From Bradyrhizobium sp. B124 (lineage in GTDB: Bacteria > Pseudomonadota > Alphaproteobacteria > Rhizobiales > Xanthobacteraceae), in the NCBI RefSeq assembly GCF_038967635.1, contig NZ_CP152413.1:3658001-3722000 (forward strand): 64,000 nucleotides of DNA. Direction: 5' to 3'. The translations under genes were made by a program, and so were the position numbers. Below are positions 1-64,000 of this stretch, piece by piece. How positions within the stretch are numbered: position 1 is the stretch's first letter; the number at the start of each line of letters is the position of its first letter. The notes under the pieces were generated by a model, which had not been told where the DNA came from, searched no databases, and worked only from the letters and a program-made list of their open reading frames with translations.

Positions 1-309
1 ACGCTGGCGGTCGCGGGTTTCTCGCCGAATGAAATCGCAATCACTGCAGAGCAGAACGTCGTCACCATCGAAGGCGGTAAGACCGAGAAAGCCGAGCGCG
101 AGTTCCTTTACAGGGGTATCTCGACCCGGCACTTCAAACGGCAGTTCAACCTGGCCGACTACGTCCAGGTCAAGAAAGCATCCTTCGACAACGGTCTGCT
201 AACGATTGAACTGGTCCGAGAAATTCCGGAAGCCATGAAGCCGCGGCGGATCGCCATTAACGGCGCGGCGCAGGCCAACGTGCACCAGCTAGAGTCCAAG
301 GCGGCCTGA
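1..309 (+). CDS. Small heat-shock protein Hsp20/IbpA family, C-terminal part
   Basis: The open frame enters from the left edge of the window, so the start is missing. The 102 residues cover the end of the alpha-crystallin domain. The conserved GLLTIEL strand sits near residue 65, and a C-terminal I-x-I type motif (RRIAIN) follows, which in sHsps docks on neighbouring subunits. Such proteins are ATP-independent cytoplasmic holdases that bind unfolding proteins in heat or oxidative stress. Rhizobia carry many copies, often in operons. A strong stem-loop follows the stop, then another small gene on the same strand. The family call is confident; which sHsp paralogue it is cannot be told. Confidence 0.9.
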   Translation, partial: TLAVAGFSPNEIAITAEQNVVTIEGGKTEKAEREFLYRGISTRHFKRQFNLADYVQVKKASFDNGLLTIELVREIPEAMKPRRIAINGAAQANVHQLESKAA

Positions 310-322
310 GCGAACCCATATA

Positions 323-349
323 GCGGCGGCCCGGACTTCGGGCTGCCGC
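323..349 (+). terminator. Intergenic stem-loop after the Hsp20 gene
   Basis: Positions 323-333 can pair with 339-349 around a five-base loop (11 pairs with one G-T). There is no U-tract, so it may stabilise or attenuate the message between the two genes rather than act as a classical terminator. Confidence 0.4.
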
Positions 350-376
350 CCCACTCGTCTTCGAACGGAGGAAACT

Positions 377-699
377 ATGCGGCAGACGACCGCCACAGAC
401 GACAACGTCTTCGACCTTCAAGCGCTCCTTCACCCGGCACCATCTTCGAGCACCCCAAGGACGTGGTGATGCATCCGTGCCTGACGATGGCCGAGAAGCC
501 GGCAATCCTCGCCTCTTGGGCTTCCGATGCTTCGGCGATCGCCTCTTGTCCTGCGCTACGCGTTCCGGAAGGACTGAAGATGCCCGTCAGCATCGACGCC
601 ATCCTCGAAGCTTTGTGCGAGCTTGATGGTGGCCCACAGAACCCGCCCGGTGGAAAGCCGCAGCGTCGGTTTTCCACGGCGCGCGCGCAGGCCGCCTGA
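377..699 (+). pseudogene. Conserved rhizobial small protein, frameshifted
   Basis: A good ribosome site (GGAGGAAA) precedes ATG 377. The frame reads MRQTTATDDNVFDLQALLHP and then fails; the downstream frame continues as FEHPKDVVMHP and ASWASDASAIASCPALR and ends at 699. Adding one G in the run at 435-437 (CCCGGCACC to CCCGGGCACC) restores a single ~107-residue protein of a type I recall from Bradyrhizobium downstream of small heat-shock genes. Function is unknown. The single-base loss may be a real mutation or an assembly error. Confidence 0.65.
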
Positions 700-754
700 A
701 GTAAGGGTCGCAATTCGTCTACCCGGCAGGTGAACGCTGGCGACTGAGCGGCAA

Positions 755-1876
755 TCAGAAACGATTCCTTCCGTCCGGCAGGAGGTGTGCGATCTCCGTG
801 GCAAGTTGGGCTTGCGTGTAAGGTTTCGCGAGACGCGCGACGTCTACCAGTTCACTTCCTTCCAGCTCAGCGAACCCCGTCGCAAGCAAGATCGGAAGTC
901 GAGGATATTGGCGGCGCACTTCCCGGGCCAGTTCAATTCCTGTCATCCCTGGCATCGCGTGGTCAGTTATCAAAAGATCGGCAGCCAATCCACTTTCAAG
1001 AAGCCTCAACGCCTCTATGGCGGAGTGCGCTTCAATTACCTGATGTCCCAGGTCTTCCAGTAGGTCGACAGTACTGCCGGCGATCAGCAGATCGTCATCG
1101 ACAAAGAGAATCCTCGCTCGGCCCGAGGCTTTAGTCTCGAGATTCGGCGCGCGTCCGGAAGGCAACGTCGTTTCAGTGGCAACGGGAAGCCAAAGTCTGG
1201 CGGTTGTTCCGCTTGAGGGGGCGCTTTCGAGCCGCAGGGCACCACCGGATTGTTGCGCTAGGCCGAACACCATTGACAAACCCAAACCCGTGCCCTTGCC
1301 CACTCCCTTCGTTGAAAAGAACGGTTCTACGGCTCTGGCCAGCGTCTCTGTGCCCATTCCTTCTCCAGTATCTTGCACCGAAAGCACCACGTATCGGCCC
1401 GGCTGGACACCAAGCTGATCGTAGACCTCGACAATTTGCTCAGACAGCTCGATCGTGAGGACGCCGCCCGTAATCATCGCGTCCCGTGCATTCACGGCGA
1501 GATTGAGCAGAGCCATTTCGAGCTGGTTCGGGTCGACGTCGACGACCGGCATTTTGTCTTCGGCTCGGAGCTCGATCCGAACCATCGGGCCCACCGAGCG
1601 ATCTATGAGGCCTATCATGTTCTCGACAAGGCTTCGGACATCTGTGGCTTGCGCCTTCAGTTCCTGCTTCCGCGCAAAGGCAAGTAGCCTCTGTGTCAGA
1701 GTGGCGCCGCGGCGGGCACCCTCCATGGCCCCATCGAGGAGCCTGTGAAGTCGCGCATCTTCGCCTAGTTTTTTGGAAAGCAGGTCGAGGTTACCGATGA
1801 CAGCCATAAGCAGGTTATTAAAATCGTGCGCTACACCGCCGACTAGTTGGCGACTTTCGAGAGCGGAGGACCGCAC
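755..1876 (-). pseudogene. Hybrid sensor histidine kinase, N-terminally truncated
   Basis: The 373-residue frame holds a kinase core and a receiver domain. The H-box is GGVAHDFNNLL near residue 14, the N-box NLAVNARDAM near 125, G1 is DTGEGMG, and G2 is GKGTGLGLSM. The C-terminal receiver has the acidic pair VDDD, the phospho-acceptor Asp in LLITDHAMPGM and the Lys in LAKPY. Family members normally have PAS or other sensory domains of 200 or more residues before the H-box. Here only about 13 residues remain before the sequence joins an unrelated gene remnant on the other strand near 1862-1880. The ORF is otherwise clean, so a short kinase could still be made, but no ribosome site is evident. 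Confidence 0.7.
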
Positions 1877-2048
1877 CGGCAGGTGTCGAAAGAGAAGCCC
1901 ACAAGGTATTCAGGCAGGCGGAAGCGAAAGAAGCTTTGAACGATTACGCAAAAGCGCAAAGTCACTCCGCGAGAATCGTGAAAAGCTAAAGGCCGAGCGC
2001 TTGGCTCGAGAGGCCAAGAGCCGCGAGCCAACCGGAAAGGCGCATTAG
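1868..2048 (+). pseudogene. Small basic helical protein, 5' truncated and frameshifted
   Basis: One frame reads EREAHKVFRQAEAKEAL and continues to AKAQ at about 1955. The reading then moves to the next frame as NREKLKAERLAREAKSRE and stops at 2048. Together they match a ~60-residue, charged, helical small-protein family I recall from Bradyrhizobium, with one indel near 1955-1962. The 5' end is lost at the junction with the truncated kinase. Confidence 0.5.
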
Positions 2049-2077
2049 GAACCCAGCAGCGCGCGACTCGTAACCCG

Positions 2078-2293
2078 ATGTACAAAGACGCGATCATGGA
2101 CGAGCTGAGACAGATTGAGCTCGATATGGTCGAAGGCGAAAGGCGGCTCGCAGAGCTTGAGGCCCGTTTAGTTGAATTGAAGCGGTTGAACGAAGACACC
2201 ACCAAGGTTCGAGGCCAGCTCGATGTGATGCGTAAAACTCAGCTCGACCGGGAGCAGAACCGCCAACGCCTGCTTTCGCTTCTCCATCCCTAA
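2078..2293 (+). CDS. Small coiled-coil protein of unknown function
   Basis: It encodes 71 residues, almost entirely charged helix with heptad-like leucines (RRLAELEARLVELKRL), so a coiled coil is likely. No family function is known to me. The start is uncertain: ATG 2078 or ATG 2096. Neither has a clear ribosome site. An EcfG-like element (GGAAC-N16-CGTA, 2048-2072) would place the transcript start near 2079 and would favour the 2096 start. Confidence 0.6.
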   Translation: MYKDAIMDELRQIELDMVEGERRLAELEARLVELKRLNEDTTKVRGQLDVMRKTQLDREQNRQRLLSLLHP

Positions 2294-2309
2294 CGGAAGG
2301 CAATCGCCG

Positions 2310-2411
2310 ATGAGTCCTAGAGAACGCAATGACATGCCTTGGATAATCGGAGCTGCCGCTTTGGCTTTCGTCCTAGCGATCGTGGCGGGAGGATTGACCT
2401 ACTTCCATTAA
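2310..2411 (+). CDS. 33-residue single-span membrane protein
   Basis: The frame encodes a polar N-terminus (MSPRERNDMPW), one hydrophobic segment (IIGAAALAFVLAIVAGG) and a short tail. It starts 16 bases after the coiled-coil gene and lies on the same strand, so the two may be co-transcribed. Tiny proteins with the pattern ERNDxPW plus one span recur in Bradyrhizobium genomes; their role is unknown. Confidence 0.6.
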   Translation: MSPRERNDMPWIIGAAALAFVLAIVAGGLTYFH

Positions 2412-2767
2412 CCCGCCGGTCCCCATTCTTGGCGGCGCGTCTACCGAACGAATGATCGAGCCTCGCTTGCGACAGACCGTGCAGGTGAACCGCGGCTCTA
2501 GATCGGACAAACGCATCTCGTCCGGCCATCGCGACGCGTCCATCTGGACATTATGGGAGCACTGATAGTCCTTGCAGAAACAACGATACGCGTCGCGCCG
2601 GTTTCACGCACCGAACGTGATCTTGGTGGGATAGTCCTTCATGTGCGCGATTACAGCGCTCCCTGGACGGGGCCGCAACCCACGAAAGCTAGGGTAGCGC
2701 CGCTGCCTAGGCCTAAGACGTCGGTCAAGAGGGCGTCTCGGCCCCGTGAATAAAGAGCCGCCCAGTC
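2412..2767. other. Intergenic stretch, no gene recognised
   Basis: Short frames on both strands lack ribosome sites and show no familiar motif. Confidence 0.5.
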
Positions 2768-2866
2768 TCAGATCATGGCGCCATACCAAATCACGAGCGC
2801 GAAGATCACCAGCAACGCAATGGTGATGATGATCTGTTCACCGATGGGTATCGGTTGTTTGTCCAT
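2768..2866 (-). CDS. 32-residue single-span membrane protein
   Basis: It reads MDKQPIPIGEQ followed by a strongly hydrophobic segment ending in WYGAMI. The upstream bases contain a purine-rich AGGGCGG at a suitable distance. The protein would be an inner-membrane micropeptide of unknown role. The longer frame upstream of this ATG has no family resemblance. Confidence 0.5.
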   Translation of the reverse strand: MDKQPIPIGEQIIITIALLVIFALVIWYGAMI

Positions 2867-3400
2867 GACCCGCCCTGAATCGAAACACCCCCCGGGAAGG
2901 GCTTGGGGAACGCGGGGCTGGGCGCGCCTTTCCGGTCCGGAAGAGCTGCCACTCACGGTACCGGGAAAAAGTAGCAATCGGTACTGCGCTGGCGGGCTAC
3001 TCCAGAAGGTGTCCATAGCCAGCGACAAGATCGAGAACGATTTCATTGTGATCCACGAGGGCCACCACGTTGGCCAATCAGGCGGGCGACCGAGCGCAGC
3101 CCGGCATTTTGGACCCACACCATCACCGTCCCGCTGCCGGTCCCGCCGGACAGCACAGGCGGGCGCGCCGCATCTGGAAGGAGCCAAGGGCCGCTTCCGG
3201 GAAGTGGGAGAGCCACGTCAGGGGATGCTCACCCGAACAGAAGCCACGCCATGCTGGCAAGAAGCGCGATGAACGACACCGCCACCATGCGAATCTCCAC
3301 ACTGTCTATCCCATCAGAATGCAGCCGCATCGAACCCGAAGGTCACGCCTCGTCAACAGTGAGGTGCCTTGCCGCTCGGCCATCTCTCCAATAGAAACGA
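2867..3400. other. Intergenic stretch, no gene recognised
   Basis: Open frames here are arginine/proline-rich shadows without start signals. I see nothing I can name. Confidence 0.4.
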
Positions 3401-3404
3401 TCAT

Positions 3405-3688
3405 TCATCGAAGGCGGATTGGAGGACCTGGTCGGACGCGAACTAAGGCCGGACGATGAGTTGAAGAAGTGCGTGCTGCTCTGCGCCAAGTGCCACCGTG
3501 AGGTCCATGCAGGCTCGCGCGAGAGCCCGACCGTGAGCAGCTTCGACGAGGCGAAGTTCTGGGTCGACCCGTACATCGCGCGCGGCCTGCCGACCCCGAA
3601 AGGCTCAGTGCCGAGAGTAAAACCGGAAGACCCCTTAACCACCGGTTCGACCGCATCTTCCCTGTTGAACAGGGACAGCGGGAAATAG
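3405..3688 (+). pseudogene. HNH nuclease C-terminal fragment
   Basis: The frame contains VLLCAKCHREVHAG, the second half of an HNH zinc-finger nuclease (C-x2-C-H-x3-H type). The first half with the catalytic His and the first Cys pair is missing upstream. It is probably a remnant of a mobile nuclease gene or an integrated element close to the tRNA gene that follows. Confidence 0.45.
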
Positions 3689-3741
3689 CTGAGCGACTGG
3701 AGGTCCGCGTTGAGCACCAGCGCGGGGCAGTACTGGAACAT
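3631..3741 (-). pseudogene. N-terminal fragment of a different HNH endonuclease
   Basis: A very good ribosome site (GAGGAGGTGACC) precedes this ATG. The translation starts MFQYCPALVLNADLQSLSYF and continues PLSL, which matches the highly conserved N-terminus of a common bacterial HNH endonuclease (VLNADYxPLSYxPLSLW). Similarity is lost after about 37 residues. It overlaps the other HNH scrap on the opposite strand. Confidence 0.5.
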
Positions 3742-3832
3742 GGTCACCTCCTCGCGTTTGATGGTGGGCACGGCCGGACGTTTCACCGACAACCTCTCCG
3801 TTATGAGCGGATGGCTCTGGATTGCGCTACAC

Positions 3833-3908
3833 GCGCTCGTGGGCCAACTGGACGGCCAGCGGATTTCTACTCCGCCGCATGTGGGTTCGAGTCCTGCCGA
3901 GCGCGCCA
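3833..3908 (+). tRNA. tRNA-Arg (anticodon TCT)
   Basis: Hand folding gives a full cloverleaf of 76 bases. The acceptor stem is GCGCTCG/CGAGCGC with encoded GCCA. The D-stem is GGCC/GGCC, the anticodon stem GCGGA/TCCGC with loop TTTCTAC, and the T-arm GTGGG-TTCGAGT-CCTGC. The anticodon TCT reads AGA. The D-loop has C at the position where A21 is expected, a minor oddity. tRNA 3' ends are common integration sites, which fits the nuclease scraps beside it. Confidence 0.85.
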
Positions 3909-4306
3909 GTATCAATCATCGGTCTTCTCGATGAACTGTTTCTTCAACTGGAATTGGCCGCTGTCCTGTCTACCGGTACCAACCGCCATCGACCTCGGCC
4001 TCGAAGGTGTAGCTCGCCTCGGATGACACTTCGTTGGCTGGGCAGTCAATGGATCCGTGTCGGCGAGGACTTGGCTGTCGAACTCTACACCGCAGGGGCA
4101 TCGCATCCGCGGGCACGGAATTTGAGAAGGCAGCTTTTCGCCCCGCGCCCACATGCGAGCATGGTTTGGAATGCTGGCGGCTATCCCAGTTCATCCAGCT
4201 ACCTGAAGGGAGGCAATTGGTCGGCGTAGTCTTATCGCCGCCCCTGAAGAAGGTGCCGGCACTAACCGGCTCTCCGCCGCGTCGCCCCCTCGCACCCGCT
4301 CCGGAT

Positions 4307-4334
4307 TGGCACTGCCAGCGGGACTCGAACCGCT
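4307..4334 (-). other. Possible tRNA 3'-end remnant
   Basis: On the minus strand GCGGTTCGAGTCCCGC is a T-arm with one base missing from the stem, followed by TGGCAGT-G-CCA, which looks like an acceptor 3' strand with CCA. I cannot find a matching acceptor 5' strand within 100 bases. It may be a tRNA fragment left at an integration site. Confidence 0.3.
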
Positions 4335-4458
4335 CGAGCTCTTTGGACGCGGAAACTCCCGAACGCTAATTGCCAAGGGAACACTGCCGCACTACTCTTC
4401 CAGTCCCGTGTCATCCTGTAGAGCGCGCGACGAGGCAAGCCGTTGGCGCTTGGCAACA

Positions 4459-4641
4459 ATGAAGCTGTTAACAGAGTATATTGAGCACGCCTTGCAATTT
4501 GAACGCCTTGCCGCCGAGGAGAGCGATCCTGCGCTCAAGGCCCAGTTCGCTCAGCAAGCGAAGGAGTATCGGAAGTTGGCCGCCGCTCGCGCCGAGCGTT
4601 ACGGGCTCCCCCCACCGAGCCCTCCGTCTGAGGCTGAGTAA
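4459..4641 (+). CDS. Small conserved helical protein of unknown function
   Basis: The 60 residues start MKLLTEYIEHALQFERLAAE and end in a Pro-rich tail. This matches a short family I recall from Bradyrhizobium, with helical charged segments and a conserved YRKLAA motif. The same frame extends upstream without resemblance to the family, so ATG 4459 is preferred. Role unknown, probably cytoplasmic. Confidence 0.6.
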   Translation: MKLLTEYIEHALQFERLAAEESDPALKAQFAQQAKEYRKLAAARAERYGLPPPSPPSEAE

Positions 4642-4665
4642 GCGTTGTCGCGTCGTTTCGGAGCG

Positions 4666-5235
4666 TTACAGAACGGTCTCGATCAGACCCAACGTCTTCG
4701 CCTCCTGGGCCTCCAAATACCAGTTTGACGGCGCCTTCTGCATGACCTCGTCGATCGTCACGTTCGATCCCAGGATGAGATTTTCAAAGCCCTCGTTCTG
4801 CATAGCGATCGAGCATTCGATTTCGTTGAGCGTCGCCCTTACGACCGCGATGCATGCCGTTAATGGGCCATCGATCACCAAGCTCTTCGAAAGCTTGCGT
4901 TCATGGATCATCAGCCGCGTGCCGCGCGCGAGGTATCGGTTCGACCGCGCGAAGAAGCTCATGAACGTAACGCCGGCCGAATAAATCACAGCCTTACCAA
5001 GGAATACGAAGCGCCGTTGCGGCTCCGTCTCGCTCGCGAACCGCACGTCCTCCCCCATCATTCGGGCGACCTCCGGATCGCCACCTAAGGTCGACAATTC
5101 GATGACGACTAGGTCTTTATCGGCCGCGTTGTCGAACTGCGTTCGAAAAGCGGTGTACATCTTGTAATCGACGACGCCTGAAAGGCTGATGGCCGGCGAC
5201 TTAAAGGCAGTAGCAGGCAACGTGGCATGTTCCAT
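4666..5235 (-). CDS. ClpP/SppA-fold serine peptidase-like protein
   Basis: The 189-residue protein has a ClpP-like (S14/crotonase-fold) layout. A beta strand LVVIELSTLGGD is followed by the catalytic-type Ser in KAVIYSAGVTF (about Ser86) and the His in LMIHERK (about His111), matching ClpP ASMGA and MIHQP positions. There is no signal peptide. The longer upstream frame is Ser/Arg-rich and not family-like, so the start is taken at the Met before EHATL. Such stand-alone paralogues occur in rhizobia; substrate and Clp-ATPase partner are unknown. Confidence 0.7.
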   Translation of the reverse strand: MEHATLPATAFKSPAISLSGVVDYKMYTAFRTQFDNAADKDLVVIELSTLGGDPEVARMMGEDVRFASETEPQRRFVFLGKAVIYSAGVTFMSFFARSNRYLARGTRLMIHERKLSKSLVIDGPLTACIAVVRATLNEIECSIAMQNEGFENLILGSNVTIDEVMQKAPSNWYLEAQEAKTLGLIETVL

Positions 5236-5444
5236 TGGATCAATCCTACTTTGGAAAACATGGTCTCTGACGGCATGCAGATGCCGTGCCGAGTTTCCGG
5301 CCCGAATGGTGTCCCCCTTACGGGCTCTGGTTGCTGCGGAAGATGACCCGCGCGATGATGCGAAGGTAGAGAGGGCTAAGCGCAGCGCAGAATAAGCAGC
5401 GCGACTTGGAGCCAGACGAGGCCGCCAATCTCCCGAACGACAAA

Positions 5445-5678
5445 CTAGATCTGCGGCCCCCATGGAGGTGGGATAGCATCACCAACGGCCTCGATCGCAG
5501 GTTGAAGGGCGCGCTGGGCGCCGGTTGGCAATTCTGGCTTTTCGTAAAACGCGGCGAAGATTAACACCCACGCGAGTATCAGGGGACCGCTCCAAACGAG
5601 TGGACTTTTACGTGATAGCCAAGCCAGGGCGGCGGCGATCGTTCTTGTTGCGGTGCAGCACCATCCGTCGATGCCCAT
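5445..5678 (-). CDS. Possible small membrane protein
   Basis: A 77-residue frame with one convincing span (VWSGPLILAWVLIFAAFY) and a polar, Pro-rich C-terminus. There is no clear ribosome site and no family I recognise. It may be real but is weakly supported. Confidence 0.3.
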   Translation of the reverse strand: MGIDGWCCTATRTIAAALAWLSRKSPLVWSGPLILAWVLIFAAFYEKPELPTGAQRALQPAIEAVGDAIPPPWGPQI

Positions 5679-6138
5679 CAGATGAGCACGATCGGCTCAG
5701 TCGGTACGAAACTTGCCGAGAGAACGACGGTTCCAAGTACCCGTGAAGTCAGCGGAGGAAGCGTAGGAACTTGAAAGCCGCTGGAACGTCGGTTTATTGC
5801 TCGTCGGCGAAGCTTCAAAAACGTCCCATTGCCGGCGAGAACACCTTAAGCGCCTTTCGGATGGGCGGCCTTGGCTTCGCTCGGAGCTGCGCGCTGGAAG
5901 CACCAACCATGACCACGACGGATACAAGAATAGCTATCCTCACGGAGTGGGACCGTTGAATTGGGACGCAGCCGGGTCTAACAAGCCCAACGGGGCGTGA
6001 CGCCTTCAGATTTTTCTTAGAGCTTCGATCATCGAATTCGGCCTTGCTCGATTTCGGCTCTGACGATGACAAATGGCAAGTTGTTCACGGTTGGCTGTTG
6101 AGCGCTGGCCGCGTGACAGACTGAAGCGCCTCCGGCTA
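5679..6138. other. Intergenic stretch with a possible exported-peptide remnant
   Basis: On the minus strand near 5815-5960 a frame reads VRIAILVSVVVMVGASSAQL and then a basic tail. It resembles a signal peptide with a GTG start but has no ribosome site. Nothing else is recognised. Confidence 0.3.
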
Positions 6139-6163
6139 GGAACGCTTGACGATTGCGATGATT
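6139..6163 (+). promoter_or_regulatory. EcfG-like promoter (GGAAC-N16-GATT)
   Basis: The -35 GGAAC is at 6139-6143 and GATT at 6160-6163, 35 bases before the start of the PRC-barrel remnant. The -35 is perfect; the -10 deviates from CGTT. Confidence 0.4.
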
Positions 6164-6197
6164 GCTTTCCGAAACAGTCGTTTGTGGAGGATTTATC

Positions 6198-6406
6198 ATG
6201 GCATTGGAAGCGAACGAGGCCGGCAACCTGATCGGAAGCGATAAGGTCGAAGGCACGGAGCGGACAGCCAGAAGATCGGCAGCATCGAACGGAATCACCG
6301 GGAGCCAGCTTCAGGCGCGCCGAAGTATCGTGAGGAGACAAGCTGGAACTGGAGTGATCCGGTAGTTGGCCGGTCGGTGAACGAATACTACGGCGTCCCA
6401 TTCTGA
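6198..6406 (+). pseudogene. PRC-barrel domain protein, internally deleted and frameshifted
   Basis: ATG 6198 follows a GGAGGAT ribosome site. The frame starts MALEANEAGNLIGSDKVEGT; after a one-base shift it reads GADSQKIGSIER, the first PRC-barrel strands. About 60 residues of the barrel are absent. After another shift the C-terminus returns as SWNWSDPVVGRSVNEYYGVP before the stop at 6404-6406. Intact relatives I recall have ~130 residues and this same end. A complete but distinct PRC-barrel gene is present at 61.2 kb. An EcfG-like promoter lies upstream. Confidence 0.75.
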
Positions 6407-6462
6407 CAGCATCAACTCCCCAGGGCGCGCTCGTTCCCCGGCCCGCTGAACTGTATTTGCGC

Positions 6463-6681
6463 ATGTCCGGTCAACGCGAACTCTACCATAGCTCTAACGG
6501 GGATCGCTGGACGCTCTGCAGCGAGGATGACGGACGCGTATTTGCGCTGCACGAGGCCCATCTACCCTCGGGCGGCGCCTTTAAGAGGATAGAGATTTCG
6601 GACTTTCTTTCTCACGGAAAGGGCGGACCCGAGCAGCAAGCTCTCCTTAAATTAATCGCTGCACTCGTTCATGGGAATTGA
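6463..6681 (+). CDS. Small conserved hypothetical protein
   Basis: The 72-residue protein has the pattern LYHSSNGDRW near the start and QALLKLIAALV near the end, as in a family widespread in Rhizobiales of unknown function. It is likely cytoplasmic. An in-frame TTG at 6457 is an alternative start. It is followed by an EcfG promoter for the next gene, so they are probably separate transcripts. Confidence 0.65.
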   Translation: MSGQRELYHSSNGDRWTLCSEDDGRVFALHEAHLPSGGAFKRIEISDFLSHGKGGPEQQALLKLIAALVHGN

Positions 6682-6742
6682 GCGCCGGCTCGCCGCCCGT
6701 GATGGCGGATACACACTCACCCTTGCGAACCCACCGGTCTCT

Positions 6743-6768
6743 GGAACCTAAGCGATCCGCTCAGCGTT
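6743..6768 (+). promoter_or_regulatory. EcfG promoter, perfect match (GGAAC-N17-CGTT)
   Basis: GGAAC at 6743-6747 and CGTT at 6765-6768, 22 bases before ATG 6791. Confidence 0.6.
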
Positions 6769-6790
6769 CTTAGCGTTTGAAGGCTAGACA

Positions 6791-6976
6791 ATGTCAATCG
6801 AAGAGACAGATGTAGGTGTTAGAGAAACGCTGAGTGAGTTTTCTCAGCGGCTTCCCAGCGAGCGAGCGAGCCCGATATGGATCGATCGTCTCGGTGCAGC
6901 AACCCGTGTAGCTCCGCTTGAGATGCTTGCCGCGGCCTTTCTCATCGGAGCACTTCTGGGGCGTCGTCGACGCTAG
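6791..6976 (+). CDS. Small membrane protein, DUF883-like C-terminus
   Basis: The 61 residues have an acidic N-terminus and a hydrophobic C-terminal segment (APLEMLAAAFLIGALLGRRRR). This resembles the membrane anchor of ElaB/YqjD (DUF883) stress proteins, which tie to the inner membrane through a C-terminal GxxxG-type helix with a basic end. The N-terminal helical part is much shorter than in that family. A perfect EcfG promoter lies just upstream, which supports the call as a real stress gene. Confidence 0.55.
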   Translation: MSIEETDVGVRETLSEFSQRLPSERASPIWIDRLGAATRVAPLEMLAAAFLIGALLGRRRR

Positions 6977-7072
6977 CAAAACGCCGGCTCAGAAGCGCCG
7001 CGCGATGATCAGCATTCACTGTTACCTCTCACCCATAAAAGGTTCGGCGGCCGAAGCCGCCGCCTGTCGATA

Positions 7073-7700
7073 CTACGCCGTTGCCGCCGCGACGCGAAGC
7101 ATCGCCTCGGCAAGGTCGTAGCCGAGAAGCAGTCCCCGACCCTGCTCTCCGTAGCCATGACCGCCTCGCTGTGCATCTTCGAAAAGGGTCATAGCGCGCG
7201 CGAAGATCAGCACGCCGGCCACCGTTCGCGGACGATGCTTCCGAATTTTGGACAACAGCGAGTGGATTTTGGGCGCCCGCTCGCGCGCAGCGTTCTTTGC
7301 GGCGGCGAACCCGACGCCTCGATCGCATTCGCGCAGTCGGCCTCGTACCCCTTCACCGCGAGGATGCGGCTGGTCAGGTCCGCTTCCAGCCGTTGCCGAG
7401 CCCTCTTCCCTCCCCAATCGTTGGGCTCTTTACGGCCGTGTCGAGGAGCGACCGGAGGCGATCGGACCTGAGCACGTTGAACGGGGGCTGCCTAAAGCCG
7501 TCGGCCTGCTCAAAGCAGCCTTGGAAGGCGCGCCGGTCGGCCGCAGATGCGATCACGATCGACGCCGGCGGTTTCGGGCCCATAGTTCGGCAGCGAGCGC
7601 CCTGGTTTGCTCCACGCGCGCTAGAGCAAGCCGGTAGGCAGTCTGCTTCGCGTCCAATTCGTCGCCCGGGGGTCAGCAATTCGCAAATCCGCCGCAAGAT
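7073..7700 (-). pseudogene. Decayed conserved hypothetical gene(s)
   Basis: Pieces in different minus-strand frames read in order: RRICELLTPG, DELDAKQTAYRLALARVEQT, ADLTSRILAVKGYEADCA, and RPRTVAGVLIFARAMTLFED continuing to a stop at 7073. The last piece resembles a rhizobial hypothetical family in which TVAGVL and a GYELAEA-like segment are conserved. At least three frameshifts separate the pieces, so no full product can be made. Two adjacent dead genes rather than one are possible. Confidence 0.45.
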
Positions 7701-7753
7701 ACCTAGGCGCGCTACGGAGAGGCTGGTAAGAGTTTGCCCTTCCGAGGAAAGGC

Positions 7754-7957
7754 ATGGTGATAGTTCATTTTTCGTGCCGCGGCTGCGGCGCTGTTTATTC
7801 TGCGGTTCAAAAGCGGCGCCCCGCTCACGTGATCAGTTCTGGACTTTCTAGCTGCGAACGTTGCGGGACTATCGTGCATCATTGGTCGGGAATCTATGGT
7901 TACGCCGACTGGAAACGCATCGGGCACGGTGGCGATGGAAAAGAGGCGCCTCGGTAG
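7754..7957 (+). CDS. Small zinc-ribbon-like protein
   Basis: The 67-residue protein carries two Cys pairs, CRGCG near residue 8 and CERCG near residue 33, then HHWSGIYGYADWK. The layout matches small rhizobial proteins that probably bind one zinc through the two CxxC knuckles. There is no DNA-binding domain beyond this. Function unknown. Confidence 0.65.
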   Translation: MVIVHFSCRGCGAVYSAVQKRRPAHVISSGLSSCERCGTIVHHWSGIYGYADWKRIGHGGDGKEAPR

Positions 7958-8056
7958 AACGGCCCCAGCTCGGGGATAAGCACTGAGGCCGATCCATGAT
8001 GACGTCACGCACACACTCTTTCGGTGGGCGGCTCATACCTTGAGGCGGCCTCACTT

Positions 8057-8317
8057 CTATCTCGATGCTCGCAATCCCTGCGGCGTTAGCCATTCGCTCA
8101 TACGGGCCGCCTCTTCGTGCTGCTGTGCCCTCCTCAGCAGCGATTCCCGCTCCTGACCCGGCGAAAGCCCTTTTGCCCGGCGGCGCAACTCTTGAGCTTC
8201 TTGTGCAAGGCGCCCTTCAAGGGAATGAATTTGTTTAACCCGGCGTCGCTTCTGCACGGTCACTCGCTCCGCTGAAAAATTCCCGGCGAAAGGAATCAGT
8301 AAGCGCAGCACTGCCAA
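8057..8317 (-). CDS. Small helical hypothetical protein
   Basis: The conserved core is IHSLEGRLAQEAQELRRRAK, then LSPGQERESLLRRAQQHEEA and EWLTPQGLR, a small alpha-helical family I recall from Bradyrhizobium. The first 26 residues are not typical, so internal GTG or GTT starts near residue 20-27 are possible. It lies 19 bases downstream of another small gene on the same strand and may share its transcript. Confidence 0.6.
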   Translation of the reverse strand: MAVLRLLIPFAGNFSAERVTVQKRRRVKQIHSLEGRLAQEAQELRRRAKGLSPGQERESLLRRAQQHEEAARMSEWLTPQGLRASR

Positions 8318-8336
8318 AAGTTCCTTTAATCGGAAC

Positions 8337-8516
8337 CTACGGGCCGGAGCGAACGTCGCTCATGGCCCGCTCGACTTCATCAGCCAGGGTCCGGTAGTGC
8401 GTGGCCAGCTGGGCGAACAGCTCTTTCTTGGTCGCGTTGGTTGCGAGCTTGCTGATTAGCTCGCACTCCTCAGCTTCGATCCGAAGCTTCTCCAAGTGCG
8501 CTCGCATGTCCTGCAT
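8337..8516 (-). CDS. Small helical hypothetical protein
   Basis: The 59 residues read MQDMRAHLEKLRIEAEECEL onward and end LADEVERAMSDVRSGP. This is a recurrent rhizobial family with a conserved Cys in AEECELI and a KKELFAQLA segment. It is probably helical and cytoplasmic, of unknown role, and first gene of a two-gene unit with the following small gene. Confidence 0.65.
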   Translation of the reverse strand: MQDMRAHLEKLRIEAEECELISKLATNATKKELFAQLATHYRTLADEVERAMSDVRSGP

Positions 8517-8696
8517 GGGAAAATCCCCTCCGGACGGGCATCATCCCATGCGGAACCTGTCGCGGATAGTGGCCTTTGGGAGAACGGATGGCGTCGCTTA
8601 ATCGCAATTTGGACACTCCCAAAATCCACTTAGGACACTGGTACAGACAGCTGCCGCTGGGCCGGTACTGGCCGGAATACTCAATAGGAACGCTGC

Positions 8697-8716
8697 GGTT
8701 TGGTTTGGTTTGGTTT
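8697..8716 (+). repeat. (GGTTT)4 tandem repeat
   Basis: Four perfect five-base repeats sit between an upstream GGAAC (8687-8691) and the DUF6894 gene. The third repeat places GGTT 15 bases from GGAAC. Confidence 0.7.
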
Positions 8717-8746
8717 GGGTATCGGAGATCTGAAAATGAGCGCCCG

Positions 8747-8995
8747 ATGCCTCGATACTACTTCGACCTGAAAGACACGAGCGGAACTGCCGTTGATGAG
8801 GAAGGCCTTGACCTACGGGATTTGGAAGCGGCGCAGAGCGAAGCCGCGCTATCCTTAGGAGGCATGGCTCGGGATGCAGTCGTCAGCGCCAATCAGAACG
8901 GGACCGAGCATATGGAAATCGCGGTCCGGGATGAGGATGGACCGGTGATGGTCGTTCGCTTTTTCTTTGAGATCTGCTCGAAAAAGAAGAGCTAG
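8747..8995 (+). CDS. DUF6894 family protein
   Basis: The 82-residue protein opens MPRYYFDLKD, contains VDEEGLDLRDLEAAQSEAA, and ends in a beta hairpin (IAVRDEDGPVMVVRFFFE). This is the DUF6894 pattern, a short family very common in Bradyrhizobium with no assigned activity. The start is fixed by family alignment; the frame extends upstream. A second DUF6894 gene is at 47 kb. Confidence 0.8.
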   Translation: MPRYYFDLKDTSGTAVDEEGLDLRDLEAAQSEAALSLGGMARDAVVSANQNGTEHMEIAVRDEDGPVMVVRFFFEICSKKKS

Positions 8996-9129
8996 CGCGC
9001 CGGCAAGGCAGGCCACGGTCGATGGAAACACCCGGCGCCAGGCGGCCTGTTAAAAGGTGCCTCGATGAGTTCTGACCGGTCGCCCTGGTTTCTAAAAGAA
9101 TGGCTCCAGCGAGGGGCTGGAGCCGCCGG

Positions 9130-9840
9130 GTGTCGAGGTCAGTGGACCCGCACTCGATGCCGACGCCGGCGAAGAAGTCGCGTCCGACGACATCATCAAG
9201 GGCTACAAGGTCGACACCGATCAATATCTTGAAGTGACCAAGGACGAGATCGAGAACATCGCGTTGGAGTCGAAGCGCACCATCGAGATCGACGAGTTCG
9301 TGCCGAGGAAGCGAGATCGACGATCTCTATCTCGTGCGCCCTACTACATCGTTCCCGATGGCAAGGTAGGACACGACGCTTATGCGGTCATCCGCGAAAC
9401 CATCCGCTCGCTCGATAAAATCGCCCTCGCCCGTATGGTCTTGACCAACCGCGGGCACGTCATCACCCTCGAGGCGCGCGACAGGGGTCTGATGGACATG
9501 CTGCTTCGCTACCCCTATGAAGTTCGCAACGCCGCGGAATACTTCGGCGACATCCGTGAAGATCACGAAGGATATGTTGGAACTCGCCAAGCATATCGTC
9601 GAGCAGAAGTCCGGTCACTTTGAGCCCGAAAAGTTTGAAGACCACTACGAGCAGGCTTTGCATGAACTGCTCGACCAGAAGCGGAAGGGCCTTCCGATTG
9701 CGACCGCCCGGAGGCCGGCACCGAGCAATGTGTTCAATTTGATGGACGCGTTGAAGCAAAGCATCGAGGGCGGCGACAAAGCTAAGCCAGCGACGAAACC
9801 GACGAAGGCGAAGAAGGCACCGGCCAAGCGTCTCACCGAG
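9130..9840 (+). pseudogene. ku: Ku DNA end-binding protein, truncated and frameshifted
   Basis: Recognisable Ku segments run in order: IIKGYKVDTDQYLEVTKDEI, ALESKRTIEIDEFVPR, PYYIVPDGKVGHDAYAVIRE, MLLRYPYEVRNAAEYFGDI, and in a second frame VEQKSGHFEPEKFEDHYEQA. Around 9305-9345 the family sequence EIDDLYLVRP appears in another frame, so two opposite indels flank it, and a third lies near 9553. About 50 N-terminal residues are missing. Ku would bind broken DNA ends and recruit LigD for NHEJ. The copy is dead. Confidence 0.85.
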
Positions 9841-10210
9841 ATAAACCGTTCTGTCCATGAACGCCGGCTTCATGCGCTTGGGCCAGGGCGGCTACCTGCA
9901 GGCCTTCACAATCTCAGGCCGACTTTCGTCGCGCCCGGTCGCGGAGCCTCTTTCGCAGATTGGCATCAGGGCCGGCCTGCTTTGGCCGCCGCGGCCTTTC
10001 TCCGGCTTCTAGGTCGGCTTCTTCGGCCTTGCACTTGGCCTCGGCCGCGGCGCCGCCGACGCTCTACCGCAGTCCATCAGATCGACGACGAACGGGTTCG
10101 GCACCGTGTATAAGAAACGCTTCTGGGCAGATTTAATTACTGCGTTGGGGACTTTGCTGGTCCGCAAGAGTTGCACCGTCGTTCAGCTCGCTTCGGAGGC
10201 AATATCAAGT
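9841..10210 (+). other. Stretch between Ku and ligase remnants
   Basis: Nothing is certain here. A frame near 9855-9900 reads LGQGGYLQAF, faintly like a transposase segment, but it is too short to call. Confidence 0.3.
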
Positions 10211-10767
10211 ATGAATCTGATGGAAGCCGAATCCGTCGCTCAATTGCCGCGCGGAGCAGAGTGGCAATATGAGCCGAAGTGGGACGGATTCCGTTGTCTT
10301 TTGATACGCGAGGGCTGCCGAATTCGCATGCAATCCAAAGGTGGTCCGCGACCTTGTTCGCTACTTTCCGGAGATTGCTGCGGCCGCGGCGACCTTATCG
10401 CAGAAAACGCTCACGCTGGATGGCGAATTGATCATCGAGCTTGAGGCCGGGTATTCGTTCGACGCGTTCCAGCGCATCCACCCGGCCGTGAGCCGGGTTT
10501 AAGCGCCTTGCCGAGGAGACGCCCGCGACGTTCATGGTTTTTGACCTGCTGCAATCGGGCACGAGAGACCTTGCGTACTTTCGCTTATGAAGCGTCGTGC
10601 CGCTCTTGAAAACCTTTCGCGACACACTTTCGAGGTAGGCGGCATCTTTCGTCTGTCACCGGCAAGCCGCAACTATGCGGATGCCGAGGCTGCTCAACAC
10701 CGTGAATGAAGATCATGACGGCGTCGTCGCCAAACGCCTTGCCCGCAATCCCCGAGGGGCCTGGTGA
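10211..10767 (+). pseudogene. ligD: ATP-dependent DNA ligase (LigD type), frameshifted and truncated
   Basis: The frame from ATG 10211 reads PRGAEWQYEPKWDGFRCL, with the nucleotide-binding Lys motif EPKWDGF. After a shift comes LVRYFPEIAAAAATLSQKTL and LDGELIIELEAGYSFDAFQR, then FMVFDLL, RRAALE and finally DGVVAKRL, all in ligase order. At least four indels are needed and the C-terminal OB-fold is absent. With the Ku remnant beside it this was an NHEJ module. The 3' end meets an oxidoreductase remnant from the other strand. Confidence 0.8.
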
Positions 10768-11133
10768 CTGGCGCGATAGCAGCGGACTGCCTTCTCGAAA
10801 CCGTAAAGCTGTGTGAGTTGGAAAAACGGACGGCCCAAAGCAGCATTGCGGTGCTGGCGACCGTGCTGCCGAGGCTTGGAATCTCGCGATCGATGATGAT
10901 GACCTGCCGACCCTGCCGGGTCAGGCGCTCAGCCACCAGGGCACCCGTGATACCAGCGCCTATTACCAGGACTTCGCAGCGAAAGTTGTCGGCAATCGGC
11001 TCGCCGGACGGTGGCGGCAGAACCGCCCATGGTGTGCGGGCGCTGCGCAAGTCGTCCTGTCCGATATCTTCGTCTTTGAAGGTGAGGAAAAGCTCCCGAA
11101 AATAGGTGAAGTGATCTCGTCACGCAGGCTCAT
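10768..11133 (-). pseudogene. FAD-dependent oxidoreductase, N-terminal fragment
   Basis: ATG at 11131-11133 overlaps the stop of the upstream gene (ATGA). After one indel the frame reads SARTPWAVLPPPSG, then VLVIGAGITGALVAERL, a Rossmann dinucleotide fold with GxGxxG. A second shift gives QLTQLYGFEKAVRCYRAS. The rest of the protein is lost where the ligase remnant begins. It was the second gene of a translationally coupled pair with the Rieske-type oxidoreductase. Confidence 0.7.
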
Positions 11134-12635
11134 CTTTGAACGGGTCGCAAGGCCGAAACGGCCGGCGCATTGATCGGCTGGCCATTGGGCGCGAAGATCG
11201 AGCCGTGGCATGGACAGTCCCAGCAGGTCTCGAAGCTGTTCCAGTGCAGATGGCAGCCGATATGGGTACAGCTTGCCGAATGCAAATGCAGCTCGCCCGC
11301 TTTGTCCCTGTAGGCAGCGATCTTCTCAAGACCACGGCGCAGGATGGCGCCCTCACCCGGCTTAAGCTCCTCAACCGAGGCGATTTCACCCGGCGCCACG
11401 TACTCGGCGAGGTTTTGCAGGATCGTCATGTTCTCGCGCAGGAAATTCCGCGCCGCTGCGAGAGGTTTGCGATCCGGCGCATAGACAGGCCTCCAGGGGT
11501 GATCCCCGCCGAGAATGAGAGATGAGTTCAGAATCGCGCCCATCACACCATGGGTCAGCCCTTGACCGGAGTCGCCCATTGCGAGGTATATGCGCTCGCT
11601 GCCGGGCTCGCGGCCGATGAAGCCGGCATAATCGATGGTATCGAGTACCTGTCCCGACCAGCGGTGCGTGACCCTGCCAACAGCCGGGATCAATTCACGC
11701 GCCCAGCTCTCCAGCCGGGCAAAGCGCTGGTTGGCGTCATCCGCCTCGCCGCTTTTGTGGTCTTCGCCGCCGACAAGAACGAAATCATGATGGTCCGGAC
11801 CCGCTTGCAGCCGCACATAGTGGTAGGGATCCTCGGTGTCCCAGTAGAGCCCCTCCGGAAGTTCACCCCGCGCGATCGCAAAAGCGACCACGTAAGTGCG
11901 ATAGGGAGCGACCTTGGAATGCAGCTGGAAGCGGTCGGCAATTGAGGCGTTGGTCGCGATCACGGCGTGACCCGCGGTGATCTGCCCGTGTGAGGTTCGC
12001 AGCGCAACGCCGCCGTCCCGTTCGGCAACTTCTTCGACCGGACTGTTGGCGAAGAAGCGAACACCGTTCGTTTCGCAGACTGCGGCAATTCCGGCAAGAT
12101 ATCTGAGGGGATGGATTTTTGCCTGGCGTGGATAGCGAAGCACGTGGCGTTTCTCACAGCCTTTGAGCGGCACGCCGACCAGCCGATGGACCGGCGCGCC
12201 GACTTCCTGCACCGCTTCCAGTTCCTGATCGATGATGTCGGCCGGCATGCCGTTGCCCTGAAACAGGTACCCATCCAGTCGCATAAAGTCGCAGGCAATC
12301 TTCTCGCTCGCCTGAATCTCCTCGATCCGATCGACGGCGGCGGCCTGACTTTCGTAGAATAGCTTGGCGATTTCAGCGCCGCGCAGTTTCTTGAATTCGG
12401 TCATCAGATCGTCGCAGAGCGGCGCAAGGTGCGCTGAAGTCCGCGCGGTCATACCACGTGCGATACCCTTGCGATCGATGACGATGACCGACTGGCCACG
12501 CTTGGAGAGTTCATAGGCGGTCGAAAGCCCGGCCATTCCGGAGCCGACGACGGCTACATCGCAATGCGCATCGCCTTTGAGCTCAGCCGCCTCTGGGAGT
12601 ATCTCCGTGTCCATCCATAGCGAGGTACTGACCAT
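11130..12635 (-). CDS. FAD-dependent oxidoreductase with C-terminal Rieske domain
   Basis: The 501-residue protein has an N-terminal FAD domain (VVGSGMAGLSTAYEL near residue 30), a DAO-type middle, and a C-terminal Rieske [2Fe-2S] module. There CTH and CPCH, separated by 15 residues, give the C-x-H...C-x2-H ligands. Such fusions move electrons from a small substrate through the iron-sulfur cluster; the substrate is unknown. ATG 12635 is chosen because GGAG lies 8 bases upstream and a perfect EcfG promoter ends 24 bases before it. The frame further upstream overlaps the divergent gene. It is coupled to a broken second oxidoreductase. Confidence 0.85.
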   Translation of the reverse strand: MVSTSLWMDTEILPEAAELKGDAHCDVAVVGSGMAGLSTAYELSKRGQSVIVIDRKGIARGMTARTSAHLAPLCDDLMTEFKKLRGAEIAKLFYESQAAAVDRIEEIQASEKIACDFMRLDGYLFQGNGMPADIIDQELEAVQEVGAPVHRLVGVPLKGCEKRHVLRYPRQAKIHPLRYLAGIAAVCETNGVRFFANSPVEEVAERDGGVALRTSHGQITAGHAVIATNASIADRFQLHSKVAPYRTYVVAFAIARGELPEGLYWDTEDPYHYVRLQAGPDHHDFVLVGGEDHKSGEADDANQRFARLESWARELIPAVGRVTHRWSGQVLDTIDYAGFIGREPGSERIYLAMGDSGQGLTHGVMGAILNSSLILGGDHPWRPVYAPDRKPLAAARNFLRENMTILQNLAEYVAPGEIASVEELKPGEGAILRRGLEKIAAYRDKAGELHLHSASCTHIGCHLHWNSFETCWDCPCHGSIFAPNGQPINAPAVSALRPVQR

Positions 12636-12659
12636 CCTGATCTCCGCGCAATATGGCAA

Positions 12660-12684
12660 AACGCCCGCTCGGTGCCGCAGTTCC
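12660..12684 (-). promoter_or_regulatory. EcfG promoter, perfect match (GGAAC-N16-CGTT)
   Basis: On the minus strand GGAAC is at 12684-12680 and CGTT at 12663-12660, driving the Rieske oxidoreductase gene. Confidence 0.65.
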
Positions 12685-12775
12685 TCCTGCGGCGGGAAAC
12701 GGCCTCCGCGCCCCTTCGCAGGGATGGTCAGAACGGCGACCCCGACCGTTGTGGCCACTGCGGCAAAGGCTGCGA

Positions 12776-12800
12776 GGAACAAAGCCCAATGCGCGCCGTT
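12776..12800 (+). promoter_or_regulatory. EcfG promoter, perfect match (GGAAC-N16-CGTT)
   Basis: GGAAC at 12776-12780 and CGTT at 12797-12800, 28 bases before ATG 12829. The next two bases (CC) create GTTCC, so the reverse strand also reads GGAAC-N16-TGTT. Confidence 0.7.
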
Positions 12801-12828
12801 CCATCGGTTTGAACCAAGGAGTGACGTC

Positions 12829-13344
12829 ATGGGACTATTCACAAAAGACATCAAGACGATGGATGATCTGCTGCTGCACGGTTTGCAGGACATCTATTAT
12901 GCCGAGCAGCAGATCCTCAAGGCGCTACCGAAAATGATCGACAAGGCCACCAACCGGGATTTGGTCGCGGGCCTCAAGGGCCATCTCGAAGAAACGAACA
13001 AGCAGGTCGAGCGTCTCGAGAAGGCCTTTCAGAAACTGGGCAAGTCGGCGAGCGGTACGCAATGTCCTGCCATCGACGGCATCATCAAGGAAGCGGATGA
13101 GACGGCCGGCGAGATCGAAGACAAGACGGTACTCGATGCGGCGATCGTCGCGAACGCGCAGGCTGTCGAACATTACGAGATATGCCGCTACGGCACGCTG
13201 ATCGCTTGGGCGGAAGAACTCGGCCACGACGATATCGTGCGTTTCCTAACCACCAACCTGAACGAGGAGAAGGCGGCCAACACCAAGCTAAACGCGGTTG
13301 CGCTGCGCAAGGGCGTCAACAAGAAGGCCTCCACCGCCGCCTGA
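12829..13344 (+). CDS. DUF892 ferritin-like protein (YciE/YciF family)
   Basis: The 171 residues are all helical with the DUF892 signature near the start (LLLHGLQDIYYAEQQILKAL), the metal-type residues E and Y in that helix, and HLEETNKQVERL and EHYEICRYGTLIAWAEE later. The ferritin-like four-helix bundle is linked to stress and osmotic induction in proteobacteria; the activity is unproven. AAGGAG precedes the ATG. A pyrophosphatase gene follows after 76 bases on the same strand, so they may share an EcfG-driven transcript. Confidence 0.9.
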   Translation: MGLFTKDIKTMDDLLLHGLQDIYYAEQQILKALPKMIDKATNRDLVAGLKGHLEETNKQVERLEKAFQKLGKSASGTQCPAIDGIIKEADETAGEIEDKTVLDAAIVANAQAVEHYEICRYGTLIAWAEELGHDDIVRFLTTNLNEEKAANTKLNAVALRKGVNKKASTAA

Positions 13345-13420
13345 TCGCCGCCCACGGGTCTGGCGCATGGTCTCGCCAGGCCCGTACCCATTTGTCGTCG
13401 CCGAGATCGACGGTCGCGCC

Positions 13421-13936
13421 ATGACCAATTTGACAAAACTGCCAAGCTGGGCCGACGACGACAACATCTTCGCCGTTGTCGAGACGCCGCGCGGAAGCTC
13501 GTGCAAGCTCGATTTCGATCCCAAGCTCGGTGTTTTTGCCCTGGCGAAGCCGCTAATGGCGGGTCTGACCTATCCTTACGACTGGGGCTTCATTCCCTCG
13601 ACCAAGGCCGAGGACGGCGATCCGCTGGATGTGCTGATCCTGCATGACGCGCAGACCTATCCGGGCGTCGTGCTGCGCTGTCGCCCGGTCGGAATTCTCG
13701 AAGTCGAACAAAGGCACAAAGGCAAGAAGGAGCGAAACGACCGTGTGTTTGCTGTGCCTGACCGGTCGCCGCTCGAAACGGATATTAAGGATATCCGCAA
13801 TCTGCCCTCCCGTGCGCGCGACGATCTTGAACAATTCTTTCGAGCGACGAATGCGCTGGAAAATAAGGAACTGAAATTTCTCGGGTGGCACGGCCCGAAC
13901 CGTGCGGCCAAGACCATCAAGCGTCTGGCCCGCTAG
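13421..13936 (+). CDS. ppa: Inorganic pyrophosphatase, family I
   Basis: The 171-residue protein contains the family I active-site stretch YPYDWGFIPSTKAEDGDPLD, with the Mg-binding Asp residues of DGDPLDVLIL. It hydrolyses pyrophosphate to phosphate and drives biosynthetic reactions. The frame extends upstream to overlap the DUF892 gene, but MTNLTKLPSW looks like the natural start. An upstream Met (MVSPGPYPF) is an alternative. As a likely second copy beside a stress gene it may be a stress-time isoenzyme rather than the housekeeping enzyme. Confidence 0.85.
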   Translation: MTNLTKLPSWADDDNIFAVVETPRGSSCKLDFDPKLGVFALAKPLMAGLTYPYDWGFIPSTKAEDGDPLDVLILHDAQTYPGVVLRCRPVGILEVEQRHKGKKERNDRVFAVPDRSPLETDIKDIRNLPSRARDDLEQFFRATNALENKELKFLGWHGPNRAAKTIKRLAR

Positions 13937-14415
13937 TTGGCCCGGTCTTAATGCACAAATGTTTTAGGGTTCGTCCGCACCCTTTACCGGCTTTGTGCCT
14001 CCTTGGAAGCGCAGCGCGCCGCTCATAGTCGGCAGCCAGCGCCTCGATTTTCCAAGCGGCTTCTTAATCATTGATGGAGGCAGCCAAACGTCGATCAGCG
14101 GCACATGATCGCTTGCGTCCCGCTGCGACCACGGTTTGGCGCGACACCAGAGCTACCATCCAACGTCAAGCGCGGTCAGAATATACTCATCCGCTCCCGC
14201 CCGAAATCCGCTCCGGCAGCGGACGGCTGTGACGTGCGATCGCACGCGCGAGTTCGATATCGGCGGACAAAGGATGTATTCGTGTCGTCATCGATCGCCT
14301 TGGTCTCCTTTCGCAAACGGTCGTTACCCTGCAGCAATCGTCGTAGAATGCGACTGGAAAGCGGAGCAGGTCATCCTGGTCTTTCAATCACCCGTCTTGA
14401 AAACCGTTCCGGCGA
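13937..14415. other. Intergenic stretch, one possible remnant
   Basis: On the minus strand near 13985-14075 a broken frame reads IEALAADYERRAA, reminiscent of tiny helical rhizobial proteins. Nothing else is recognised. Confidence 0.35.
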
Positions 14416-14441
14416 GGAACTGTGCGCCGGACGTACGCGTT
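14416..14441 (+). promoter_or_regulatory. EcfG promoter, perfect match (GGAAC-N17-CGTT)
   Basis: GGAAC at 14416-14420 and CGTT at 14438-14441, 34 bases before ATG 14475. Confidence 0.65.
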
Positions 14442-14474
14442 GGAAGTGAGGGACAGATACTGAAGGAGAGAGCC

Positions 14475-14561
14475 ATGGGCTTTGGACGAGGCGCATTGTT
14501 GTGGTTGCTAGGCGTACCGCTGCCGATCATTCTGCTGCTCGCGATCTTTTGGCACCACTAA
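14475..14561 (+). CDS. 28-residue membrane micropeptide
   Basis: It reads MGFGRGALLWLLGVPLPIIL then a second hydrophobic stretch ending FWHH. I recall near-identical tiny proteins in Bradyrhizobium. AAGGAGAG precedes the ATG and a perfect EcfG promoter lies 34 bases upstream. A 9-bp stem-loop follows. It probably sits in the inner membrane; the role is unknown. Confidence 0.75.
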   Translation: MGFGRGALLWLLGVPLPIILLLAIFWHH

Positions 14562-14563
14562 AC

Positions 14564-14589
14564 CGGCGACAGGTCAGTCTCTGTCGCCG
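14564..14589 (+). terminator. Stem-loop after the micropeptide gene
   Basis: CGGCGACAG (14564-14572) pairs perfectly with CTGTCGCCG (14581-14589) around an 8-base loop. There is no U-run, so termination strength is doubtful. Confidence 0.4.
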
Positions 14590-14914
14590 AAAGGAATGTC
14601 GAAGTGCCCTGAGCGCCGACTGGTACGAATAACTAAGCCGCTAGCGCGGGTGTCCGGCATCGCGCAATTGAACCTAGCCGGGAAGCCCTCATTGCTTCTT
14701 GACGTTGCAAATGGGACGTGCGGCGGCAGTTCAACCCCGAGAAGCGCGCGTAAAGGTGACTCTCGCCTGATAGCGCGATAAGATCGACACGATCATCGAC
14801 AAGACCTCTCCATCCAGGACGTTCGCCAGAGGCCGCCTGACGCAAAGATATTCTGCACGTCTATGCACAGGTGCACAGTATCTTCGACTTCGGCAACCTC
14901 GGACTTGCTGCTTC
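14590..14914. other. Intergenic stretch, no gene recognised
   Basis: It lies downstream of the UvrA-like gene; I see no family-like frame. Confidence 0.4.
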
Positions 14915-17470
14915 TCATCGTCCCGACCGATACTCTTCCAGCACCCGCGCCAGATAGGGCGCCGTGCGGCTCGACTTGTGCTGCGCGATCTCCGCCGGCG
15001 GTCCCGCTGCGACGACCTGCCCTCCCTCATCGCCTGCCCCAGGCCCAATATCAATCACCCAATCGCTTGCAGCGACGACGCTCATGTCGTGCTCTACGAC
15101 AATCACGGTGCTCCCCGCCTCCACCAGCCCGTCGAGTTGAACGATCAGCTTCTCGACGTCGGACGGATGTAGGCCCGTCGTCGGCTCATCAAGGATGTAA
15201 ATACTTCCGGACCGCTGGGTGCGCTGAAGTTCTGTGGCGAGCTTCACCCGTTGCGCCTCGCCGCCGGACAGCTCCGTCGCCGGCTGACCAAGACGGATGT
15301 AACCGAGGCCGACTTGCCGGATCACATCGAGCGATCTCGCAATCTGGGCATTCTCGACGAAGAACGCATGGGCCTCATCGACCGTCATTCCCAAAACGTC
15401 GGCGATCGACTTGCCCTGAAGCTTGATCTGGAGGGTTTCCCGATTGTAGCGCGCGCCCTGGCATTCCGTACAAGGCGCATAAACGCTTGGCAGGAAAAGC
15501 AGCTCGACGCAGACGAAACCCTCTCCCTGGCAGGTGGGGCAGCGCCCCTTCGGCAGGTTGAAGGAGAACCGCCCGGCATCGAACCGGCGTCGGCGTGCCT
15601 CGTTCGTCTGCGCGAATAGCTTTCGCACGTCATCGAAGAGACCGGTATAGGTCGCCAAATTGGAGCGCGGAGTTCGACCGATCGGCTTCTGGTCCACGAC
15701 GACCAGCCGTTTCAGGCGATCGAGCCCTTCAACGATTTTGCCCATCGATGGCTCGACCGGGGCGCGTTCAAGGGCGTTTTCGTCGTCATCGTCCGGCACA
15801 TGAGACTGACCAAAATGCCGCCTCAGCGCCTCGACGAGAAACTGGCTAACGAGGCTCGACTTGCCCGAGCCCGATACGCCGGTGACCGTCGTCAATACGC
15901 CCAGCGGGAATGCGACATTGATAGCTCTGAGATTGTTGCGCGTGACGCCGCTCAGCTTTAGCCACCGCTGCGGCGCGCGCTCCGTTTGCTGAGGTGGGAT
16001 AGCCTGACCGAACAGATATTTCGCGGTGCGCGATCTCTCTACGGATTTCAGTCCATCGATTGGGCCGCTGTAAAGGACCTCGCCGCCATGCCTGCCCGCA
16101 TCGGGTCCGACGTCGACTATCCAGTCCGCATGGCGCACGACGTCCAGCTCGTGCTCGACGACGAAGAGTGAATTTCCCACCGTCTTCAGCCCGTCGAGTG
16201 CACGGAGGAGTGCCTCGGTGTCAGAGGGATGGAGTCCCGCGGACGGCTCGTCGAGCACGTAAACCACGCCGAACAAGTTGGAGCGTACTTGGGTCGCCAG
16301 ACGCAGGCGCTGGAGTTCGCCCGGAGACAGGGTGGGCGTGCTCCGCTCCAGGGTAAGATAGCCGAGACCGAGATCGAGCAGCACGCCAAGCCGCGCGCTC
16401 AGATCCTGCGCGATCCGCCGCACGACAATCGCCTTCTCCGGGTGAGCGTCCTGCCGACCAAGAGTGCCATTACAATAAGGCCCCATCAGCTCCGCCAGTT
16501 GCTTCAACGGAACGCGCGCCATCTCGGCGATATCCATGCGGGCAAACTTGACGGACAGCGCCTCTGGCTTCAGCCGCTTGCCGTGGCAGGCCGAACATTC
16601 GGCGCTCAGCATGAATTGCGAGACCCGCTTCTTCATCATCGCGCTGGTCGTGTTGGCGAACGTCTCCATAACGTAGCGCCGGGCGCCGGTGAAAGTGCCC
16701 TGGTAGCTCGGCTCCTCCTTCCGCCGCAGCGCCCGCTGGACCTCCTTGAGGTCATAACCTGCATAAACCGGAACCGTAGGCTGCTCGTCCGTGAACAGGA
16801 TCCAGTTTCGCGCCTGCTTGGGAAGCTCGCGCCAGGGCGTATCAATGTCGTAGCCAAGCGTCGTCAGGATATCGCGCAGATTCTGGCCGTGCCATGCCGT
16901 CGGCCACGCCGCGACAGCACGCTCGCGGATGGTGAGGGTATCGTCCGGCACCATCGATCGCTCGGTCACGTCATAGACGCGGCCAAGACCATGACACTTC
17001 GGACAGGCTCCCTCCGCCGAATTGGGCGAGAAAGCCTCGGCATAGAGCAGCGGTTGCGACTTCGGGTAGTCCCCAGCGCGCGAATAGAGCATCCGAAACA
17101 GGTTCGATAGCGTCGTGACGCTGCCGACGCTGGATCGTGTGGTCGGCGATCCCCGCTGCTGCTGAAGCGCCACAGCCGGCGGCAGACCCTCGACCTCGAC
17201 GACTTCAGGCACGGCCATCTGATGGAACAGGCGGCGGGCGTAGGGCGAAACGGATTCGAGATACCGTCGTTGCGCCTCCGCATACAGCGTCCCGAATGCC
17301 AGCGACGACTTTCCCGAGCCGGAGACGCCGGTAAACACCACCAGAGCGTCGCGCGGGATGTTCACGTCGACGTTCTTCAGATTGTGCTCGCGCGCACCGC
17401 GCACCCTGACAAACCCGCGAGCGGGTTGCCCCGCGCCCTGCTCCAGCTTGTAAACCTTGTCGTCCATCAC
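14915..17470 (-). CDS. UvrA-like ABC ATPase (short UvrA paralogue)
   Basis: The 851-residue protein has two ABC ATPase halves. The first Walker A is [20 protein letters not shown] near residue 48, and the second is [14 protein letters not shown] near 530. Both carry signature sequences ([12 protein letters not shown] and [12 protein letters not shown]) and zinc-type CxxC pairs ([16 protein letters not shown]). Canonical UvrA is about 940-1000 residues; this size fits UvrA2-type paralogues linked to DNA-damage or drug tolerance and acting without a clear UvrB partner. The frame is fully open, in contrast with its decayed neighbours. Confidence 0.85.
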
Positions 17471-17833
17471 TCGCCGCCAATGCCGTTAGGGCAGATAACA
17501 GGCCCGAAATCCCGATGATCCGCTCACGCTGTCTCTTGGAACCATTACCCATCGCGCTGGTTCGTTCCAACGATGGCCGGATATGAGGCGCATTTTGCTG
17601 TTCCCATGCTGGGTCGATAAGTCTATGAACCAGCTCTGCTCCCTGCGCAGCTCGCGGCATGGATGGTGGCGCTTGTCGCGTGAACCACGACGACACTGCC
17701 GGCGCAAGCAGCCCTCTCCAGTTCGTAGCTCGAGCAGGTCACCCTCGTGCCTCGCGCGAATGCACAATTGCCGTGCAAACCCGCTGAACGACGTACGCGA
17801 CCGCAGCGCGCCGCCGGAGTATTGACTTGGTGG
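17471..17833. other. Region upstream of the UvrA-like gene
   Basis: No gene is recognised. GGAAC-N16-GGTT occurs at 17538-17562 (+) but no intact gene follows. The last ~50 bases may belong to the 5' part of the SCO remnant. Confidence 0.3.
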
Positions 17834-18424
17834 CGTCCCGACCGTCTGGGTCCTAGCGAACTACACCTGCGAAACACTCTGCGGGCCGGCGATATCGATC
17901 GTGTCGAACGCGCTGGCTGATACCGGCTTGAGCTCGTCGGGACTTTCGGCTTGGCGTTGTCGGCATGATCCCAAGGACACTTCCGCTCAGGCGCTGGCCA
18001 CGAAGAATGCGCAGGTCAGCCCAAGAAGCGGTCTCGCCGAGCACAGCGTATTTCTGCGGGCGGCCGCGCCGGTATGGCGCTTTGACCGACGCATTCGGCG
18101 TACAGCAGGTCTACGATCGCGAGCACGACCAGTTCGCCCATCCCACCGCCGCCTTCGTGGTGACGCCGGACGAGCGGATTTCGCGCGCTCTCGGCCCTTG
18201 CGGTCGATGCCGCGAGCCTCCGTCTTGCCTTGGTCGTAGCCGGCCAGGGGCGTATTGGGCGCTGGAGCGAGCAGATCCATCTGCTCTGCTATGGCTTTGA
18301 TCCGACCAGCGGCACATACACGTTCGCCGCGCGGCGGTTGCTCGTCGCCGCTTCCCCCGTCAGCGTCATCGCCCCTGCCCTGCTGATCGGGCTCCTGCTC
18401 CGGCGCGAGCGCGCCACCAGATAG
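17834..18424 (+). pseudogene. SCO1/SenC-family copper chaperone, frameshifted
   Basis: The pieces in order are TVWVLANYTCETLCGPAI with the copper-binding C-x3-C motif, SAWRCRHDPKDTSAQALATK, FGVQQVYDREHDQFAHPTAA, VTPDERISRAL, and in the final frame DAASLRLALVVAGQGRIGRW to a C-terminal membrane span ending RRERATR. SCO proteins deliver copper to cytochrome oxidase at the periplasmic face. At least three indels break the frame and the N-terminus is missing. Confidence 0.7.
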
Positions 18425-18728
18425 CGCCCAAAGGCTCCATTTCTTGCGATCGCGTTAGAACCGTGTCGAATGCCAGCCAGAACACTGTGCCGAGGAAGAG
18501 GCCGGCGGCAATCAACATTGCGCCGGTGACCATCGCGGATAGCCCGTGAATGACCGGCAGGATAAGGATTGCGGCTTCGAGCCAGCGCATCGCCAGCGTT
18601 AACCCGCACAGCGCCAGCAGCCAATGCGGGTCCGATCGCACACGGCAGCTGAGCAATGCGCAGAAAGGAAACACAAACTGCCCGAATGAGAGCGCCGCCA
18701 GGACGAACTGCCAGCCATTCTTCGCGCG
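18366..18728 (-). pseudogene. C-terminal fragment of a multi-span membrane protein, possibly a quinol:cytochrome c oxidoreductase subunit
   Basis: An open frame reads KNGWQFVLAALSFGQFVFPF and then two more hydrophobic segments (LCGLTLAMRWLEAAILILPV and MVTGAMLIAAGLFLG). It resembles the end of the ActF-type subunit of alternative complex III, where a GW...GQF.LPF segment is typical; this is from memory and not firm. The beginning is missing, joined instead to an isochorismatase-like remnant. It overlaps the end of the convergent SCO remnant by 59 bases, and both would belong to respiratory-chain clusters. Confidence 0.4.
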
Positions 18729-18960
18729 TCATGCTTCGAGTGCGGCGGAATAAAGCGGGTGAACACAGCACGTCGGGTGCGTGGTGCGCCAGCTCGATCA
18801 TGCGCGGGAACACGCGGCTTATCCAGGGCGTTGCACACGGCGCCCCTGATTCGAACAGCCTCGTCGGCTTCGATGGCGACCATCTGGGCACGGTGGACTC
18901 CGTCGTTTTGCATGTCGATGCAAAGGTGCACCGCACGCGAACCGGTCGGCTGAGGAGCCG
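18725..18960 (-). pseudogene. Isochorismatase-like cysteine hydrolase, N-terminal fragment
   Basis: The frame reads AVHLCIDMQ, the conserved first strand with catalytic Asp, then in another frame VFPRMIELAHHAP and finally AVFTRFIPP, the order seen at the N-terminus of isochorismatase-fold hydrolases. Two indels are needed. The Lys and Cys of the catalytic triad are not present because the gene is cut and fused to the membrane-protein remnant. Confidence 0.5.
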
Positions 18961-19075
18961 TCCCATCGCTCAAACCTGCTCGCGATGGCGATCGCCGATA
19001 GCCGCGGATCTCGCTGCCGGCGGTTTCGTCTGGAACGAACGCCCCGATCGCGGATTGCCTCGCTATTCCGGCTTC

Positions 19076-20293
19076 ATGAGGCAATGGCGCAGCTTGACGC
19101 CATGCGCACCCCACGGGTGGAACTTCGACATACGAGCGGCGTTCGCTGCGGTGGGGATGCTGATTGCCACAGCCTTCGGCCTCAGCACCCTGATCACGCC
19201 GCTGTACATGATTATCAGAAGGCCTTTGGCTTCTCGCAGATTACCCTGACGCTGATCTATGCGACTTATGCGATCGGCAATATCGCCGCACTGCTGGTTG
19301 TTTGGCCGTGCATCGGACTGTGCCGGCCGGCGGGTGACGGCATTGTCGGCGATTGTGCTCCTAATCCTCGCCGCTCTGGTCTTCCTTTTCGCGCGTGGCA
19401 TCGCGTGGCTCTACATCGGCCGCATCGTCCTCAGTGGCCTTGGGATTGGCCTTGCCAGCGGCACGGGCAATGCAGTGGCTCGCTGAGCTCGTCGGCGGAG
19501 CCGACAAAGGGCGCGCGGCCATCATAGGCACCAGCACCAATTTCCTCGGCCTCGGTGTCGCGGCGCTGCTGTCTGGGCTGCTCGCACAATATGCACCGTG
19601 GCCGTTGCAGCTGTCGTTTGTTGTTTATCTCGTCGTCGCGTGCGCGGCCGCCGCCTTGATCTGGTTCACACCGGAAACCGTGCAACATCCAGATCCTGGG
19701 CAGATCGAAATTCACCCGAAACTCGCGTGGCCAAGAAAGGTCCAGGCTCAATTCGTGGCCCCTGCGATCACTGGCTTCGGCTTGATGGCGTTGGTCGGCT
19801 TTTATGCCTCCTTGATGCCCGCGATCCTGGCGCACGACCTTCGCATCGAGAACCGTGCCGCTGCGGGTGCACTGCTGTTCGAACTTGCCATCGTGGTCGC
19901 GGTGGTCATCGTGGCAATGCAGACACTAGCTAGCCGGACCTCGATGCTGTGGTCGCTCGCGCTGATGATCCCCGCAGCCGGAGCGATCGTCATCGCGCAG
20001 GTTTCCGCATCGGCATGGGTCATGCTCGCGGCCGCCACAGTTGTCGCTATATCCGCCGGGCTCGGCTACCGCGGCAGCCTTCAGGTGGTCAACCAAATAG
20101 CGCCCGACGACGAGCGCGCCGCCGTGGTTTCGACCTATTTCGTGTGCTGCTTCATCGGCAATGCGCTGCCGGTGATCGGCGTCGGCCGCTGTCGAGCCTT
20201 ACCGATATGACCGTCGCCGAGAGCGCATTCTCGAGCATGATCGCGGCTTTCGCGGTGGTCGCGCTGATCGTCGGTCTGCTCGACGGGCACTGA
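19076..20293 (+). pseudogene. Major facilitator superfamily transporter, frameshifted
   Basis: Twelve-span MFS segments follow one another in changing frames: AAFAAVGMLIATAFGLSTLI, AFGFSQITLTLIYATYAIGN, a GRxSDxxGRR-type loop (GRASDCAGRRVTALSAIVLL), then a long clean stretch from LAELVGGADKGRAAIIGTST to FVCCFIGNALPVIGVG, and the last helix ending LIVGLLDGH. At least four indels separate them. The most similar transporters I recall are drug or small-molecule exporters. EcfG-like elements occur at 19032-19056 (GATT) and 19119-19143 (perfect, but within coding sequence). Confidence 0.75.
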
Positions 20294-20312
20294 TCGCGGA
20301 ACCCCTTTGATA

Positions 20313-20337
20313 GGAACGGCCGGCCGATCGAACAGTT
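20313..20337 (+). promoter_or_regulatory. EcfG-like promoter (GGAAC-N16-AGTT)
   Basis: GGAAC at 20313-20317 and AGTT at 20334-20337, 32 bases before ATG 20370. Confidence 0.5.
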
Positions 20338-20369
20338 CAACCCCGAACGTCAGCCCGAGGTGGCCTCTC

Positions 20370-22157
20370 ATGTCCAGAACTGTCAGCGACTTCATCGCCC
20401 ACCGCCTGCACGATTGGGGCGTGCGGCACGTCTTCGGCTACCCCGGCGACGGCATCAATGGCGTATTCGGCGCACTCAATCGCGCAGGCGGCCGTATCGA
20501 ATTCATCCAAGCGCGTCACGAGGAAATGGCCGCGTTCATGGCGTCGGCTTTCGCAAAGTTCTCCGGGCGTCTCGGTGTATGCATTGCGACATCGGGACCG
20601 GGAGCCTCTCATCTCACAACCGGCCTCTATGACGCGCTGCTGGACCACCAGCCCGTGCTCGCCCTCGTCGGCCAGCAGCCGCGCAATGCGCTTGGCGGCC
20701 AATATCAGCAGGAGCTCGACCTCGTCTCGATGTTCAAGGACGTGGCCAGTGCCTATGTCGCCCAGGCCTCTACGCCTGCGCAGGTCCGCCATTTAATCGA
20801 CCGCGCCGCGCGCATCGCGCTGGCCCGCCGCACCGTGACCGCGGTGATCCTTCCAAACGACCTTCAGGAAGAGGCCTACCAAGACCCGCCGCGCGCCCAT
20901 GGCACGCTGCGCTCCAGCATCGGATACACCCCGCCCCGCGTCGTACCGCATGAAGCTGACCTCGACCACGCCGCGGACATTCTTAATGCGGGAAAGAAAG
21001 TTGCCATGCTGATCGGAGCCGGCGCGCTTGGTGCGAGCGAGGAGGTCATCGCTGTCTCGGACCGGCTGTCAGCCGGCTGTGCGAAGGCGTTGCTAGGAAA
21101 GGCTGTGGTACCCGACGATCTTCCCTGGGTCACGGGATCGATCGGACTGCTCGGCACCGAGCCGAGCTACGACTTGATGATGGAATGCGACACGCTGCTG
21201 ATGGTCGGCTCCGCCTTCCCCTACTCGGAATTTCTGCCCAAGGAAGGCAGCGCCCGCGGCGTGCAGATCGACATCGATGCCAACATGCTGTCGATCCGGT
21301 TTCCGATGGAGGTCGGCCTCGTCGGCGACGCTGCCGAGACACTGCGCGCCTTGCTGCCGAGGTTGCAGCAGAAGAGCCAGGACGGATGGCGCAAATCGAT
21401 CGAGGGCAAGGTGCGCGAGTGGTGGACGACACTAGAGGATCGCGCGCGGCAGCCCGCCAAGCCGGTCAATCCTCAGCGCGTCTGCTGGGAGCTGTCGCCC
21501 CGCATTCCCGACCGCGCCATCATCACCAGCGATTCCGGATCCTGCGCTAACTGGTTTGCTCGTGACCTCAAGATGCGGCGCGGCATGAGTGCCTCGCTTT
21601 CGGGCGGCTTAGCCTCGATGGGAGCAGCGGTCCCCTACGCGATCGCGGCCAAATATGCTGCCCCCGACCGTCCCGTGATTGCTCTCGTCGGCGACGGCGC
21701 CATGCAAATGAACAATATGGCAGAGCTGATCACGGTCGCGAAATACTGGCGGCAGTGGAAAGACCATCGTTGGATCGTCTGCGTGTTCCACAATGAGGAC
21801 CTCAATCAGGTCACTTGGGAGCAACGGATCATCAACGCCGACCCGAAGTTCGAAGCGTCGCAGCGGATCCCAAATGTCTCCTATTCACGCTTTGCTGAGA
21901 TGATCGGACTGCGCGGCATCTATGTCGATCGATCCGATCTCGTCGGGCCGGCCTGGGATCAGGCCCTCGCAAGCGACGTCCCGGTGGTGCTGGAGGTGAA
22001 GACCGATCCGGAGGTGCCGCCACTTCCGCCGCACATCACGCTGGAGCAGGCCAAGAACTTCTCCATTGCCTTGGCCAAGGGCGACCCCAACGAGGTTGGC
22101 GTGATCCGTGGTGCCGCGCGGCAGGTACTGGAGACGATCCTTCCGGGGAAGGAGTGA
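20370..22157 (+). CDS. Thiamine-diphosphate enzyme, pyruvate oxidase/acetolactate synthase type
   Basis: The 595-residue protein has the three-domain ThDP layout. The N-terminal Pyr domain has FGYPGDGINGVF and the cofactor-activating Glu in ARHEEMAAFMASAFAKFSG. A central FAD-type domain (VAMLIGAGALGASEEVI) follows, then a C-terminal PP domain with VGDGAMQMNNMAEL and FHNEDLNQ (GDG...N motif for Mg-ThDP). Relatives are annotated as thiamine pyrophosphate-requiring enzymes or PoxB-like; decarboxylation of pyruvate or another 2-oxo acid is likely, substrate unproven. ATG 20370 gives the conserved start MSRTVSDFIAHRL. An EcfG-like promoter precedes it. Fully open frame. Confidence 0.85.
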   Translation: MSRTVSDFIAHRLHDWGVRHVFGYPGDGINGVFGALNRAGGRIEFIQARHEEMAAFMASAFAKFSGRLGVCIATSGPGASHLTTGLYDALLDHQPVLALVGQQPRNALGGQYQQELDLVSMFKDVASAYVAQASTPAQVRHLIDRAARIALARRTVTAVILPNDLQEEAYQDPPRAHGTLRSSIGYTPPRVVPHEADLDHAADILNAGKKVAMLIGAGALGASEEVIAVSDRLSAGCAKALLGKAVVPDDLPWVTGSIGLLGTEPSYDLMMECDTLLMVGSAFPYSEFLPKEGSARGVQIDIDANMLSIRFPMEVGLVGDAAETLRALLPRLQQKSQDGWRKSIEGKVREWWTTLEDRARQPAKPVNPQRVCWELSPRIPDRAIITSDSGSCANWFARDLKMRRGMSASLSGGLASMGAAVPYAIAAKYAAPDRPVIALVGDGAMQMNNMAELITVAKYWRQWKDHRWIVCVFHNEDLNQVTWEQRIINADPKFEASQRIPNVSYSRFAEMIGLRGIYVDRSDLVGPAWDQALASDVPVVLEVKTDPEVPPLPPHITLEQAKNFSIALAKGDPNEVGVIRGAARQVLETILPGKE

Positions 22158-22299
22158 GACGACCGCGGAGGCATGATCGCGACCGAACGGGTCTCTTCCC
22201 TGCGCCCGACGGTCGATCGGTGCTAGGGCGGAAAGCCGGCGTTTGCCGACCGCAGCGGGATCACCAAAGACGACTTCGTTAACTAGCCCGGACCATGGC

Positions 22300-23052
22300 A
22301 TGACGCGCATCCTGATTGGTACCTCCGGCTGGCACTATTCGTCCTGGCGCGGACCATTCTTTCCGAAGGGGATGCCGCTCAATCAGCAGCTCGACTATTA
22401 CGCGACCCAGTTCCCGACCACGGAGCTGAACGGCGTGTTCTACCGCACGCCGACGGCGAAGGCAGTCACCGGTTGGCACGATGCGACGGGTGCGGATTTC
22501 GTCTTCGCCTGGAAGGCTTCAAAGTTCATCACGCACTGGAAGCGCCTCTCCGCGAACTCGGTCAACAGCCTTGAATTGCTCGAAGACCGTCTATCCCTGC
22601 TGCGCAACAAGGTGGGTCCGATCCTGTTTCAGCTTCCGCCGAATTTCACGATCGACGCCGATCGGCTGGCGTCGTTCCTGAAATTACTGAAGCGGCGACG
22701 GCGCTATGCCTTCGAATTCCGTCACCCGAGCTGGTACGCGCCGCACATCCTGAAGCTCTTGGCGACCCACAATATCGCACTCTGCATTTCCGATCATCAC
22801 GACGCGCCGGCGCCTTGGAAGCGGACAGCCGACTTTGTCTATATTCGCTGCCATGGTCCAGGCGGCCGATACAGCGGCCACTACAAGCGGGCGGTGTTGT
22901 CCGACTGGACGAAGCGCATCCGCGGCTGGAAACGGCGGGGATGCGATGTCTATATTTATTTCGACAACGACCAGAAAAGCGCGGCGCCGGCCGACGCCAG
23001 AAGGCTTTGCGAACTGCTTGGATCGGCGCCTCCGCGACGACCGACCCAATAG
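22300..23052 (+). CDS. DUF72 domain protein
   Basis: The 250-residue protein starts MTRILIGTSGWHYSSWRGPF and has the TIM-barrel-like DUF72 hallmarks: FYATQFPTTELNGVFYRTP-type segment, KASKFITH, FQLPPNF, AFEFRHPSW and YIYFDND near the end. The activity of DUF72 is not established. It follows the ThDP enzyme after 142 bases on the same strand. Upstream in-frame codons belong to the intergenic region, so ATG 22300 is preferred. Confidence 0.85.
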   Translation: MTRILIGTSGWHYSSWRGPFFPKGMPLNQQLDYYATQFPTTELNGVFYRTPTAKAVTGWHDATGADFVFAWKASKFITHWKRLSANSVNSLELLEDRLSLLRNKVGPILFQLPPNFTIDADRLASFLKLLKRRRRYAFEFRHPSWYAPHILKLLATHNIALCISDHHDAPAPWKRTADFVYIRCHGPGGRYSGHYKRAVLSDWTKRIRGWKRRGCDVYIYFDNDQKSAAPADARRLCELLGSAPPRRPTQ

Positions 23053-23106
23053 AAACGAACAATTCCACCTCCGCGTTGGCTCCCAGCAAAGAAACCGACA
23101 CGGGAT

Positions 23107-23620
23107 ATGCAGTTTTATCCACCTGGGCCGACAAAGCCATCGCCTCGCCCTGACCATTCTGGCGAGCGCCATCATCGGCTTTGACGCGGTGCGCGCCGGC
23201 ACGCCGCCTGGGCTCAGAACCACAATTCTGGTCGGCATCGCCGCCTCGCTGTCGATGATCCAGGCCAATCTGCTTCTCACCCTCGAGGGAAAGGACTCGG
23301 GCTCTTTCGCCGTCGTGGACCTGATGCGACTACCGCTTGGCATATTTTGACGGGCGTTGGCGTATCGGTGGCGGTACGATCCTCAGAGAGGCGATCGGGT
23401 GACCGGCGTAGCGACGACCGCGCCCCTCTGGCTGATAACGGTGATTGGACTTTGCCTCGGCGGCGGCCAGCTCGCGCCGGGCTGCATCAACCGTCATCTG
23501 GGTTTGTCACCCTCTCGGTTTCTTAAAGGGGTTGAGATCCCGCGGCTCCAGCGGATGAACAGCACCGCCATGGCGCTCAGCCAGATCTCACGGCCCACCA
23601 CCCAGCACGCGCGACTCTAG
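23107..23620 (+). pseudogene. MgtC/SapB family membrane protein, frameshifted
   Basis: From ATG 23107 the frame shifts early to SHRLALTILASAIIGFDAVR, then AGTPPGLRTTILVGIAASLS and VDLMRLPLGI, the conserved MgtC N-terminal transmembrane domain (E/D-rich LRTT loop). After further shifts VTGVATTAPLWLITVIGLCL appears, the fourth-fifth helices. The family is tied to magnesium limitation and virulence. At least three indels; the C-terminal domain is degraded. Confidence 0.7.
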
Positions 23621-23684
23621 ACGTTTCGCCGATCCGCTCCGCGGCCATAGCTCGCGGGGCGGAGTGTGCATAGGGGCTACACCG

Positions 23685-23783
23685 ATGGCCAGTTACCTTC
23701 CGTGGGTTTTGATCGCCGGAGGGTTCGTGACGCTCATTGTCATGGTGCTGCTCTGGCGCGCCAATTATGTGAGCTCCGACTAG
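23685..23783 (+). CDS. 32-residue single-span membrane protein
   Basis: It reads MASYLPWVLIAGGFVTLIVM then VLLWRANYVSSD. One span with a short polar tail. There is no strong ribosome site and the other frame through the region is also open, so support rests on the hydrophobic pattern. Confidence 0.4.
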   Translation: MASYLPWVLIAGGFVTLIVMVLLWRANYVSSD

Positions 23784-23826
23784 TCAGCCGGCTTGCCGAG
23801 CGCGCCGGATTCCTGCTCGGGCAATA

Positions 23827-24042
23827 TCAACTTGCCCGCTTGGTCAGGGCCGCCTCGCCCTCCTCGCGACCGGGCACGCTGACATGGACCTCGTGCCCCA
23901 TCCTGATCGCCAGAGCCGCGGCAGCTGCCGCCGACTCGAACGCCGCCTCTTTGGTGGCGTATCCGCCGTTGACATTGCCATCATGCAGGACGCCCCATTC
24001 TTCGCCGGCGGCGACCACCGCATATTGAGCCAATCCCATCAT
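23827..24042 (-). CDS. Small conserved protein (DUF2188-like)
   Basis: The 71 residues read AQYAVVAAGEEWGVLHDGNV then YATKEAAFESAAAAA and GHEVHVSVPGREEGEAAL. The W..L.DG...Y.TKEAA.E.A pattern resembles DUF2188 and related short rhizobial proteins. AGGAGG precedes the ATG. It follows the next minus-strand micro gene by 28 bases, so the two likely form an operon. Confidence 0.7.
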   Translation of the reverse strand: MMGLAQYAVVAAGEEWGVLHDGNVNGGYATKEAAFESAAAAAALAIRMGHEVHVSVPGREEGEAALTKRAS

Positions 24043-24070
24043 GTCCTCCTAAGTCCAGGCAAGCACTGTA

Positions 24071-24226
24071 TCATGTCCCATTCCGCTCGAATCTCTCGCG
24101 GACAACCTCGTCGCCGGTCTGAACTGACCGCCTGTTGCGGAAATGATGCTGCAGCACTGCGAAAATCAGGGCGGTCAGCAGCACAAGCGCTGCGATGCCG
24201 TAGATGATTTCCAGACCCATATCCAT
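24071..24226 (-). CDS. 51-residue single-span membrane protein
   Basis: It reads MDMGLEIIYGIAALVLLTAL then IFAVLQHHFRNRRSVQTGDE and a charged end. One N-terminal membrane span with a basic cytoplasmic tail. It is first of a two-gene unit with the DUF2188-like gene. Function unknown. Confidence 0.6.
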   Translation of the reverse strand: MDMGLEIIYGIAALVLLTALIFAVLQHHFRNRRSVQTGDEVVRERFERNGT

Positions 24227-24316
24227 AGGTCCCGGATATTGCCGAATGTCCGGCTGAGGACGTCACCTGTTCGGCGAACGCGGCGATCATAGACCGGTAG
24301 CCGTTGGTCGCCCGTG

Positions 24317-24475
24317 TCATTGCGTGTTCGATTCATGCCACTTTTCAAGGTCCGGCTTCTCGTCTTTGTGGCGTTGCTCCTTCTCGGGATTGCCCTTCCA
24401 GGGGTTGTCGGTTTGCGCATGCGAACCCCAGTCGCTGGAGCGCCCGGAATCCTCCGTCACAGGTTTCTTGTTCAT
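24317..24475 (-). CDS. Small hydrophilic conserved protein
   Basis: The 52 residues begin MNKKPVTEDSGRSSDWGSHA and continue NPWKGNPEKEQRHKDE, a highly charged, probably disordered small protein recurrent in Bradyrhizobium. TGAGGAGA lies 8 bases before the chosen ATG. A second ATG 21 bases upstream (24496) has its own GGAGGAGA site; the two start regions look like a duplication. Confidence 0.65.
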   Translation of the reverse strand: MNKKPVTEDSGRSSDWGSHAQTDNPWKGNPEKEQRHKDEKPDLEKWHESNTQ

Positions 24476-24732
24476 GACGGTCTCCTCAAGATTCATGACG
24501 ATCTCCTCCACAGGAGAAGCCCCGACATTCGGATGCGTTCCTAAACACCCCCTTGTTCAGGGCCACCCGCGACCGGGTCAGCGATCATTATCACAAGTAC
24601 GTCCAGGACGTTGATCGACAGTTCCCCGACCTCTTGATTATCGCTTCCCTCAACTTTTCGTCGAGCAGGTCGAGACGGTCAGCCGATACTATTTCTACAA
24701 TCGGGGTTTCGCCGCGGCCGTGGACCGAGCCC
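24476..24732. other. Intergenic stretch with a possible remnant
   Basis: On the plus strand, two frames at 24585-24730 read HYHKYVQDVDRQFP and then QLFVEQVETVSRYYFYNRG. They look like consecutive pieces of one protein with a frameshift. I do not recognise the family. Confidence 0.3.
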
Positions 24733-24900
24733 TCAGGGTTGACCCAAGCCGGTCACGCGCCACACGGTGTTGCCGACGTCATCGGCAATCAACAGGGCGC
24801 CGGCTTTGTCGATCGCCAATCCCACCGGCCGGCCGCGGGACTTCTGATCATTGAGAAAGCCTGTTACGACGTCCTGCGTCTGTCCGTTCGGATGGCCATC
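24733..24900 (-). pseudogene. PQQ-dependent sugar dehydrogenase-like protein, C-terminal fragment
   Basis: The frame reads [20 protein letters not shown] and ends [13 protein letters not shown], the last beta-propeller blade of sorbosone/glucose dehydrogenase-like proteins. Everything upstream is missing and the fragment abuts the MFS remnant on the opposite strand. Confidence 0.6.
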
Positions 24901-24904
24901 TGCG

Positions 24905-26074
24905 CCGCGCCTCCGCATCTGTGGCCTGTGCCTGCCGTCAACTTCTTCATGGCGGACATGCAGTCGGGGATGGGCCGCTCGTCGGGGTCTTCCTGCAGTT
25001 GCATGGCTGGAATAGCGGCCTGATCGGGACCGCGCTGACGCTCGGCAATATCGCAGGCATGCTGATCACGACCCTGATCGGCGGCTGCATCGACACGACG
25101 AACCACATGCGGGCGTGGGTGATCGTGCCCGGCGTCACCGTCGTGGTGGCATCGGCCGTCATCTTGCTGTCGCAAACATTCTGGGCCGTTGCACTGTCCC
25201 AGGTCGCAACATCGATCGCGGGTGGGGCCATCGTTCCGGCTGTCACCGGTATCACGCTCGGCATCGTCAAGCAGCGCGGCTTTAACCGGCAGAACGGTCG
25301 CAACCAGGCCTTCAACCATGCCGGCAATATGGTCGGCGCCGCGGCATCTGGCTATCTCGGCTGGCAATATGGCTACGGGGCGGTCTTCCTTCTCGCCGCC
25401 CTGTTTGGTGCGATCACGATCGCCTGCGTCCTTTTGATCCCGTCCGACAGCATCGATCACCGCCCGGCACGCGAAAAGGAAGATGATCCCGAAAGTCAGC
25501 CTCACGGCTTTGCCGTGCTGGTTAAGCACAAGCCGCTCCTGGCGCTCGCGGTCGCATTGGCCGTATTTCATCCCGGGAACGGGGCAATTGTACCACTCTA
25601 CGGCCTTGCTGCGGTTGCCGGCGGTCATGCCGATGGCCCGAGCTTTGTCGCAACCACGATCGTGGTGGCTCAGGGGGTGATGGTCCTCGCGTCGATCGCC
25701 GGCATGCGCGCGGCCGAGCGCCGGAACTACTGGCCCGTCCCGCTGCTGTCGTTCCTGGCCTTGCCCATCCGCGGCGTATTCGCTTTTTTCTGTCCGACTG
25801 GTGGGGCGTCCTGCCGGTGCAAATCCTCGACGGCATCGGCGCCGGACTGCAAAGTGTCGCCGTACCGGGAATGGTTGCGCGATCGTTGAACGGAACAGGG
25901 CGTATCAATCTCGGGCAAGGCGCGGGCATTACCGTCCAGGGCGTTGGCGCGTCGCTCAGCCCCGCACTCGGCGGCTGGATCGCACATTGGATCGGCTATG
26001 GCCCAGCCTTCTTGGTGCCGGTGGGCTGGGACTCCTGTCGGTCGCGATCTGGATCGCTTTCCGGTCAACCCTGA
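24905..26074 (+). pseudogene. Second MFS transporter, frameshifted
   Basis: The first helices are [16 protein letters not shown] and, after one shift, [20 protein letters not shown]. The frame then stays open for over 250 codons (TLIGGCIDTTNHMRAWVIVP, FVATTIVVAQGVMVLASIAG), shifts near 25795 to LPVQILDGIGAGLQSVAVPG and LGQGAGITVQGVGASLSPAL, and ends after another shift near 26030. Three single-base changes would restore it. Relatives are MFS permeases of unknown substrate. The N-terminal start is not visible. Confidence 0.75.
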
Positions 26075-26091
26075 GGCAGTCGAGCGTCTTG

Positions 26092-27165
26092 CTACGACGC
26101 CCTGCCAACCGTATCCGCCGTCCTTGCGCCCCGTGGCTTGCTACCCTCGGTCGAATCGATAGCGGTCTGATGCTCGATCTCCGAATTCAATTCTGCGCCG
26201 CACAGCACGATGATAGCGGACATCCACATCCAGGTCATCAGGCCAACGGCCGCGCCGAGCGAGCCATAGGTCGCGCTGTAATTTCCAAAGTTTGCAAGAT
26301 ACCAGGAGAGCAGCGCGGAACCGATCAGCCATAGGAGGGCCGCCGCGACGGCACCGACGCTGAGCCATTGCCAGCGCGGCTTGGTTCGGCTGGGGCCATA
26401 GCGGTAGAGCACCGCAAGCGCTATTAGGAGTAGGAGCGCCAAGATCGGCCACCGTCCGAACCGGACGATAAGCTCGGCCCGTGTGCCCAGGCCAATCTGC
26501 TGCAGCAGAAGGGGCACGACGACCACAGCCCCGACCATCAGCATGATCGAGATCAGAGCTGCGACGGTGAATGAGAGGGATATCAGATTGAGCTTGAAGA
26601 AGCCGCGCTTCTCCTTCTCCTCGTAGACGACGTTAAGCGCATCGAAGATCGCTTTCATGCCGGCATTGGCGCTCCAGATCGCAATCAGCAGACCGACCGC
26701 AAAGGTCAGGCCGAGCGTCGAAGTGCCCTTCGCCAGCACGCGGGCGATCTGGTCCTGGACGATCGCGAATGAACCTTCCGGGAGCATCAGCGCAAGGCTT
26801 TGCAGATTGGACGAGATCGTCCACGGATCGGCGAACAGGCCGTAACTCGAGACCAGCGCGGTGATGGCCGGGAAGACCGCCAGCAGGCCGTAGAACACGA
26901 CGCCGGCGGCGGTCGCCAGCAGCCGGTCCTCGTCGATCTGCTGATAGGTTCGCAGCAGAATATCCTTCCACCCCGCGGCCGGAATCTGAAGCGGCGTCTC
27001 AGCCAGCCGTCCACGATCCTGGGCTTGGGCCAATGCGGGCTCGACGCCTTGCTCGCGTTCGACCGGCGCCTCCGACCGCGAGACATGTCGATAAATCGCG
27101 AGCGTTGCCAGAGCCGTCGCACTGGCAAGCATCAGGTCGTTTGGCCAACTGGAGCGCTGTGACAT
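26092..27165 (-). CDS. YihY/BrkB-family inner membrane protein
   Basis: The 357-residue protein has a ~75-residue soluble N-terminus, then the YihY/virulence factor BrkB domain: GWKDILLRTYQQIDEDRLLA, AAGVVFYGLLAVFPAITALV, IWSANAGMKAIFDALN, and six hydrophobic segments. It was once misannotated as ribonuclease BN; the present view is an inner-membrane protein of unknown transport role. The N-terminus starts with a hydrophobic stretch. It begins 8 bases after the upstream holin-like gene, so they form an operon. Confidence 0.85.
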   Translation of the reverse strand: MSQRSSWPNDLMLASATALATLAIYRHVSRSEAPVEREQGVEPALAQAQDRGRLAETPLQIPAAGWKDILLRTYQQIDEDRLLATAAGVVFYGLLAVFPAITALVSSYGLFADPWTISSNLQSLALMLPEGSFAIVQDQIARVLAKGTSTLGLTFAVGLLIAIWSANAGMKAIFDALNVVYEEKEKRGFFKLNLISLSFTVAALISIMLMVGAVVVVPLLLQQIGLGTRAELIVRFGRWPILALLLLIALAVLYRYGPSRTKPRWQWLSVGAVAAALLWLIGSALLSWYLANFGNYSATYGSLGAAVGLMTWMWMSAIIVLCGAELNSEIEHQTAIDSTEGSKPRGARTADTVGRAS

Positions 27166-27173
27166 CGCTAGTC

Positions 27174-27671
27174 CTAAATGCCGTCGTGCCGCCGCCTGAA
27201 GTGCGATGCGGCGAACCAGCCGACGAGCATGATTGCAGCCCCGGCGGCCAGCACCTGGGTCGTTGGGTCGACGCTTGCCCCCGATCCCGACCGGGAGGTG
27301 GCGATCAGCCGCGCCGCGACGGGCACTGCGATGGCACGCTTGAGCATGTCAGCCTGCCGGCTGGGGCGCGGCACCGCCGGCGCTGGGCGGGCGAGCAGAA
27401 TACGACCCGCCAGCAGCCCCACAAGCCCGAGCAGCAGAAAGGCGCCTCCGACCACCGCGTATGCGATCCAGATGTCGTAGCGCATCTCAAGGGCGTGGAA
27501 AGCCGCGCCAACCCCGATCCCGATCGCAATCAGGAGCGAGACCGCGCCGAACAGCATCACTCCGCACGCCACCGCGTAGCCGGTCACCAGGCGTCCGATC
27601 CAATGTCGCAAGTCCCCGAGATAGGAGCGGAAGATCAGGCTCAGCGAAGACGATAGGGTGTTGGCGCCCAT
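27174..27671 (-). CDS. Small membrane protein, phage holin-III-like superfamily
   Basis: The 165 residues begin MGANTLSSSLSLIFRSYLGD and contain two adjacent spans (VTGYAVACGVMLFGAVSLLI and AYAVVGGAFLLLGLVGLLAG) and a last C-terminal span (AAGAAIMLVGWFAAS). The pattern fits the DUF1469/holin-III-like family that often accompanies YihY and YqjD genes in stress operons. An alternative start is 27683. A GGAAC-N16-GGTT element lies about 30 bases upstream. Confidence 0.7.
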   Translation of the reverse strand: MGANTLSSSLSLIFRSYLGDLRHWIGRLVTGYAVACGVMLFGAVSLLIAIGIGVGAAFHALEMRYDIWIAYAVVGGAFLLLGLVGLLAGRILLARPAPAVPRPSRQADMLKRAIAVPVAARLIATSRSGSGASVDPTTQVLAAGAAIMLVGWFAASHFRRRHDGI

Positions 27672-27701
27672 GGCGATATCCAATGCAAGTCGGCTTCCGA
27701 C

Positions 27702-27726
27702 AACCCGGCAGGATCATCGACGTTCC
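27702..27726 (-). promoter_or_regulatory. EcfG-like promoter (GGAAC-N16-GGTT)
   Basis: On the minus strand GGAAC is at 27726-27722 and GGTT at 27705-27702, 31 bases before the start of the holin-like/YihY operon. Confidence 0.5.
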
Positions 27727-28539
27727 CTACCCCGCCGCTTGACACGGCTCCGGCCCGGCGGTCCCGGAATCGGTGAGCATGGCAGTGACCATGAGCCGCT
27801 GCTTGACGGCGTCGGCGTCGGCCGGCTTCGTCTTTGCGCTGACCGTCAGCTCGACGATCGGCTGCAGGGCATCGGAGATGTCGACCACTTTCGAGACAGC
27901 ACTTCAGGCGCAGGCTGCCTCGATCCGGGAGTCCTCGCGCAGATGTTTGAGAAGTAGTTGCTGGCCGATCCGCTCGATCGGTCGTCCCCCGCGGACCGGG
28001 AACGATACCTTCACCTCGCCCAGTGCCGGGATAGGTGCTGTGATTGATGATCGCGCTACCCCAAACCGATCCGTTGGGCAACAGTATCCGGGTGTTGTCT
28101 GATGTGATCAGCTCGGTCATGAAGAGCGACAAGCCCTGCACCTTGCCGGCCTTGCCGGCGACCTCGACGACATCACCGATCCGAACGGTCTGAACAACAG
28201 GAGCATCACACCGGCGGCAAGGTTCGACAATCTCCCCTGCAAGGCCAGCCCAATTGCCAGTGACGTCGCGCCGAGTACCGCGACCAAGCTTGCCGTCTGA
28301 ATGCCGCACAGCTGCAGCACGGCGATAACCGACCACGGCGGCACCGCAGAGCGAGCAAAGCTGGACAGGAAAACCGTCACCAGAGCGTGGACACGGTGCG
28401 TCGCGGCGAGCATCCGCGATACGAAGCGTTGCGCGATGCCCGATGCGTACCATCCGAGGACAATGAGCAGGGTCGCCAAAACGGCGCTCAGCCCGTAGAG
28501 GACCAGCGTCGCCTTTAATGTTTCGAAATTGAGCGCCAT
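27727..28539 (-). pseudogene. MscS-type mechanosensitive channel, frameshifted
   Basis: The frame from 28539 gives the membrane part: VLYGLSAVLATLLIVLGWYA and the pore helix region GATSLAIGLALQGRLSNLAA. After a shift near 28190 the beta domain follows as IGDVVEVAGKAGKVQGLSLF and SDNTRILLPNGSVWGSAIIN. A second shift gives VKVSFPVRGGRPIERIG, then an in-frame stop, and the tail reads LQPIVELTVSAKTKPADADA. MscS opens on membrane tension to release solutes. Two indels and one stop disable it. Confidence 0.8.
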
Positions 28540-28581
28540 CGCCCCTCCCTGCGGCGAACGCTACTGACATGGTCGCCCCGC

Positions 28582-28607
28582 AACCCAAACGGGGAAAACC
28601 ACGTTCC
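28582..28607 (-). promoter_or_regulatory. EcfG-like promoter (GGAAC-N17-GGTT)
   Basis: On the minus strand GGAAC is at 28607-28603 and GGTT at 28585-28582, 42 bases before the mscS-like remnant. Confidence 0.4.
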
Positions 28608-28636
28608 CGCCACGTGGCCGGCCGCCAACCGAGGGC

Positions 28637-29079
28637 CTAGCTGATCGGAGAGAGGTTCGCGCGCGGCGGCAGGGAACTTGAGAACGGCATCGCAACCATG
28701 AGGGTCGCGCGTTCGTCGGTTTCGAGCGCGATCTTCTGGGCAAGCATCACGTCGCCCGGCACCAGACAACCGACCGGCCGGAAGCACCAGCCGCCCACAA
28801 CGCGGCCTGTGTCGTCTATTTCATAGACGTTGGACGATGTCCCGTAGAAATTCGATATCGCTTGCCCGACTCCGAGCCGACGACGTCGAAGCGGTTGCAT
28901 TTCTCGAACTGCGAGCGCTGCTCGGGCGACAACCACGCGGACATCAGCGCCAGCCCGCGCGCCTCGTTTCGTTCGTGGGCCTGCCAGCGCTCCCAGATCG
29001 CGGACAGCGTCGCACGCAGCGTTCCGACGGTGCGCCGCAGCGTGGACAGCAGAGGCACGACGCGTAGACGGGCCATCAT
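28637..29079 (-). pseudogene. Conserved hypothetical protein with one frameshift
   Basis: The first frame reads MARLRVVPLLSTLRRTVGTL to ARGLALMSAWLSPEQRSQFE and NRFDVVGSESGKRYRI. The second continues GTSSNVYEIDDTGRVVGGWC, FRPVGCLVPGDVMLAQKIAL and stops at 28637. Joined, they make a ~145-residue protein I recall from Bradyrhizobium, with one indel near 28848. The gene follows the 29084-29305 gene by 4 bases and belonged to its operon. Confidence 0.7.
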
Positions 29080-29083
29080 GGCC

Positions 29084-29305
29084 TTAGCCGCCGACCAGCC
29101 TTGGATAGAACAAGGTTTCCTCGGCGGTCGGATCCAGCGCCCGGACGAGCGCGGCTTCGCCGTGCGATTTCCGCACTGCGGCGGAGTAGCCATCCGACGT
29201 CAGTTCGGCGAAGCGCGCGTTCGCCCAGGCGAGTTGCTCGCTGTCACCCGGATCGAAATGATGGCGAGTGTCGCCGGTGTGGTCCATGATCAAGATCGTT
29301 GCCAT
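29084..29305 (-). CDS. Small conserved hypothetical protein
   Basis: The 73 residues read MATILIMDHTGDTRHHFDPG then FAELTSDGYSAAVR and LDPTAEETLFYPRLVGG. The pattern (hydrophobic strand, ARF.EL...G..A, E.LF.PR.VGG) is a short family common next to the SPEQRSQFE protein. GAGGAGAC lies just before the ATG at 29305. It may form a beta-rich fold; function unknown. Confidence 0.7.
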   Translation of the reverse strand: MATILIMDHTGDTRHHFDPGDSEQLAWANARFAELTSDGYSAAVRKSHGEAALVRALDPTAEETLFYPRLVGG

Positions 29306-29337
29306 CTCTGTCTCCTCGAGCACGTTCAATCAACAAT

Positions 29338-30186
29338 TCAAACGATCGGTACGGCGGTGGTTGGCCTACCACCCATCCACTCCGGCAGTGATGCGCCATC
29401 GCGGTGGCGACCTCCCGCGCAGGCCGCAACCCAAGCGGCGACCGCGCCGCACAGCAGCGCCGCCGCAGCAGAAAATGCGAGGATCACCGAGCTGCGCCGC
29501 GACCGCTGGATGGCGGTTCTGGCATCACCCATGACGCTGTCGACGCGCCTTTCGGCGTCGGCAGCCGGCAGCCCCGTCGCCGCCGCGACCTGCTGGATCA
29601 GATAGCTGTGATCTTCGGTGCTCACGCTGCTATGGCCAGAGCTAGTCAATAGAATGCGGCCCGCCTCAGCCCGTTCGTAACCAATGTCAATATTGGCCGG
29701 ACGCCGTGGCGACCGGTACAGACGGTCAAGCTCGGCGCTCAGCAACGGCTCCGCCGCCGTGGCCGACGGCCGATTCTGGATCGTCGGACGCGCGGCCGAT
29801 AGTCCGACCAGCGCGACGACCGCCGCGCCCACGATAACGGCGAGGGCCCAGGCGGTCAGACCATGAAGTCCGTCGTTGTTTTCGATCACATCGGCCGGCG
29901 TCGCGCCGATCACGTGCTGCGCGCGGCCGGCAATATAGCCGCCGACGCCGAAGCTCACCAGCGCCTGCAGGATCAGGTACAGCCCGGACAGCAGCGCGAG
30001 CGCAGACGATGCATCGCGCCATGAAGGTGAGCTTGAGCTAACAGCCAAGCCGATTGCAGCGCCGAAGCTGATCAAGATGAGCGACAGAGCAGCTGCGGCG
30101 AGCGCACCCGCGAAGACCGGGCTCCACTGCAGACGCAAGCCGCCCTTGTTGTCGACGACGTCGGCAACACTTTGATGACTGTCCAT
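29338..30186 (-). CDS. PhnA-like membrane protein
   Basis: The 282-residue protein has paired N-terminal spans (PVFAGALAAAALSLILISFG and ALLSGLYLILQALVSFGVGG), a third near residue 115, a soluble middle, and a C-terminal span before WVAACAGGRHRDG. Rhizobial annotations call this family PhnA-like protein; it is not the phosphonate hydrolase PhnA. The start is the Met of MDSHQSVADV. It is preceded by a 24-residue membrane micropeptide gene on the same strand, an arrangement I recall as conserved. Confidence 0.75.
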   Translation of the reverse strand: MDSHQSVADVVDNKGGLRLQWSPVFAGALAAAALSLILISFGAAIGLAVSSSSPSWRDASSALALLSGLYLILQALVSFGVGGYIAGRAQHVIGATPADVIENNDGLHGLTAWALAVIVGAAVVALVGLSAARPTIQNRPSATAAEPLLSAELDRLYRSPRRPANIDIGYERAEAGRILLTSSGHSSVSTEDHSYLIQQVAAATGLPAADAERRVDSVMGDARTAIQRSRRSSVILAFSAAAALLCGAVAAWVAACAGGRHRDGASLPEWMGGRPTTAVPIV

Positions 30187-30193
30187 GATGTAC

Positions 30194-30268
30194 CTACCGC
30201 AATCCAAAGAACGACAGCACCGCAAGGATGACCACGATCAGTCCCACCAGATAAATCAGCTGGTTCAT
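30194..30268 (-). CDS. 24-residue membrane micropeptide
   Basis: It reads MNQLIYLVGLIVVILAVLSF then FGLR. A strong site GAGGAGGC lies 5 bases before the ATG. It is a single hydrophobic helix, probably inserted in the inner membrane, 7 bases upstream of the PhnA-like gene and co-transcribed with it. Confidence 0.8.
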   Translation of the reverse strand: MNQLIYLVGLIVVILAVLSFFGLR

Positions 30269-30298
30269 TCAAGCCTCCTCCACTCAAATCGTCCTGAC

Positions 30299-30323
30299 AA
30301 TCTGGCCAGGAAGCCAAAGTTCC
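30299..30323 (-). promoter_or_regulatory. EcfG-like promoter (GGAAC-N16-GATT)
   Basis: On the minus strand GGAAC is at 30323-30319 and GATT at 30302-30299, 30 bases before the micropeptide start. The same -10 variant is seen before the catalase gene. Confidence 0.45.
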
Positions 30324-30590
30324 TATGCGAGCCAACGAGCCCAATGTGGGGGTGAACCTCGCGAGCGGATAGTAACTCCGCAGAAGCTGGAACAGGCGTG
30401 TGACACAACTGTTGGTGGAGAACGATTCTGTTGCTGACGAGGAAGAGGGCCAGATTCCTCGTAGTAAGGGCTATCGAGTCGCGAGACTTCGCGAATGCGG
30501 GCCTCAGACCAACTGTAAACCGGCCATTTCGACCGAAGCGCCAAGACGGTTACCCAACCCAAGCGGCTCAAAATTGGAGGGGTGAATTGA

Positions 30591-30768
30591 TCACCCTGGA
30601 AGCGTGGTCTTGTTGGGTTGGTCGATCTCCGTCGGCGCGTCAGGGCTCTCGCTTTCTGCATTTAACTCGACTTCCGCCGCGTGCCAGAATTCGGTGTCCC
30701 GGCCTTCTGGCTTCCCAGCTTTCCCAGAGCAGGTGCGCGTAGTCTCGTATCTGCTGTTCGGTCGCCAT
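30591..30768 (-). pseudogene. DUF2934 protein with a small indel
   Basis: The start reads MATEQQIRDYAHLLWE, the DUF2934 opening. The next frame continues GKPEGRDTEFWHAAEVELNA and ends TTLPG at 30591. The total length (178 bases) is two short of a multiple of three and the GAAAGC at the break fits loss of two A from GAAAAAGC. The start codon lies 2 bases after the stop of the DUF3606 gene, so both were one transcript. Confidence 0.75.
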
Positions 30769-30770
30769 GC

Positions 30771-30950
30771 CTACTCCTTGATGCCCAACTCTTTGCGCAC
30801 CGTCGCTGCAGAATTCCCGACCTTGTCGACGGCCTTCTGAAGCTCTTCCTTCGACACGCCAAGCGCATGGGTCCAGTATTTGACCTCAAAGGGCTCGTGC
30901 ATGTTGATCTTCGAGCGGTCCGGCTGTTCTTTTTTCGTCAGATTGTCCAT
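30771..30950 (-). CDS. DUF3606 protein
   Basis: The 59 residues read MDNLTKKEQPDRSKINMHEP then VKYWTHALGVSKEELQKAVD and VGNSAATVRKELG. This is the DUF3606 pattern (D..KI....E...W....GVS...L..AV..VG.....VR). The family is short, helical and of unknown role. It is the first gene of a pair with the DUF2934 remnant. A second DUF3606-type gene lies at 49.2 kb. Confidence 0.85.
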   Translation of the reverse strand: MDNLTKKEQPDRSKINMHEPFEVKYWTHALGVSKEELQKAVDKVGNSAATVRKELGIKE

Positions 30951-31464
30951 CGGCCCTTCGCTATTTCACACGGCGCATTCGGGACGGCTTTGGCCCACGC
31001 AAATATCTTAATGCCTCGACCGCGACGACGTTTTCTTCGCCGGCTTTCCCGGCGATGAACTCGGTGACAGGTTACCTAACCGACTTCGCTTCTCCGCGGT
31101 CAAATCAGTCATCCCTCTCCGGCTACTCCTTTGGGAAAGACCGACCAACGCGACCTAGAAACCCTTGTTCCTCGCGTTCGATTGAGGGCCAGAAAAATGA
31201 GAATCGATCGGTTGGAAGGCGGAGTGCCCGCGTTGCCGTCAGCGGCCCAAGCCCATGACGTCTCTGGACCAGCGCACCGACCTGATCCGCCTACGCTGCG
31301 GTGAGGTTGAGCAACGGTCGGACAAACAATGTCAGGTCATTGGCCAGACGATCGAGATCTCCAAGGCCCGGTGAGCGACAGGACGGTACGCGAAGAAGCA
31401 AGCGTGCGGCGATCGGCACCCGAAGCGTTTGCAAGCGCCGCTGACCAGGGTTGGCGTCCGAATA
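30951..31464. other. Intergenic stretch, one possible remnant
   Basis: On the minus strand a frame near 30965-31065 reads TEFIAGKAGEENVVAVEALR and ends RRVK at a stop. No family is recognised. The rest is featureless. Confidence 0.3.
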
Positions 31465-31489
31465 GGAACGTAGTGCGTCTCGCGGGATT
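31465..31489 (+). promoter_or_regulatory. EcfG-like promoter (GGAAC-N16-GATT)
   Basis: GGAAC at 31465-31469 and GATT at 31486-31489, 36 bases before the catalase start. Confidence 0.45.
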
Positions 31490-31525
31490 TAGGACTTCCT
31501 AGTTCGTCCTCCAGGAAACCAAGCA

Positions 31526-33649
<2,124 letters not shown>

Positions 33650-33845
33650 GAGAGACGGTCTTGACCGGCCGGAAGGGCAGGCTTCGACGACGCGCCTGCG
33701 CTTTGCGAGCGACGCGGCCAGACCGACGGTCCGAAAATAGATTTCTGACCGCAAGGGGAGCGCGAAATCGGCGCGGGGCGCGCCTGACCGCCGCAATAAC
33801 AACGCTGCCGCTGCTTTTCATTCAACTTATGAAGACAAGAATCGA

Positions 33846-34520
33846 TCAGCGCCGTCCTCCAACCTCGTCAATCCGGCGCAACAGGTCGGCTGGGTCGTCA
33901 TAGACGCGAAACGCCCCGGATTGCCTGAGTTCGTCCGGTCCATACCCGCCGCTCAGGAGACCTACTCCCAGTGCACGGCAACGAACGGCCGCCAGCATGT
34001 CCCAGACACTGTCGCCGACCACGATGGCAGTTTCGATTGGCGCGTTGAGCCGCGCGGCCGCGGCAAGAAACAAATCCGGATCCGGTTTGGCATACTTGAC
34101 CTGATCGCGCGTCACGACCGAGGCTCGTTCCAGATCGACGCCCAACGAAGCAAGATTGACGGCAGCGGTTTCCATTCGACCACTGGTCGCGATCGCCCAC
34201 GGAATTCCAGCTTCCGACAACCACCGCAAAAGGTCGCGCGCGCCCGGCGGAGGGCGGACCTGGCTTGCCTGTTGCTGGTAAGAGGCCGCATGCGCGCGCC
34301 GTAGGCGGTCGATGCGCTCCGCGCTGATCTCGATGCCGATCTCCCGGAGGAGTTGATTGGTGAAGAGGCCACCGCTCATGCCGATCTTGCGATGGATGCG
34401 CCAGACCGATAGTTCGATTCCTTCGGAATCGAGTGCATGCTTCCAGGCCAGCACGTGCTGATAGACGCTGTCGACCAGCGTACCGTCGAGATCGAACAGG
34501 AAGACTGACTCGATGCGCAT
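33846..34520 (-). CDS. HAD-superfamily hydrolase (phosphoglycolate phosphatase-like)
   Basis: The 224-residue protein has all four HAD motifs: FLFDLDGTLVDS (nucleophile Asp near residue 10), AIATSGR, the Lys in KYAKPDPDLFL, and VVGDSVWDMLAA. A helical cap lies between motifs I and II, as in PGP/beta-phosphoglucomutase types. It likely dephosphorylates a small metabolite. It is convergent with katE, 197 bases away. Confidence 0.85.
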   Translation of the reverse strand: MRIESVFLFDLDGTLVDSVYQHVLAWKHALDSEGIELSVWRIHRKIGMSGGLFTNQLLREIGIEISAERIDRLRRAHAASYQQQASQVRPPPGARDLLRWLSEAGIPWAIATSGRMETAAVNLASLGVDLERASVVTRDQVKYAKPDPDLFLAAAARLNAPIETAIVVGDSVWDMLAAVRCRALGVGLLSGGYGPDELRQSGAFRVYDDPADLLRRIDEVGGRR

Positions 34521-34943
34521 GCGAACTCTCCGTCACAGGTGGCCTTGCACCCTCCCCCAGGGACGACATAGCACTCACCGATACGCAACCAAGGTGCTGG
34601 CACTTGGCCCACTGGAATGTAGGCTTCAGTCCTCGCCTTGCCGTTGCAATCAGTGAAGCGCACTTTTCCGACACAGGCCGGGACGCTTCTTAGGGGACCG
34701 CAAATGTCGTCGGATCAACTTCGCTCGCGCTGTATGAAACATCTGCGAGAGGCCGCACAGGTTCCCGGTCGACTGCGCTTAACGAGGCTCACTGCGCAAA
34801 CGGCGCAACCGGCCGATTTCTCTGGACGCCGCCTTCATCAAACCCCTTGCCGCCTCGCGCTCCCGACCAACCACAAACCCGGACACGAATGCCTGAGCCC
34901 TCCGATTGGCGCGAGGGGCGTTCAGCGCAGCATTAGTCCCCAT
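34521..34943. other. Intergenic stretch, no gene recognised
   Basis: Nothing family-like is seen on either strand. It includes the region where the missing end of the CHAD protein would be expected. Confidence 0.4.
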
Positions 34944-36287
34944 CTAGCGATGCGCCATAAAGTCATTCAAGGAGCCAAGGGCCGATTGAATTCTCTTGAG
35001 CCGGTCGGAGAGCCCCGCGAGTTCCTTGTGATCGCTATGGGCGTAAAGGCTCTTAAAGAACTCGACGGCATAACGGATCTTCTTGATTCTTATCCGTAGT
35101 TTGTGGCGTTGCGTCGGATCGAGTTTCTGCAAGCGTTTGCCTTGCTTGCGTGCCTTCCTGATGCGCCGGTCGAGCAATGCTGCCGCATAGGGACCAATCA
35201 ATCGCTTGTCGTGGGCTGACGCCCTGCTGGTCTCGATCCATTCGAGCACATCGAGCAAAAGACGACGAAACCGGGCCGACGCGACCGCCCGTCCAGCGCG
35301 GTTAAAGGCCGCAAGCCGTTGAGCGGAAAACTTCTTCTCGATAGCGCGAGAGCCGCGTTTTGGCACGTTCTCATGCGCGACGGGATGAACGCGCTCTTTC
35401 AAGAATACGTCGATCTCACGAGCTGGCGCGAGCTCACGGGTGAGCCATTTAAGCTCAGCCTTAATCTGCGCGGTATTCGTTCGTGGAAGGACATCGTTGA
35501 AGAGCGAGATGGCGGCGCGCGTTCGCCGCAAGCCTACGCGCATCTGATGAATTGCCTCCGAATCAAGTGCACGCACCGCATCCGCATTGCATGCAAAATG
35601 CCGGAGCGTCGCAAACGCAACTACGCGGAAGGCTCCGTTTGGCGCTAACTCACGATCAAGCCGAGTAGGTGCCGCATGCATCGCTCTTTCGCCGTCATCT
35701 TCGAAGAGCCGATAGCCCTTCTCTGCCTTCGATCGCAAGTCGAGTTCGGCGGTCTTGCGATTGAACTTTCGCGCCCACGAAAACAGATCTAACGGATGTC
35801 CGGATTTTAGTTCGAGCTCGAATTCGGCAATCGGTTGCGAGCGGCTGCCGGCCCAAATCCTGCCGCGGTCGATCGCGAGCTCAATCTCGCTGCGGCGGGT
35901 TCGAATTGTCTGTGCGGCACGATGAACCGAGGTGCGAAAGACCGGCTTCAGCTTCCGGGACAAGTTCTTAGCGTTGAAGTCATCGAGCGGCGTACCTTCC
36001 GCTTTGGCAATGTCCGGCTTGAGGCTATCGACCTCAGCCTGCCATTCGCCACGCGTGAGGTTTCCTGAAGCATTGGACTTTACCGTTTGCACAAACCTGT
36101 TGTCGACCTGACGCACTCTCAGCGTAAGGTCACTCCGCTTGAGCTTGCGCTTGTTCGTATCAAAATACGTCGAAACAAGATCTTGCTTGGACCAATCGGC
36201 GCGGCGCACACCGGGGACGCGGCCCTTTATCATGGCCGATAGCCCGCGGGGCGAAGCACGGAACTTCAATTCGCTCTCGACGCTCAT
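34944..36287 (-). CDS. CYTH and CHAD domain protein, probably C-terminally shortened
   Basis: The 447-residue protein starts MSVESELKFRASPRGL, with the ExExK motif of the C+Y+T+H triphosphate tunnel fold, and continues with the tunnel strands to about residue 210. The CHAD helices follow, with basic His/Arg-rich repeats (IHQMRVGLRRTRAAISLF and RHKLRIRIKKIRYAVEFF). CYTH-CHAD proteins bind polyphosphate or cleave triphosphate. The protein stops at LGSLNDFMAHR, where relatives carry one or two more helices, so the end may have been lost by a frameshift. Confidence 0.8.
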   Translation of the reverse strand: MSVESELKFRASPRGLSAMIKGRVPGVRRADWSKQDLVSTYFDTNKRKLKRSDLTLRVRQVDNRFVQTVKSNASGNLTRGEWQAEVDSLKPDIAKAEGTPLDDFNAKNLSRKLKPVFRTSVHRAAQTIRTRRSEIELAIDRGRIWAGSRSQPIAEFELELKSGHPLDLFSWARKFNRKTAELDLRSKAEKGYRLFEDDGERAMHAAPTRLDRELAPNGAFRVVAFATLRHFACNADAVRALDSEAIHQMRVGLRRTRAAISLFNDVLPRTNTAQIKAELKWLTRELAPAREIDVFLKERVHPVAHENVPKRGSRAIEKKFSAQRLAAFNRAGRAVASARFRRLLLDVLEWIETSRASAHDKRLIGPYAAALLDRRIRKARKQGKRLQKLDPTQRHKLRIRIKKIRYAVEFFKSLYAHSDHKELAGLSDRLKRIQSALGSLNDFMAHR

Positions 36288-36464
36288 TGCCGATTCAAAA
36301 GACGCAATCACGTAAAGGTTCCCGTCGTCGCGGCATGAGGTTTTTTGGACTGTGACTGCGCGACTAGGATGTGGCGCGGCTACCGCGCCACAAACTTGTC
36401 ATCATGACTGGAACCGGCAAGCCTTCCCAGTTTTGAACCAATATTTCAATCGAGGGAGGACGCC

Positions 36465-36767
36465 ATGCCTCGCGGCGACAAGTCCAGTTACACTGAAAAG
36501 CAAAAGCGCCAGGCGGAGCACATTGAGGAAGGCTATGAGCACCGCGGCGTTCCGGAGAAGGAGGCCGAGCGGCGCGCTTGGGCGACCGTGAACAAGGAGA
36601 CCCACGGTGGCAAGAAGAGCGGCTCCGGCCGCGGAGCGGAAGAAGACCATTCGCCGTCGAAGAAGGGGGGCCGTCTCGGCGGCGTCGCCTCGGCCAAGCG
36701 GCCCGCTGCGGATCGGTCGCGATCAGCCAAGAAGGCGGCGCGGACCAGAAAGCGGCGCGCTGCCTGA
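36465..36767 (+). CDS. Small lysine-rich KGG-type protein ("plasmid stabilization" annotation)
   Basis: The 100-residue protein reads MPRGDKSSYTEKQKRQAEHI then EHRGVPEKEAERRAWATVNK and ends in an Arg/Lys-rich tail. The family is often annotated as plasmid stabilization protein but nothing proves that role; its basic tail suggests nucleic-acid binding. GAGGGAGGA precedes the ATG. A dead copy lies at 57.4 kb on the other strand. Confidence 0.8.
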   Translation: MPRGDKSSYTEKQKRQAEHIEEGYEHRGVPEKEAERRAWATVNKETHGGKKSGSGRGAEEDHSPSKKGGRLGGVASAKRPAADRSRSAKKAARTRKRRAA

Positions 36768-36861
36768 AGACGTGTAATCGACAGCGCCCTCTCGGCGCGA
36801 GAATGGCTGTCCTTGCACGGATTAACGGGAGTCCTGTCTGGAGGAAAGAGTTCCAAGAGAA

Positions 36862-37528
36862 GGTCCTCATTTACCGCGCGGCGTCCGACATCGGCGAAGC
36901 AACAGCTCGCCGGTTTGCGGCCGAGGGCGCCAAGGTCGCGTTGGTCGACCGCAACAAGGACGGCCTCGAAAAGGTCGCCAAGAGTCTTTCGGCCGACGAT
37001 GGCCCATGCCGCCGACGTGTCGGATTCTAGGGCTGTCGACACGATGGTCGCCGCAGTAGTCGGTCAGTTCGGCCGGCTAGACGTCATCGTAAACAACGCG
37101 GGCGTCCATAAAGGCGGCGACCCGGCGTCCATTAGCGACGACAGATGGCGGAAAGTCCTGTCGACCGATGTCGACGGCGTGTTCTACGGCTGCCGCGCGG
37201 CCCTAACCCGTCTTGAGAGGACCAAGGGCTCGATCGTGAACACGGCATCAGTCTCGGGGACAGGCGGGGATTGGGGCATGAGCCCCTACAATGCGGCGAA
37301 GGGCGCCGTCGTCAACCTAAAGCGCGCGCTTGCGCTCGACCTCGGCAAGAAGGGCGTCCGCGTGAACGCGGTCTGCCCGAGCTTCACCCGCACGGGTATG
37401 ATTGATGCACGACAGGGAACTGCCGCGAAGTTCGCCGAGCGGATCCCGCTGGGCCGCGTCTGCGAGCCACAGGAGGTCGCCGCCGTGATCGCGTGTCCGC
37501 CTCAAACGGGCAGCCGCCGCAGGAGTAG
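36862..37528 (+). pseudogene. Short-chain dehydrogenase, frameshifted and internally deleted
   Basis: The first frame gives ASDIGEATARRFAAEGAKVA and KSLSADD. After a shift near 37000 the frame reads HAADVSDSRAVDTM, FGRLDVIVNNAGVHKGGDPA, the catalytic YNAAKGAVVNLKRAL (Y-x3-K) and GVRVNAVCPSFTRTGMI. At VAAVIA about 20 residues of the usual end are gone, and the last codons (VSASNGQPPQE) appear in another frame. In addition the TGxxxGIG cofactor motif reads YRAASDIG, so the N-terminus is also damaged. Confidence 0.8.
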
Positions 37529-37896
37529 CCATGGCGGCGCCAGTCACTACGCGAAACGGCGGTCGTCGAGGCGACCATGGCCGGGCCAAATCTGCCCCGT
37601 CAGCCACCTGCAAATCAGTACGGAAAGCCTGTCCGTCCGCCTAGAATGAAATACGGACGACAGGCTATCGTGCCTTGTGATGAATTTGGCGCTTCTAGTG
37701 AAGCGCACGGGCGCGATTTTGAACTCCCCTGCACGACGGCCCTCGGGATGTTCCACGTAGTCCGGCCATACCGCATGGCGTGACTTTCCGCCCTCTTAGG
37801 CCTTGTCGCGGGAAAGAGGTAGTCTGTCGCCTCTGAGGTAGGTTTCATTGTGAGGTGATCACGAGGCACGGCCGTCGGCCATGCTTGATCGCTCAA
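37529..37896. other. Intergenic stretch, no gene recognised
   Basis: Short frames only; nothing family-like. Confidence 0.4.
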
Positions 37897-37921
37897 GGAA
37901 CGCCGCGCCTTCTATCCTGTT
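37897..37921 (+). promoter_or_regulatory. EcfG-like promoter (GGAAC-N16-TGTT)
   Basis: GGAAC at 37897-37901 and TGTT at 37918-37921, 52 bases before ATG 37973. Confidence 0.5.
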
Positions 37922-37972
37922 GTTTTTTGACTTTCAACCTTGCGGGAGAAGCAGACGAGGGAGGAAGCAGTC

Positions 37973-38390
37973 ATGCGGATACTCACTCTATTGACGCTCG
38001 TCTTCGCGGCCACGGCGATCGGCTTCCGGCAGCCGCCCAGCAGACGAGTCCGGGGCAGAACCTTCAGAGCGAAGCCGACAAGGGTGCGAAAACCCAGAAC
38101 TCAGGCGCGTCGGGCTATGTCGGAGAACAAGAAAGGCCGGGCGCTGCCTCCCATCCGCCTGGCGAGCCGAACACCGCTGCCGCGGGCATAAGTCCGGCAA
38201 CGGCGCCCAACGCACAGAATTCTGGTGCCGGCATCAGCGGTTCAGCTGGCAACAAGAACGGACCTGCCGCACAAAAGAGCACAGTCGGATCAAGCCAGCA
38301 ACACCTCTCGGTGCAGTAGCAGGATCCCTCGAACCTGAAGGGCCTTCCGGGGGCAAGAGCGGATCCGCTACCAAGCAATCACCTCGGTAG
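37973..38390 (+). pseudogene. Exported Ser/Gly/Gln-rich protein, frameshifted
   Basis: GGGAGGAAG precedes ATG 37973. The first frame is a signal peptide (MRILTLLTLVFAATAIG). After a shift near 38022 the mature part reads AAQQTSPGQNLQSEADKGAK and TQNSGASGYVGEQE, then low-complexity repeats (NAQNSGAGISGSAGNKNGP). A TAG follows HLSVQ at about 38318, and beyond it a shifted frame gives the usual tail GGKSGSATKQ. So two indels and one stop break a periplasmic protein of a kind I recall from Bradyrhizobium. Confidence 0.65.
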
Positions 38391-38983
38391 AATGTCAGAC
38401 TGCCTGTTGTCTAAAAGGTGCCGCTGCGATTCGTGGCGGCTCCTACGTGTGCGCGAGGTCAGTGCTCGTCCAATATCCGCAACCTTCGCGCGTCGACGAC
38501 ACGACGTGAAATCCCGTTTGCGCGCCTAACCAGCAAGGGCCTGGATCTCGTCGTCTTCCGAAGACTCACACAGTCTAGGAAGCGTTCGCCCGAGCGCGTT
38601 CGCGCCCCTCGCGGCGACGTTCGCGTCGCCGCTCGCCCGGTCAACGCCACATGCTTGGCGCCCGACCCGCTTGAGACCTTCGGGCGACACCTCCCCGCAG
38701 TTGGCAGCTTCCAAAATCTTCGAGGCGACGTGGGCGCGCGTCCCGATCTCGCGGTGCGAAACGCTCTGGCAGACTTCGCTCGAGGACCACGCACGCGCAG
38801 AAGTGCGGTGGTAGCCTCGAACATGAACTGCTCCCATAAGGGAAGCCCGATCCTAGCGCAATTATTCGCTCTTGGAATTTCGAATGTAGGTCAAAGCAAT
38901 TGCGGCGCCGCAGTCTGGCATGCCATGGAAGACGAGATCCTGCTCGGGAAGCGGTGGACTTGCACCGCCTCTCGCGGTCTCCG
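38391..38983. other. Intergenic stretch before the IS5-like remnant
   Basis: On the minus strand near 38640-38740 a frame reads ASKILEAANCGEVSPEGLKR, similar to a short rhizobial family with an ILE.A..GE....L pattern, but without start or full length. Otherwise nothing is recognised. Confidence 0.35.
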
Positions 38984-39742
38984 CTAGGGCGTGGACTCAT
39001 AACGCGCGGCCAGCCATAGCCCGATAGATGCGAGTTGGACGAAGGCAAGGTAGTTTCCCGCAAGCCTGTCGTAGCGCGTCGCCACACGACGACATTGTTT
39101 GATCCTGTTGAAGAACCGTTCGACCTGGTTGCGAGCGCGATAAAGGTACGGGCTGAAGCAGATCGGATCGCTGCGATTTCTTTTTTGGGGGGATGTTGGC
39201 CCACACCCCTTTTTCAGGGCCAGCTCTCTTACCCAGTCGGCGTCATAGCCACGGTCGGCAAGCAGCATTGACCCGGGAGCTTCAGGCGAGAGAGCAGTTT
39301 TCCGGCAAGTCGAACGTCGTGGGCCTCGCCGGGGCTCAACGCCAACCGTACCGGCAAACCATAGCTACCGACCACCGCGTGGATTTTACTCGTCAAGCCG
39401 CCGCGTGACCTTCCCATCGATTGGCGCCGATTCCTAGTGATGCAGGCTCCATGCTGATGCACGCGGAGAATCGAGGTGTCGATCATTGGACAGCGGCATC
39501 GTGGGAAGCAGCAAGTGCGTCTAGGATGCGCCCCCAGACACCAGCCCGCCGCCAACGGACGAAGCGGTTATGTGGTGTACGGACCAAACATCTTGGGCAG
39601 ATCACGCCAAGGTGCTCCAGCGCAAGACCCAGAAGATGCCATTGAGGACACGACGGTCGCTAACCCGAGGAACGCTAGGCGGCTTGTTCGGCAGCATGGG
39701 CTTGATGGCAATCCATTCATAATCGGCGAGTTCGTAGCGCAT
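38984..39742 (-). mobile_element. IS5-family (IS427-like) insertion sequence remnant with broken transposase
   Basis: From ATG 39742 the frame reads MRYELADYEWIAIKPMLPNK then RVLNGIFWVLRWSTLA and stops; the family continues SGAPWRDLP here, so an indel lies near 39607. Later frames give the DDE parts: MIDTSILRVHQHGACITRNR (first Asp), LLADRGYDADWVREL (second Asp), and RNQVERFFNRIKQCRRVATR (Glu). Further indels lie near 39275 and 39195. The element is inactive. Clear terminal repeats were not confirmed. Confidence 0.8.
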
Positions 39743-40040
39743 GATTCGAGCTCCCAGTTTGGAAGCTTGAATCACACGGGGCTGGCCAGACGCAACGCTC
39801 CCGGCCGCGGCAGTTCTTGGCCCATCTCGTCATTTCGCTGCAGCGCGCCGATCAGCTCAACTCACGGGGCTCGCGACCCGGAGGACGTGTTCGCGCTCCG
39901 AGGCCGCACGAGCTTGGACCCGTTTGAAAGCACCGGAGCGCTTCCACGTCCGGACGATTCGATCATCGCCGTCTTCCAAGGATGCAGGGTTGGGAAGTCA
40001 CTGGTCGTCCGCGGCGACGCGCTGATCCCGTTCAGGGCAG

Positions 40041-40421
40041 TTACGTCGTCGAGTTGACGCTCCACGCATGCGCCTTGATGCGCAGCGCAGCACCGTCCTT
40101 CTCGGCGACGAGCAGGAAGTTTCCGCTCACGTCCATCGTTTTCGCGTCGGCCACGTTGATATTGCCGGTCCAGGTGCCTTGCTCCCAAACCACATCTCCC
40201 TCGGTCGTGCAGCTTCCTTCCTGAATCTCCAAATGATTCCAAATTTTCACCGCGACCTCGCCCCATACCTCGATGTTGGCGCGCCCGGTCACGCTGGGTT
40301 GTCCGGCCGGGATGAGAACGGCATCTTCGGAAAATAACGCTGCCCAGCGATGGGCGTCGTGGCTGTTGACCGTCTCGACAAACTTGGAGTTCAAGTCGGA
40401 AAATTGTTTGGAAATACTCAT
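40041..40421 (-). CDS. SnoaL-like/NTF2-family protein
   Basis: The 126 residues have the cone-fold pattern: an N-terminal helix with FVETVNSHDAHRWAALFSED, AVLIPAGQPSVTGRANI, then beta strands VVWEQGTWTGNINV and KTMDVSGNFLLVAEKDG ending in ALRIKAHAWSVN. Such proteins bind or isomerise small hydrophobic compounds; often no activity is known. GGAGG lies 5 bases before ATG 40421. It follows the SDR gene by 37 bases on the same strand and is likely co-transcribed. Confidence 0.8.
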   Translation of the reverse strand: MSISKQFSDLNSKFVETVNSHDAHRWAALFSEDAVLIPAGQPSVTGRANIEVWGEVAVKIWNHLEIQEGSCTTEGDVVWEQGTWTGNINVADAKTMDVSGNFLLVAEKDGAALRIKAHAWSVNSTT

Positions 40422-40458
40422 AGTGGCCTCCATGAGATGAGATAAGATTTTGAGCCGA

Positions 40459-41316
40459 TTAGGGACGCGCGGAGACTGCTTCCGGAGGCGTTGAGGCCTC
40501 GTGGAGCGAGGCCTTGTCGAAGGCGGCCAGGATCTGATCGAAGCGGCCGGCGACGAGGTCGCGCAACTCCGGATGGGTCAGGACGTAGAGATCGTTGCTT
40601 CTGAGAGCAGCGAGCACGCGGTCGGCCACGAAGTCGGGATCCAGTCCGACCTCGACGAGAGCGGCCATCTGCGGGTTGGCGGGCGCGTCGTCGGCGCCGC
40701 CGAAGCGGGCCGGCCGGTTCCTGGCGCTGGTCGCGATGCGCGTGCGCACGAAGGCGGTGCACAGCACGCTGACCCCGATGTCAGTGCCGGCGAGCTCGGC
40801 GGCGAGGGTTTCCGTCAGCGAGATCACGGCGGCCTTGGTGGCGTTGTAGGGCGCAATTCCGGCCGGTCCCGCTAGCCCGGCCAGGGACGCGGTATTGACG
40901 ACGTGTCCGCCCTCGCCGTGCGCCTTGATGTGCGGCAGGAATGCCTGGATGCCATGGACGGCGCCCATGAAATTGACGCCGATCAGCCAATCCCAGTCCG
41001 TTTCCGTGATGGCCTCGACGGGTCCTCCGATCCCGACGCCGGCGTTGTTGCAGACGATGTGGACCTTGCCGAAGGCCGCGAAGGTCTCCTCGGCGGCGCG
41101 GACGACTGAGGCGCGGTCCGAGACGTCGCAGGCGACCGCCCGCGCGTCGGCGCCTGAATCCTGCAGGTCGCGCAAGGCAGAGTCGAGCGCGCCCTGCTCG
41201 ATGTCCGCGAGCATCACCTTCGCCCCCTCCGCGGCGAGGGCCCGGGCTAAGGCGAAGCCGATGCCGCTGGCCGCGCCGGTCACGAAGGCGGTTCTTCCGT
41301 CGAAACTCTCGATCAT
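40459..41316 (-). CDS. Short-chain dehydrogenase/reductase
   Basis: The 285-residue SDR has the cofactor motif VTGAASGIGFALARAL (TGxxxGIG) near residue 14, ADIEQ after beta-2 suggesting NAD preference, NNAGVGIGG, and the catalytic Ser in NTASLAGL and YNATKAAVISL (Y-x3-K). It oxidises or reduces an alcohol/ketone; substrate unknown. GAAGGAGAA precedes the ATG. The coding GC is clearly higher than that of genes before 40 kb. It lies 39 bases downstream of the cyclase-like regulator. Confidence 0.9.
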   Translation of the reverse strand: MIESFDGRTAFVTGAASGIGFALARALAAEGAKVMLADIEQGALDSALRDLQDSGADARAVACDVSDRASVVRAAEETFAAFGKVHIVCNNAGVGIGGPVEAITETDWDWLIGVNFMGAVHGIQAFLPHIKAHGEGGHVVNTASLAGLAGPAGIAPYNATKAAVISLTETLAAELAGTDIGVSVLCTAFVRTRIATSARNRPARFGGADDAPANPQMAALVEVGLDPDFVADRVLAALRSNDLYVLTHPELRDLVAGRFDQILAAFDKASLHEASTPPEAVSARP

Positions 41317-41355
41317 CTTCCTTCTCCCTTCCTTGGCCGGCGGTTCGTCGGACAG

Positions 41356-43596
41356 TCAGGCGGACCACCACCACCATCCACTCGTCATGATCCGGTTGCG
41401 CAACTCCGCCGTGCGCGGGGCGCGCGGCGGAAGCGTCTTGACCAGCGCCATCGCCCGCTTGAGATGCGCGGTCGCCTCGACGTTGTTGGTGGCCGCGGTG
41501 GCGCGAACGGACGCCGCAATGTAGAGGTCGGCCGCCTTCTCGGTCTGGCCCGCGTCGGCGCAGTGACGGGCGAGCGTCTCCGGTTGGCGCGCCCGGATCT
41601 CCGGGAAGTCGGATTCGAGCGTCGCGGCGATGCGCGCGTGCAGCCGCTGCCGCTTCTCGCGCAACATGGTGCCGTAGGCGGCGTCCTGCACCAGCGCATG
41701 CTTGAACGTGTATTCGGCGTCGGGCGGGGCGCCGCGCCGAAAGATCAATTCGGCGCTCTCGAGCCGTTCCAGGGAGCGCTCCAGCAGTGGCGGCGGAAGC
41801 CCCGCGACGGCGGCGATCAGCTCGTAGGAGAATTGGCGGCCGAGCGCCGCGCCGAGCTGCGCGAGATCGCGCGTTTCGGGCATCCGGTCGAGGCGGGCGA
41901 GCAGCGAGGCGAGCAGCGTTTCTGGGATCGCGGTCCGTCCGACCAAGGCGGTCGCGAGATAGGCGTTGTTGCCAGCCTTTCTGACCAGTCCGCTCTCGAG
42001 GACGGTCTTGGTCAGTTCCTCGACGAACAGCGGAACGCCGTCAGTGCGATCCAGGATCTGGCCGGCGATCTCCCTCGGCAGAACCCGACCGCCCGCGAGG
42101 TGGGAGATGATGGCCGCGCATTGGTCGGGTGGCAGCCTGCCGAGACCGATCCAATCCACGTGGGGGCGGTCGCGCCAGGGCGGCGCGAATTCCGGGCGGA
42201 ACGTTACGACGAGAAGAACCCGCAAGGCCGTCAGCCGGTCGACGAGAAGGTCGAGCAGGGCACGCGTGGTCGGATCACTCCAGTGCACGTCCTCGAATAT
42301 CATCAGCACGGGCCGTCGCGCGGCGAGGCCCTCGATCAGCGTAAGCGGTGCTTCGAGCGTTCTCGCCTTGCGCATCGGCGGCGGCAAGTCGATGACCGGA
42401 TGGCGGTCGCCCGGTGGGATGCCCAGAAGGTCGGCCAGCAGCGGCAGAGCCTCGCCCGGGCTGTCGGTCGCCTGCGCGATCACGGCCTCCAGCTTGGCGA
42501 GACGCGCGGCGTCGGCGTCGGCGCGGCGGATGCCGGCGGCGTGGTTCAACTGCGCGATCAGCGGGTGAAGCGCGCTGTCCTGATGATGCGGGGAGCAGAA
42601 ATATCGCAAGCGCGCATGCGACTCCTGGGCGGAGCGCTCCAGAAGGACTTGCGTCATGCGCGACTTGCCGACTCCGGCTTCTCCCGACAGCAGCACGACG
42701 TGTCCCTCTCCCGCCTTCGCCTGCTCCCAGCGGCGTAGGAGCAGTGAGGTCTCGTCGTCCCGGCCGACGACCGGCGTGCCGGCGGCGCGTAGCGCCTCGA
42801 AACGGCTTTCGGCCGCGTCGCTCCCCAGTACCTGCCAGGCACGCACCTCGCGGTCGAAGCCCTTGAGCGCGACCGTGCCGAGGTCGCGGTATTCGAACAG
42901 TCCGCCCGTCAGGTCGTGCGTGCCGGATGCGATGACGACGGCTCCGGGTGGGGCCAGAGCCTGCAGCCTGGCAGCGAGATTGGGGGTTTCTCCGACGACC
43001 GCCTGCTCCTCGGCCGCGCCGGTTCCGAGCAGGTCGCCGACGACCACGAGCCCGGTGGCGATCCCGACCCGGACGCCCAGCGGCGCGCCGGCGGAGGTGT
43101 CGAGGAGGGGCACGGCCTCGACGAGGGCGAGGCCTGCGCGCACCGCGCGTTCGGCGTCGTGCTCGCTCGCCAGCGGATAACTGAAATAGGCCAGCACGCC
43201 GTCGCCCATGTATTTGGCGACGAAGCCTCCCTCGCGCTCGATGGCTTCCGCGCAGCACTTGTGATAGGCCGTGACGACGGCGCGCAGGTCCTCGACGTCG
43301 AGCCTGGTCGACAGCGCGGTCGACCCGACGAGGTCGCAGAACATGATGGATAGATGACGGCGTTCGGCCTCAATCTGTGGTTTGGAACAAGGACGCGCGT
43401 CGGCGCGCGGAAGCTCGGCGATGCCCGCCAATAGCTTGCGGCGGTGACCGAGCGAGGCGACCCCGATCTCCTTCAGGTCCAGGTCGGTCAGATGAGGCAG
43501 CACCGAGACGTCGACGTCATTCCGGGCGAAACACGCCGCATATTCGACCAGCCCGACGGCCATCAACCATTCGGTAACCGACGTTGGCTGGGACAT
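41356..43596 (-). CDS. SAM/adenylate-cyclase/AAA-ATPase signalling protein, C-terminally truncated
   Basis: The 746-residue protein starts with a SAM domain (VTEWLMAVGLVEYAACFARN), then a class III nucleotide cyclase with both metal Asp residues (SIMFCDLVGSTAL and YMGDGVLAYF), then an AAA/STAND ATPase with Walker A GEAGVGKSRMT and Walker B VLMIFEDVHW. A few helical TPR-like segments follow (LARHCADAGQTEKAADLYIA). Relatives end with a long TPR array and exceed 1000 residues. Here the frame ends RNRIMTSGWWWWSA, an unnatural tail that marks a cut near 41390. It is very GC-rich and bracketed by IS elements. Confidence 0.85.
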   Translation of the reverse strand: MSQPTSVTEWLMAVGLVEYAACFARNDVDVSVLPHLTDLDLKEIGVASLGHRRKLLAGIAELPRADARPCSKPQIEAERRHLSIMFCDLVGSTALSTRLDVEDLRAVVTAYHKCCAEAIEREGGFVAKYMGDGVLAYFSYPLASEHDAERAVRAGLALVEAVPLLDTSAGAPLGVRVGIATGLVVVGDLLGTGAAEEQAVVGETPNLAARLQALAPPGAVVIASGTHDLTGGLFEYRDLGTVALKGFDREVRAWQVLGSDAAESRFEALRAAGTPVVGRDDETSLLLRRWEQAKAGEGHVVLLSGEAGVGKSRMTQVLLERSAQESHARLRYFCSPHHQDSALHPLIAQLNHAAGIRRADADAARLAKLEAVIAQATDSPGEALPLLADLLGIPPGDRHPVIDLPPPMRKARTLEAPLTLIEGLAARRPVLMIFEDVHWSDPTTRALLDLLVDRLTALRVLLVVTFRPEFAPPWRDRPHVDWIGLGRLPPDQCAAIISHLAGGRVLPREIAGQILDRTDGVPLFVEELTKTVLESGLVRKAGNNAYLATALVGRTAIPETLLASLLARLDRMPETRDLAQLGAALGRQFSYELIAAVAGLPPPLLERSLERLESAELIFRRGAPPDAEYTFKHALVQDAAYGTMLREKRQRLHARIAATLESDFPEIRARQPETLARHCADAGQTEKAADLYIAASVRATAATNNVEATAHLKRAMALVKTLPPRAPRTAELRNRIMTSGWWWWSA

Positions 43597-43700
43597 TCCC
43601 TATCCATCCCGCGGTTTGACGTTCGCGATTTTAGCCTCTGAGACCGGCGGAGCACTCTGAGGGATCGGCCCAGCTCCCTGGAGTGGCAGCCACCGAGAAC

Positions 43701-43713
43701 TAGAGCGGTTCAT
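43701..43713 (+). repeat. IS630 left terminal inverted repeat
   Basis: TAGAGCGGTTCAT, paired with the right end at 44739-44751. Confidence 0.75.
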
Positions 43714-43793
43714 CGATTAATTGAATCGGGAGGGATTCCGTCGGGCGGCGGTTTGTGATTCAAGATGCTGGCTGGATCGGAGGCCAGTATCGG

Positions 43794-44742
43794 ATGGTCC
43801 GACCTCTTTCGAATGATCTGCGTGAGCGAGCCGTAAAAGCGGTGGAATCCGGCGAGAGTTGCCATGCTGTGGCGGCCCGGTTCGATGTTGCAGTGTCGTC
43901 CGTCGTGAAGTGGCGGCAGCGCTATCGCGCGACGGGTTCGGTGGCGCCGGGCAAGATGGGCGGTCACCGTAAGCCGGTTCTGGAACCGCATCGAGCGTTC
44001 ATCGTGGAGCGGATCAGGCAGACGCCACATCTAACGCTGCACGGGCTGAAGGACGAACTTGCCGCGCGAGGCGTGAAAGTCTCGCACCATGCGGTATGGA
44101 CCTTCCTGCGACGCGAAGGTCTCAGCTTCAAAAAAAACACTGTTCGCCCTTGAGCAGGGCCGCGCCGACGTCGCGCGGCGGCGGCAGCGCTGGCGCAGCT
44201 TGCAGGATCGCCTCGATCCAAACCGCCTGGTGTTCATCGACGAGACCTGGATCAAGACCAACATGGCCCCGCTGCGCGGCTGGGGATCCAAGGGCGAGCG
44301 GTTGCGCGGCTTTGCGCCGCACGGTCACTGGCGAACTCTGACCTTCCTCGGTGCCCTACGCTCCGACCAGCTCACTGCGCCTTGCGTATTCGACGGACCG
44401 ATCAACGGCGAAAGCTTCCGCGCCTATGTCGAACAGCAACTCGTCAAAGTGCTCAAACCGGGCGACATCGTCGTCATGGATAATCTTGGTAGCCACAAGT
44501 CGCCGACCGTCCGCAAGATGATCCGGAAAGCCGGCGCAAGGCTGTGGTACCTGCCACCGTACTCACCCGACCTCAACCCGATCGAGCAAGTCTTCGCCAA
44601 GATCAAGCACTGGATGCGCATCGCACAGAAACGCACGATCGACGACGCTTGCGACCACATCGGCCACATTGTCAGAAGCGTTCTGCCCGGCGAATGCAGC
44701 AACTACTTCGTTAATGCCGGATACGCTTCCATCAAAAAATGA
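43794..44742 (+). CDS. IS630 transposase, two frames joined by an A8 slippage site
   Basis: The first frame (ATG 43794) encodes the helix-turn-helix half, [20 protein letters not shown] and [10 protein letters not shown], and stops at 44153. The second frame continues with the DDE catalytic half: [25 protein letters not shown] and [14 protein letters not shown]. They meet at eight A at 44130-44137. Reading seven A would join [12 protein letters not shown] and give one protein of about 315 residues, so transcriptional or ribosomal slippage is likely; a simple one-base insertion is the alternative. An alternative start is 43755. Confidence 0.8.
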
Positions 44743-44751
44743 AACGCTCTA
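44739..44751 (-). repeat. IS630 right terminal inverted repeat
   Basis: Reverse strand TAGAGCGTTTCAT, one mismatch to the left repeat. Confidence 0.75.
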
Positions 44752-45227
44752 GAGCACGCGATTGGCCCAATCGCAGCGCGTACCGGGCGTAGCAAGCAGC
44801 GGGTTGAACCGAGGGCGACATACGTTGCCGCCACCAACTGACGCGGCTTGTCGACGGCCTCGACGCTGCCATTGGAAAAACCGGGACCTCGGCACGTCCC
44901 GGTGGCGGCTCTCCAATCACACTACATCATGTGGCCGCACTACGGAAGTGCGGCTGAGGTCTGCAAATGTGGGCCCATCGCGACATACTGCAGTGCCGCA
45001 CGAACTTGGTCGCTATAGGAGCAAAGCGGACGTAGTCACCAGTCACATGACGCCGCCGGGTTTATAGGTACATGGCCTAGTTTTACCGAAGCGATCCATA
45101 GACGCTCTCACCCTGCTTTGCGCACAAACAACGGAGCTCTGTCGCCGATTCACGCGTTTATTGCCGATTTTTCAGTTTCCTATGTTGTTCATGAATGTTG
45201 CAGCTCTTCGAGACTAGCCACGAGGGA
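44752..45227. other. Intergenic stretch between IS630 and the P450 remnant
   Basis: No gene is recognised apart from a terminator-like hairpin at 44876-44902. Confidence 0.4.
44876..44902 (-). terminator. Rho-independent terminator-like hairpin
   Basis: On the minus strand CCGGGAC (44902-44896) pairs with GTCCCGG (44887-44881) around 8 bases and is followed by TTTTT. No minus-strand gene remains immediately upstream, so it may be left over from a lost gene. Confidence 0.5.
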
Positions 45228-46369
45228 TCTTTTCGGCCGCCCGCCCCAGACCATTTGAAGAGCCGATCGAAAGGGTAAAGCTTCCCTTTTTTCAGACTCT
45301 CCTGGTGCATGATCCGTCAACTATCAAGCACGTTCTGGTCGACAATGCGTCCAACTATCGCAAGGACCCGATCCAGCGCCGCATCCTCGCGTCCGGCCTC
45401 GCGGATGGCCTGTTGAGTGTGGAAGGCGCGCGCTGGGAGAGTCAACGGCGCATGCTCGCGCCGCTCTTCGCACGCCGATCCGTCGTCTCATTCACCCAGG
45501 CCATACTTGAGGCAGCCGACCATGTCAGCGCGAGGTGGCGGGCCTTGGCGCCGCCACATGCGATCGATGCCACGGCGGAGGTCACGCTATTGACCTTGAA
45601 TGTGCTGGCACTGACCATTTTCTCTGATGGCATCGGCACGAGCTACGACGAATTTCGTTCAGCCATGAATGCCTATTTTGAAGCAATTGGACAGATCGAC
45701 GCGTTCGATCTCTTGCGCGTGCCCAGATTAGTGCCGCGGTCGCACCGCAACTCTTTGCGGTCCACGATGGTCTAGTTCGAAAATGTCATCGACAAGATCA
45801 TCGAGGTCAGACGCCATCGGCTCGACGCATCGTCCGATGTCCCGCAGGACCTACGGACCTTGCTGCTGCGAACGCGCGATCCATCGACCGGCCGGCCGAT
45901 GAGCATTGCCGAAGTGCGCTCGAATATCCTGACGTTTCTTTCGGTCGGCCACGAGACCACGGCAAACACGTTGGCCTGGTCGGCGTTCCTATTGCCGCGA
46001 TCACCCTGCTGGTATGCGCGGGTGCGCGAAGAGGCAGACCGCGAGCTGTCAGGAAATCTCTGCGGTCTCCTTGAGCGGCTGGTCGTCACAATCGCATCAA
46101 GCCTCACGCGCTGATCGTGATCGCCCCTATGTCCTGCATCGGCACCGTCGCCCATGGGATCGTTCTGACGTCTTCGATTCTTCGCGGTTCATTGAGCCTG
46201 CGAAGCCTATTTGCCGTTCGGCGCGGGTCCGCGGATTTGTATCGGCTCTTCGTTCGCTTTGCAGGAAGCCACGATTGTGCTTGCCACACTCGTCCATCGT
46301 TTTGAGATGCAGCTTCTGCCGGAAGCCAGTATGGCCGTCTCAGAAGATCACATTGCGTCCGGCCCATAG
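45228..46369 (+). pseudogene. Cytochrome P450, nonsense and frameshift mutations
   Basis: Segments run in P450 order: NASNYRKDPIQRRILASGLA, ADGLLSVEGARWESQRRMLA, then TAG at 45773-45775. The same frame continues NVIDKIIEVRRHRLD and the oxygen-binding I-helix SVGHETTANTLAWS. About 60 residues including the ExxR helix are missing. After shifts come APYVLHRHRRPWDRSDVFD and the heme-Cys loop LPFGAGPRICIGSSFALQEA. It would be a monooxygenase. One stop, at least three indels and an internal deletion disable it; the N-terminus is also cut. Confidence 0.85.
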
Positions 46370-46976
46370 CTTACCTTATGCGGATAGCGCCCAGACCAGA
46401 CGCGTAAAGCTGCGATCGCTAACTGCACAACCAAACCCTGACTTGCCTACGATGGTTGAGCTGGTCGGAGGGGCCCATCAAGCGATATTCACGAAATGAA
46501 CGGAGCCGCCAACTGAAGCGGCCTTAGTGGATAGCCCCAATTCCTGAGCTCCAGGGAATCTAGTTCGGTACTACTAGTCGCAGCGGCGGATCCTAGAGCC
46601 GCGCTGCATCATGGACCAGGCGCCCCTCCTTAGCGGCACATTCTTGACGGAGCCCAGGCCGAGCCAACGTCGCCCGCCGTCGGCCCAATATCATTAGCTC
46701 CATTCCTCGACGTGGAGCTCGCGACCGCGAGGTAGACCATCTCCAATTCAGGATATTTGCCCGGCCGAGTTTTGTTCGGCGTCGAGGGGTTTTAAGTTTA
46801 CCAGCCCCCTGTCTCCATCGCGGAAATCCGCCCTCCGCCCCGCCGTCAAATAGCTACGGTTTGCACGACGACTAGGAGTAAGGTGGCGGCATCGCCGGTC
46901 CGATGTGACGGCAATCGCATCCGCTTTGGGGGCAGAAGCGGAAGCTAGAAGTACGACAGGTGCCGATGCCGGAGCT
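46370..46976. other. Intergenic stretch, no gene recognised
   Basis: About 600 bases without a family-like frame on either strand. Confidence 0.5.
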
Positions 46977-47204
46977 TCAGTGCCCTTCAGCCAACAGGCG
47001 GAGAACCCATATTAGATTTCCCGCCTCGTCAGTTACTTCCATCCGCCATTCCTGGCCTGGCTTCAACGTGCCATCGAGGTCCTGAAGGACTTTTCCAGCA
47101 GTGATGGTGGCCTCCTTCCAAGCGGCGTCACTGTCGGGAAGGTCCATGCCGGTTTCGTCTGGATCCCGTTGTCGGTGCTGGATGTGAAAAAAATACCGCG
47201 GCAT
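46977..47204 (-). CDS. DUF6894 family protein
   Basis: The 75 residues open MPRYFFHIQHRQRDPDETGM, then DLPDSDAAWKEATITAGKVL and the final hairpin WRMEVTDEAGNLIWVLRLLA. This is the DUF6894 pattern, like the gene at 8.7 kb. The start is fixed by the conserved MPRYxF. It is divergent from the Crp/Fnr-type regulator, 132 bases apart. Confidence 0.85.
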   Translation of the reverse strand: MPRYFFHIQHRQRDPDETGMDLPDSDAAWKEATITAGKVLQDLDGTLKPGQEWRMEVTDEAGNLIWVLRLLAEGH

Positions 47205-47336
47205 TCGGGGCGACGTGATTGGAACTATTGCGCTGAAGTTGGCGGGACAATTATTTACATCCACACCCGTTCCAAGCGTATGGTTGGGGCGGAAGCGGAC
47301 AGCCTCCCGTCCCGAAAGGTTGACAAGGAACTTCAG

Positions 47337-48053
47337 ATGCCCATCGAGATGATGATCCGCAAGTTGCGGCAGCACTCTGAGTTACCCGACGAGGATACGA
47401 AAGCCCTCCGGTCCATTATTGCATCGGTGAAGAGTTTGCCGGAAGATTCACCGATCATTCGCGAGGGGCAGCTTAGCACCCAATGCTGCGTGATTCTGAG
47501 CGGCTTTGCCTATCGATCCAAAGTGTCGGAAGATGGCAAACGGCAGATTTTATCATTCCACATCGCAGGCGACATGCCCGATCTTCACGGCTTGCCACTG
47601 AAGCGGATGGACCACGACTTGACCACGCTGTCGAAAGCGCAACTTGGTTTTATTGATCACGATGCGCTTGAACGAACCCTTAGTACGCGTCCGGCTTTGG
47701 CACGAGCGCTCTGGCGCGAGTCGCTTGTTGACGCCGCATTGTTCCGGCAATGGATAGTCAATTTGGGCACACGATCCGCATCGGGGCGCATGGCCTATTT
47801 GATTGCGGAATTGCGCCAGCGGCTTGGAGCGATGGATATGGTCGCTAACGAGCAGTTTGACTTTCCGATCACTCAATCGAAGCTGGCCGACGCGCTTGGA
47901 TTGAGTGTTGTGCATGTCAACCGCGTCCTTCAGGCGTTCCGAACCCAAGGCATCCTTGATCTAAAGCGCCGCGTCGTTACGCTTGGCGACTTCGAAAAGA
48001 TTGTCCAACTCGGTGGATTTGACAGCTTAAACGACAAAACTAGCGCTCAGTAG
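47337..48053 (+). CDS. Crp/Fnr-family transcriptional regulator
   Basis: The 238-residue protein has an N-terminal cyclic-nucleotide-binding-type beta roll (IIREGQLSTQCCVILSGFAY, GKRQILSFHIAGDMPDLHG) and a C-terminal winged helix (FPITQSKLADALGLSVVHVN, RVLQAFRTQGIL). Two adjacent Cys (QCC) lie in the roll, but no Fnr-type four-Cys cluster. Rhizobia carry many paralogues of this short type. ATG 47337 is in frame with a longer frame lacking family resemblance upstream. The ligand and targets are unknown. Confidence 0.85.
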   Translation: MPIEMMIRKLRQHSELPDEDTKALRSIIASVKSLPEDSPIIREGQLSTQCCVILSGFAYRSKVSEDGKRQILSFHIAGDMPDLHGLPLKRMDHDLTTLSKAQLGFIDHDALERTLSTRPALARALWRESLVDAALFRQWIVNLGTRSASGRMAYLIAELRQRLGAMDMVANEQFDFPITQSKLADALGLSVVHVNRVLQAFRTQGILDLKRRVVTLGDFEKIVQLGGFDSLNDKTSAQ

Positions 48054-48141
48054 CGCCTGGTGCGGTTGATTGTGAGAAGCAGGAGGGACTTCCGCTTGGG
48101 GCCAGACTCGGATGTCAGAGGGCGCACCCGCGACGTCCGCT

Positions 48142-48552
48142 TCACCCGCGAGTTCTCGCGCCGCTTGCGCAGGTTTTTGCTCCCTTCCAATATGGGCAGC
48201 AATGCGTCGAGTGTCCTCCGAATCGCAAGTCATCATGATGCTGGTGTTTCCGCCGGCGAAAGCTGATCGCCGGCACGCCGAGATCAGACAGCGCCATGCT
48301 CATCAAGGACATGCTGATGCGCTCGCCGGTGGTCAACAACATATCGAGTTCGCGGCGATTGGGATGCGGGCTGATCTGATAAGCCATCCTGACGAGTTCG
48401 TCGGTGGTCTTGCCCATCGCTGAGACGATCGCCACGACACGATGGCCACGGCCATGCAAGTCGGCGACGCTGCTCGCGACCGCGCGGATTTTTGCCGTTG
48501 TTTCGAGACAGACGCCACCGTATTTTTGCACGATGGTGGTATTGCTAGGCAT
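48142..48552 (-). pseudogene. Aspartate kinase, N-terminal stub
   Basis: The frame reads TTIVQKYGGVCLETTAKIRA, VVAIVSAMGKTTDELVRMAY, and ELDMLLTTGERISMSLMSMA, the conserved aspartokinase nucleotide and substrate region (normally KYGGTSV, here KYGGVCL). After GVPAISF a shift gives GGNTSIMMTCDSED, and similarity then fades. Only about 110 of some 410 residues remain, so no ACT domains. It cannot be functional. Confidence 0.7.
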
Positions 48553-48794
48553 TCTTGCCCGCGTCGTGTTGAAAGGCGCAGCTGAAGTGGATCAGATCGT
48601 CCTCCCTTCGACGCTTTTGCGGTTTTTGATCGTTTCGCCACGATCTGCAGAGCGCCCCGGTTGCGCTTCTTGATATCCGCTTCCGCGCGCTGAGCTTTCG
48701 TCCCGCTGCGGTGAGCGGCGTATTCCTTGCCGTCTATCGGCGCGACATGCGCCGGATCTCGATCATCCGCGGTGAAAATCACCGAACGCAGCAT
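48553..48794 (-). pseudogene. Hypothetical ORF fragment
   Basis: An open frame begins MLRSVIFTADDRDPAHVAPI and continues DGKEYAAHRSGTKAQRAEAD with a basic end. The composition looks protein-like and resembles short rhizobial hypotheticals, but the frame runs on into the aspartokinase stub in another phase. No function is known. Confidence 0.3.
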
Positions 48795-48979
48795 CACGGC
48801 GCTTCTAGGAGCAGCAGGGACTGGGAAACAGCTGCAAAGATTCACATGCGTTATTTCCGGAACCGCAGATCACCTGGATGATGCGAGCCACGGGGCACCT
48901 GATTTTCATTTCGTGTCTTTTTCAGCCCTAGTAGCGACGACCGCTGCTTCTCGGCGGCGGCGGTTCGGCGATCCGGATT

Positions 48980-49020
48980 GGCCCCGGCATTACCCTCCAA
49001 GGGTGCTGGGGCCTTTTTTT
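48980..49020 (+). terminator. Strong rho-independent terminator
   Basis: GGCCCCGGCA (48980-48989) pairs with TGCTGGGGCC (49004-49013, one G-T) and is followed by seven T. No convincing plus-strand gene lies immediately upstream, so the gene it served may be lost or very small. Confidence 0.7.
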
Positions 49021-49185
49021 GTGGTTGGCCAAACAGCACAACACCGGCCGCTAGAAATGCGCGCGGGAATCAGGCCAGGCGCGGGCGTCAAACTCATCAA
49101 GGGGCCGGACGAGTTTCAAACGGGTGCGGAGCGACAGAAGCCAAAAATGATCGGCTGAAAGCATTGCAACGGCTCTGCAGGTTTT

Positions 49186-49210
49186 GGAACATCACAAGTT
49201 CATTGCCGTT
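49186..49210 (+). promoter_or_regulatory. EcfG promoter, perfect match (GGAAC-N16-CGTT)
   Basis: GGAAC at 49186-49190 and CGTT at 49207-49210, 22 bases before ATG 49233. Confidence 0.7.
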
Positions 49211-49232
49211 CTTCCCGATGGGAGGAGATGTG

Positions 49233-49421
49233 ATGCTGATTCAAAAAAAGCAGGCAGACCGACTGCATATCAACATACATCAAGCCGCTGATCAAGCACC
49301 GGACATACCGCTCGGTGTGCCGGAGGGTGAGCTTCGAATAGCCGTTGAGAAGGTCGGCGATTCAGCGATCGCCGTGCGCAAACAGCTTGGCATCGAGCGG
49401 AGCGATGACGATGAATCGTGA
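49233..49421 (+). CDS. DUF3606-type small protein
   Basis: The 62 residues read MLIQKKQADRLHINIHQAAD then DIPLGVPEGELRIAVEKVGD and SAIAVRKQLGIERS, the DUF3606 pattern (GVxxxxLxxAVxxVGxSxxxVRxxL) without the usual W. GGGAGGAG precedes the ATG and a perfect EcfG promoter lies 22 bases upstream. It overlaps the next gene by 11 bases, so the two are translationally linked. Confidence 0.8.
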   Translation: MLIQKKQADRLHINIHQAADQAPDIPLGVPEGELRIAVEKVGDSAIAVRKQLGIERSDDDES

Positions 49422-49581
49422 GGCTGAAGAGCTGGCAATTGAAGCCGCGCAATGCGCTAGAGAGGCACGTCACCAAGCTGCGCTCTTACCGGAAGGTCCA
49501 GTTCGCGATGCGTTACTTGAAAAAGCTAAGCAATACGAAGCTGTAGTCCCGGTCGACCCCACGTACAATCCTGTTGCCTAG
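49411..49581 (+). CDS. Small helical protein of unknown function
   Basis: The 56 residues read MNREAEELAIEAAQCAREAR then LLPEGPVRDALLEKAKQYEA. It is a short helical pair, similar in style to other tiny rhizobial proteins. ATG 49411 overlaps the end of the DUF3606 gene; MTMNRE from 49405 is an alternative. Likely the second gene of the EcfG-driven unit. Confidence 0.65.
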   Translation: MNREAEELAIEAAQCAREARHQAALLPEGPVRDALLEKAKQYEAVVPVDPTYNPVA

Positions 49582-49619
49582 CGACAGGAACATCGACGCA
49601 GCGTAGCAAGGCCCAGCCC

Positions 49620-49884
49620 AGCCGTCGCCAGCGCTCGGCGACGCCCTGACCGCCGGCTATCGCCACCTCGAGATCAAGTGCGTTCGCTGCGAAAACCCAT
49701 CAGACAGCCGCACTCGATATCGTGAGGCGACCGAAATGGACCCTATCCACGAGCTTTAGCGCTACATGCGATGGGATGCTCGCGACAGCCCAGTTACCCG
49801 TTCAAGCGAAGCCACGTCGTCACATTGCGGAGGTCAAAATCACCACGATGAACCCTCTCAACATGGTGGCTGGGAGAGCGATAG
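49620..49884 (+). pseudogene. Zinc-ribbon-like conserved hypothetical, frameshifted
   Basis: Pieces in order: LGDALTAGYRHLEIKCVRCE, HQTAALDIVRRPK, PIHEL, RYMRC-like, YPFKRSHVVTLRRSKSPR and TWWLGER at the stop. I recall an intact ~100-residue Bradyrhizobium protein of this sequence with two CxxC pairs and WWxGER end. At least three indels break it here. Confidence 0.6.
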
Positions 49885-50379
49885 CGAGTGACATGGCATG
49901 CGATGCTCCGGCACCGAGGGGTTGCCCGGGTCAATAGATCGACACGCGATCTTCGGATGTGATCGGCCGCACATCTCACGCTCACTTGACGCCGTAACAC
50001 AAGCTACCAGCGGCGTGGCGTAAACGGACAGCGCCCCCGGCGCGGGGGGCGCCACTATACTCCCGGTCGGGGGCAACCCGATCGCGGGAGCATATGCATG
50101 ACTGATTCCCTGCATTTGCCACTTGTTCCCGCCGAAAACCGATGAATGTTCACGGATTAGGGGCGTATTGTCCGAGCTCACAGGGCCGCTTTTTCGGCTG
50201 CTGCTTTGATTGACTCACAGCCTGCCGCTTCGGTTGGCTCGCCCTTTGCCAGGCTGACGCTTCCCACGCGAAATAAGCACGGTCATCGCGATCGGAAAAA
50301 CAAAGGAACACTCATGCTTAAATCTTCTTGGGCTTAAAACGATAGGCGAATTCCCGAGGACAATGCGAGGGCGAGATCG
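49885..50379. other. Intergenic stretch, no gene recognised
   Basis: It includes a GC-rich inverted repeat at about 50030-50080 (CGCCCCCGGCGCGGGGGGCG) that could form a hairpin. No gene is seen. Confidence 0.4.
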
Positions 50380-50583
50380 ATGACTAAGGAGAGATTGAGC
50401 AAAGACGCTGCGGATGCGTTCCGGCTTCTTCGAGCCTTTCGCTCGATCCGGGACCGAGCGAGCCGCCAACGTGTTGTCGAAACGGTCGAAGCGATGGCGG
50501 CGGAACTCCCGGACAAGCCGAAAAAGCCGACGCCAACGAGGCAAAGCATACCTGAAGGTGAACGATCGACCGTCCCCGACTAG
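50380..50583 (+). CDS. Small helical protein, paralogue of the 52.4-kb gene
   Basis: The 67 residues read MTKERLSKDAADAFRLLRAF then RSIRDRASRQRVVETVEAMA and a basic Pro-rich tail. The pattern TKExLxxDAxxxFRLxRAxRSIxDRxxRxxVVExVEA is shared with the minus-strand gene at 52438-52584. Function unknown. GAGGGCGAGA lies upstream. Confidence 0.7.
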   Translation: MTKERLSKDAADAFRLLRAFRSIRDRASRQRVVETVEAMAAELPDKPKKPTPTRQSIPEGERSTVPD

Positions 50584-50662
50584 AAGTTCACGGATCACCT
50601 CATCTCGCGGTCCCATAGGCTGGCACATGGCGTTACAGGCCATCGGGTGCCTATTCAATCTC

Positions 50663-51013
50663 CTACATAAGCTGCGCAAGGCAATGGCGGAACAACTGAA
50701 GGGGCACGTCACTGGTGGCGAGGGCAAGATGGCTGAAGTGAATGGTTGCTATTTTGGCGGTTACGTAAAGCCAGCAAACTAGCAAGAAAATCGTCGCTAC
50801 CGCCGATATGCCCGCAATTAGTATAGGAAATGGAAGCTCATCGTCGTCGTCATTGAGCGCGGTGGCGATTCGGCGCCAGCAGTGTTTGGCTCTGCAAGCC
50901 AAGCCGCCGCTTTCATTCGCGCCTGCATTGCGAAGGGGACTGTCGTTCATGCCGACGAAGCCGCTTCTTAAGATCGTACACGGACATTTTTGAAATTGAA
51001 GCGAATCAATCAA
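50663..51013 (-). CDS. Possible small membrane protein
   Basis: The C-terminal half of the frame has an acidic run (NDDDDELPFP) followed by one convincing span (ILIAGISAVATIFLLVCWLY). The N-terminal half looks like noise, so the true start may be internal. No family recognised. Confidence 0.35.
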   Translation of the reverse strand: MIDSLQFQKCPCTILRSGFVGMNDSPLRNAGANESGGLACRAKHCWRRIATALNDDDDELPFPILIAGISAVATIFLLVCWLYVTAKIATIHFSHLALATSDVPLQLFRHCLAQLM

Positions 51014-51805
51014 TCACCAAGAAGCTTACTCCTTGTATGGTCTCTGCACTAATCAGGCAGAGGAGTATTTCAGCCGTTTGCGCCGCGATCAGGTCGGTAT
51101 CTCCACCATCATATTACTAGCGCTACGCGCAGGTTTTTGGCGCTCCTTTGGCACCATCGTAATCTTCGCAGTTGATGGAGCCGGCCGCCCAGCCCGGCCG
51201 GTTCCGGGCCGCGGCAACGCCTCGCTGGGCGGCGGGCAGTCTGGCGCTGCAACGCGAAGCGCAGCCCGGAGGAGCGCGATCGCGGCTGGCGGTGCAAGCG
51301 CTTCACTCCGGGCGCAGTCGCCCGCGCGCTGCCCCCCCGCTGACTTACTGGCCATGTCAGCCAAAGAATGAGGCGGAGCTACGACCCCTGCCCTGCTGAT
51401 CGATGCCGGAAAACGGCAAATGCGCCGCAGCCGCCGGATCCGGGGCTGTTCGAGGACCTAAGAGCGAGAGCCGCGGCATCTTTTGCGATAACACCGGTTG
51501 GGTCTGCGAGAACCATCCGGATCAACCCTGGACCGGCAATCACGCCTGCACCTGCGGTGGCTCCGGCGCGCCCTACCCGAGGTGCGATGGGCCGGCCGAT
51601 AGCGCGCGCAGTTGCCGCGCGGCTTTTGCATCGACAAACGCGACAGGCGCCGCTGAATTGCGAATGCCAATTTCCAGCGAGTTCTCTCGAGCTTTCGCCG
51701 GTGTCGTTCGCCTCCGAAAGCGAAGATTGCCATCGTTTCTGGAACGATCTCAAACGCGCCTTGATCTCCAGTTTGCTCTAAGAGAAACAGGAAGGAAACG
51801 ACCAA
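51014..51805. other. Intergenic stretch, no gene recognised
   Basis: About 800 bases, part of it very GC-rich (51170-51330). Ala/Arg-rich frames on both strands look like composition effects. Confidence 0.4.
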
Positions 51806-52059
51806 ATGAAAATCGCAAGAATCGCCTTGGCTACCGCATTCATATTCGGTCCATTGCTGCGGCATCCGCACAAGGCGGTGGCGGAGGCGGTGGAGACTCT
51901 CCGGCTGCGACTTCCGGTTAGGGCGCGTCCAGCAGTCCGAGCGCGGCAAATCCGGCCGCGATGCAGAATGACCCGAAAGAGAGGGAAGGCACGACGGGCA
52001 AGAGCTGCGGCACGATGTCCAAGGACGGCGCAATGTCAAAAGACCACATGAAGACGTAA
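51806..52059 (+). pseudogene. Gly-rich exported protein, frameshift and nonsense
   Basis: The start MKIARIALATAFIFG is a signal peptide. One base is missing at TTCGGTCC (51854-51861), where the paralogue at 57118 has TTTGGATCC; the next frame then reads SIAAASAQGGGGGGGDSPAA. A TAG stands at 51918-51920 where the paralogue has CAG (SGQGA). The frame continues ASSSPSAANPAAMQNDPKER to TAA at 52057-52059. The pairing with an intact copy makes both mutations clear. Confidence 0.75.
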
Positions 52060-52379
52060 GCCACGCTTAGGAATGTTTCATCGGAATTGCTCCACTTCAA
52101 TTCGGCCTAGGCATGTCCTCCTCGCTGGGGCCGTCTTTGCGCGCAGACCGTGCGTGAGTATCCTTTCCGGCGTCCTATCCAACTACAACTGTTGGAGCGA
52201 CCGCGGTGCGCCCGGAGCCAGATCAAACGGTGGGTGCCGCCGAGACCTCATTCCATCCGAACAGAAGAGCGCCCAGGTCGATGGCGAAGGCAATTGCGCT
52301 AAGCCTATAAGGTTGTACTCCACCGTACCCATGTGTGCTTGAACGCTCTTCAGTCGATAATTTCCCATGCACATCTCCC

Positions 52380-52398
52380 GCAGCCGCAGCCGCAGCCG
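52380..52398 (+). repeat. (GCAGCC)3 short tandem repeat
   Basis: Three tandem hexamers and a partial fourth. No coding role recognised. Confidence 0.5.
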
Positions 52399-52437
52399 CA
52401 CAGGCGCTACGCGGCGCCTGTATTAACTTCAAGGCTG

Positions 52438-52584
52438 TCAAAGGCCGCCGATCGGCTGCGCGGTCTTCGGCACTGCTTCCACGGCCTCGACAACTCCTCG
52501 ACGCGTCTCCCTGTCTTTGATCGAGCGATATGCCCGCAGCCTGAATATTTCTACAGCGTCTCGGGCGAGCTGTTCTTTCGTCAA
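52438..52584 (-). CDS. Small helical protein, paralogue of the 50.4-kb gene
   Basis: The 48 residues from a TTG start read TKEQLARDAVEIFRLRAYRS then IKDRETRRGVVEAVEAV. CAGGAG lies 5 bases before TTG 52584, which decides the start; no ATG is suitably placed. It shares its pattern with the gene at 50380-50583, on the opposite strand. Confidence 0.6.
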   Translation of the reverse strand: MTKEQLARDAVEIFRLRAYRSIKDRETRRGVVEAVEAVPKTAQPIGGL

Positions 52585-52718
52585 ATTTTGCTCCTGTGAC
52601 TCAACGCTGAATGCACGCCGTCTATTGGCGGCTCCATCGGTAGTACTGGCCGCAGGGCGGCGTGGGTCGTGAGGTGGCGGGACATTCATTCCGAACGGGT
52701 CGAGCGTCTTTCCAACCA

Positions 52719-52964
52719 TCACGCACGCATGAACCAAACACCGTAGGATGGCAACCGACGCCGCATGTCCCGTGAGCGCGGGCGCTGCCAGTGTCCGTGA
52801 AAGCAATTAAACTCAAACTGATACCAATCATTGAGCGCACCATTCTTCGTGTTCCCTACAATCACTTTCTTCAGAATCGAAATGGTATGGGAGCCGCACG
52901 CGGCGCAGTATGGGGGCAAAGGTAGTAGCGCGCCGCAGCAATTGAGTGTCTCGGTAGACGACAT
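52719..52964 (-). CDS. Possible small Cys-containing protein
   Basis: The frame begins MSSTETLNCCGALLPLPPYC with AACGSHTISILKKVIVGN and WYQFEFNCFHGHW. Cys pairs suggest a zinc knuckle, but no family is recognised and there is no strong ribosome site. The palindromic EcfG promoter at 53180-53206 could drive it from about 215 bases away. Confidence 0.35.
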   Translation of the reverse strand: MSSTETLNCCGALLPLPPYCAACGSHTISILKKVIVGNTKNGALNDWYQFEFNCFHGHWQRPRSRDMRRRLPSYGVWFMRA

Positions 52965-53179
52965 TCGGGAAACTCGTAACGTCGAAGATGGAGGCTTGCC
53001 GCCGCAAACACCGGTAGCCCCAAGCTCACCGTCTGACTATCCGATCAGATTTCTGAGCATGATCCCGGCGTCGCTGACGGCCGATCTTCGATACCGCTTA
53101 CAGAGGCCTTGCATTAAGGCTGGTCCGGATCGGGGTGGCCGCCATACCACGCGAACGTTGCCGGTTTTTCCCGATTTTA

Positions 53180-53206
53180 GGAACGAACCGATCTGTCCCA
53201 CGTTCC
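53180..53206. promoter_or_regulatory. Palindromic, bidirectional EcfG promoter (GGAACG-N15-CGTTCC)
   Basis: The plus strand reads GGAAC (53180-53184), N16, CGTT (53201-53204). The minus strand reads GGAAC (53206-53202), N16, CGTT (53185-53182). Both are perfect matches, so one 27-base element could fire in both directions. Confidence 0.65.
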
Positions 53207-53229
53207 AAGCAAAAGCGGGAGTGGCTGAG

Positions 53230-53376
53230 ATGGGCGCTGGCGATCAGTTCGCATGCATGTCGGTGGTGGCAGTTTTCTCACTTGCGCTGATCGTGACGTC
53301 CAGTCTGTTCGCGGAATCGAGGGCGGCAAAAAACCTCGCAATGCCGGCCGTGCAACAGGTCCGCGCCCCCCGCTGA
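53230..53376 (+). CDS. 48-residue exported or membrane micropeptide
   Basis: ATG 53230 lies 26 bases after a perfect EcfG promoter. The frame has a signal-type hydrophobic stretch (MSVVAVFSLALIVTSSLFAE) and ends in a basic tail (VQQVRAPR). No family is recognised. The promoter position is the main support for a real gene. Confidence 0.5.
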   Translation: MGAGDQFACMSVVAVFSLALIVTSSLFAESRAAKNLAMPAVQQVRAPR

Positions 53377-53619
53377 CCGGGAAGGGCAAAGACTCCGCTC
53401 CTTTCACGCTGGGTGTCTTAGAGCTGTTTGAGGACAACGCGGTCGGCTGAGTTGTTTCATCAGCTCGGCGCCGCAATCGGCGCCAGGCAAGGCCCGCAAA
53501 AACGTTAACTCCGGCGCAGCTGGGGAACTGGGCCGGAGCGTTTGGGGAAGTTGAGTGTGTGCCTTAACAGAGCCTGATTAACCACGGAAGAAATCTCCGG
53601 TTCCTCGCTCAATTGCATA

Positions 53620-53870
53620 TTTTTCCTACCGGCGCTAGCGCCGTCCTCGGTGCAGGCTTCCTGGTCGCTTGCGCGATCAGCGCATCGGCCGCGATCGTGT
53701 GCTCTGGGAGGGTATGCCGGCTCACCACGTGGCATACGGTTATCCGCGGGACGCCGGCGTCGTTGTCCACAAAGACAATTGGTGCTGGAGGCCGCACAAG
53801 CAGTTCAGCCTGCGTGAGCACGAGGATCGCGGCTATTGGCACGGCGACAGTGGACCACTTGGTGGTTCGC
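53620..53870 (+). pseudogene. Exported small protein, frameshifted
   Basis: The first frame gives a signal peptide and start of the mature part (GAGFLVACAISASAAIVCSG). The next frame continues AYGYPRDAGVVVHKDNWCWR, PHKQFSLREHEDRGYWHGD. I recall an intact Bradyrhizobium family with the same DVVCSG, YPREAGVxVHEDNWxW and REHEGRGYWRGD segments, probably a periplasmic protein. One indel near 53720 breaks it. A strong terminator follows. Confidence 0.65.
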
Positions 53871-53884
53871 ACCACCAATACAAA

Positions 53885-53909
53885 GAGGCCGCCGATCGGC
53901 GGCCTTTTT
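53885..53909 (+). terminator. Rho-independent terminator
   Basis: GAGGCCGCC (53885-53893) pairs with GGCGGCC (53898-53904) around GATC and is followed by five T. It ends the exported-protein remnant. Confidence 0.7.
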
Positions 53910-53925
53910 GGTGAGCGAGACGTCG

Positions 53926-53950
53926 GGAACGATTGCCGTTTTTTCCCGTT
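53926..53950 (+). promoter_or_regulatory. EcfG promoter, perfect match (GGAAC-N16-CGTT)
   Basis: GGAAC at 53926-53930 and CGTT at 53947-53950, 48 bases before ATG 53998. Confidence 0.65.
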
Positions 53951-53997
53951 GTCGGGCGCCGGTGCCGATATGCGGTCCGGTATGGTGGTGAAGATTG

Positions 53998-54435
53998 ATG
54001 CCTCTGCTTCGATACGTCCTGTTTACAAGCGCGACGCTGCTTGGCCTGCTGTTTCTCGCGGATTGGTATTTTCCGGCAACGCCGATCGCCGTCGCCCACG
54101 ACGACATCGACCGCGCAACCATCCGCATTCACTCGCAGCACAAGTGGCCGGAGGCGATACGGATGGATACGAGCACCCCGCTCGTCACCACCTCACCGGC
54201 CCCCACAGTTTCCATCATCGCCACGGCTCCGGCGGCCGAGGCGCAGCCTGCGGCTGTCGCGCAGGCCGACACGCCGCAGTCAATTCCGCCGAAGGCGCCA
54301 GAGCAAGCCACGCGGCACGCCAGATCCGCCCGGCACGCACAGCCCGAGAGAAGCCGGCAATTTGCACAACGCCGCCAGCGCTACGCGAGCTATCGCGCGC
54401 CGGACTGGCAGGGCTGGCCATTCCCCAACTGGTGA
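53998..54435 (+). CDS. Exported or anchored hypothetical protein with Ala/Pro-rich linker
   Basis: The 145 residues begin MPLLRYVLFTSATLLGLLFL ADWYFPAT, an N-terminal anchor, then IRIHSQHKWPEAIRMDTSTP. An Ala/Pro/Gln linker and a basic region follow, ending DWQGWPFPNW. I recall this Bradyrhizobium family by the RIHSxHKWPExxRMDTSTP segment. It probably sits on the periplasmic face; function unknown. A perfect EcfG promoter lies 48 bases upstream. Confidence 0.75.
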   Translation: MPLLRYVLFTSATLLGLLFLADWYFPATPIAVAHDDIDRATIRIHSQHKWPEAIRMDTSTPLVTTSPAPTVSIIATAPAAEAQPAAVAQADTPQSIPPKAPEQATRHARSARHAQPERSRQFAQRRQRYASYRAPDWQGWPFPNW

Positions 54436-54573
54436 GTCCAGCACGATGTCCCGGATAAGGATCGCCGGAGGGCTGCGTTCGTCGCTTCCATTGCCCTGAC
54501 GAATGCGGCCGGATATCAGGCAATGAAGAACTGGCCGCGTGACCGCACGCGGACAGTTCAATTCCTGGAGCCT

Positions 54574-55230
54574 TCAGGCGAGTTCCATTTCGACGGCGAT
54601 CCGCACCAGGTCGGAGTGGTTCTTTGCGCCGAGCTTCTGCTTGAGCAGGGACGTAGTGTTGGCGACCGTCTTGTAAGAGATGCCGAGCGCCGATGCGACG
54701 TCGACGATCTTGTCGCCGCGGCCGAGCAGCCGCAGGATTTCCAGTTCCCGCGCCGACATCTGCGAGGCGGGATTGGCCTTGATCGCGGCGCCCGCGAAGG
54801 CGACCGCCTCCGCGAGGTGCGGCGAAATGAAGCGCTCGCCGGCGGCGACCTTGCGCACCGCCTTGACGAACAGGCGCGGGTCGTCGCTCTTGGAAAGATA
54901 GCCCTGCGCGCCCATCTCCACGGCCCGCACCACGAATGCGGGATCGTCATTCATGCTAAACATGATGATGCGGGCGTCCGGATCGTCCTTGCGGATCCTG
55001 CGCAGCAGCTCGAACCCGGAAACATCGGGAAGCTTGATATCGATGACAGTCACATCCGGCCGCTTTTGCATGAAGGCACGATGGCCGCTCTTGGCATCGG
55101 CGGCCTCGTCGATCCTGACCGTCTTGTCGGCGGCGAACAGGGATCTGCAGCCCGACACCACCACCGGGTGGTCGTCGACGATCAATACCCTTGTGGCTGA
55201 TTTGGCCGTATCGTGCACGACTGCCTCCAC
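54574..55230 (-). CDS. NarL/LuxR-type response regulator
   Basis: The 218-residue regulator has a receiver domain (RVLIVDDHPVVVSGCRSLFA, phospho-acceptor Asp64 in TVIDIKLPDVSGFELLRRI, conserved Lys in GYLSKSD) and a C-terminal LuxR helix-turn-helix (MSARELEILRLLGRGDKIVD, GISYKTVANTTSLLKQKLG). It is divergent from the histidine kinase gene, start codons 47 bases apart, so both promoters lie in one short region and the two proteins are very likely partners. Confidence 0.9.
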   Translation of the reverse strand: MEAVVHDTAKSATRVLIVDDHPVVVSGCRSLFAADKTVRIDEAADAKSGHRAFMQKRPDVTVIDIKLPDVSGFELLRRIRKDDPDARIIMFSMNDDPAFVVRAVEMGAQGYLSKSDDPRLFVKAVRKVAAGERFISPHLAEAVAFAGAAIKANPASQMSARELEILRLLGRGDKIVDVASALGISYKTVANTTSLLKQKLGAKNHSDLVRIAVEMELA

Positions 55231-55277
55231 TGCCTAAATAGAACTTCGCGCGGAAATTGAAAGAGAAGAATCGTCGA

Positions 55278-56660
55278 ATGGAGCCCAAATTGCCAAGACT
55301 CTCAAAAAGTCTCTCGACAAAATTCTCGAATCAACTCTGGAACCGCCTCTCCTTGCGCGCACGGCTGTTGCTGCCATTGGCTGCAATGATCGTCGGCGCG
55401 CTGCTGCTCGGCGGCCTTGCCTTGCAGACCTTCTCACCCGAGCAGTTCGCGGATGAGAATGCCCAGGGCGCGCGCTCTGCCCAACTCGTGGCCGATGCGC
55501 TGAACGCCGCGCTCGCGGCCGCCAACAATCCGCAGCAGACACTCGACGCGTTTGCGGGCGGGCTTGGTACGCTAGCCGCCATCGAGTTCGTACCGGCGGG
55601 GTCGAAGCCGCCCCGCACAACCACGGAGACCTATCCCGGCAATGTTCCCGCCTGGTTCACCGCTCTGTTGCAGATTCCCCAGCTTGGCTCGACCCATCCG
55701 ATCAGAATCGGCACGGCGCACGTCGGTGATATCCTCTTCAAACCCGACCTCTCGGCCGAGATCCTTGAAAAATGGGTGGGCTTTTTAGCCATTGTCGCAT
55801 CCGCTGCGGCGCTAATGCTGCTTGCCGGACTCAGCGCCTATTTTACGACGGGCACGGCGCTTCATCCGCTGGCGCAGCTCGGCGCCGGGCTGACCCGGAT
55901 GCGAAACGGCGACTTTGATGCCGCGATCCCATTGGCCGGCCCACCTGAGATCCGCCAGAGCTGTGCAGAAGCCAACGAGCTCGCCGCGACGCTGAAGCGC
56001 CTCAGCCGCGACAATCGAAACCTGCTGCGCAAGCTCGTCGCCGTGCAGGACGACGAGCGCCGCGAGCTGGCCAGGGAACTGCACGACGAGATGGGGCCGC
56101 TGCTGTTCGCGATCCGCGCCAACGCTACGGCACTGTCAGACCCCGAGGCCGAGGGCCCTCCCGAGCCCGGTTCGCCGGCGCATGGCATCCTCAGCGCGGC
56201 TGAGGCCCTGCAACAGGCGAACCGGCGCGTGCTAGAGGGCCTGAGCCCGGTCTACGTTGCGGAACTGGGGCTAGCCGCGAGCATCCAAGCGCTGCTTCGC
56301 AACGCCCAATCCCAGGCTCCCGGACTTTGCGTCGCATCTCGGATCGATCATCGTCTGAATGAGCTCGACGGCCTGATCTCGCAGACGACCTACCGGGTGA
56401 TCCAGGAGGGCTTGACCAATGTGCTTCGGCATGCGCAGGCCACCGCGATGGGTGTCGTGGCGACGGTCAACGGCGATCAAATCCAGATCGAGATAACCGA
56501 CGACGGCGTTGGCCTGCCGCGGGACCTGACGTTCGGCAGAGGCCTGACCGGCATGCATGACCGCGTGCGTGCGCTCGACGGAAAACTGCAGGTGCTCCGC
56601 GAGCACGGCCGGACCGTGGCGCGCTGCCGGCTTCCGCTCGACCACCCCGTTGGGCAGTGA
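55278..56660 (+). CDS. NarX/DegS-type sensor histidine kinase
   Basis: The 460-residue kinase has two membrane spans (LLLPLAAMIVGALLLGGLAL near residue 35; FLAIVASAAALMLLAGLSAY near 170) enclosing a ~120-residue periplasmic sensor, then a HAMP-like segment. The HisKA_3 box is ERRELARELHDEMGPLLFAI, and the ATPase domain has QEGLTNVLRHA, TDDGVGLP and GRGLTGMHDR. It would phosphorylate the divergently encoded LuxR-type regulator. ATG 55278 is chosen; an in-frame TTG at 55257 is possible. The signal sensed is unknown. Confidence 0.9.
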   Translation: MEPKLPRLSKSLSTKFSNQLWNRLSLRARLLLPLAAMIVGALLLGGLALQTFSPEQFADENAQGARSAQLVADALNAALAAANNPQQTLDAFAGGLGTLAAIEFVPAGSKPPRTTTETYPGNVPAWFTALLQIPQLGSTHPIRIGTAHVGDILFKPDLSAEILEKWVGFLAIVASAAALMLLAGLSAYFTTGTALHPLAQLGAGLTRMRNGDFDAAIPLAGPPEIRQSCAEANELAATLKRLSRDNRNLLRKLVAVQDDERRELARELHDEMGPLLFAIRANATALSDPEAEGPPEPGSPAHGILSAAEALQQANRRVLEGLSPVYVAELGLAASIQALLRNAQSQAPGLCVASRIDHRLNELDGLISQTTYRVIQEGLTNVLRHAQATAMGVVATVNGDQIQIEITDDGVGLPRDLTFGRGLTGMHDRVRALDGKLQVLREHGRTVARCRLPLDHPVGQ

Positions 56661-57061
56661 CGAAGACATCACCGAGAGGAGGGGCGCAGCGCATGCGCGC
56701 AATCCTGCCCTGTGTAACGAACATAAACAGGATCCGAACCCGCCTGCCCTCGAAGCTCAAATAGTCCAGCATCACCCCGTCTTGCTGCGGCGCGATCTCT
56801 TCGAGCCCGAACGCGTCACAAGCAAGGTAGCGGTGGTTGGAGGAGGTACTCAACAATCCGGGACTTTCCAAGCCGCCGGGACAAGGCCGAAAGCCCCACG
56901 GGGAGCGGCTCTTTCGATGTCAGTCATGCTGCTCCTTGCAGCCAACGCCATGGCGAAGGACAAGACCGAGAGGACAAGCCGGCTGATGCCGACACGGGCG
57001 AGAGCACCAACCTGCATACCTTGCCGACCAACGCCATCCGTTCAGCCCAAGGTATGCTTTA
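56661..57061. other. Intergenic stretch, no gene recognised
   Basis: No family-like frame is seen. GGAAC-N16-CTTT at 57062-57086 is a weak EcfG-like element just after it. Confidence 0.4.
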
Positions 57062-57117
57062 GGAACAACTCCGGGCTGACCGCTTTTGAAACTGGAGCTT
57101 ATTCGGAGGAACGTTTG

Positions 57118-57375
57118 ATGAGAGCAGCGAAAGTCATTTTGGCGGCAGCCTTTGTCTTTGGATCGATTGCGGCCGCATCCGCGCAGGGCGGAGGTGGTGG
57201 TGCAGGCGGTGGAGGCGGCAATTCCCCCGCAGCGAAGAGCGGCCAAGGCGCTACCAGCAGTCCAGAATCCGTTAATCCCGCTGCGACCCTGAACGACACC
57301 AAGGAGCGGGGCGGATCCGGCAAGATGACCTCAAGCCGATCCCACAAGCACCGCAAGCACCATAGGACGGTGTGA
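57118..57375 (+). CDS. Gly-rich exported protein
   Basis: The 85 residues begin with a signal peptide (MRAAKVILAAAFVFGSIAAA SAQ), then a glycine run, NSPAAKSGQGATSSPESVNP and a basic His/Lys tail. CGGAGGAA precedes the ATG. It is likely periplasmic and unstructured; function unknown. It is the intact paralogue of the broken gene at 51806-52059. A weak EcfG-like element lies 32 bases upstream. Confidence 0.75.
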   Translation: MRAAKVILAAAFVFGSIAAASAQGGGGGAGGGGGNSPAAKSGQGATSSPESVNPAATLNDTKERGGSGKMTSSRSHKHRKHHRTV

Positions 57376-57498
57376 AATGACGCCGAGCCCGCCGCTCGGC
57401 TTCCATTTTCGGAACGCCGCGGTGCTCATGACTTGCTCGGTGTGCTCGGCTTAACGGTTTTGCTTGCCAGTGTAGCTGGACTTGTCGCCGCGCGTCAT
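57376..57498 (-). pseudogene. Dead copy of the KGG-type small protein
   Basis: The minus-strand frame reads MTRGDKSSYTGKQNR and then TAA; the intact copy at 36465 has MPRGDKSSYTEKQKRQAEHI. Beyond the stop AEHTE matches, and after a one-base shift HEHRGVPKMEAERRAR follows. The rest is missing at the border with the convergent Gly-rich protein gene. The copy has a stop, an indel and a truncation. Confidence 0.75.
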
Positions 57499-57558
57499 CG
57501 TGGTCGCACGATCCGGTTGGAATGAGGTTCCGGAAATAGCGGATGTGAATCGGGAACG

Positions 57559-57594
57559 AAAAAAAGCCGCCTTGGTTGGCGGCTTCTTTCTTTT
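57559..57594. terminator. Bidirectional rho-independent terminator
   Basis: AAGCCGCC (57564-57571) pairs with GGCGGCTT (57578-57585) around TTGGTT. CTTTCTTTT follows on the plus strand and a run of A precedes, giving a T-run on the minus strand. It separates the plus-strand Gly-rich gene from the minus-strand DUF1236 remnant. Confidence 0.7.
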
Positions 57595-57631
57595 GCAGGA
57601 AATATATCACCGGAGCAGTCGTGCGCGATCG

Positions 57632-57968
57632 TCACTCGACTTCCTGTACGACGGTCCGGGTCTGGGGATCGACGAGCATCACGCGCTCGCCAGAATAGAT
57701 ATAGCGATACCGAGTGAGCGAAGGTCCCCAATCGGCCGGCACTGCTTCGAGCTCGACTTCGCGCGGCACAACCGACGACGATCCTCTCCCGCGTTTCCAC
57801 CGGACGAATCTTGTGCTCGGCCACGTAATTGTGGATGCGCGTGCGGTACTGCGGTTCGATCTGCACAGTGGCTGCGTGTCCGGCACCGGTCGTGCCGACA
57901 ACCGTCTGAGCGAGGGCACCTGTTGACGCCAATATGGTAGCGATGGAAACCAGGAACAACTTTCTCAT
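57632..57968 (-). pseudogene. DUF1236 exported protein, frameshifted
   Basis: The frame from 57968 gives a signal peptide (MRKLFLVSIATILASTGALA) and YRTRIHNYVAEHKIRPVETR ERIVV. After one shift near 57775 the second frame reads VPREVELEAVPADWGPSLTR and YRYIYSGERVMLVDPQTRTV to the stop at 57632. Together they match DUF1236 (repeat with VPxxVELxxVPxxWGPxxxxYRYxY). One indel separates them. GAGGAGGAC precedes the ATG. Confidence 0.8.
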
Positions 57969-58585
57969 GTTGTCCTCCTCTCCGCTGTATGCGGAGTTTC
58001 AAGAACAATGAGAGCAAATTGGATTGTTCCTCATCAGAATCCAGATCACGACTCACCTCTTGTTCGCGCCGTTGAACCTATGGCGTTGGACGTGACTTTG
58101 CTATCGAGTGGAGCGACCGCCATGAATGCATCGAGCGTTGGGTGGCGCGCCAGCTGTCCAGTTGGCCCGCGTCAAAGTGCGCAATCGCAACCTTGTCCGT
58201 CTCTACGCCGGAGGCCCCGAGGATGACTTGTAGTAATGCGGAATTCGCCGGGGTGCGCCCCTATTGCTCAGAATGCCACGGTACGAAGACGATAACGTCC
58301 GGGCGCTGGCCCTGGTTCACATCAACTGGCGCGGCAAGCTAGACGTGGGTCGAGGCGGGCTGGCCGGAGCGCCGGGACAGACCCATGCGATGAGCCGCCG
58401 GGGTTGGACGCCGCGCGACCAAACCACTGATCGCATTCGGGCGTGGAAAGGGGCGGAGATTTGCAGGCAGACTCGTCCCGAGATGCTGAGCGCAACGCTC
58501 CTCCCAAGCACATGGACAAGATTCCAGCGATAGCCACCCGGAGGGCGCGGCCAATTCTAACTGCCAATGCAGAGCCGGGTTACAA
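57969..58585. other. Intergenic stretch, no gene recognised
   Basis: About 600 bases; short frames on both strands without start signals or family resemblance. Confidence 0.45.
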
Positions 58586-59639
58586 TCATAACTCCAACTT
58601 TTGCTGGGGGCGCTTTTCTGCCTTTATCAGCTTTTGATAGCAACTTTTGTAGTCTTCCGACATCCTCCTCGCCGAGAAGCACTCCTCGAACCGGGCCCGG
58701 ATTTTGCGCCTACCAGCCCTGGCAGATCGCGGATCGCACGGATTGCCTGTTCAGCATTATCCACAATGAACCCCGTCACGCCATGCTCGATCACTTCCGG
58801 GACCGACCCAGCACGGTAGGCGATCACAGGCGTCCCGCAAGCCAGCGCCTCGATCATGACCAAGCCGAAGGGCTCCGGCCAATCGATAGGGAATAGAAGT
58901 GCGGCCGCTTCACTTAGGAATGGCCGCTTTTTTGAGTCGTCCACCTCGCCGACGAGTTGAACTGGCTTGTCGTCGATATGCGGCTCGATGTGCTTCTTGA
59001 AATAGGCGGATTCCCCTCTGGGTAGCTTGGCAGCGATGCGCAGCGGCAGTCCGGCTGCGCGCGCGATGTGGATTGCATCGTCCGGTCCCTTCTCAGCCGT
59101 CAAGCGGCCAAGAAACGCCAGATAGGTGCCCTGTTCGTAACTTGGACGAAACAGGTCCAACGGAAGCCCGTGCTGGATCGTGCCAATCCAGTTTGCATCG
59201 GGAAGCGATCGTCGCTGGCTGTCGGAGATCGAGATGAATGGCGCACTTGGATATGCTTGAATGACGTCGGGAAGTCCCGGAAGGTCGAGCCGGCCATGCA
59301 TCGTGGTGACGAACGGCACGCCGATCCGGCTAAGTAACGGAAGCGGCAGCCAGTCGACATGCGAATGGATTATGTCGAATTCGCCAGACCGTTCCGCGAT
59401 CGCTTCGAGCAGGAGCGCGTAAGCGGCGTTGGCATCGACGCCCTTTCGTCCAAGACGCAGTGCGCGAGGCAACACCGGATGGAGCTTGCCTTTGGTTCGT
59501 GAATCGCCACTTGCGAACAAGGCAACGTCATGTCCAAGCTCGACCAGCTCGTCCACCAACCAGGCGACCACCCGCTCTGTGCCGCCATAGAGCTCGGAGG
59601 AACGCTTTCAGCCAGAGGAGCAAGCTGGGCTATTCGCAT
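58586..59639 (-). pseudogene. GT4 glycosyltransferase with frameshifts at both ends
   Basis: The start [15 protein letters not shown] is followed, one base short, by [20 protein letters not shown]; the family has PPKLYGGTE, so an A is missing near 59596. The frame then stays open for ~300 codons with [35 protein letters not shown], and the GT4 donor motif [20 protein letters not shown]. Near 58710 a second shift gives the usual tail [11 protein letters not shown]. It would transfer a sugar from a nucleotide donor. If either indel is an assembly error the gene is almost whole. Confidence 0.75.
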
Positions 59640-59642
59640 AGC

Positions 59643-59783
59643 CTATTCCCCCGCTCCGAGTATGGATCGCATGGCCAACACGACGATTGAAGAGAGCAAA
59701 TATGAGACGGCGAGGAGCGTCCAAACTGGCCGCGCGCCGCCCGTGACGATGCGCTCGAGCAGCCCTTCTCTGCGCGTTAACAT
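59643..59783 (-). CDS. 46-residue single-span membrane protein
   Basis: It reads MLTRREGLLERIVTGGARPV then WTLLAVSYLLSSIVVLAMRS. One C-terminal span with a basic N-terminus. Its ATG overlaps the stop of the gene before it (ATGTTAA), so translation is coupled. Its stop (TAG) lies 4 bases before the glycosyltransferase ATG. Middle gene of a three-gene operon. Confidence 0.7.
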   Translation of the reverse strand: MLTRREGLLERIVTGGARPVWTLLAVSYLLSSIVVLAMRSILGAGE

Positions 59784-59986
59784 TCGTCGTCGGGAAGTCG
59801 CGTGAGATAGGCCAGTCCAAAGCTTGCAATCTCCTCCGCATCGCCTTTGCGAACCTCCCACCCTGCATACAGATGACGTTCAAGGAGACAGCGGCGGATA
59901 TCCGAGGCATCGACCTCCGAATGGGTAGCGCGGAAAACGGACCAGGCGGTGTCGACAGCTGTCCGCAACGTGCCTGCTTCTGCCAT
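59777..59986 (-). CDS. Small conserved hypothetical protein
   Basis: The 69 residues read MAEAGTLRTAVDTAWSVFRA then DIRRCLLERHLYAGWEVRKG and ASFGLAYLTRLPDDEC. The DxRRCLLERHL segment marks a short rhizobial family of unknown role, with helical pattern and no membrane span. It is the first gene of the operon with the membrane micropeptide and the glycosyltransferase. Confidence 0.7.
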   Translation of the reverse strand: MAEAGTLRTAVDTAWSVFRATHSEVDASDIRRCLLERHLYAGWEVRKGDAEEIASFGLAYLTRLPDDEC

Positions 59987-61144
59987 TCACAAAGCTCCAA
60001 GCGCGTAGGTATCATTCGCTGGTAACTCGGGATCGGGGCGAAAGTTGCTACTTTCTCCCGATCCGGGAAAACAGCTGCGACCACCCTGGCCACGTCTGAG
60101 CCTCTCCGGCGGACCAGGCCCTGGCGCAGCCTGCTACCCGTCTGCGGATCTGCAACACCCCTCGACCAAGCCTATTTTTTGCGTCGTGATTCTCGGCGTG
60201 GCCCCCAATCCAGCAAGAAGCAGCGGAAAGCTTCAGTCAAGGTATCTACCTAGGTCGCCCCCGTCCTGTCGTTCACGCCGTCGCCGTTGTCAACGAATGG
60301 TCAGATGGCCGGTACCGCGACGGTCGTGCCTGACGCATAGCTCGATCATGGATCAGCGAGCATAATGTACGGGGTGGCGGGCTCAGCGGATTGGCCGTCT
60401 AAGGCGGCCTGCACTGAGCTGCAGTAGCTTGCGTTCTGTGCGAACGCCGTCTTTTCGATTTACCGACGGCCACCACGAACTTCGGGTCCCTACGACAGCG
60501 GCGGAGCGCGATCTAGGCGTGTTCGCGCGAGCCCGCACGCTTCCCGACGCTAGGGCTGCCGAAAACGCAAGAAGGGCCATCACGGCCGCGGGAATGAGCG
60601 GTATGGCTGGGTGAGGCTGACAAAAATCCCAGAAATTATCATGTCCCGAGTTGTGCCTGCAGAAAGCCGCAGTCGGGCTCCTCCTTCACGGCGTGGACCC
60701 GGCACCGATCATCAGAAGGGGAAGTGGGAAAACCCCGAACAGCCGCAGGACAAGCACCGCAACCGCAGTTCCCGCAGCGATTGTCTACATCGGGTTTCTA
60801 TGGCTTGCTGCTTGAGAGATGCCAGCCTAGGGTTTTTCGGACGATAAACTCTGAGACTTGATCCCCTGCGGAGAGACCTTGCAGCGCAGGTCTTCTGCGG
60901 TGTCGCTGATTGCGGAGGGCCTCCTTTGCCTTTTGCGACACCCAACGACGCCCCCCCCGACGGCGAGGCAATAGGCCCGGCAAGGCCCCGGAATCGCCAA
61001 CAGCCCCGCCGACGATGCCGAGGGCGAAAACTAGCTCCGCGAAAGGACTTGCGGCTTCAAGACCTCGGCTGCCCGAGAGCGCCTGTCCTCGCGCCCACGC
61101 CGCCGCGTTCTATGCGCGGCGCCGGGGCGTACCGTCTCATCCTT
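59987..61144. other. Long intergenic stretch, no gene recognised
   Basis: About 1.15 kb. Frames on both strands are Arg/Pro/Ser-rich and lack start signals. It may be decayed beyond recognition. Confidence 0.4.
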
Positions 61145-61170
61145 GGAACGTTTTGCCACTTCATCCTGTT
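61145..61170 (+). promoter_or_regulatory. EcfG-like promoter (GGAAC-N17-TGTT)
   Basis: GGAAC at 61145-61149 and TGTT at 61167-61170, 32 bases before ATG 61203. Confidence 0.5.
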
Positions 61171-61202
61171 CCATAAAAGGCAATCACCGAGGGAGACATG
61201 AG

Positions 61203-61598
61203 ATGAAGAAAATCTTCGCTATTGGGCCTCTGCTAGCCGTCGCAATGGTAACCGGCGCATTCGCCGCGACGACCGTCCTAAAGGAGGGGCCAAGGGAAAG
61301 TTGGACTGTGACGAATTACTACAAGCAGGCCGTATACGATCCGAAGGAAAGCAAGATCGGCGATATCGACGACGTCCTCGTCGACAAGTCCGGGAAGATC
61401 ACGGGTCTCGTGATCGGCGTCGGCGGCTTTCTCGGAGCCGGCGAGAAGGATGTCATTGTGCCATTCACGGCAGTCAAGACCACCAAGAAGAATGACAAAT
61501 GGTGGTTGACCCTGGATGAAACAAAGGACGACCTGAAAGGCGCTCCGGGCTTTAAGTACGACCGCACCAGCACCACCTGGGTGCCCGAGACGAAGTAG
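61203..61598 (+). CDS. Exported PRC-barrel domain protein
   Basis: The 131 residues start with a signal peptide (MKKIFAIGPLLAVAMVTGAF AA). The PRC-barrel follows: AVYDPKESKIGDIDDVLVDK, SGKITGLVIGVGGFLGAGEK and DVIVPFTAVK, ending with WWLTLDETKDDLKGAPGFKY. Family members occur in envelope stress and photosynthetic or ribosome-maturation proteins; exported forms in rhizobia have no proven role. GAGGGAGAC precedes the ATG. A different PRC-barrel copy at 6.2 kb is broken. Confidence 0.85.
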   Translation: MKKIFAIGPLLAVAMVTGAFAATTVLKEGPRESWTVTNYYKQAVYDPKESKIGDIDDVLVDKSGKITGLVIGVGGFLGAGEKDVIVPFTAVKTTKKNDKWWLTLDETKDDLKGAPGFKYDRTSTTWVPETK

Positions 61599-61671
61599 CG
61601 CGATATCAGCGAACGCGAGGCGTGGTGTAGCTGGCGGCGGTCACCGCGTTCACCGGTAGGAGCCGGGTCGG

Positions 61672-61855
61672 TCAGCTGGCGATAGCCGGAAGACTGACTG
61701 TTGGATCATCGCTCAACGGCGCGATGGTTTCCAGTGTCATGTAGCGGGCGCGCTGGACCGCCGACTCATCGTTCTGTTCGAGCAGGATCCCGCCGATGAG
61801 GCGGACGATGGCATCCTCGTTGGGGAAGATGCCGACCACCTCGGTCCGCCACTTG
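61672..61855 (-). mobile_element. IS256-family transposase, C-terminal remnant
   Basis: The frame reads EVVGIFPNEDAIVRLIGGIL then LEQNDESAVQRARYMTLETI and PLSDDPTVSLPA, the highly conserved end of IS256/Mutator-type transposases in Bradyrhizobium. Similarity stops near 61855, where another gene remnant begins on the other strand. No catalytic residues remain. Confidence 0.75.
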
Positions 61856-61881
61856 AACCAAGAAAAATGGAAAGGAAAAAA

Positions 61882-62711
61882 ATGTCCGAAGTCCCACTGT
61901 CTGCAGCTGATCTGCGGACGCATTTGGATGAGCAAATTGGGTTCTTGGAACCGACCCTCAGCCAAATCGTTCGACGAAGGCTATGAGGACGAAGCGAAAC
62001 GCCTCGCGGTTACGTTGCGCGTCCTGCTTCACGAAACGAGGAACTCGCACTCGGCACTCGGTCAGCTCGGTTCACTCGACCGCTCAACTACCGACACATC
62101 AATGGCCTTTGATCCGTCTAACCAGCTGTCGCACGGCGGCCTTGTTTTCGCCGCTGTCGGCCGCCCCGGTTGCGCAGCTTGATGATGTGCCATGAGCAAA
62201 CAGGTGCCGTTCGACGAATGGTGGGGCGCACCGGTCTTGGTTGATGCCACCCGCAACATCTTAACCGCAAAGACCTCGTGCTGACCGCTGCCAATCAAGA
62301 TGGTGGTGCATATGTAGACCCAGCACTCGATGAGGCTTATCTCAGCTTATCGAAGGGGACTTTTATGCGCGCCTTCAGGGTGGAGAATGGCAACAGTGCC
62401 CACTCGAAGCGCCGGAGCGCGCAGCTATTCGGCAAGTTGCGCGCGAGGTCCTCAAAACACTGAAGCCGGGTTACGGTAAGAACCCGTCTCACCAAGCAGA
62501 TGTTATTGCGGGTGGGATGTCCTTGGTCGTGGGCGAGCCGAGCACGTTACAGCTGGAGATGCATAAGGCAGGGAGAGAACTGGCGACTAAGAGACCGGCT
62601 GCGAGTACGAAATCGGTCGAAACCAGCCTTGCACTTGTGGCAGCGGAAGAAAGTTCAAGCACCATCACGGGCCCCTCACCTGAAGCTCCGGACGAAAGAC
62701 GACCAAGCTGA
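61882..62711 (+). pseudogene. Conserved hypothetical protein, multiple frameshifts
   Basis: Pieces in order: MSEVPLSAADLRTHLDEQIG, KSFDEGYEDEAKRLAVTLRV LLHETRNSHSALGQLG, VPFDEWWGAPVLVD, LVLTAANQDGGAYVDPALDE, AIRQVAREVLKTLKPGYG. They match, in order, an intact ~230-residue protein I recall from rhizobia (EAKRLA, NQDGGAHVDPALD, EVLxxLKPGY). Four or more indels break it. A perfect GGAAC-N16-CGTT lies inside at 61947-61971 and is probably chance. Confidence 0.65.
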
Positions 62712-62809
62712 AGCGTACCGACCTCACATGGCGAAACGCGGGATCAGCACCGGCCGCCGCCAACTGCGCAGATGATGTACTGCACCGCCCTGGTGCCGGA
62801 AGCCATTGC

Positions 62810-62843
62810 AAAAGGCCTCCACCGGATCTACCGGCAGAGGCCT
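62810..62843 (-). terminator. Rho-independent terminator
   Basis: On the minus strand AGGCCTC pairs with GAGGCCT, with an inner CCGGTAGATCCGG hairpin, followed by TTTTGC. It ends the small exported protein gene at 62903-63130. Confidence 0.55.
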
Positions 62844-62902
62844 GGCGGGTGGATGGCGTGAGGCTGAAACTGTCAGGTGTCACCCCAAGGACCCGAGTTC
62901 GC

Positions 62903-63130
62903 TTAGTTCGACGTGCAGACCTTGACGGTCTTCATGCCAGTTTCAGCTTCAGCCCTGGTCTTGTAAACAGTGTCACCGCTCACAACGGCCGTTTCCGTGG
63001 TGGTGGGCTTCGTTTCAGTGATCGTGCACTTCTTGGTCTTGGCGTCTTGCACAACATAAAAGCCTTCAGCAAAGGCAGGCGCAGCGACTGCCGTCATGAG
63101 CGCGGCGGCAACAAGGGTCTTCAACTTCAT
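62903..63130 (-). CDS. Small exported protein
   Basis: The 75 residues begin with a signal peptide (MKLKTLVAAALMTAVAAPAF AEG), then FYVVQDAKTKKCTITETKPT and VVSGDTVYKTRAEAETGMKT with two Cys that could pair. I recall this family as abundant in Bradyrhizobium; it is likely periplasmic. GGAGGAGG precedes the ATG. An EcfG-like promoter (GGAAC-N16-TGTT) lies 45 bases upstream, back to back with that of the next gene. Confidence 0.8.
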   Translation of the reverse strand: MKLKTLVAAALMTAVAAPAFAEGFYVVQDAKTKKCTITETKPTTTETAVVSGDTVYKTRAEAETGMKTVKVCTSN

Positions 63131-63174
63131 TCCGTCCTCCTCCAGTAGCGCAGGCTTCAGCCTGTCTGCGAAAC

Positions 63175-63199
63175 AACAAAGAAAATTGCCACTTGTTCC
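63175..63199 (-). promoter_or_regulatory. EcfG-like promoter (GGAAC-N16-TGTT)
   Basis: On the minus strand GGAAC is at 63199-63195 and TGTT at 63178-63175, driving the exported protein gene. Confidence 0.55.
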
Positions 63200-63207
63200 T
63201 GACGCTC

Positions 63208-63232
63208 GGAACAGCGCGAGGACCTCCGCGTT
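63208..63232 (+). promoter_or_regulatory. EcfG promoter, perfect match (GGAAC-N16-CGTT)
   Basis: GGAAC at 63208-63212 and CGTT at 63229-63232, 31 bases before ATG 63264. Confidence 0.7.
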
Positions 63233-63263
63233 GAGCTTCGAACTTGCAATTGGAGAAGAGCGA

Positions 63264-63353
63264 ATGGATGGCCGTGTAGAGGCGAGGATTGTCGGTTTGG
63301 CTATCGCGGCCGTATACGTTTGCTTAATGCTCGCTGCCCTGGGCTCTGCATAG
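63264..63353 (+). CDS. 29-residue membrane micropeptide
   Basis: It reads MDGRVEARIVGLAIAAVYVC then LMLAALGSA, one hydrophobic helix. GGAGAAGA precedes the ATG and a perfect EcfG promoter lies 31 bases upstream. Function unknown. Confidence 0.65.
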   Translation: MDGRVEARIVGLAIAAVYVCLMLAALGSA

Positions 63354-64000
63354 GAGCGATCAATTGGGCACCGGCTAGCTACCGCTTCCTGCGCCCTTCT
63401 GTTCGCGACGATGCTCATGCTATGCAGCCATTGGTTTGTGGGCAGTCGCGCATCCAGCCTCACGTTCCAGCCAGTTGCTTTTCGCGGCATGCGCTAGCCG
63501 CGTCTAATTGCTGCCGTCACGGCCGATTAGGGCGCCCGTTAGTTGATTATTTAGGTGGTCGTATAAAATGGATGCTGGTGGTGCTTGTTGGCGGTATCAC
63601 GCCGGTTAACGCTGATCTTGAGAAGTTCTCCGACTGCCTTACTGCTGAAGAGCAAATGCGTAGGCATTATGCAGACGCGTTTGAGGCATGGGACCGCTCC
63701 GCTGCATCGATTCGAGCGGCACCGAGACTATGCAAGGGCGCGGGATATGCAGGCAAAACGCTTGCTGTCCAATTCCGGCACGTGCGTTCCACACGGTTCG
63801 GGCGAAACCATGTCAACGACTGCAAACTCACAGCAGCCCACACCGCCGGCCGCGTCGCCCACGACCCGTTAAGTTAAAGGTGTCGGGCGCTGTGTGAGGT
63901 GGGTGCATTGGCGAGAGACGGCGTTGTCGTTCCCCTCTTAAGTTGATTCCTTTGCAGGGTTTCAATTTCAGTTTCGATCTTGCGGGGGTTTCATTCGCCG
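63354..64000. other. Right end of the window, no gene recognised
   Basis: Frames at 63569-63877 include RRHYADAFEAWDRSAASIRA and, in another phase, SNSGTCVPHGSGETMS. They could be pieces of one broken gene but I do not recognise it. Confidence 0.3.

Follow-up and report, generated by a model that had tools for sequence, protein, structure and literature searches.

The window analysed here is a 64-kb stretch of the Bradyrhizobium sp. B124 genome (G000:C1:3658001-3722000). Its recognizable genes include those listed below in window coordinates, where "site" denotes a match to the EcfG-type promoter word GGAAC-N16/17-CGTT. The word is given for R. etli as GGAAC-N16-CGTT in a passage of PMC3892343, and a spacer of 16 or 17 is described in a passage of PMC4814048.

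11130..12635, minus strand: FAD oxidoreductase (DAO) with a Rieske domain (Pfam)
12829..13344, plus strand: DUF892 protein (Pfam PF05974)
13367..13936, plus strand: inorganic pyrophosphatase, directly 3' of the DUF892 gene and without a site of its own
14915..17467, minus strand: UvrA-type protein, without a site within 250 bases
20370..22157, plus strand: ThDP-dependent enzyme (NF006129)
22300..23052, plus strand: DUF72 protein, directly 3' of the ThDP gene and without a site of its own
26092..27165, minus strand: BrkB/YihY membrane protein, 3' of a 165-aa gene
31526..33649, plus strand: large catalase (KatE/HPII type), with only a near match upstream (GGAAC-N16-GATT, 36 bases)
49233..49421, plus strand: DUF3606 small protein
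61203..61598, plus strand: PRC-barrel protein

We found 14 perfect matches to GGAAC-N16/17-CGTT in the window, lying at 13 places because those at 53180 (plus) and 53182 (minus) are one stretch of DNA read both ways. Our relaxed motif has NGTT in place of CGTT and therefore excludes the GATT box of katE.

6743..6768, plus strand: perfect site, N17, 22 bases 5' of the ATG of a 61-aa ORF without a clear ribosome site
12660..12684, minus strand: perfect site, N16, 24 bases 5' of the DAO-Rieske gene
12776..12800, plus strand: perfect site, N16, 28 bases 5' of the DUF892 gene
14416..14441, plus strand: perfect site, N17
18807..18832, plus strand: perfect site, N17
19119..19143, plus strand: perfect site, N16
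20313..20337, plus strand: relaxed site (AGTT), 32 bases 5' of the ThDP enzyme gene
27702..27726, minus strand: relaxed site (GGTT), 30 bases 5' of the 165-aa gene that precedes BrkB/YihY
31147..31171, minus strand: perfect site, N16
49186..49210, plus strand: perfect site, N16, 22 bases 5' of the DUF3606 gene
53180..53206, both strands: overlapping perfect pair, 53180-53204 (plus) and 53182-53206 (minus)
53926..53950, plus strand: perfect site, N16, ahead of a 145-aa ORF (53998)
61145..61172, both strands: overlapping pair, a TGTT site (plus) 32 bases 5' of the PRC-barrel gene and a perfect site (minus, 61147-61172)
61947..61971, plus strand: perfect site, N16
63175..63199, minus strand: relaxed site (TGTT), 44 bases 5' of a 75-aa ORF
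63208..63232, plus strand: perfect site, N16

An earlier note on this DNA, made from the sequence alone, had named 11 perfect sites. All 11 are present where it placed them, and it had overlooked three, at 18807 (plus), 31147 (minus) and 61147 (minus). Its statement that eight of its sites lie 22 to 48 bases before a start codon is loosely about right; when ORFs of at least 40 aa are considered, 7 of the 11 have such a start (6743, 12660, 12776, 49186, 53180, 53926 and 61947), and three of these seven precede Pfam-matched genes (DAO-Rieske, DUF892 and DUF3606). No convincing gene was found closely downstream of the perfect sites at 14416, 18807, 19119, 31147, 53182, 61147 and 63208. The near matches that it saw ahead of katE, the ThDP enzyme, the YihY/BrkB unit and the PRC-barrel gene are indeed there (GATT, AGTT, GGTT and TGTT, respectively).

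The number of perfect sites in the window greatly exceeds that in 100 dinucleotide shuffles of the same sequence, which averaged 1.10 sites and never gave more than 5. The earlier note had also proposed that the density here be compared with that of the whole genome. A scan of all 9,169,800 bases yielded 159 perfect sites, of which the window, at 0.7% of the genome, holds 14 where 1.02 would be expected from the rest, an enrichment above the genome average. Genome-wide, the perfect motif is no commoner than its reversed control (159 versus 200), and many of the matches elsewhere in the genome are therefore probably due to chance.

The whole window lies inside a low-GC element of 241.7 kb (3,558,729-3,800,482) that is inserted in tRNA-Pro(CGG) and whose borders all fall outside the window. 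An exact 47-bp direct repeat of the 3' end of the tRNA is present at both borders (3558729-3558775 on the left; 3800436-3800482 on the right, in tRNA-Pro), the steps in GC coincide with both copies, and a 426-aa integrase ORF (PF00589; 3799221-3800501) runs into tRNA-Pro at the tRNA border. The uninterrupted site was recognized in the loci of 2 of 29 relatives (G004 and G052), where the left-flank gene adjoins tRNA-Pro; in the other 27 this gene was not found beside tRNA-Pro, and 10 of these 27 loci show a long integrase match at that position. The island, which makes up 2.6% of the genome, holds 22 of the 159 perfect sites versus 3.7 expected. Taken with the share of sites in the window, the tRNA-Pro integration, repeat, integrase, low GC and uninterrupted site in two relatives support the "stress-regulon island" of the earlier note, which had not noticed the insertion itself.

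It could be argued that the stress cluster is an ancient chromosomal feature of the lineage, never acquired, around which the tRNA element lies by coincidence. In keeping with such a history, many high-GC loci of relatives also have DUF892 near an SDR gene, and of the five PF05974 matches in the genome, three are in the island and two elsewhere on the chromosome. We nevertheless regard this as very improbable, given that the GC steps fall on both copies of the tRNA repeat and that the flanking genes are joined at tRNA-Pro in G004 and G052. Moreover, in G004, whose N16 sites number 78, at most 5 fall within any 105-kb stretch, as opposed to 15 in 105 kb here, and the neighbourhoods of CHAD and KatE homologues in eight relatives are not EcfG-dense (1 to 4 perfect sites per 100 kb).

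With the relaxed motif, the island contains 41 sites at N16 and 12 at N17, compared with 2 to 11 at each of 12 other spacers; the excess is thus specific to spacer 16 and weaker at 17, where 12 stands against at most 11 at the other spacers. These sites are also placed differently from those with wrong spacing. Fifty of the 53 relaxed sites lie outside well-scored genes (46/71 for ten wrong spacers), and 25 of the 53 are, in addition, within 150 bases before a start (8/71 for the same ten); for the other 28, no called gene starts within 150 bases downstream. By our home-made gene caller, which has no external validation, a relaxed site lies no more than 200 bp from 21 of 172 well-scored island genes, as against 2 of 234 flanking genes (2/116 and 0/118). 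The same gene test beside related integrases gave 5/393 for three of them and 4/43 for a fourth.

Low GC and long noncoding stretches might by themselves provide more chance matches to a motif that contains A and T. The island does have a lower GC and a lower coding density (0.55 for well-scored genes, compared with 0.82-0.86), and among the DUF892 loci described below, wrong-spacing sites are also somewhat commoner at low GC (Spearman -0.27). Such a compositional artefact is, in our view, extremely improbable; the excess sits at spacer 16 and less so at 17, shuffles of the very same sequence yield only 1.1 sites, and the low-GC DNA beside three related integrases (G106, G175 and G060) is not site-dense, with 0 to 3 site-bearing genes. 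Because the DNA beside these integrases is not dense, density is not a trait of the element family either.

Within the island, the promoter-dense part spans ca. 3,617,000-3,722,500 (105 kb) and is wider than the window, whereas the right-hand 78 kb of the island has few sites. By domain matches, the left two thirds carries cargo of a stress type, with numerous small proteins besides a large catalase, Ku, and UvrA-like, DUF892, BrkB, PRC-barrel and DUF72 proteins. EcfG-class promoter sequences stand ahead of much of this cargo, including both full DUF892 genes, the DAO-Rieske and ThDP enzyme genes, both PRC genes and the DUF3606 gene; judging from these sequences, we infer that the island sites would drive EcfG-dependent transcription. 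No standard site was found within 250 bases of four genes typical of stress (those for Ku, the UvrA-like protein, CHAD and KatE), nor of the genes for PhaC, either BrkB protein, the HWE kinase or the integrase. The island also contains gene remnants (SDR, P450, MscS and MFS pieces and a DUF892 fragment), IS66 and DDE_3 transposases, and a tRNA-Arg. A nested island at tRNA-Arg was considered and rejected, there being no repeat of the tRNA-Arg ends within 502 kb.

The uneven distribution of sites raises the possibility of a composite origin, in which a tRNA-Pro element bearing efflux and defence-like genes would have captured, or fused with, an older EcfG-rich stress module (ca. 3.617-3.722 Mb, possibly a separate island) that moves by its own means. 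The concentration of sites in 105 kb, the tRNA-Arg and the two kinds of transposase all fit this history, as does the finding that matches between the island and the EcfG-dense DUF892 loci of other strains are no more than scattered. Set against these are the lack of a second copy of the tRNA-Arg ends within 502 kb and of a GC step at the module borders, and we consider a composite rather unlikely, if well worth bearing in mind. As regards promoter function, this history agrees with the main explanation and differs from it only in how the island came about.

Linkage between sites and genes extends to other neighbourhoods. We compared 166 loci, of which 80 are DUF892 neighbourhoods; 8 of the 16 site-bearing queries had homologues there, and related strains were weighted equally. 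A site accompanies 111 of 132 homologues of the site-bearing island genes (28/38 when the two DUF892 queries are excluded), compared with 41 of 202 for homologues of island genes without a site. The DAO-Rieske homologues have a site upstream in 17 of 20 cases. Among the 80 DUF892 loci of named records, 77 show a relaxed site no more than 300 bp from DUF892, and in 63 of these 77 it is perfect. The low-GC neighbourhoods, those of B. jicamae PAC68 and B. rifense CTAW71 among them, are EcfG-dense; per 100 kb around DUF892, the number of relaxed sites climbs from 3.0 to 29.5 as GC falls.

These data also bear on whether a different ECF sigma factor, of EcfG-like specificity, recognizes the sites or whether they are silent relics in a decaying island. 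Many Alphaproteobacteria have at least two EcfG-like sigma factors, according to the abstract of PMC3892343, and the gene remnants and low coding density would be expected of decay. Sites have stayed with their genes in other neighbourhoods, however, including the 28 of 38 cases outside DUF892. Decay would not preserve such linkage, which disfavours the relic reading, and only one NepR was found in the genome. Neither version strikes us as likely.

Genes for the regulators adjoin one another at 6.4976-6.4994 Mb, 2.7 Mb from the island:

6497605-6498153: EcfG-type sigma factor
6498153-6498368: NepR
6498497-6499435: PhyR domains, with a partial receiver match

None of the island genes was found to encode a NepR, and the idea that the island carries its own NepR-EcfG-PhyR set was rejected, since the trio is located at 6.5 Mb. 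In the EcfG/PhyR/NepR family, PhyR takes NepR from EcfG under stress. The explanation that we favour, with a probability of about 0.82, is that the window forms the central part of a stress island that was acquired horizontally, is partly wired to EcfG and uses the switch of its host. The 241.7-kb island would have entered by site-specific integration at the 3' end of tRNA-Pro(CGG). Under stress, PhyR in this strain would become active and NepR would be withdrawn from EcfG, whereupon host EcfG-RNA polymerase would transcribe both the core regulon and the EcfG-type units of the island. Because the promoter word is common to Alphaproteobacteria, the island genes would come with their own plug, being off during growth and on under stress. 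More speculatively, the REC-HWE kinase encoded in the island (3756546-3757736) could pass signals to PhyR.

In promoter word, spacers and regulator genes, the system resembles the general stress regulons of B. diazoefficiens, R. etli (EcfG) and S. meliloti (RpoE2), the first of which comprises more than 100 target genes (passage of PMC8092242). It differs in that a single acquired element, 2.6% of the genome, holds 22 of the 159 perfect sites; the passages on those regulons available to us describe no such island. Bradyrhizobium elements integrated at tRNA genes, which include an ICE and a symICE at tRNA-Pro (passage of PMC9239051), are alike in having a border integrase, repeats at both ends and variable cargo. 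The cargo here, unlike theirs, consists of stress-type genes with EcfG-type promoters. The coupling protein PF02534 is absent from the island, its sole match in the genome being at 7330392, and nifH is likewise not in the island. A symbiosis island was rejected on the evidence of the NifH family, whose only strong match (PF00142, at 7428895, i.e., 7.43 Mb) lies outside it. A further parallel is EcfG2 of Rhizobium etli, where, as far as the passage of PMC3892343 describes it, accessory DNA also participates in the general stress response. There, however, a plasmid carries the sigma factor, whereas here the targets reside on an integrated element in which no NepR was found. An EcfG-promoter-rich genomic island is named in no title or abstract opening among the open-access matches listed, which is weak evidence of absence, subscription papers being outside the search.

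It has long been asked how a host brings newly gained genes under its control. Our findings suggest that a bacterium can acquire sets of stress genes that are already wired to its existing stress switch. Here, a block of foreign DNA appears to have brought the stress-promoter word of its host ahead of many genes, so that one insertion could shift the stress tolerance of a soil and plant bacterium in few steps. The findings further suggest that regulon maps based on a few model strains lack an accessory part carried on islands. More tentatively, and at somewhat less than even odds, much of the general stress regulon in Bradyrhizobium and its relatives may be a travelling regulon, consisting of promoter-plus-gene units repeatedly gained on islands and plugging into the host EcfG switch. 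If so, EcfG control would keep foreign cargo off during growth and thereby make it tolerable, a sigma-factor counterpart of xenogeneic silencing, of which MucR is a case (passage of PMC8857273), and the steep rise in density with falling GC around DUF892 would be its signature.

Overlapping sites on opposite strands are not a special feature; by our own estimate, the 4 pairs among the 53 relaxed sites are about what chance would give. CHAD and KatE were set aside as island markers. Under strict E-value limits, their homologues are scattered (in 28/61 and 4/61 genus genomes, respectively, our own included), and in eight relatives the DNA around them is ordinary. Local clusters of sites do occur at normal GC: outside its island, G175 has two 20-kb stretches with 5 and 6 relaxed sites.

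The window, G000:C1:3658001-3722000 in contig coordinates, lies wholly inside a 241.7-kb stretch of low-GC DNA in tRNA-Pro(CGG), and our analysis supports its reading as a horizontally acquired element, part of whose cargo appears to bear promoters for the host general stress sigma factor, EcfG. The stress-regulon island proposed in the earlier note is supported and becomes concrete as a tRNA-Pro-integrated element.

Borders of the element (contig coordinates)
3,558,729-3,558,775: left repeat, identical to 47 bases of the tRNA-Pro 3' end, at the left GC step
3,800,436-3,800,512, minus strand: tRNA-Pro(CGG), near the right GC step
Running into tRNA-Pro: integrase, a 426-aa ORF with a PF00589 Phage_integrase domain

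Measured per 20 kb, GC content is 0.56 to 0.62 from ca. 3.558 to 3.800 Mb and 0.64 to 0.67 in both flanks, and coding density (well-scored genes) is 0.55 inside the element versus 0.82 to 0.86 outside. The gene to the right of tRNA-Pro is present in 60 of 61 genus genomes. We retrieved 30 tRNA-Pro loci (29 from relatives, plus our own), and the site is uninterrupted in 2 of the 29 relatives, G004 and G052, where the left-flank gene directly adjoins tRNA-Pro and the gene to its right is 99% and 97% identical, respectively. The left-flank gene was not found at the fetched locus in the other 27 of the 29, 10 of which have a long integrase match there. A tRNA-Pro ICE is mentioned for Bradyrhizobium in PMC9239051. 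Our island is presumably mobile today. The genome holds one PF02534 coupling protein, with none inside the element, and the strong NifH-family match also lies outside it. A tRNA-Arg(TCT) is found within the island (window 3833-3908); its ends have no second copy within 502 kb.

The perfect EcfG-type site (GGAAC-N16/17-CGTT), whose word and spacers match those in PMC3892343 and PMC4814048, occurs 14 times in the window, versus a mean of 1.10 and a maximum of 5 in 100 dinucleotide shuffles; the overlapping pair at 53180/53182 scores twice in any such scan, so that these matches represent 13 places. All 11 sites named in the earlier note are correct, although its total was low by three (18807+, 31147-, and 61147-). 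Across the genome, scanned as a single contig of 9,169,800 bases, there are 159 perfect sites versus 200 for a reversed control pattern, and an excess is therefore absent at the whole-genome level. The local enrichment that the earlier note anticipated is nonetheless present: the window has 14 of the 159 sites versus 1.02 expected, and the element has 22 versus 3.7 expected (Poisson, 9e-11). Among the complete list of 97 genome positions with N16 only, 15 fall inside 103 kb, while uniform simulations (n = 2000) gave at most 10 per 105 kb; the next densest 105 kb has 6, close to the regulator locus, and in G004 no 105 kb has more than 5 of 78. Among the open-access matches listed, no title or opening part of an abstract mentions an island rich in EcfG promoters, which does not prove that none has been described.

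The counts also depend on spacer length. In the densest 105.5 kb (3,617,000-3,722,500), the perfect form occurs 15 times at N16 and 6 times at N17, while every remaining spacer between 12 and 22 gives 0 to 2, and the relaxed form (GGAAC-N16/17-NGTT) occurs 32 and 8 times versus 0 to 7 at twelve other spacers. The whole element gives 15 and 7 perfect sites (versus 0 to 5 at twelve other spacers) and 41 and 12 relaxed sites (versus 2 to 11), so the N16 excess is clear and that at N17 is weaker. The 53 relaxed sites of the element include four overlapping pairs, each counted twice; 50 of the 53 lie outside well-scored genes, and 25 also lie no more than 150 bases ahead of a predicted start, versus 46 and 8, respectively, of 71 wrong-spacer controls (ten spacers). 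Sites overlap on opposite strands (GGAAC...GTTCC type) at window 12776-12802, 53180-53206, and 61145-61172; these could fire bidirectionally, and we estimate their frequency to be at chance level.

A single NepR was detected in the genome, at 6,498,216. Adjoining it is an ECF sigma factor (Sigma70_r2, r4_2, and PhyR_sigma2 domains; NF009192 above cut-off), beside it is an ORF with PhyR_sigma2, PhyR_sigma-like, and partial receiver matches, and eight relaxed or perfect sites lie between 6,499,546 and 6,516,170. Given this locus, the island sites are most likely controlled by a switch 2.7 Mb away, and we infer that EcfG transcribes island units. In B. diazoefficiens, according to PMC8092242, EcfG redirects transcription to >100 genes. 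The island itself encodes a REC-HWE histidine kinase and, after it, an AI-2E transporter (G000:C1:3756546-3760564). HWE kinases are members of the HRXXN class. Control of PhyR by HRXXN kinases is described in PMC4814048; a link between the island kinase and PhyR is a guess.

Cargo was surveyed with Pfam in a hand-picked selection of island proteins. The proteins include a large catalase, Ku, a UvrA-like protein, and a pyrophosphatase; there are two full DUF892 proteins and one fragment, and two proteins each of the BrkB, PRC-barrel, and DUF72 families, together with a DAO-Rieske oxidoreductase, a ThDP enzyme, CYTH-CHAD, HAD, SDRs, PhaC, two-component proteins, and IS66 and DDE_3 transposases. 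We infer that the island is beneficial under stress. A standard EcfG-type site precedes both full DUF892 genes, the DAO-Rieske and ThDP genes, both PRC genes, and DUF3606. Within 250 bases, none was found for Ku, UvrA-like, CHAD, katE (near match GATT only), PhaC, both BrkB and both DUF72 genes, the pyrophosphatase, the HWE kinase, or the integrase. Several of them nonetheless sit behind a site-bearing gene: the pyrophosphatase comes after DUF892, the window BrkB after a 165-aa gene, and the DUF72 genes after ThDP and the left DUF892. The right-hand part of the island carries efflux proteins and, near the integrase end (G000:C1:3767643-3794647; window +109,643 to +136,647, right of the window), a block resembling defence genes (DUF4011/MTES_1575 REase helicase, DUF2130, PDDEXK_4, trypsin-like, CHAT, and UvrD). 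Five window segments (19470-20210, 24921-25889, 27641-28588, 36999-37649, and 45305-45775), comprising MFS pieces, an MscS piece, an SDR lacking its N-terminal part, and a P450 piece, are likely gene remnants. A 746-aa protein at window 41356-43596 combines SAM, guanylate/adenylate cyclase, and AAA_16 domains.

The best DUF892 matches are in Bradyrhizobium (up to 96% identical), and on this basis we assign the host to that genus or its vicinity. We kept 80 of 315 DUF892 loci found (named records; mostly Bradyrhizobium, with some Rhodopseudomonas, Afipia, and other MAGs), around which N16 gives 148 perfect sites and N17 gives 34, versus 4 to 22 for any one of 12 other spacers; DUF892 has a relaxed site no more than 300 bases upstream in 77 of the 80 and a perfect one in 63. 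Among the 67 of these 80 loci that span at least 15 kb, with the DUF892 promoter region excluded and kinship of strains ignored, relaxed sites become denser as GC falls, from 3.0 per 100 kb at GC >0.655 (8 loci) to 29.5 at GC <0.605 (10 loci), the wrong-spacer measure going from 4.3 to 5.2; Spearman coefficients against GC, again ignoring kinship, are -0.64 (relaxed), -0.35 (perfect), and -0.27 (wrong spacers). Promoters also tend to remain with their genes. We used 145 of 272 called island genes as queries against 166 loci, 80 of them DUF892 neighbourhoods, a bias toward a positive result. Homologues were found for 8 of 16 site-bearing queries, and 111 of 132 have a site (28 of 38 once the two DUF892 queries are set aside), including 17 of 20 for DAO-Rieske, 7 of 8 for PRC, and 2 of 3 for ThDP; two site-bearing genes gave 0 of 5. 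Homologues of siteless genes have a site in 41 of 202 cases, 36 of them from three genes.

Of 195 genus genomes, 61 (our own included) encode a relative of the integrase (E up to 1e-80), and we took 200 kb beside four of these relatives (81 to 83% identical). Two tRNA-Pro 3' end copies bound islands of ca. 198 kb (G106), 113 kb (G175), and 80 kb (G041); for G060, no far border was located in the 200 kb taken. Compared with 53 relaxed sites in our 241.7 kb, there are 11 in 200 kb of G106, 3 in the first 120 kb of G175, 13 in 200 kb of G060, and, in G041, 12 in the final 80 kb, 9 of these in one 20 kb. In pieces cut at whole 20-kb stretches rather than exact borders, a relaxed site lies no further than 200 bases from 21 of 172 genes on our island, 2 of 116 and 0 of 118 in its left and right flanks, 2 of 154 in G106, 0 of 82 in G175, 3 of 157 in G060, and 4 of 43 in G041, with wrong-spacer pairs giving 0 to 2 such genes in every set. 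Site density is thus a cargo trait rather than one shared by the element family. The tRNA-Pro element may have arrived jointly with the stress module or merged with it later. Chromosomal clusters also exist, since two 20-kb stretches of G175 outside its island, at GC 0.64, contain 5 and 6 relaxed sites. In G019, an order-level relative from another family, an EcfG-dense 20 kb (L096-L098, G019:C2:278185-298003) encodes relatives of the island's DUF892, HWE kinase, and AI-2E transporter proteins, and within 60 kb there, 10 of 59 genes have a site.
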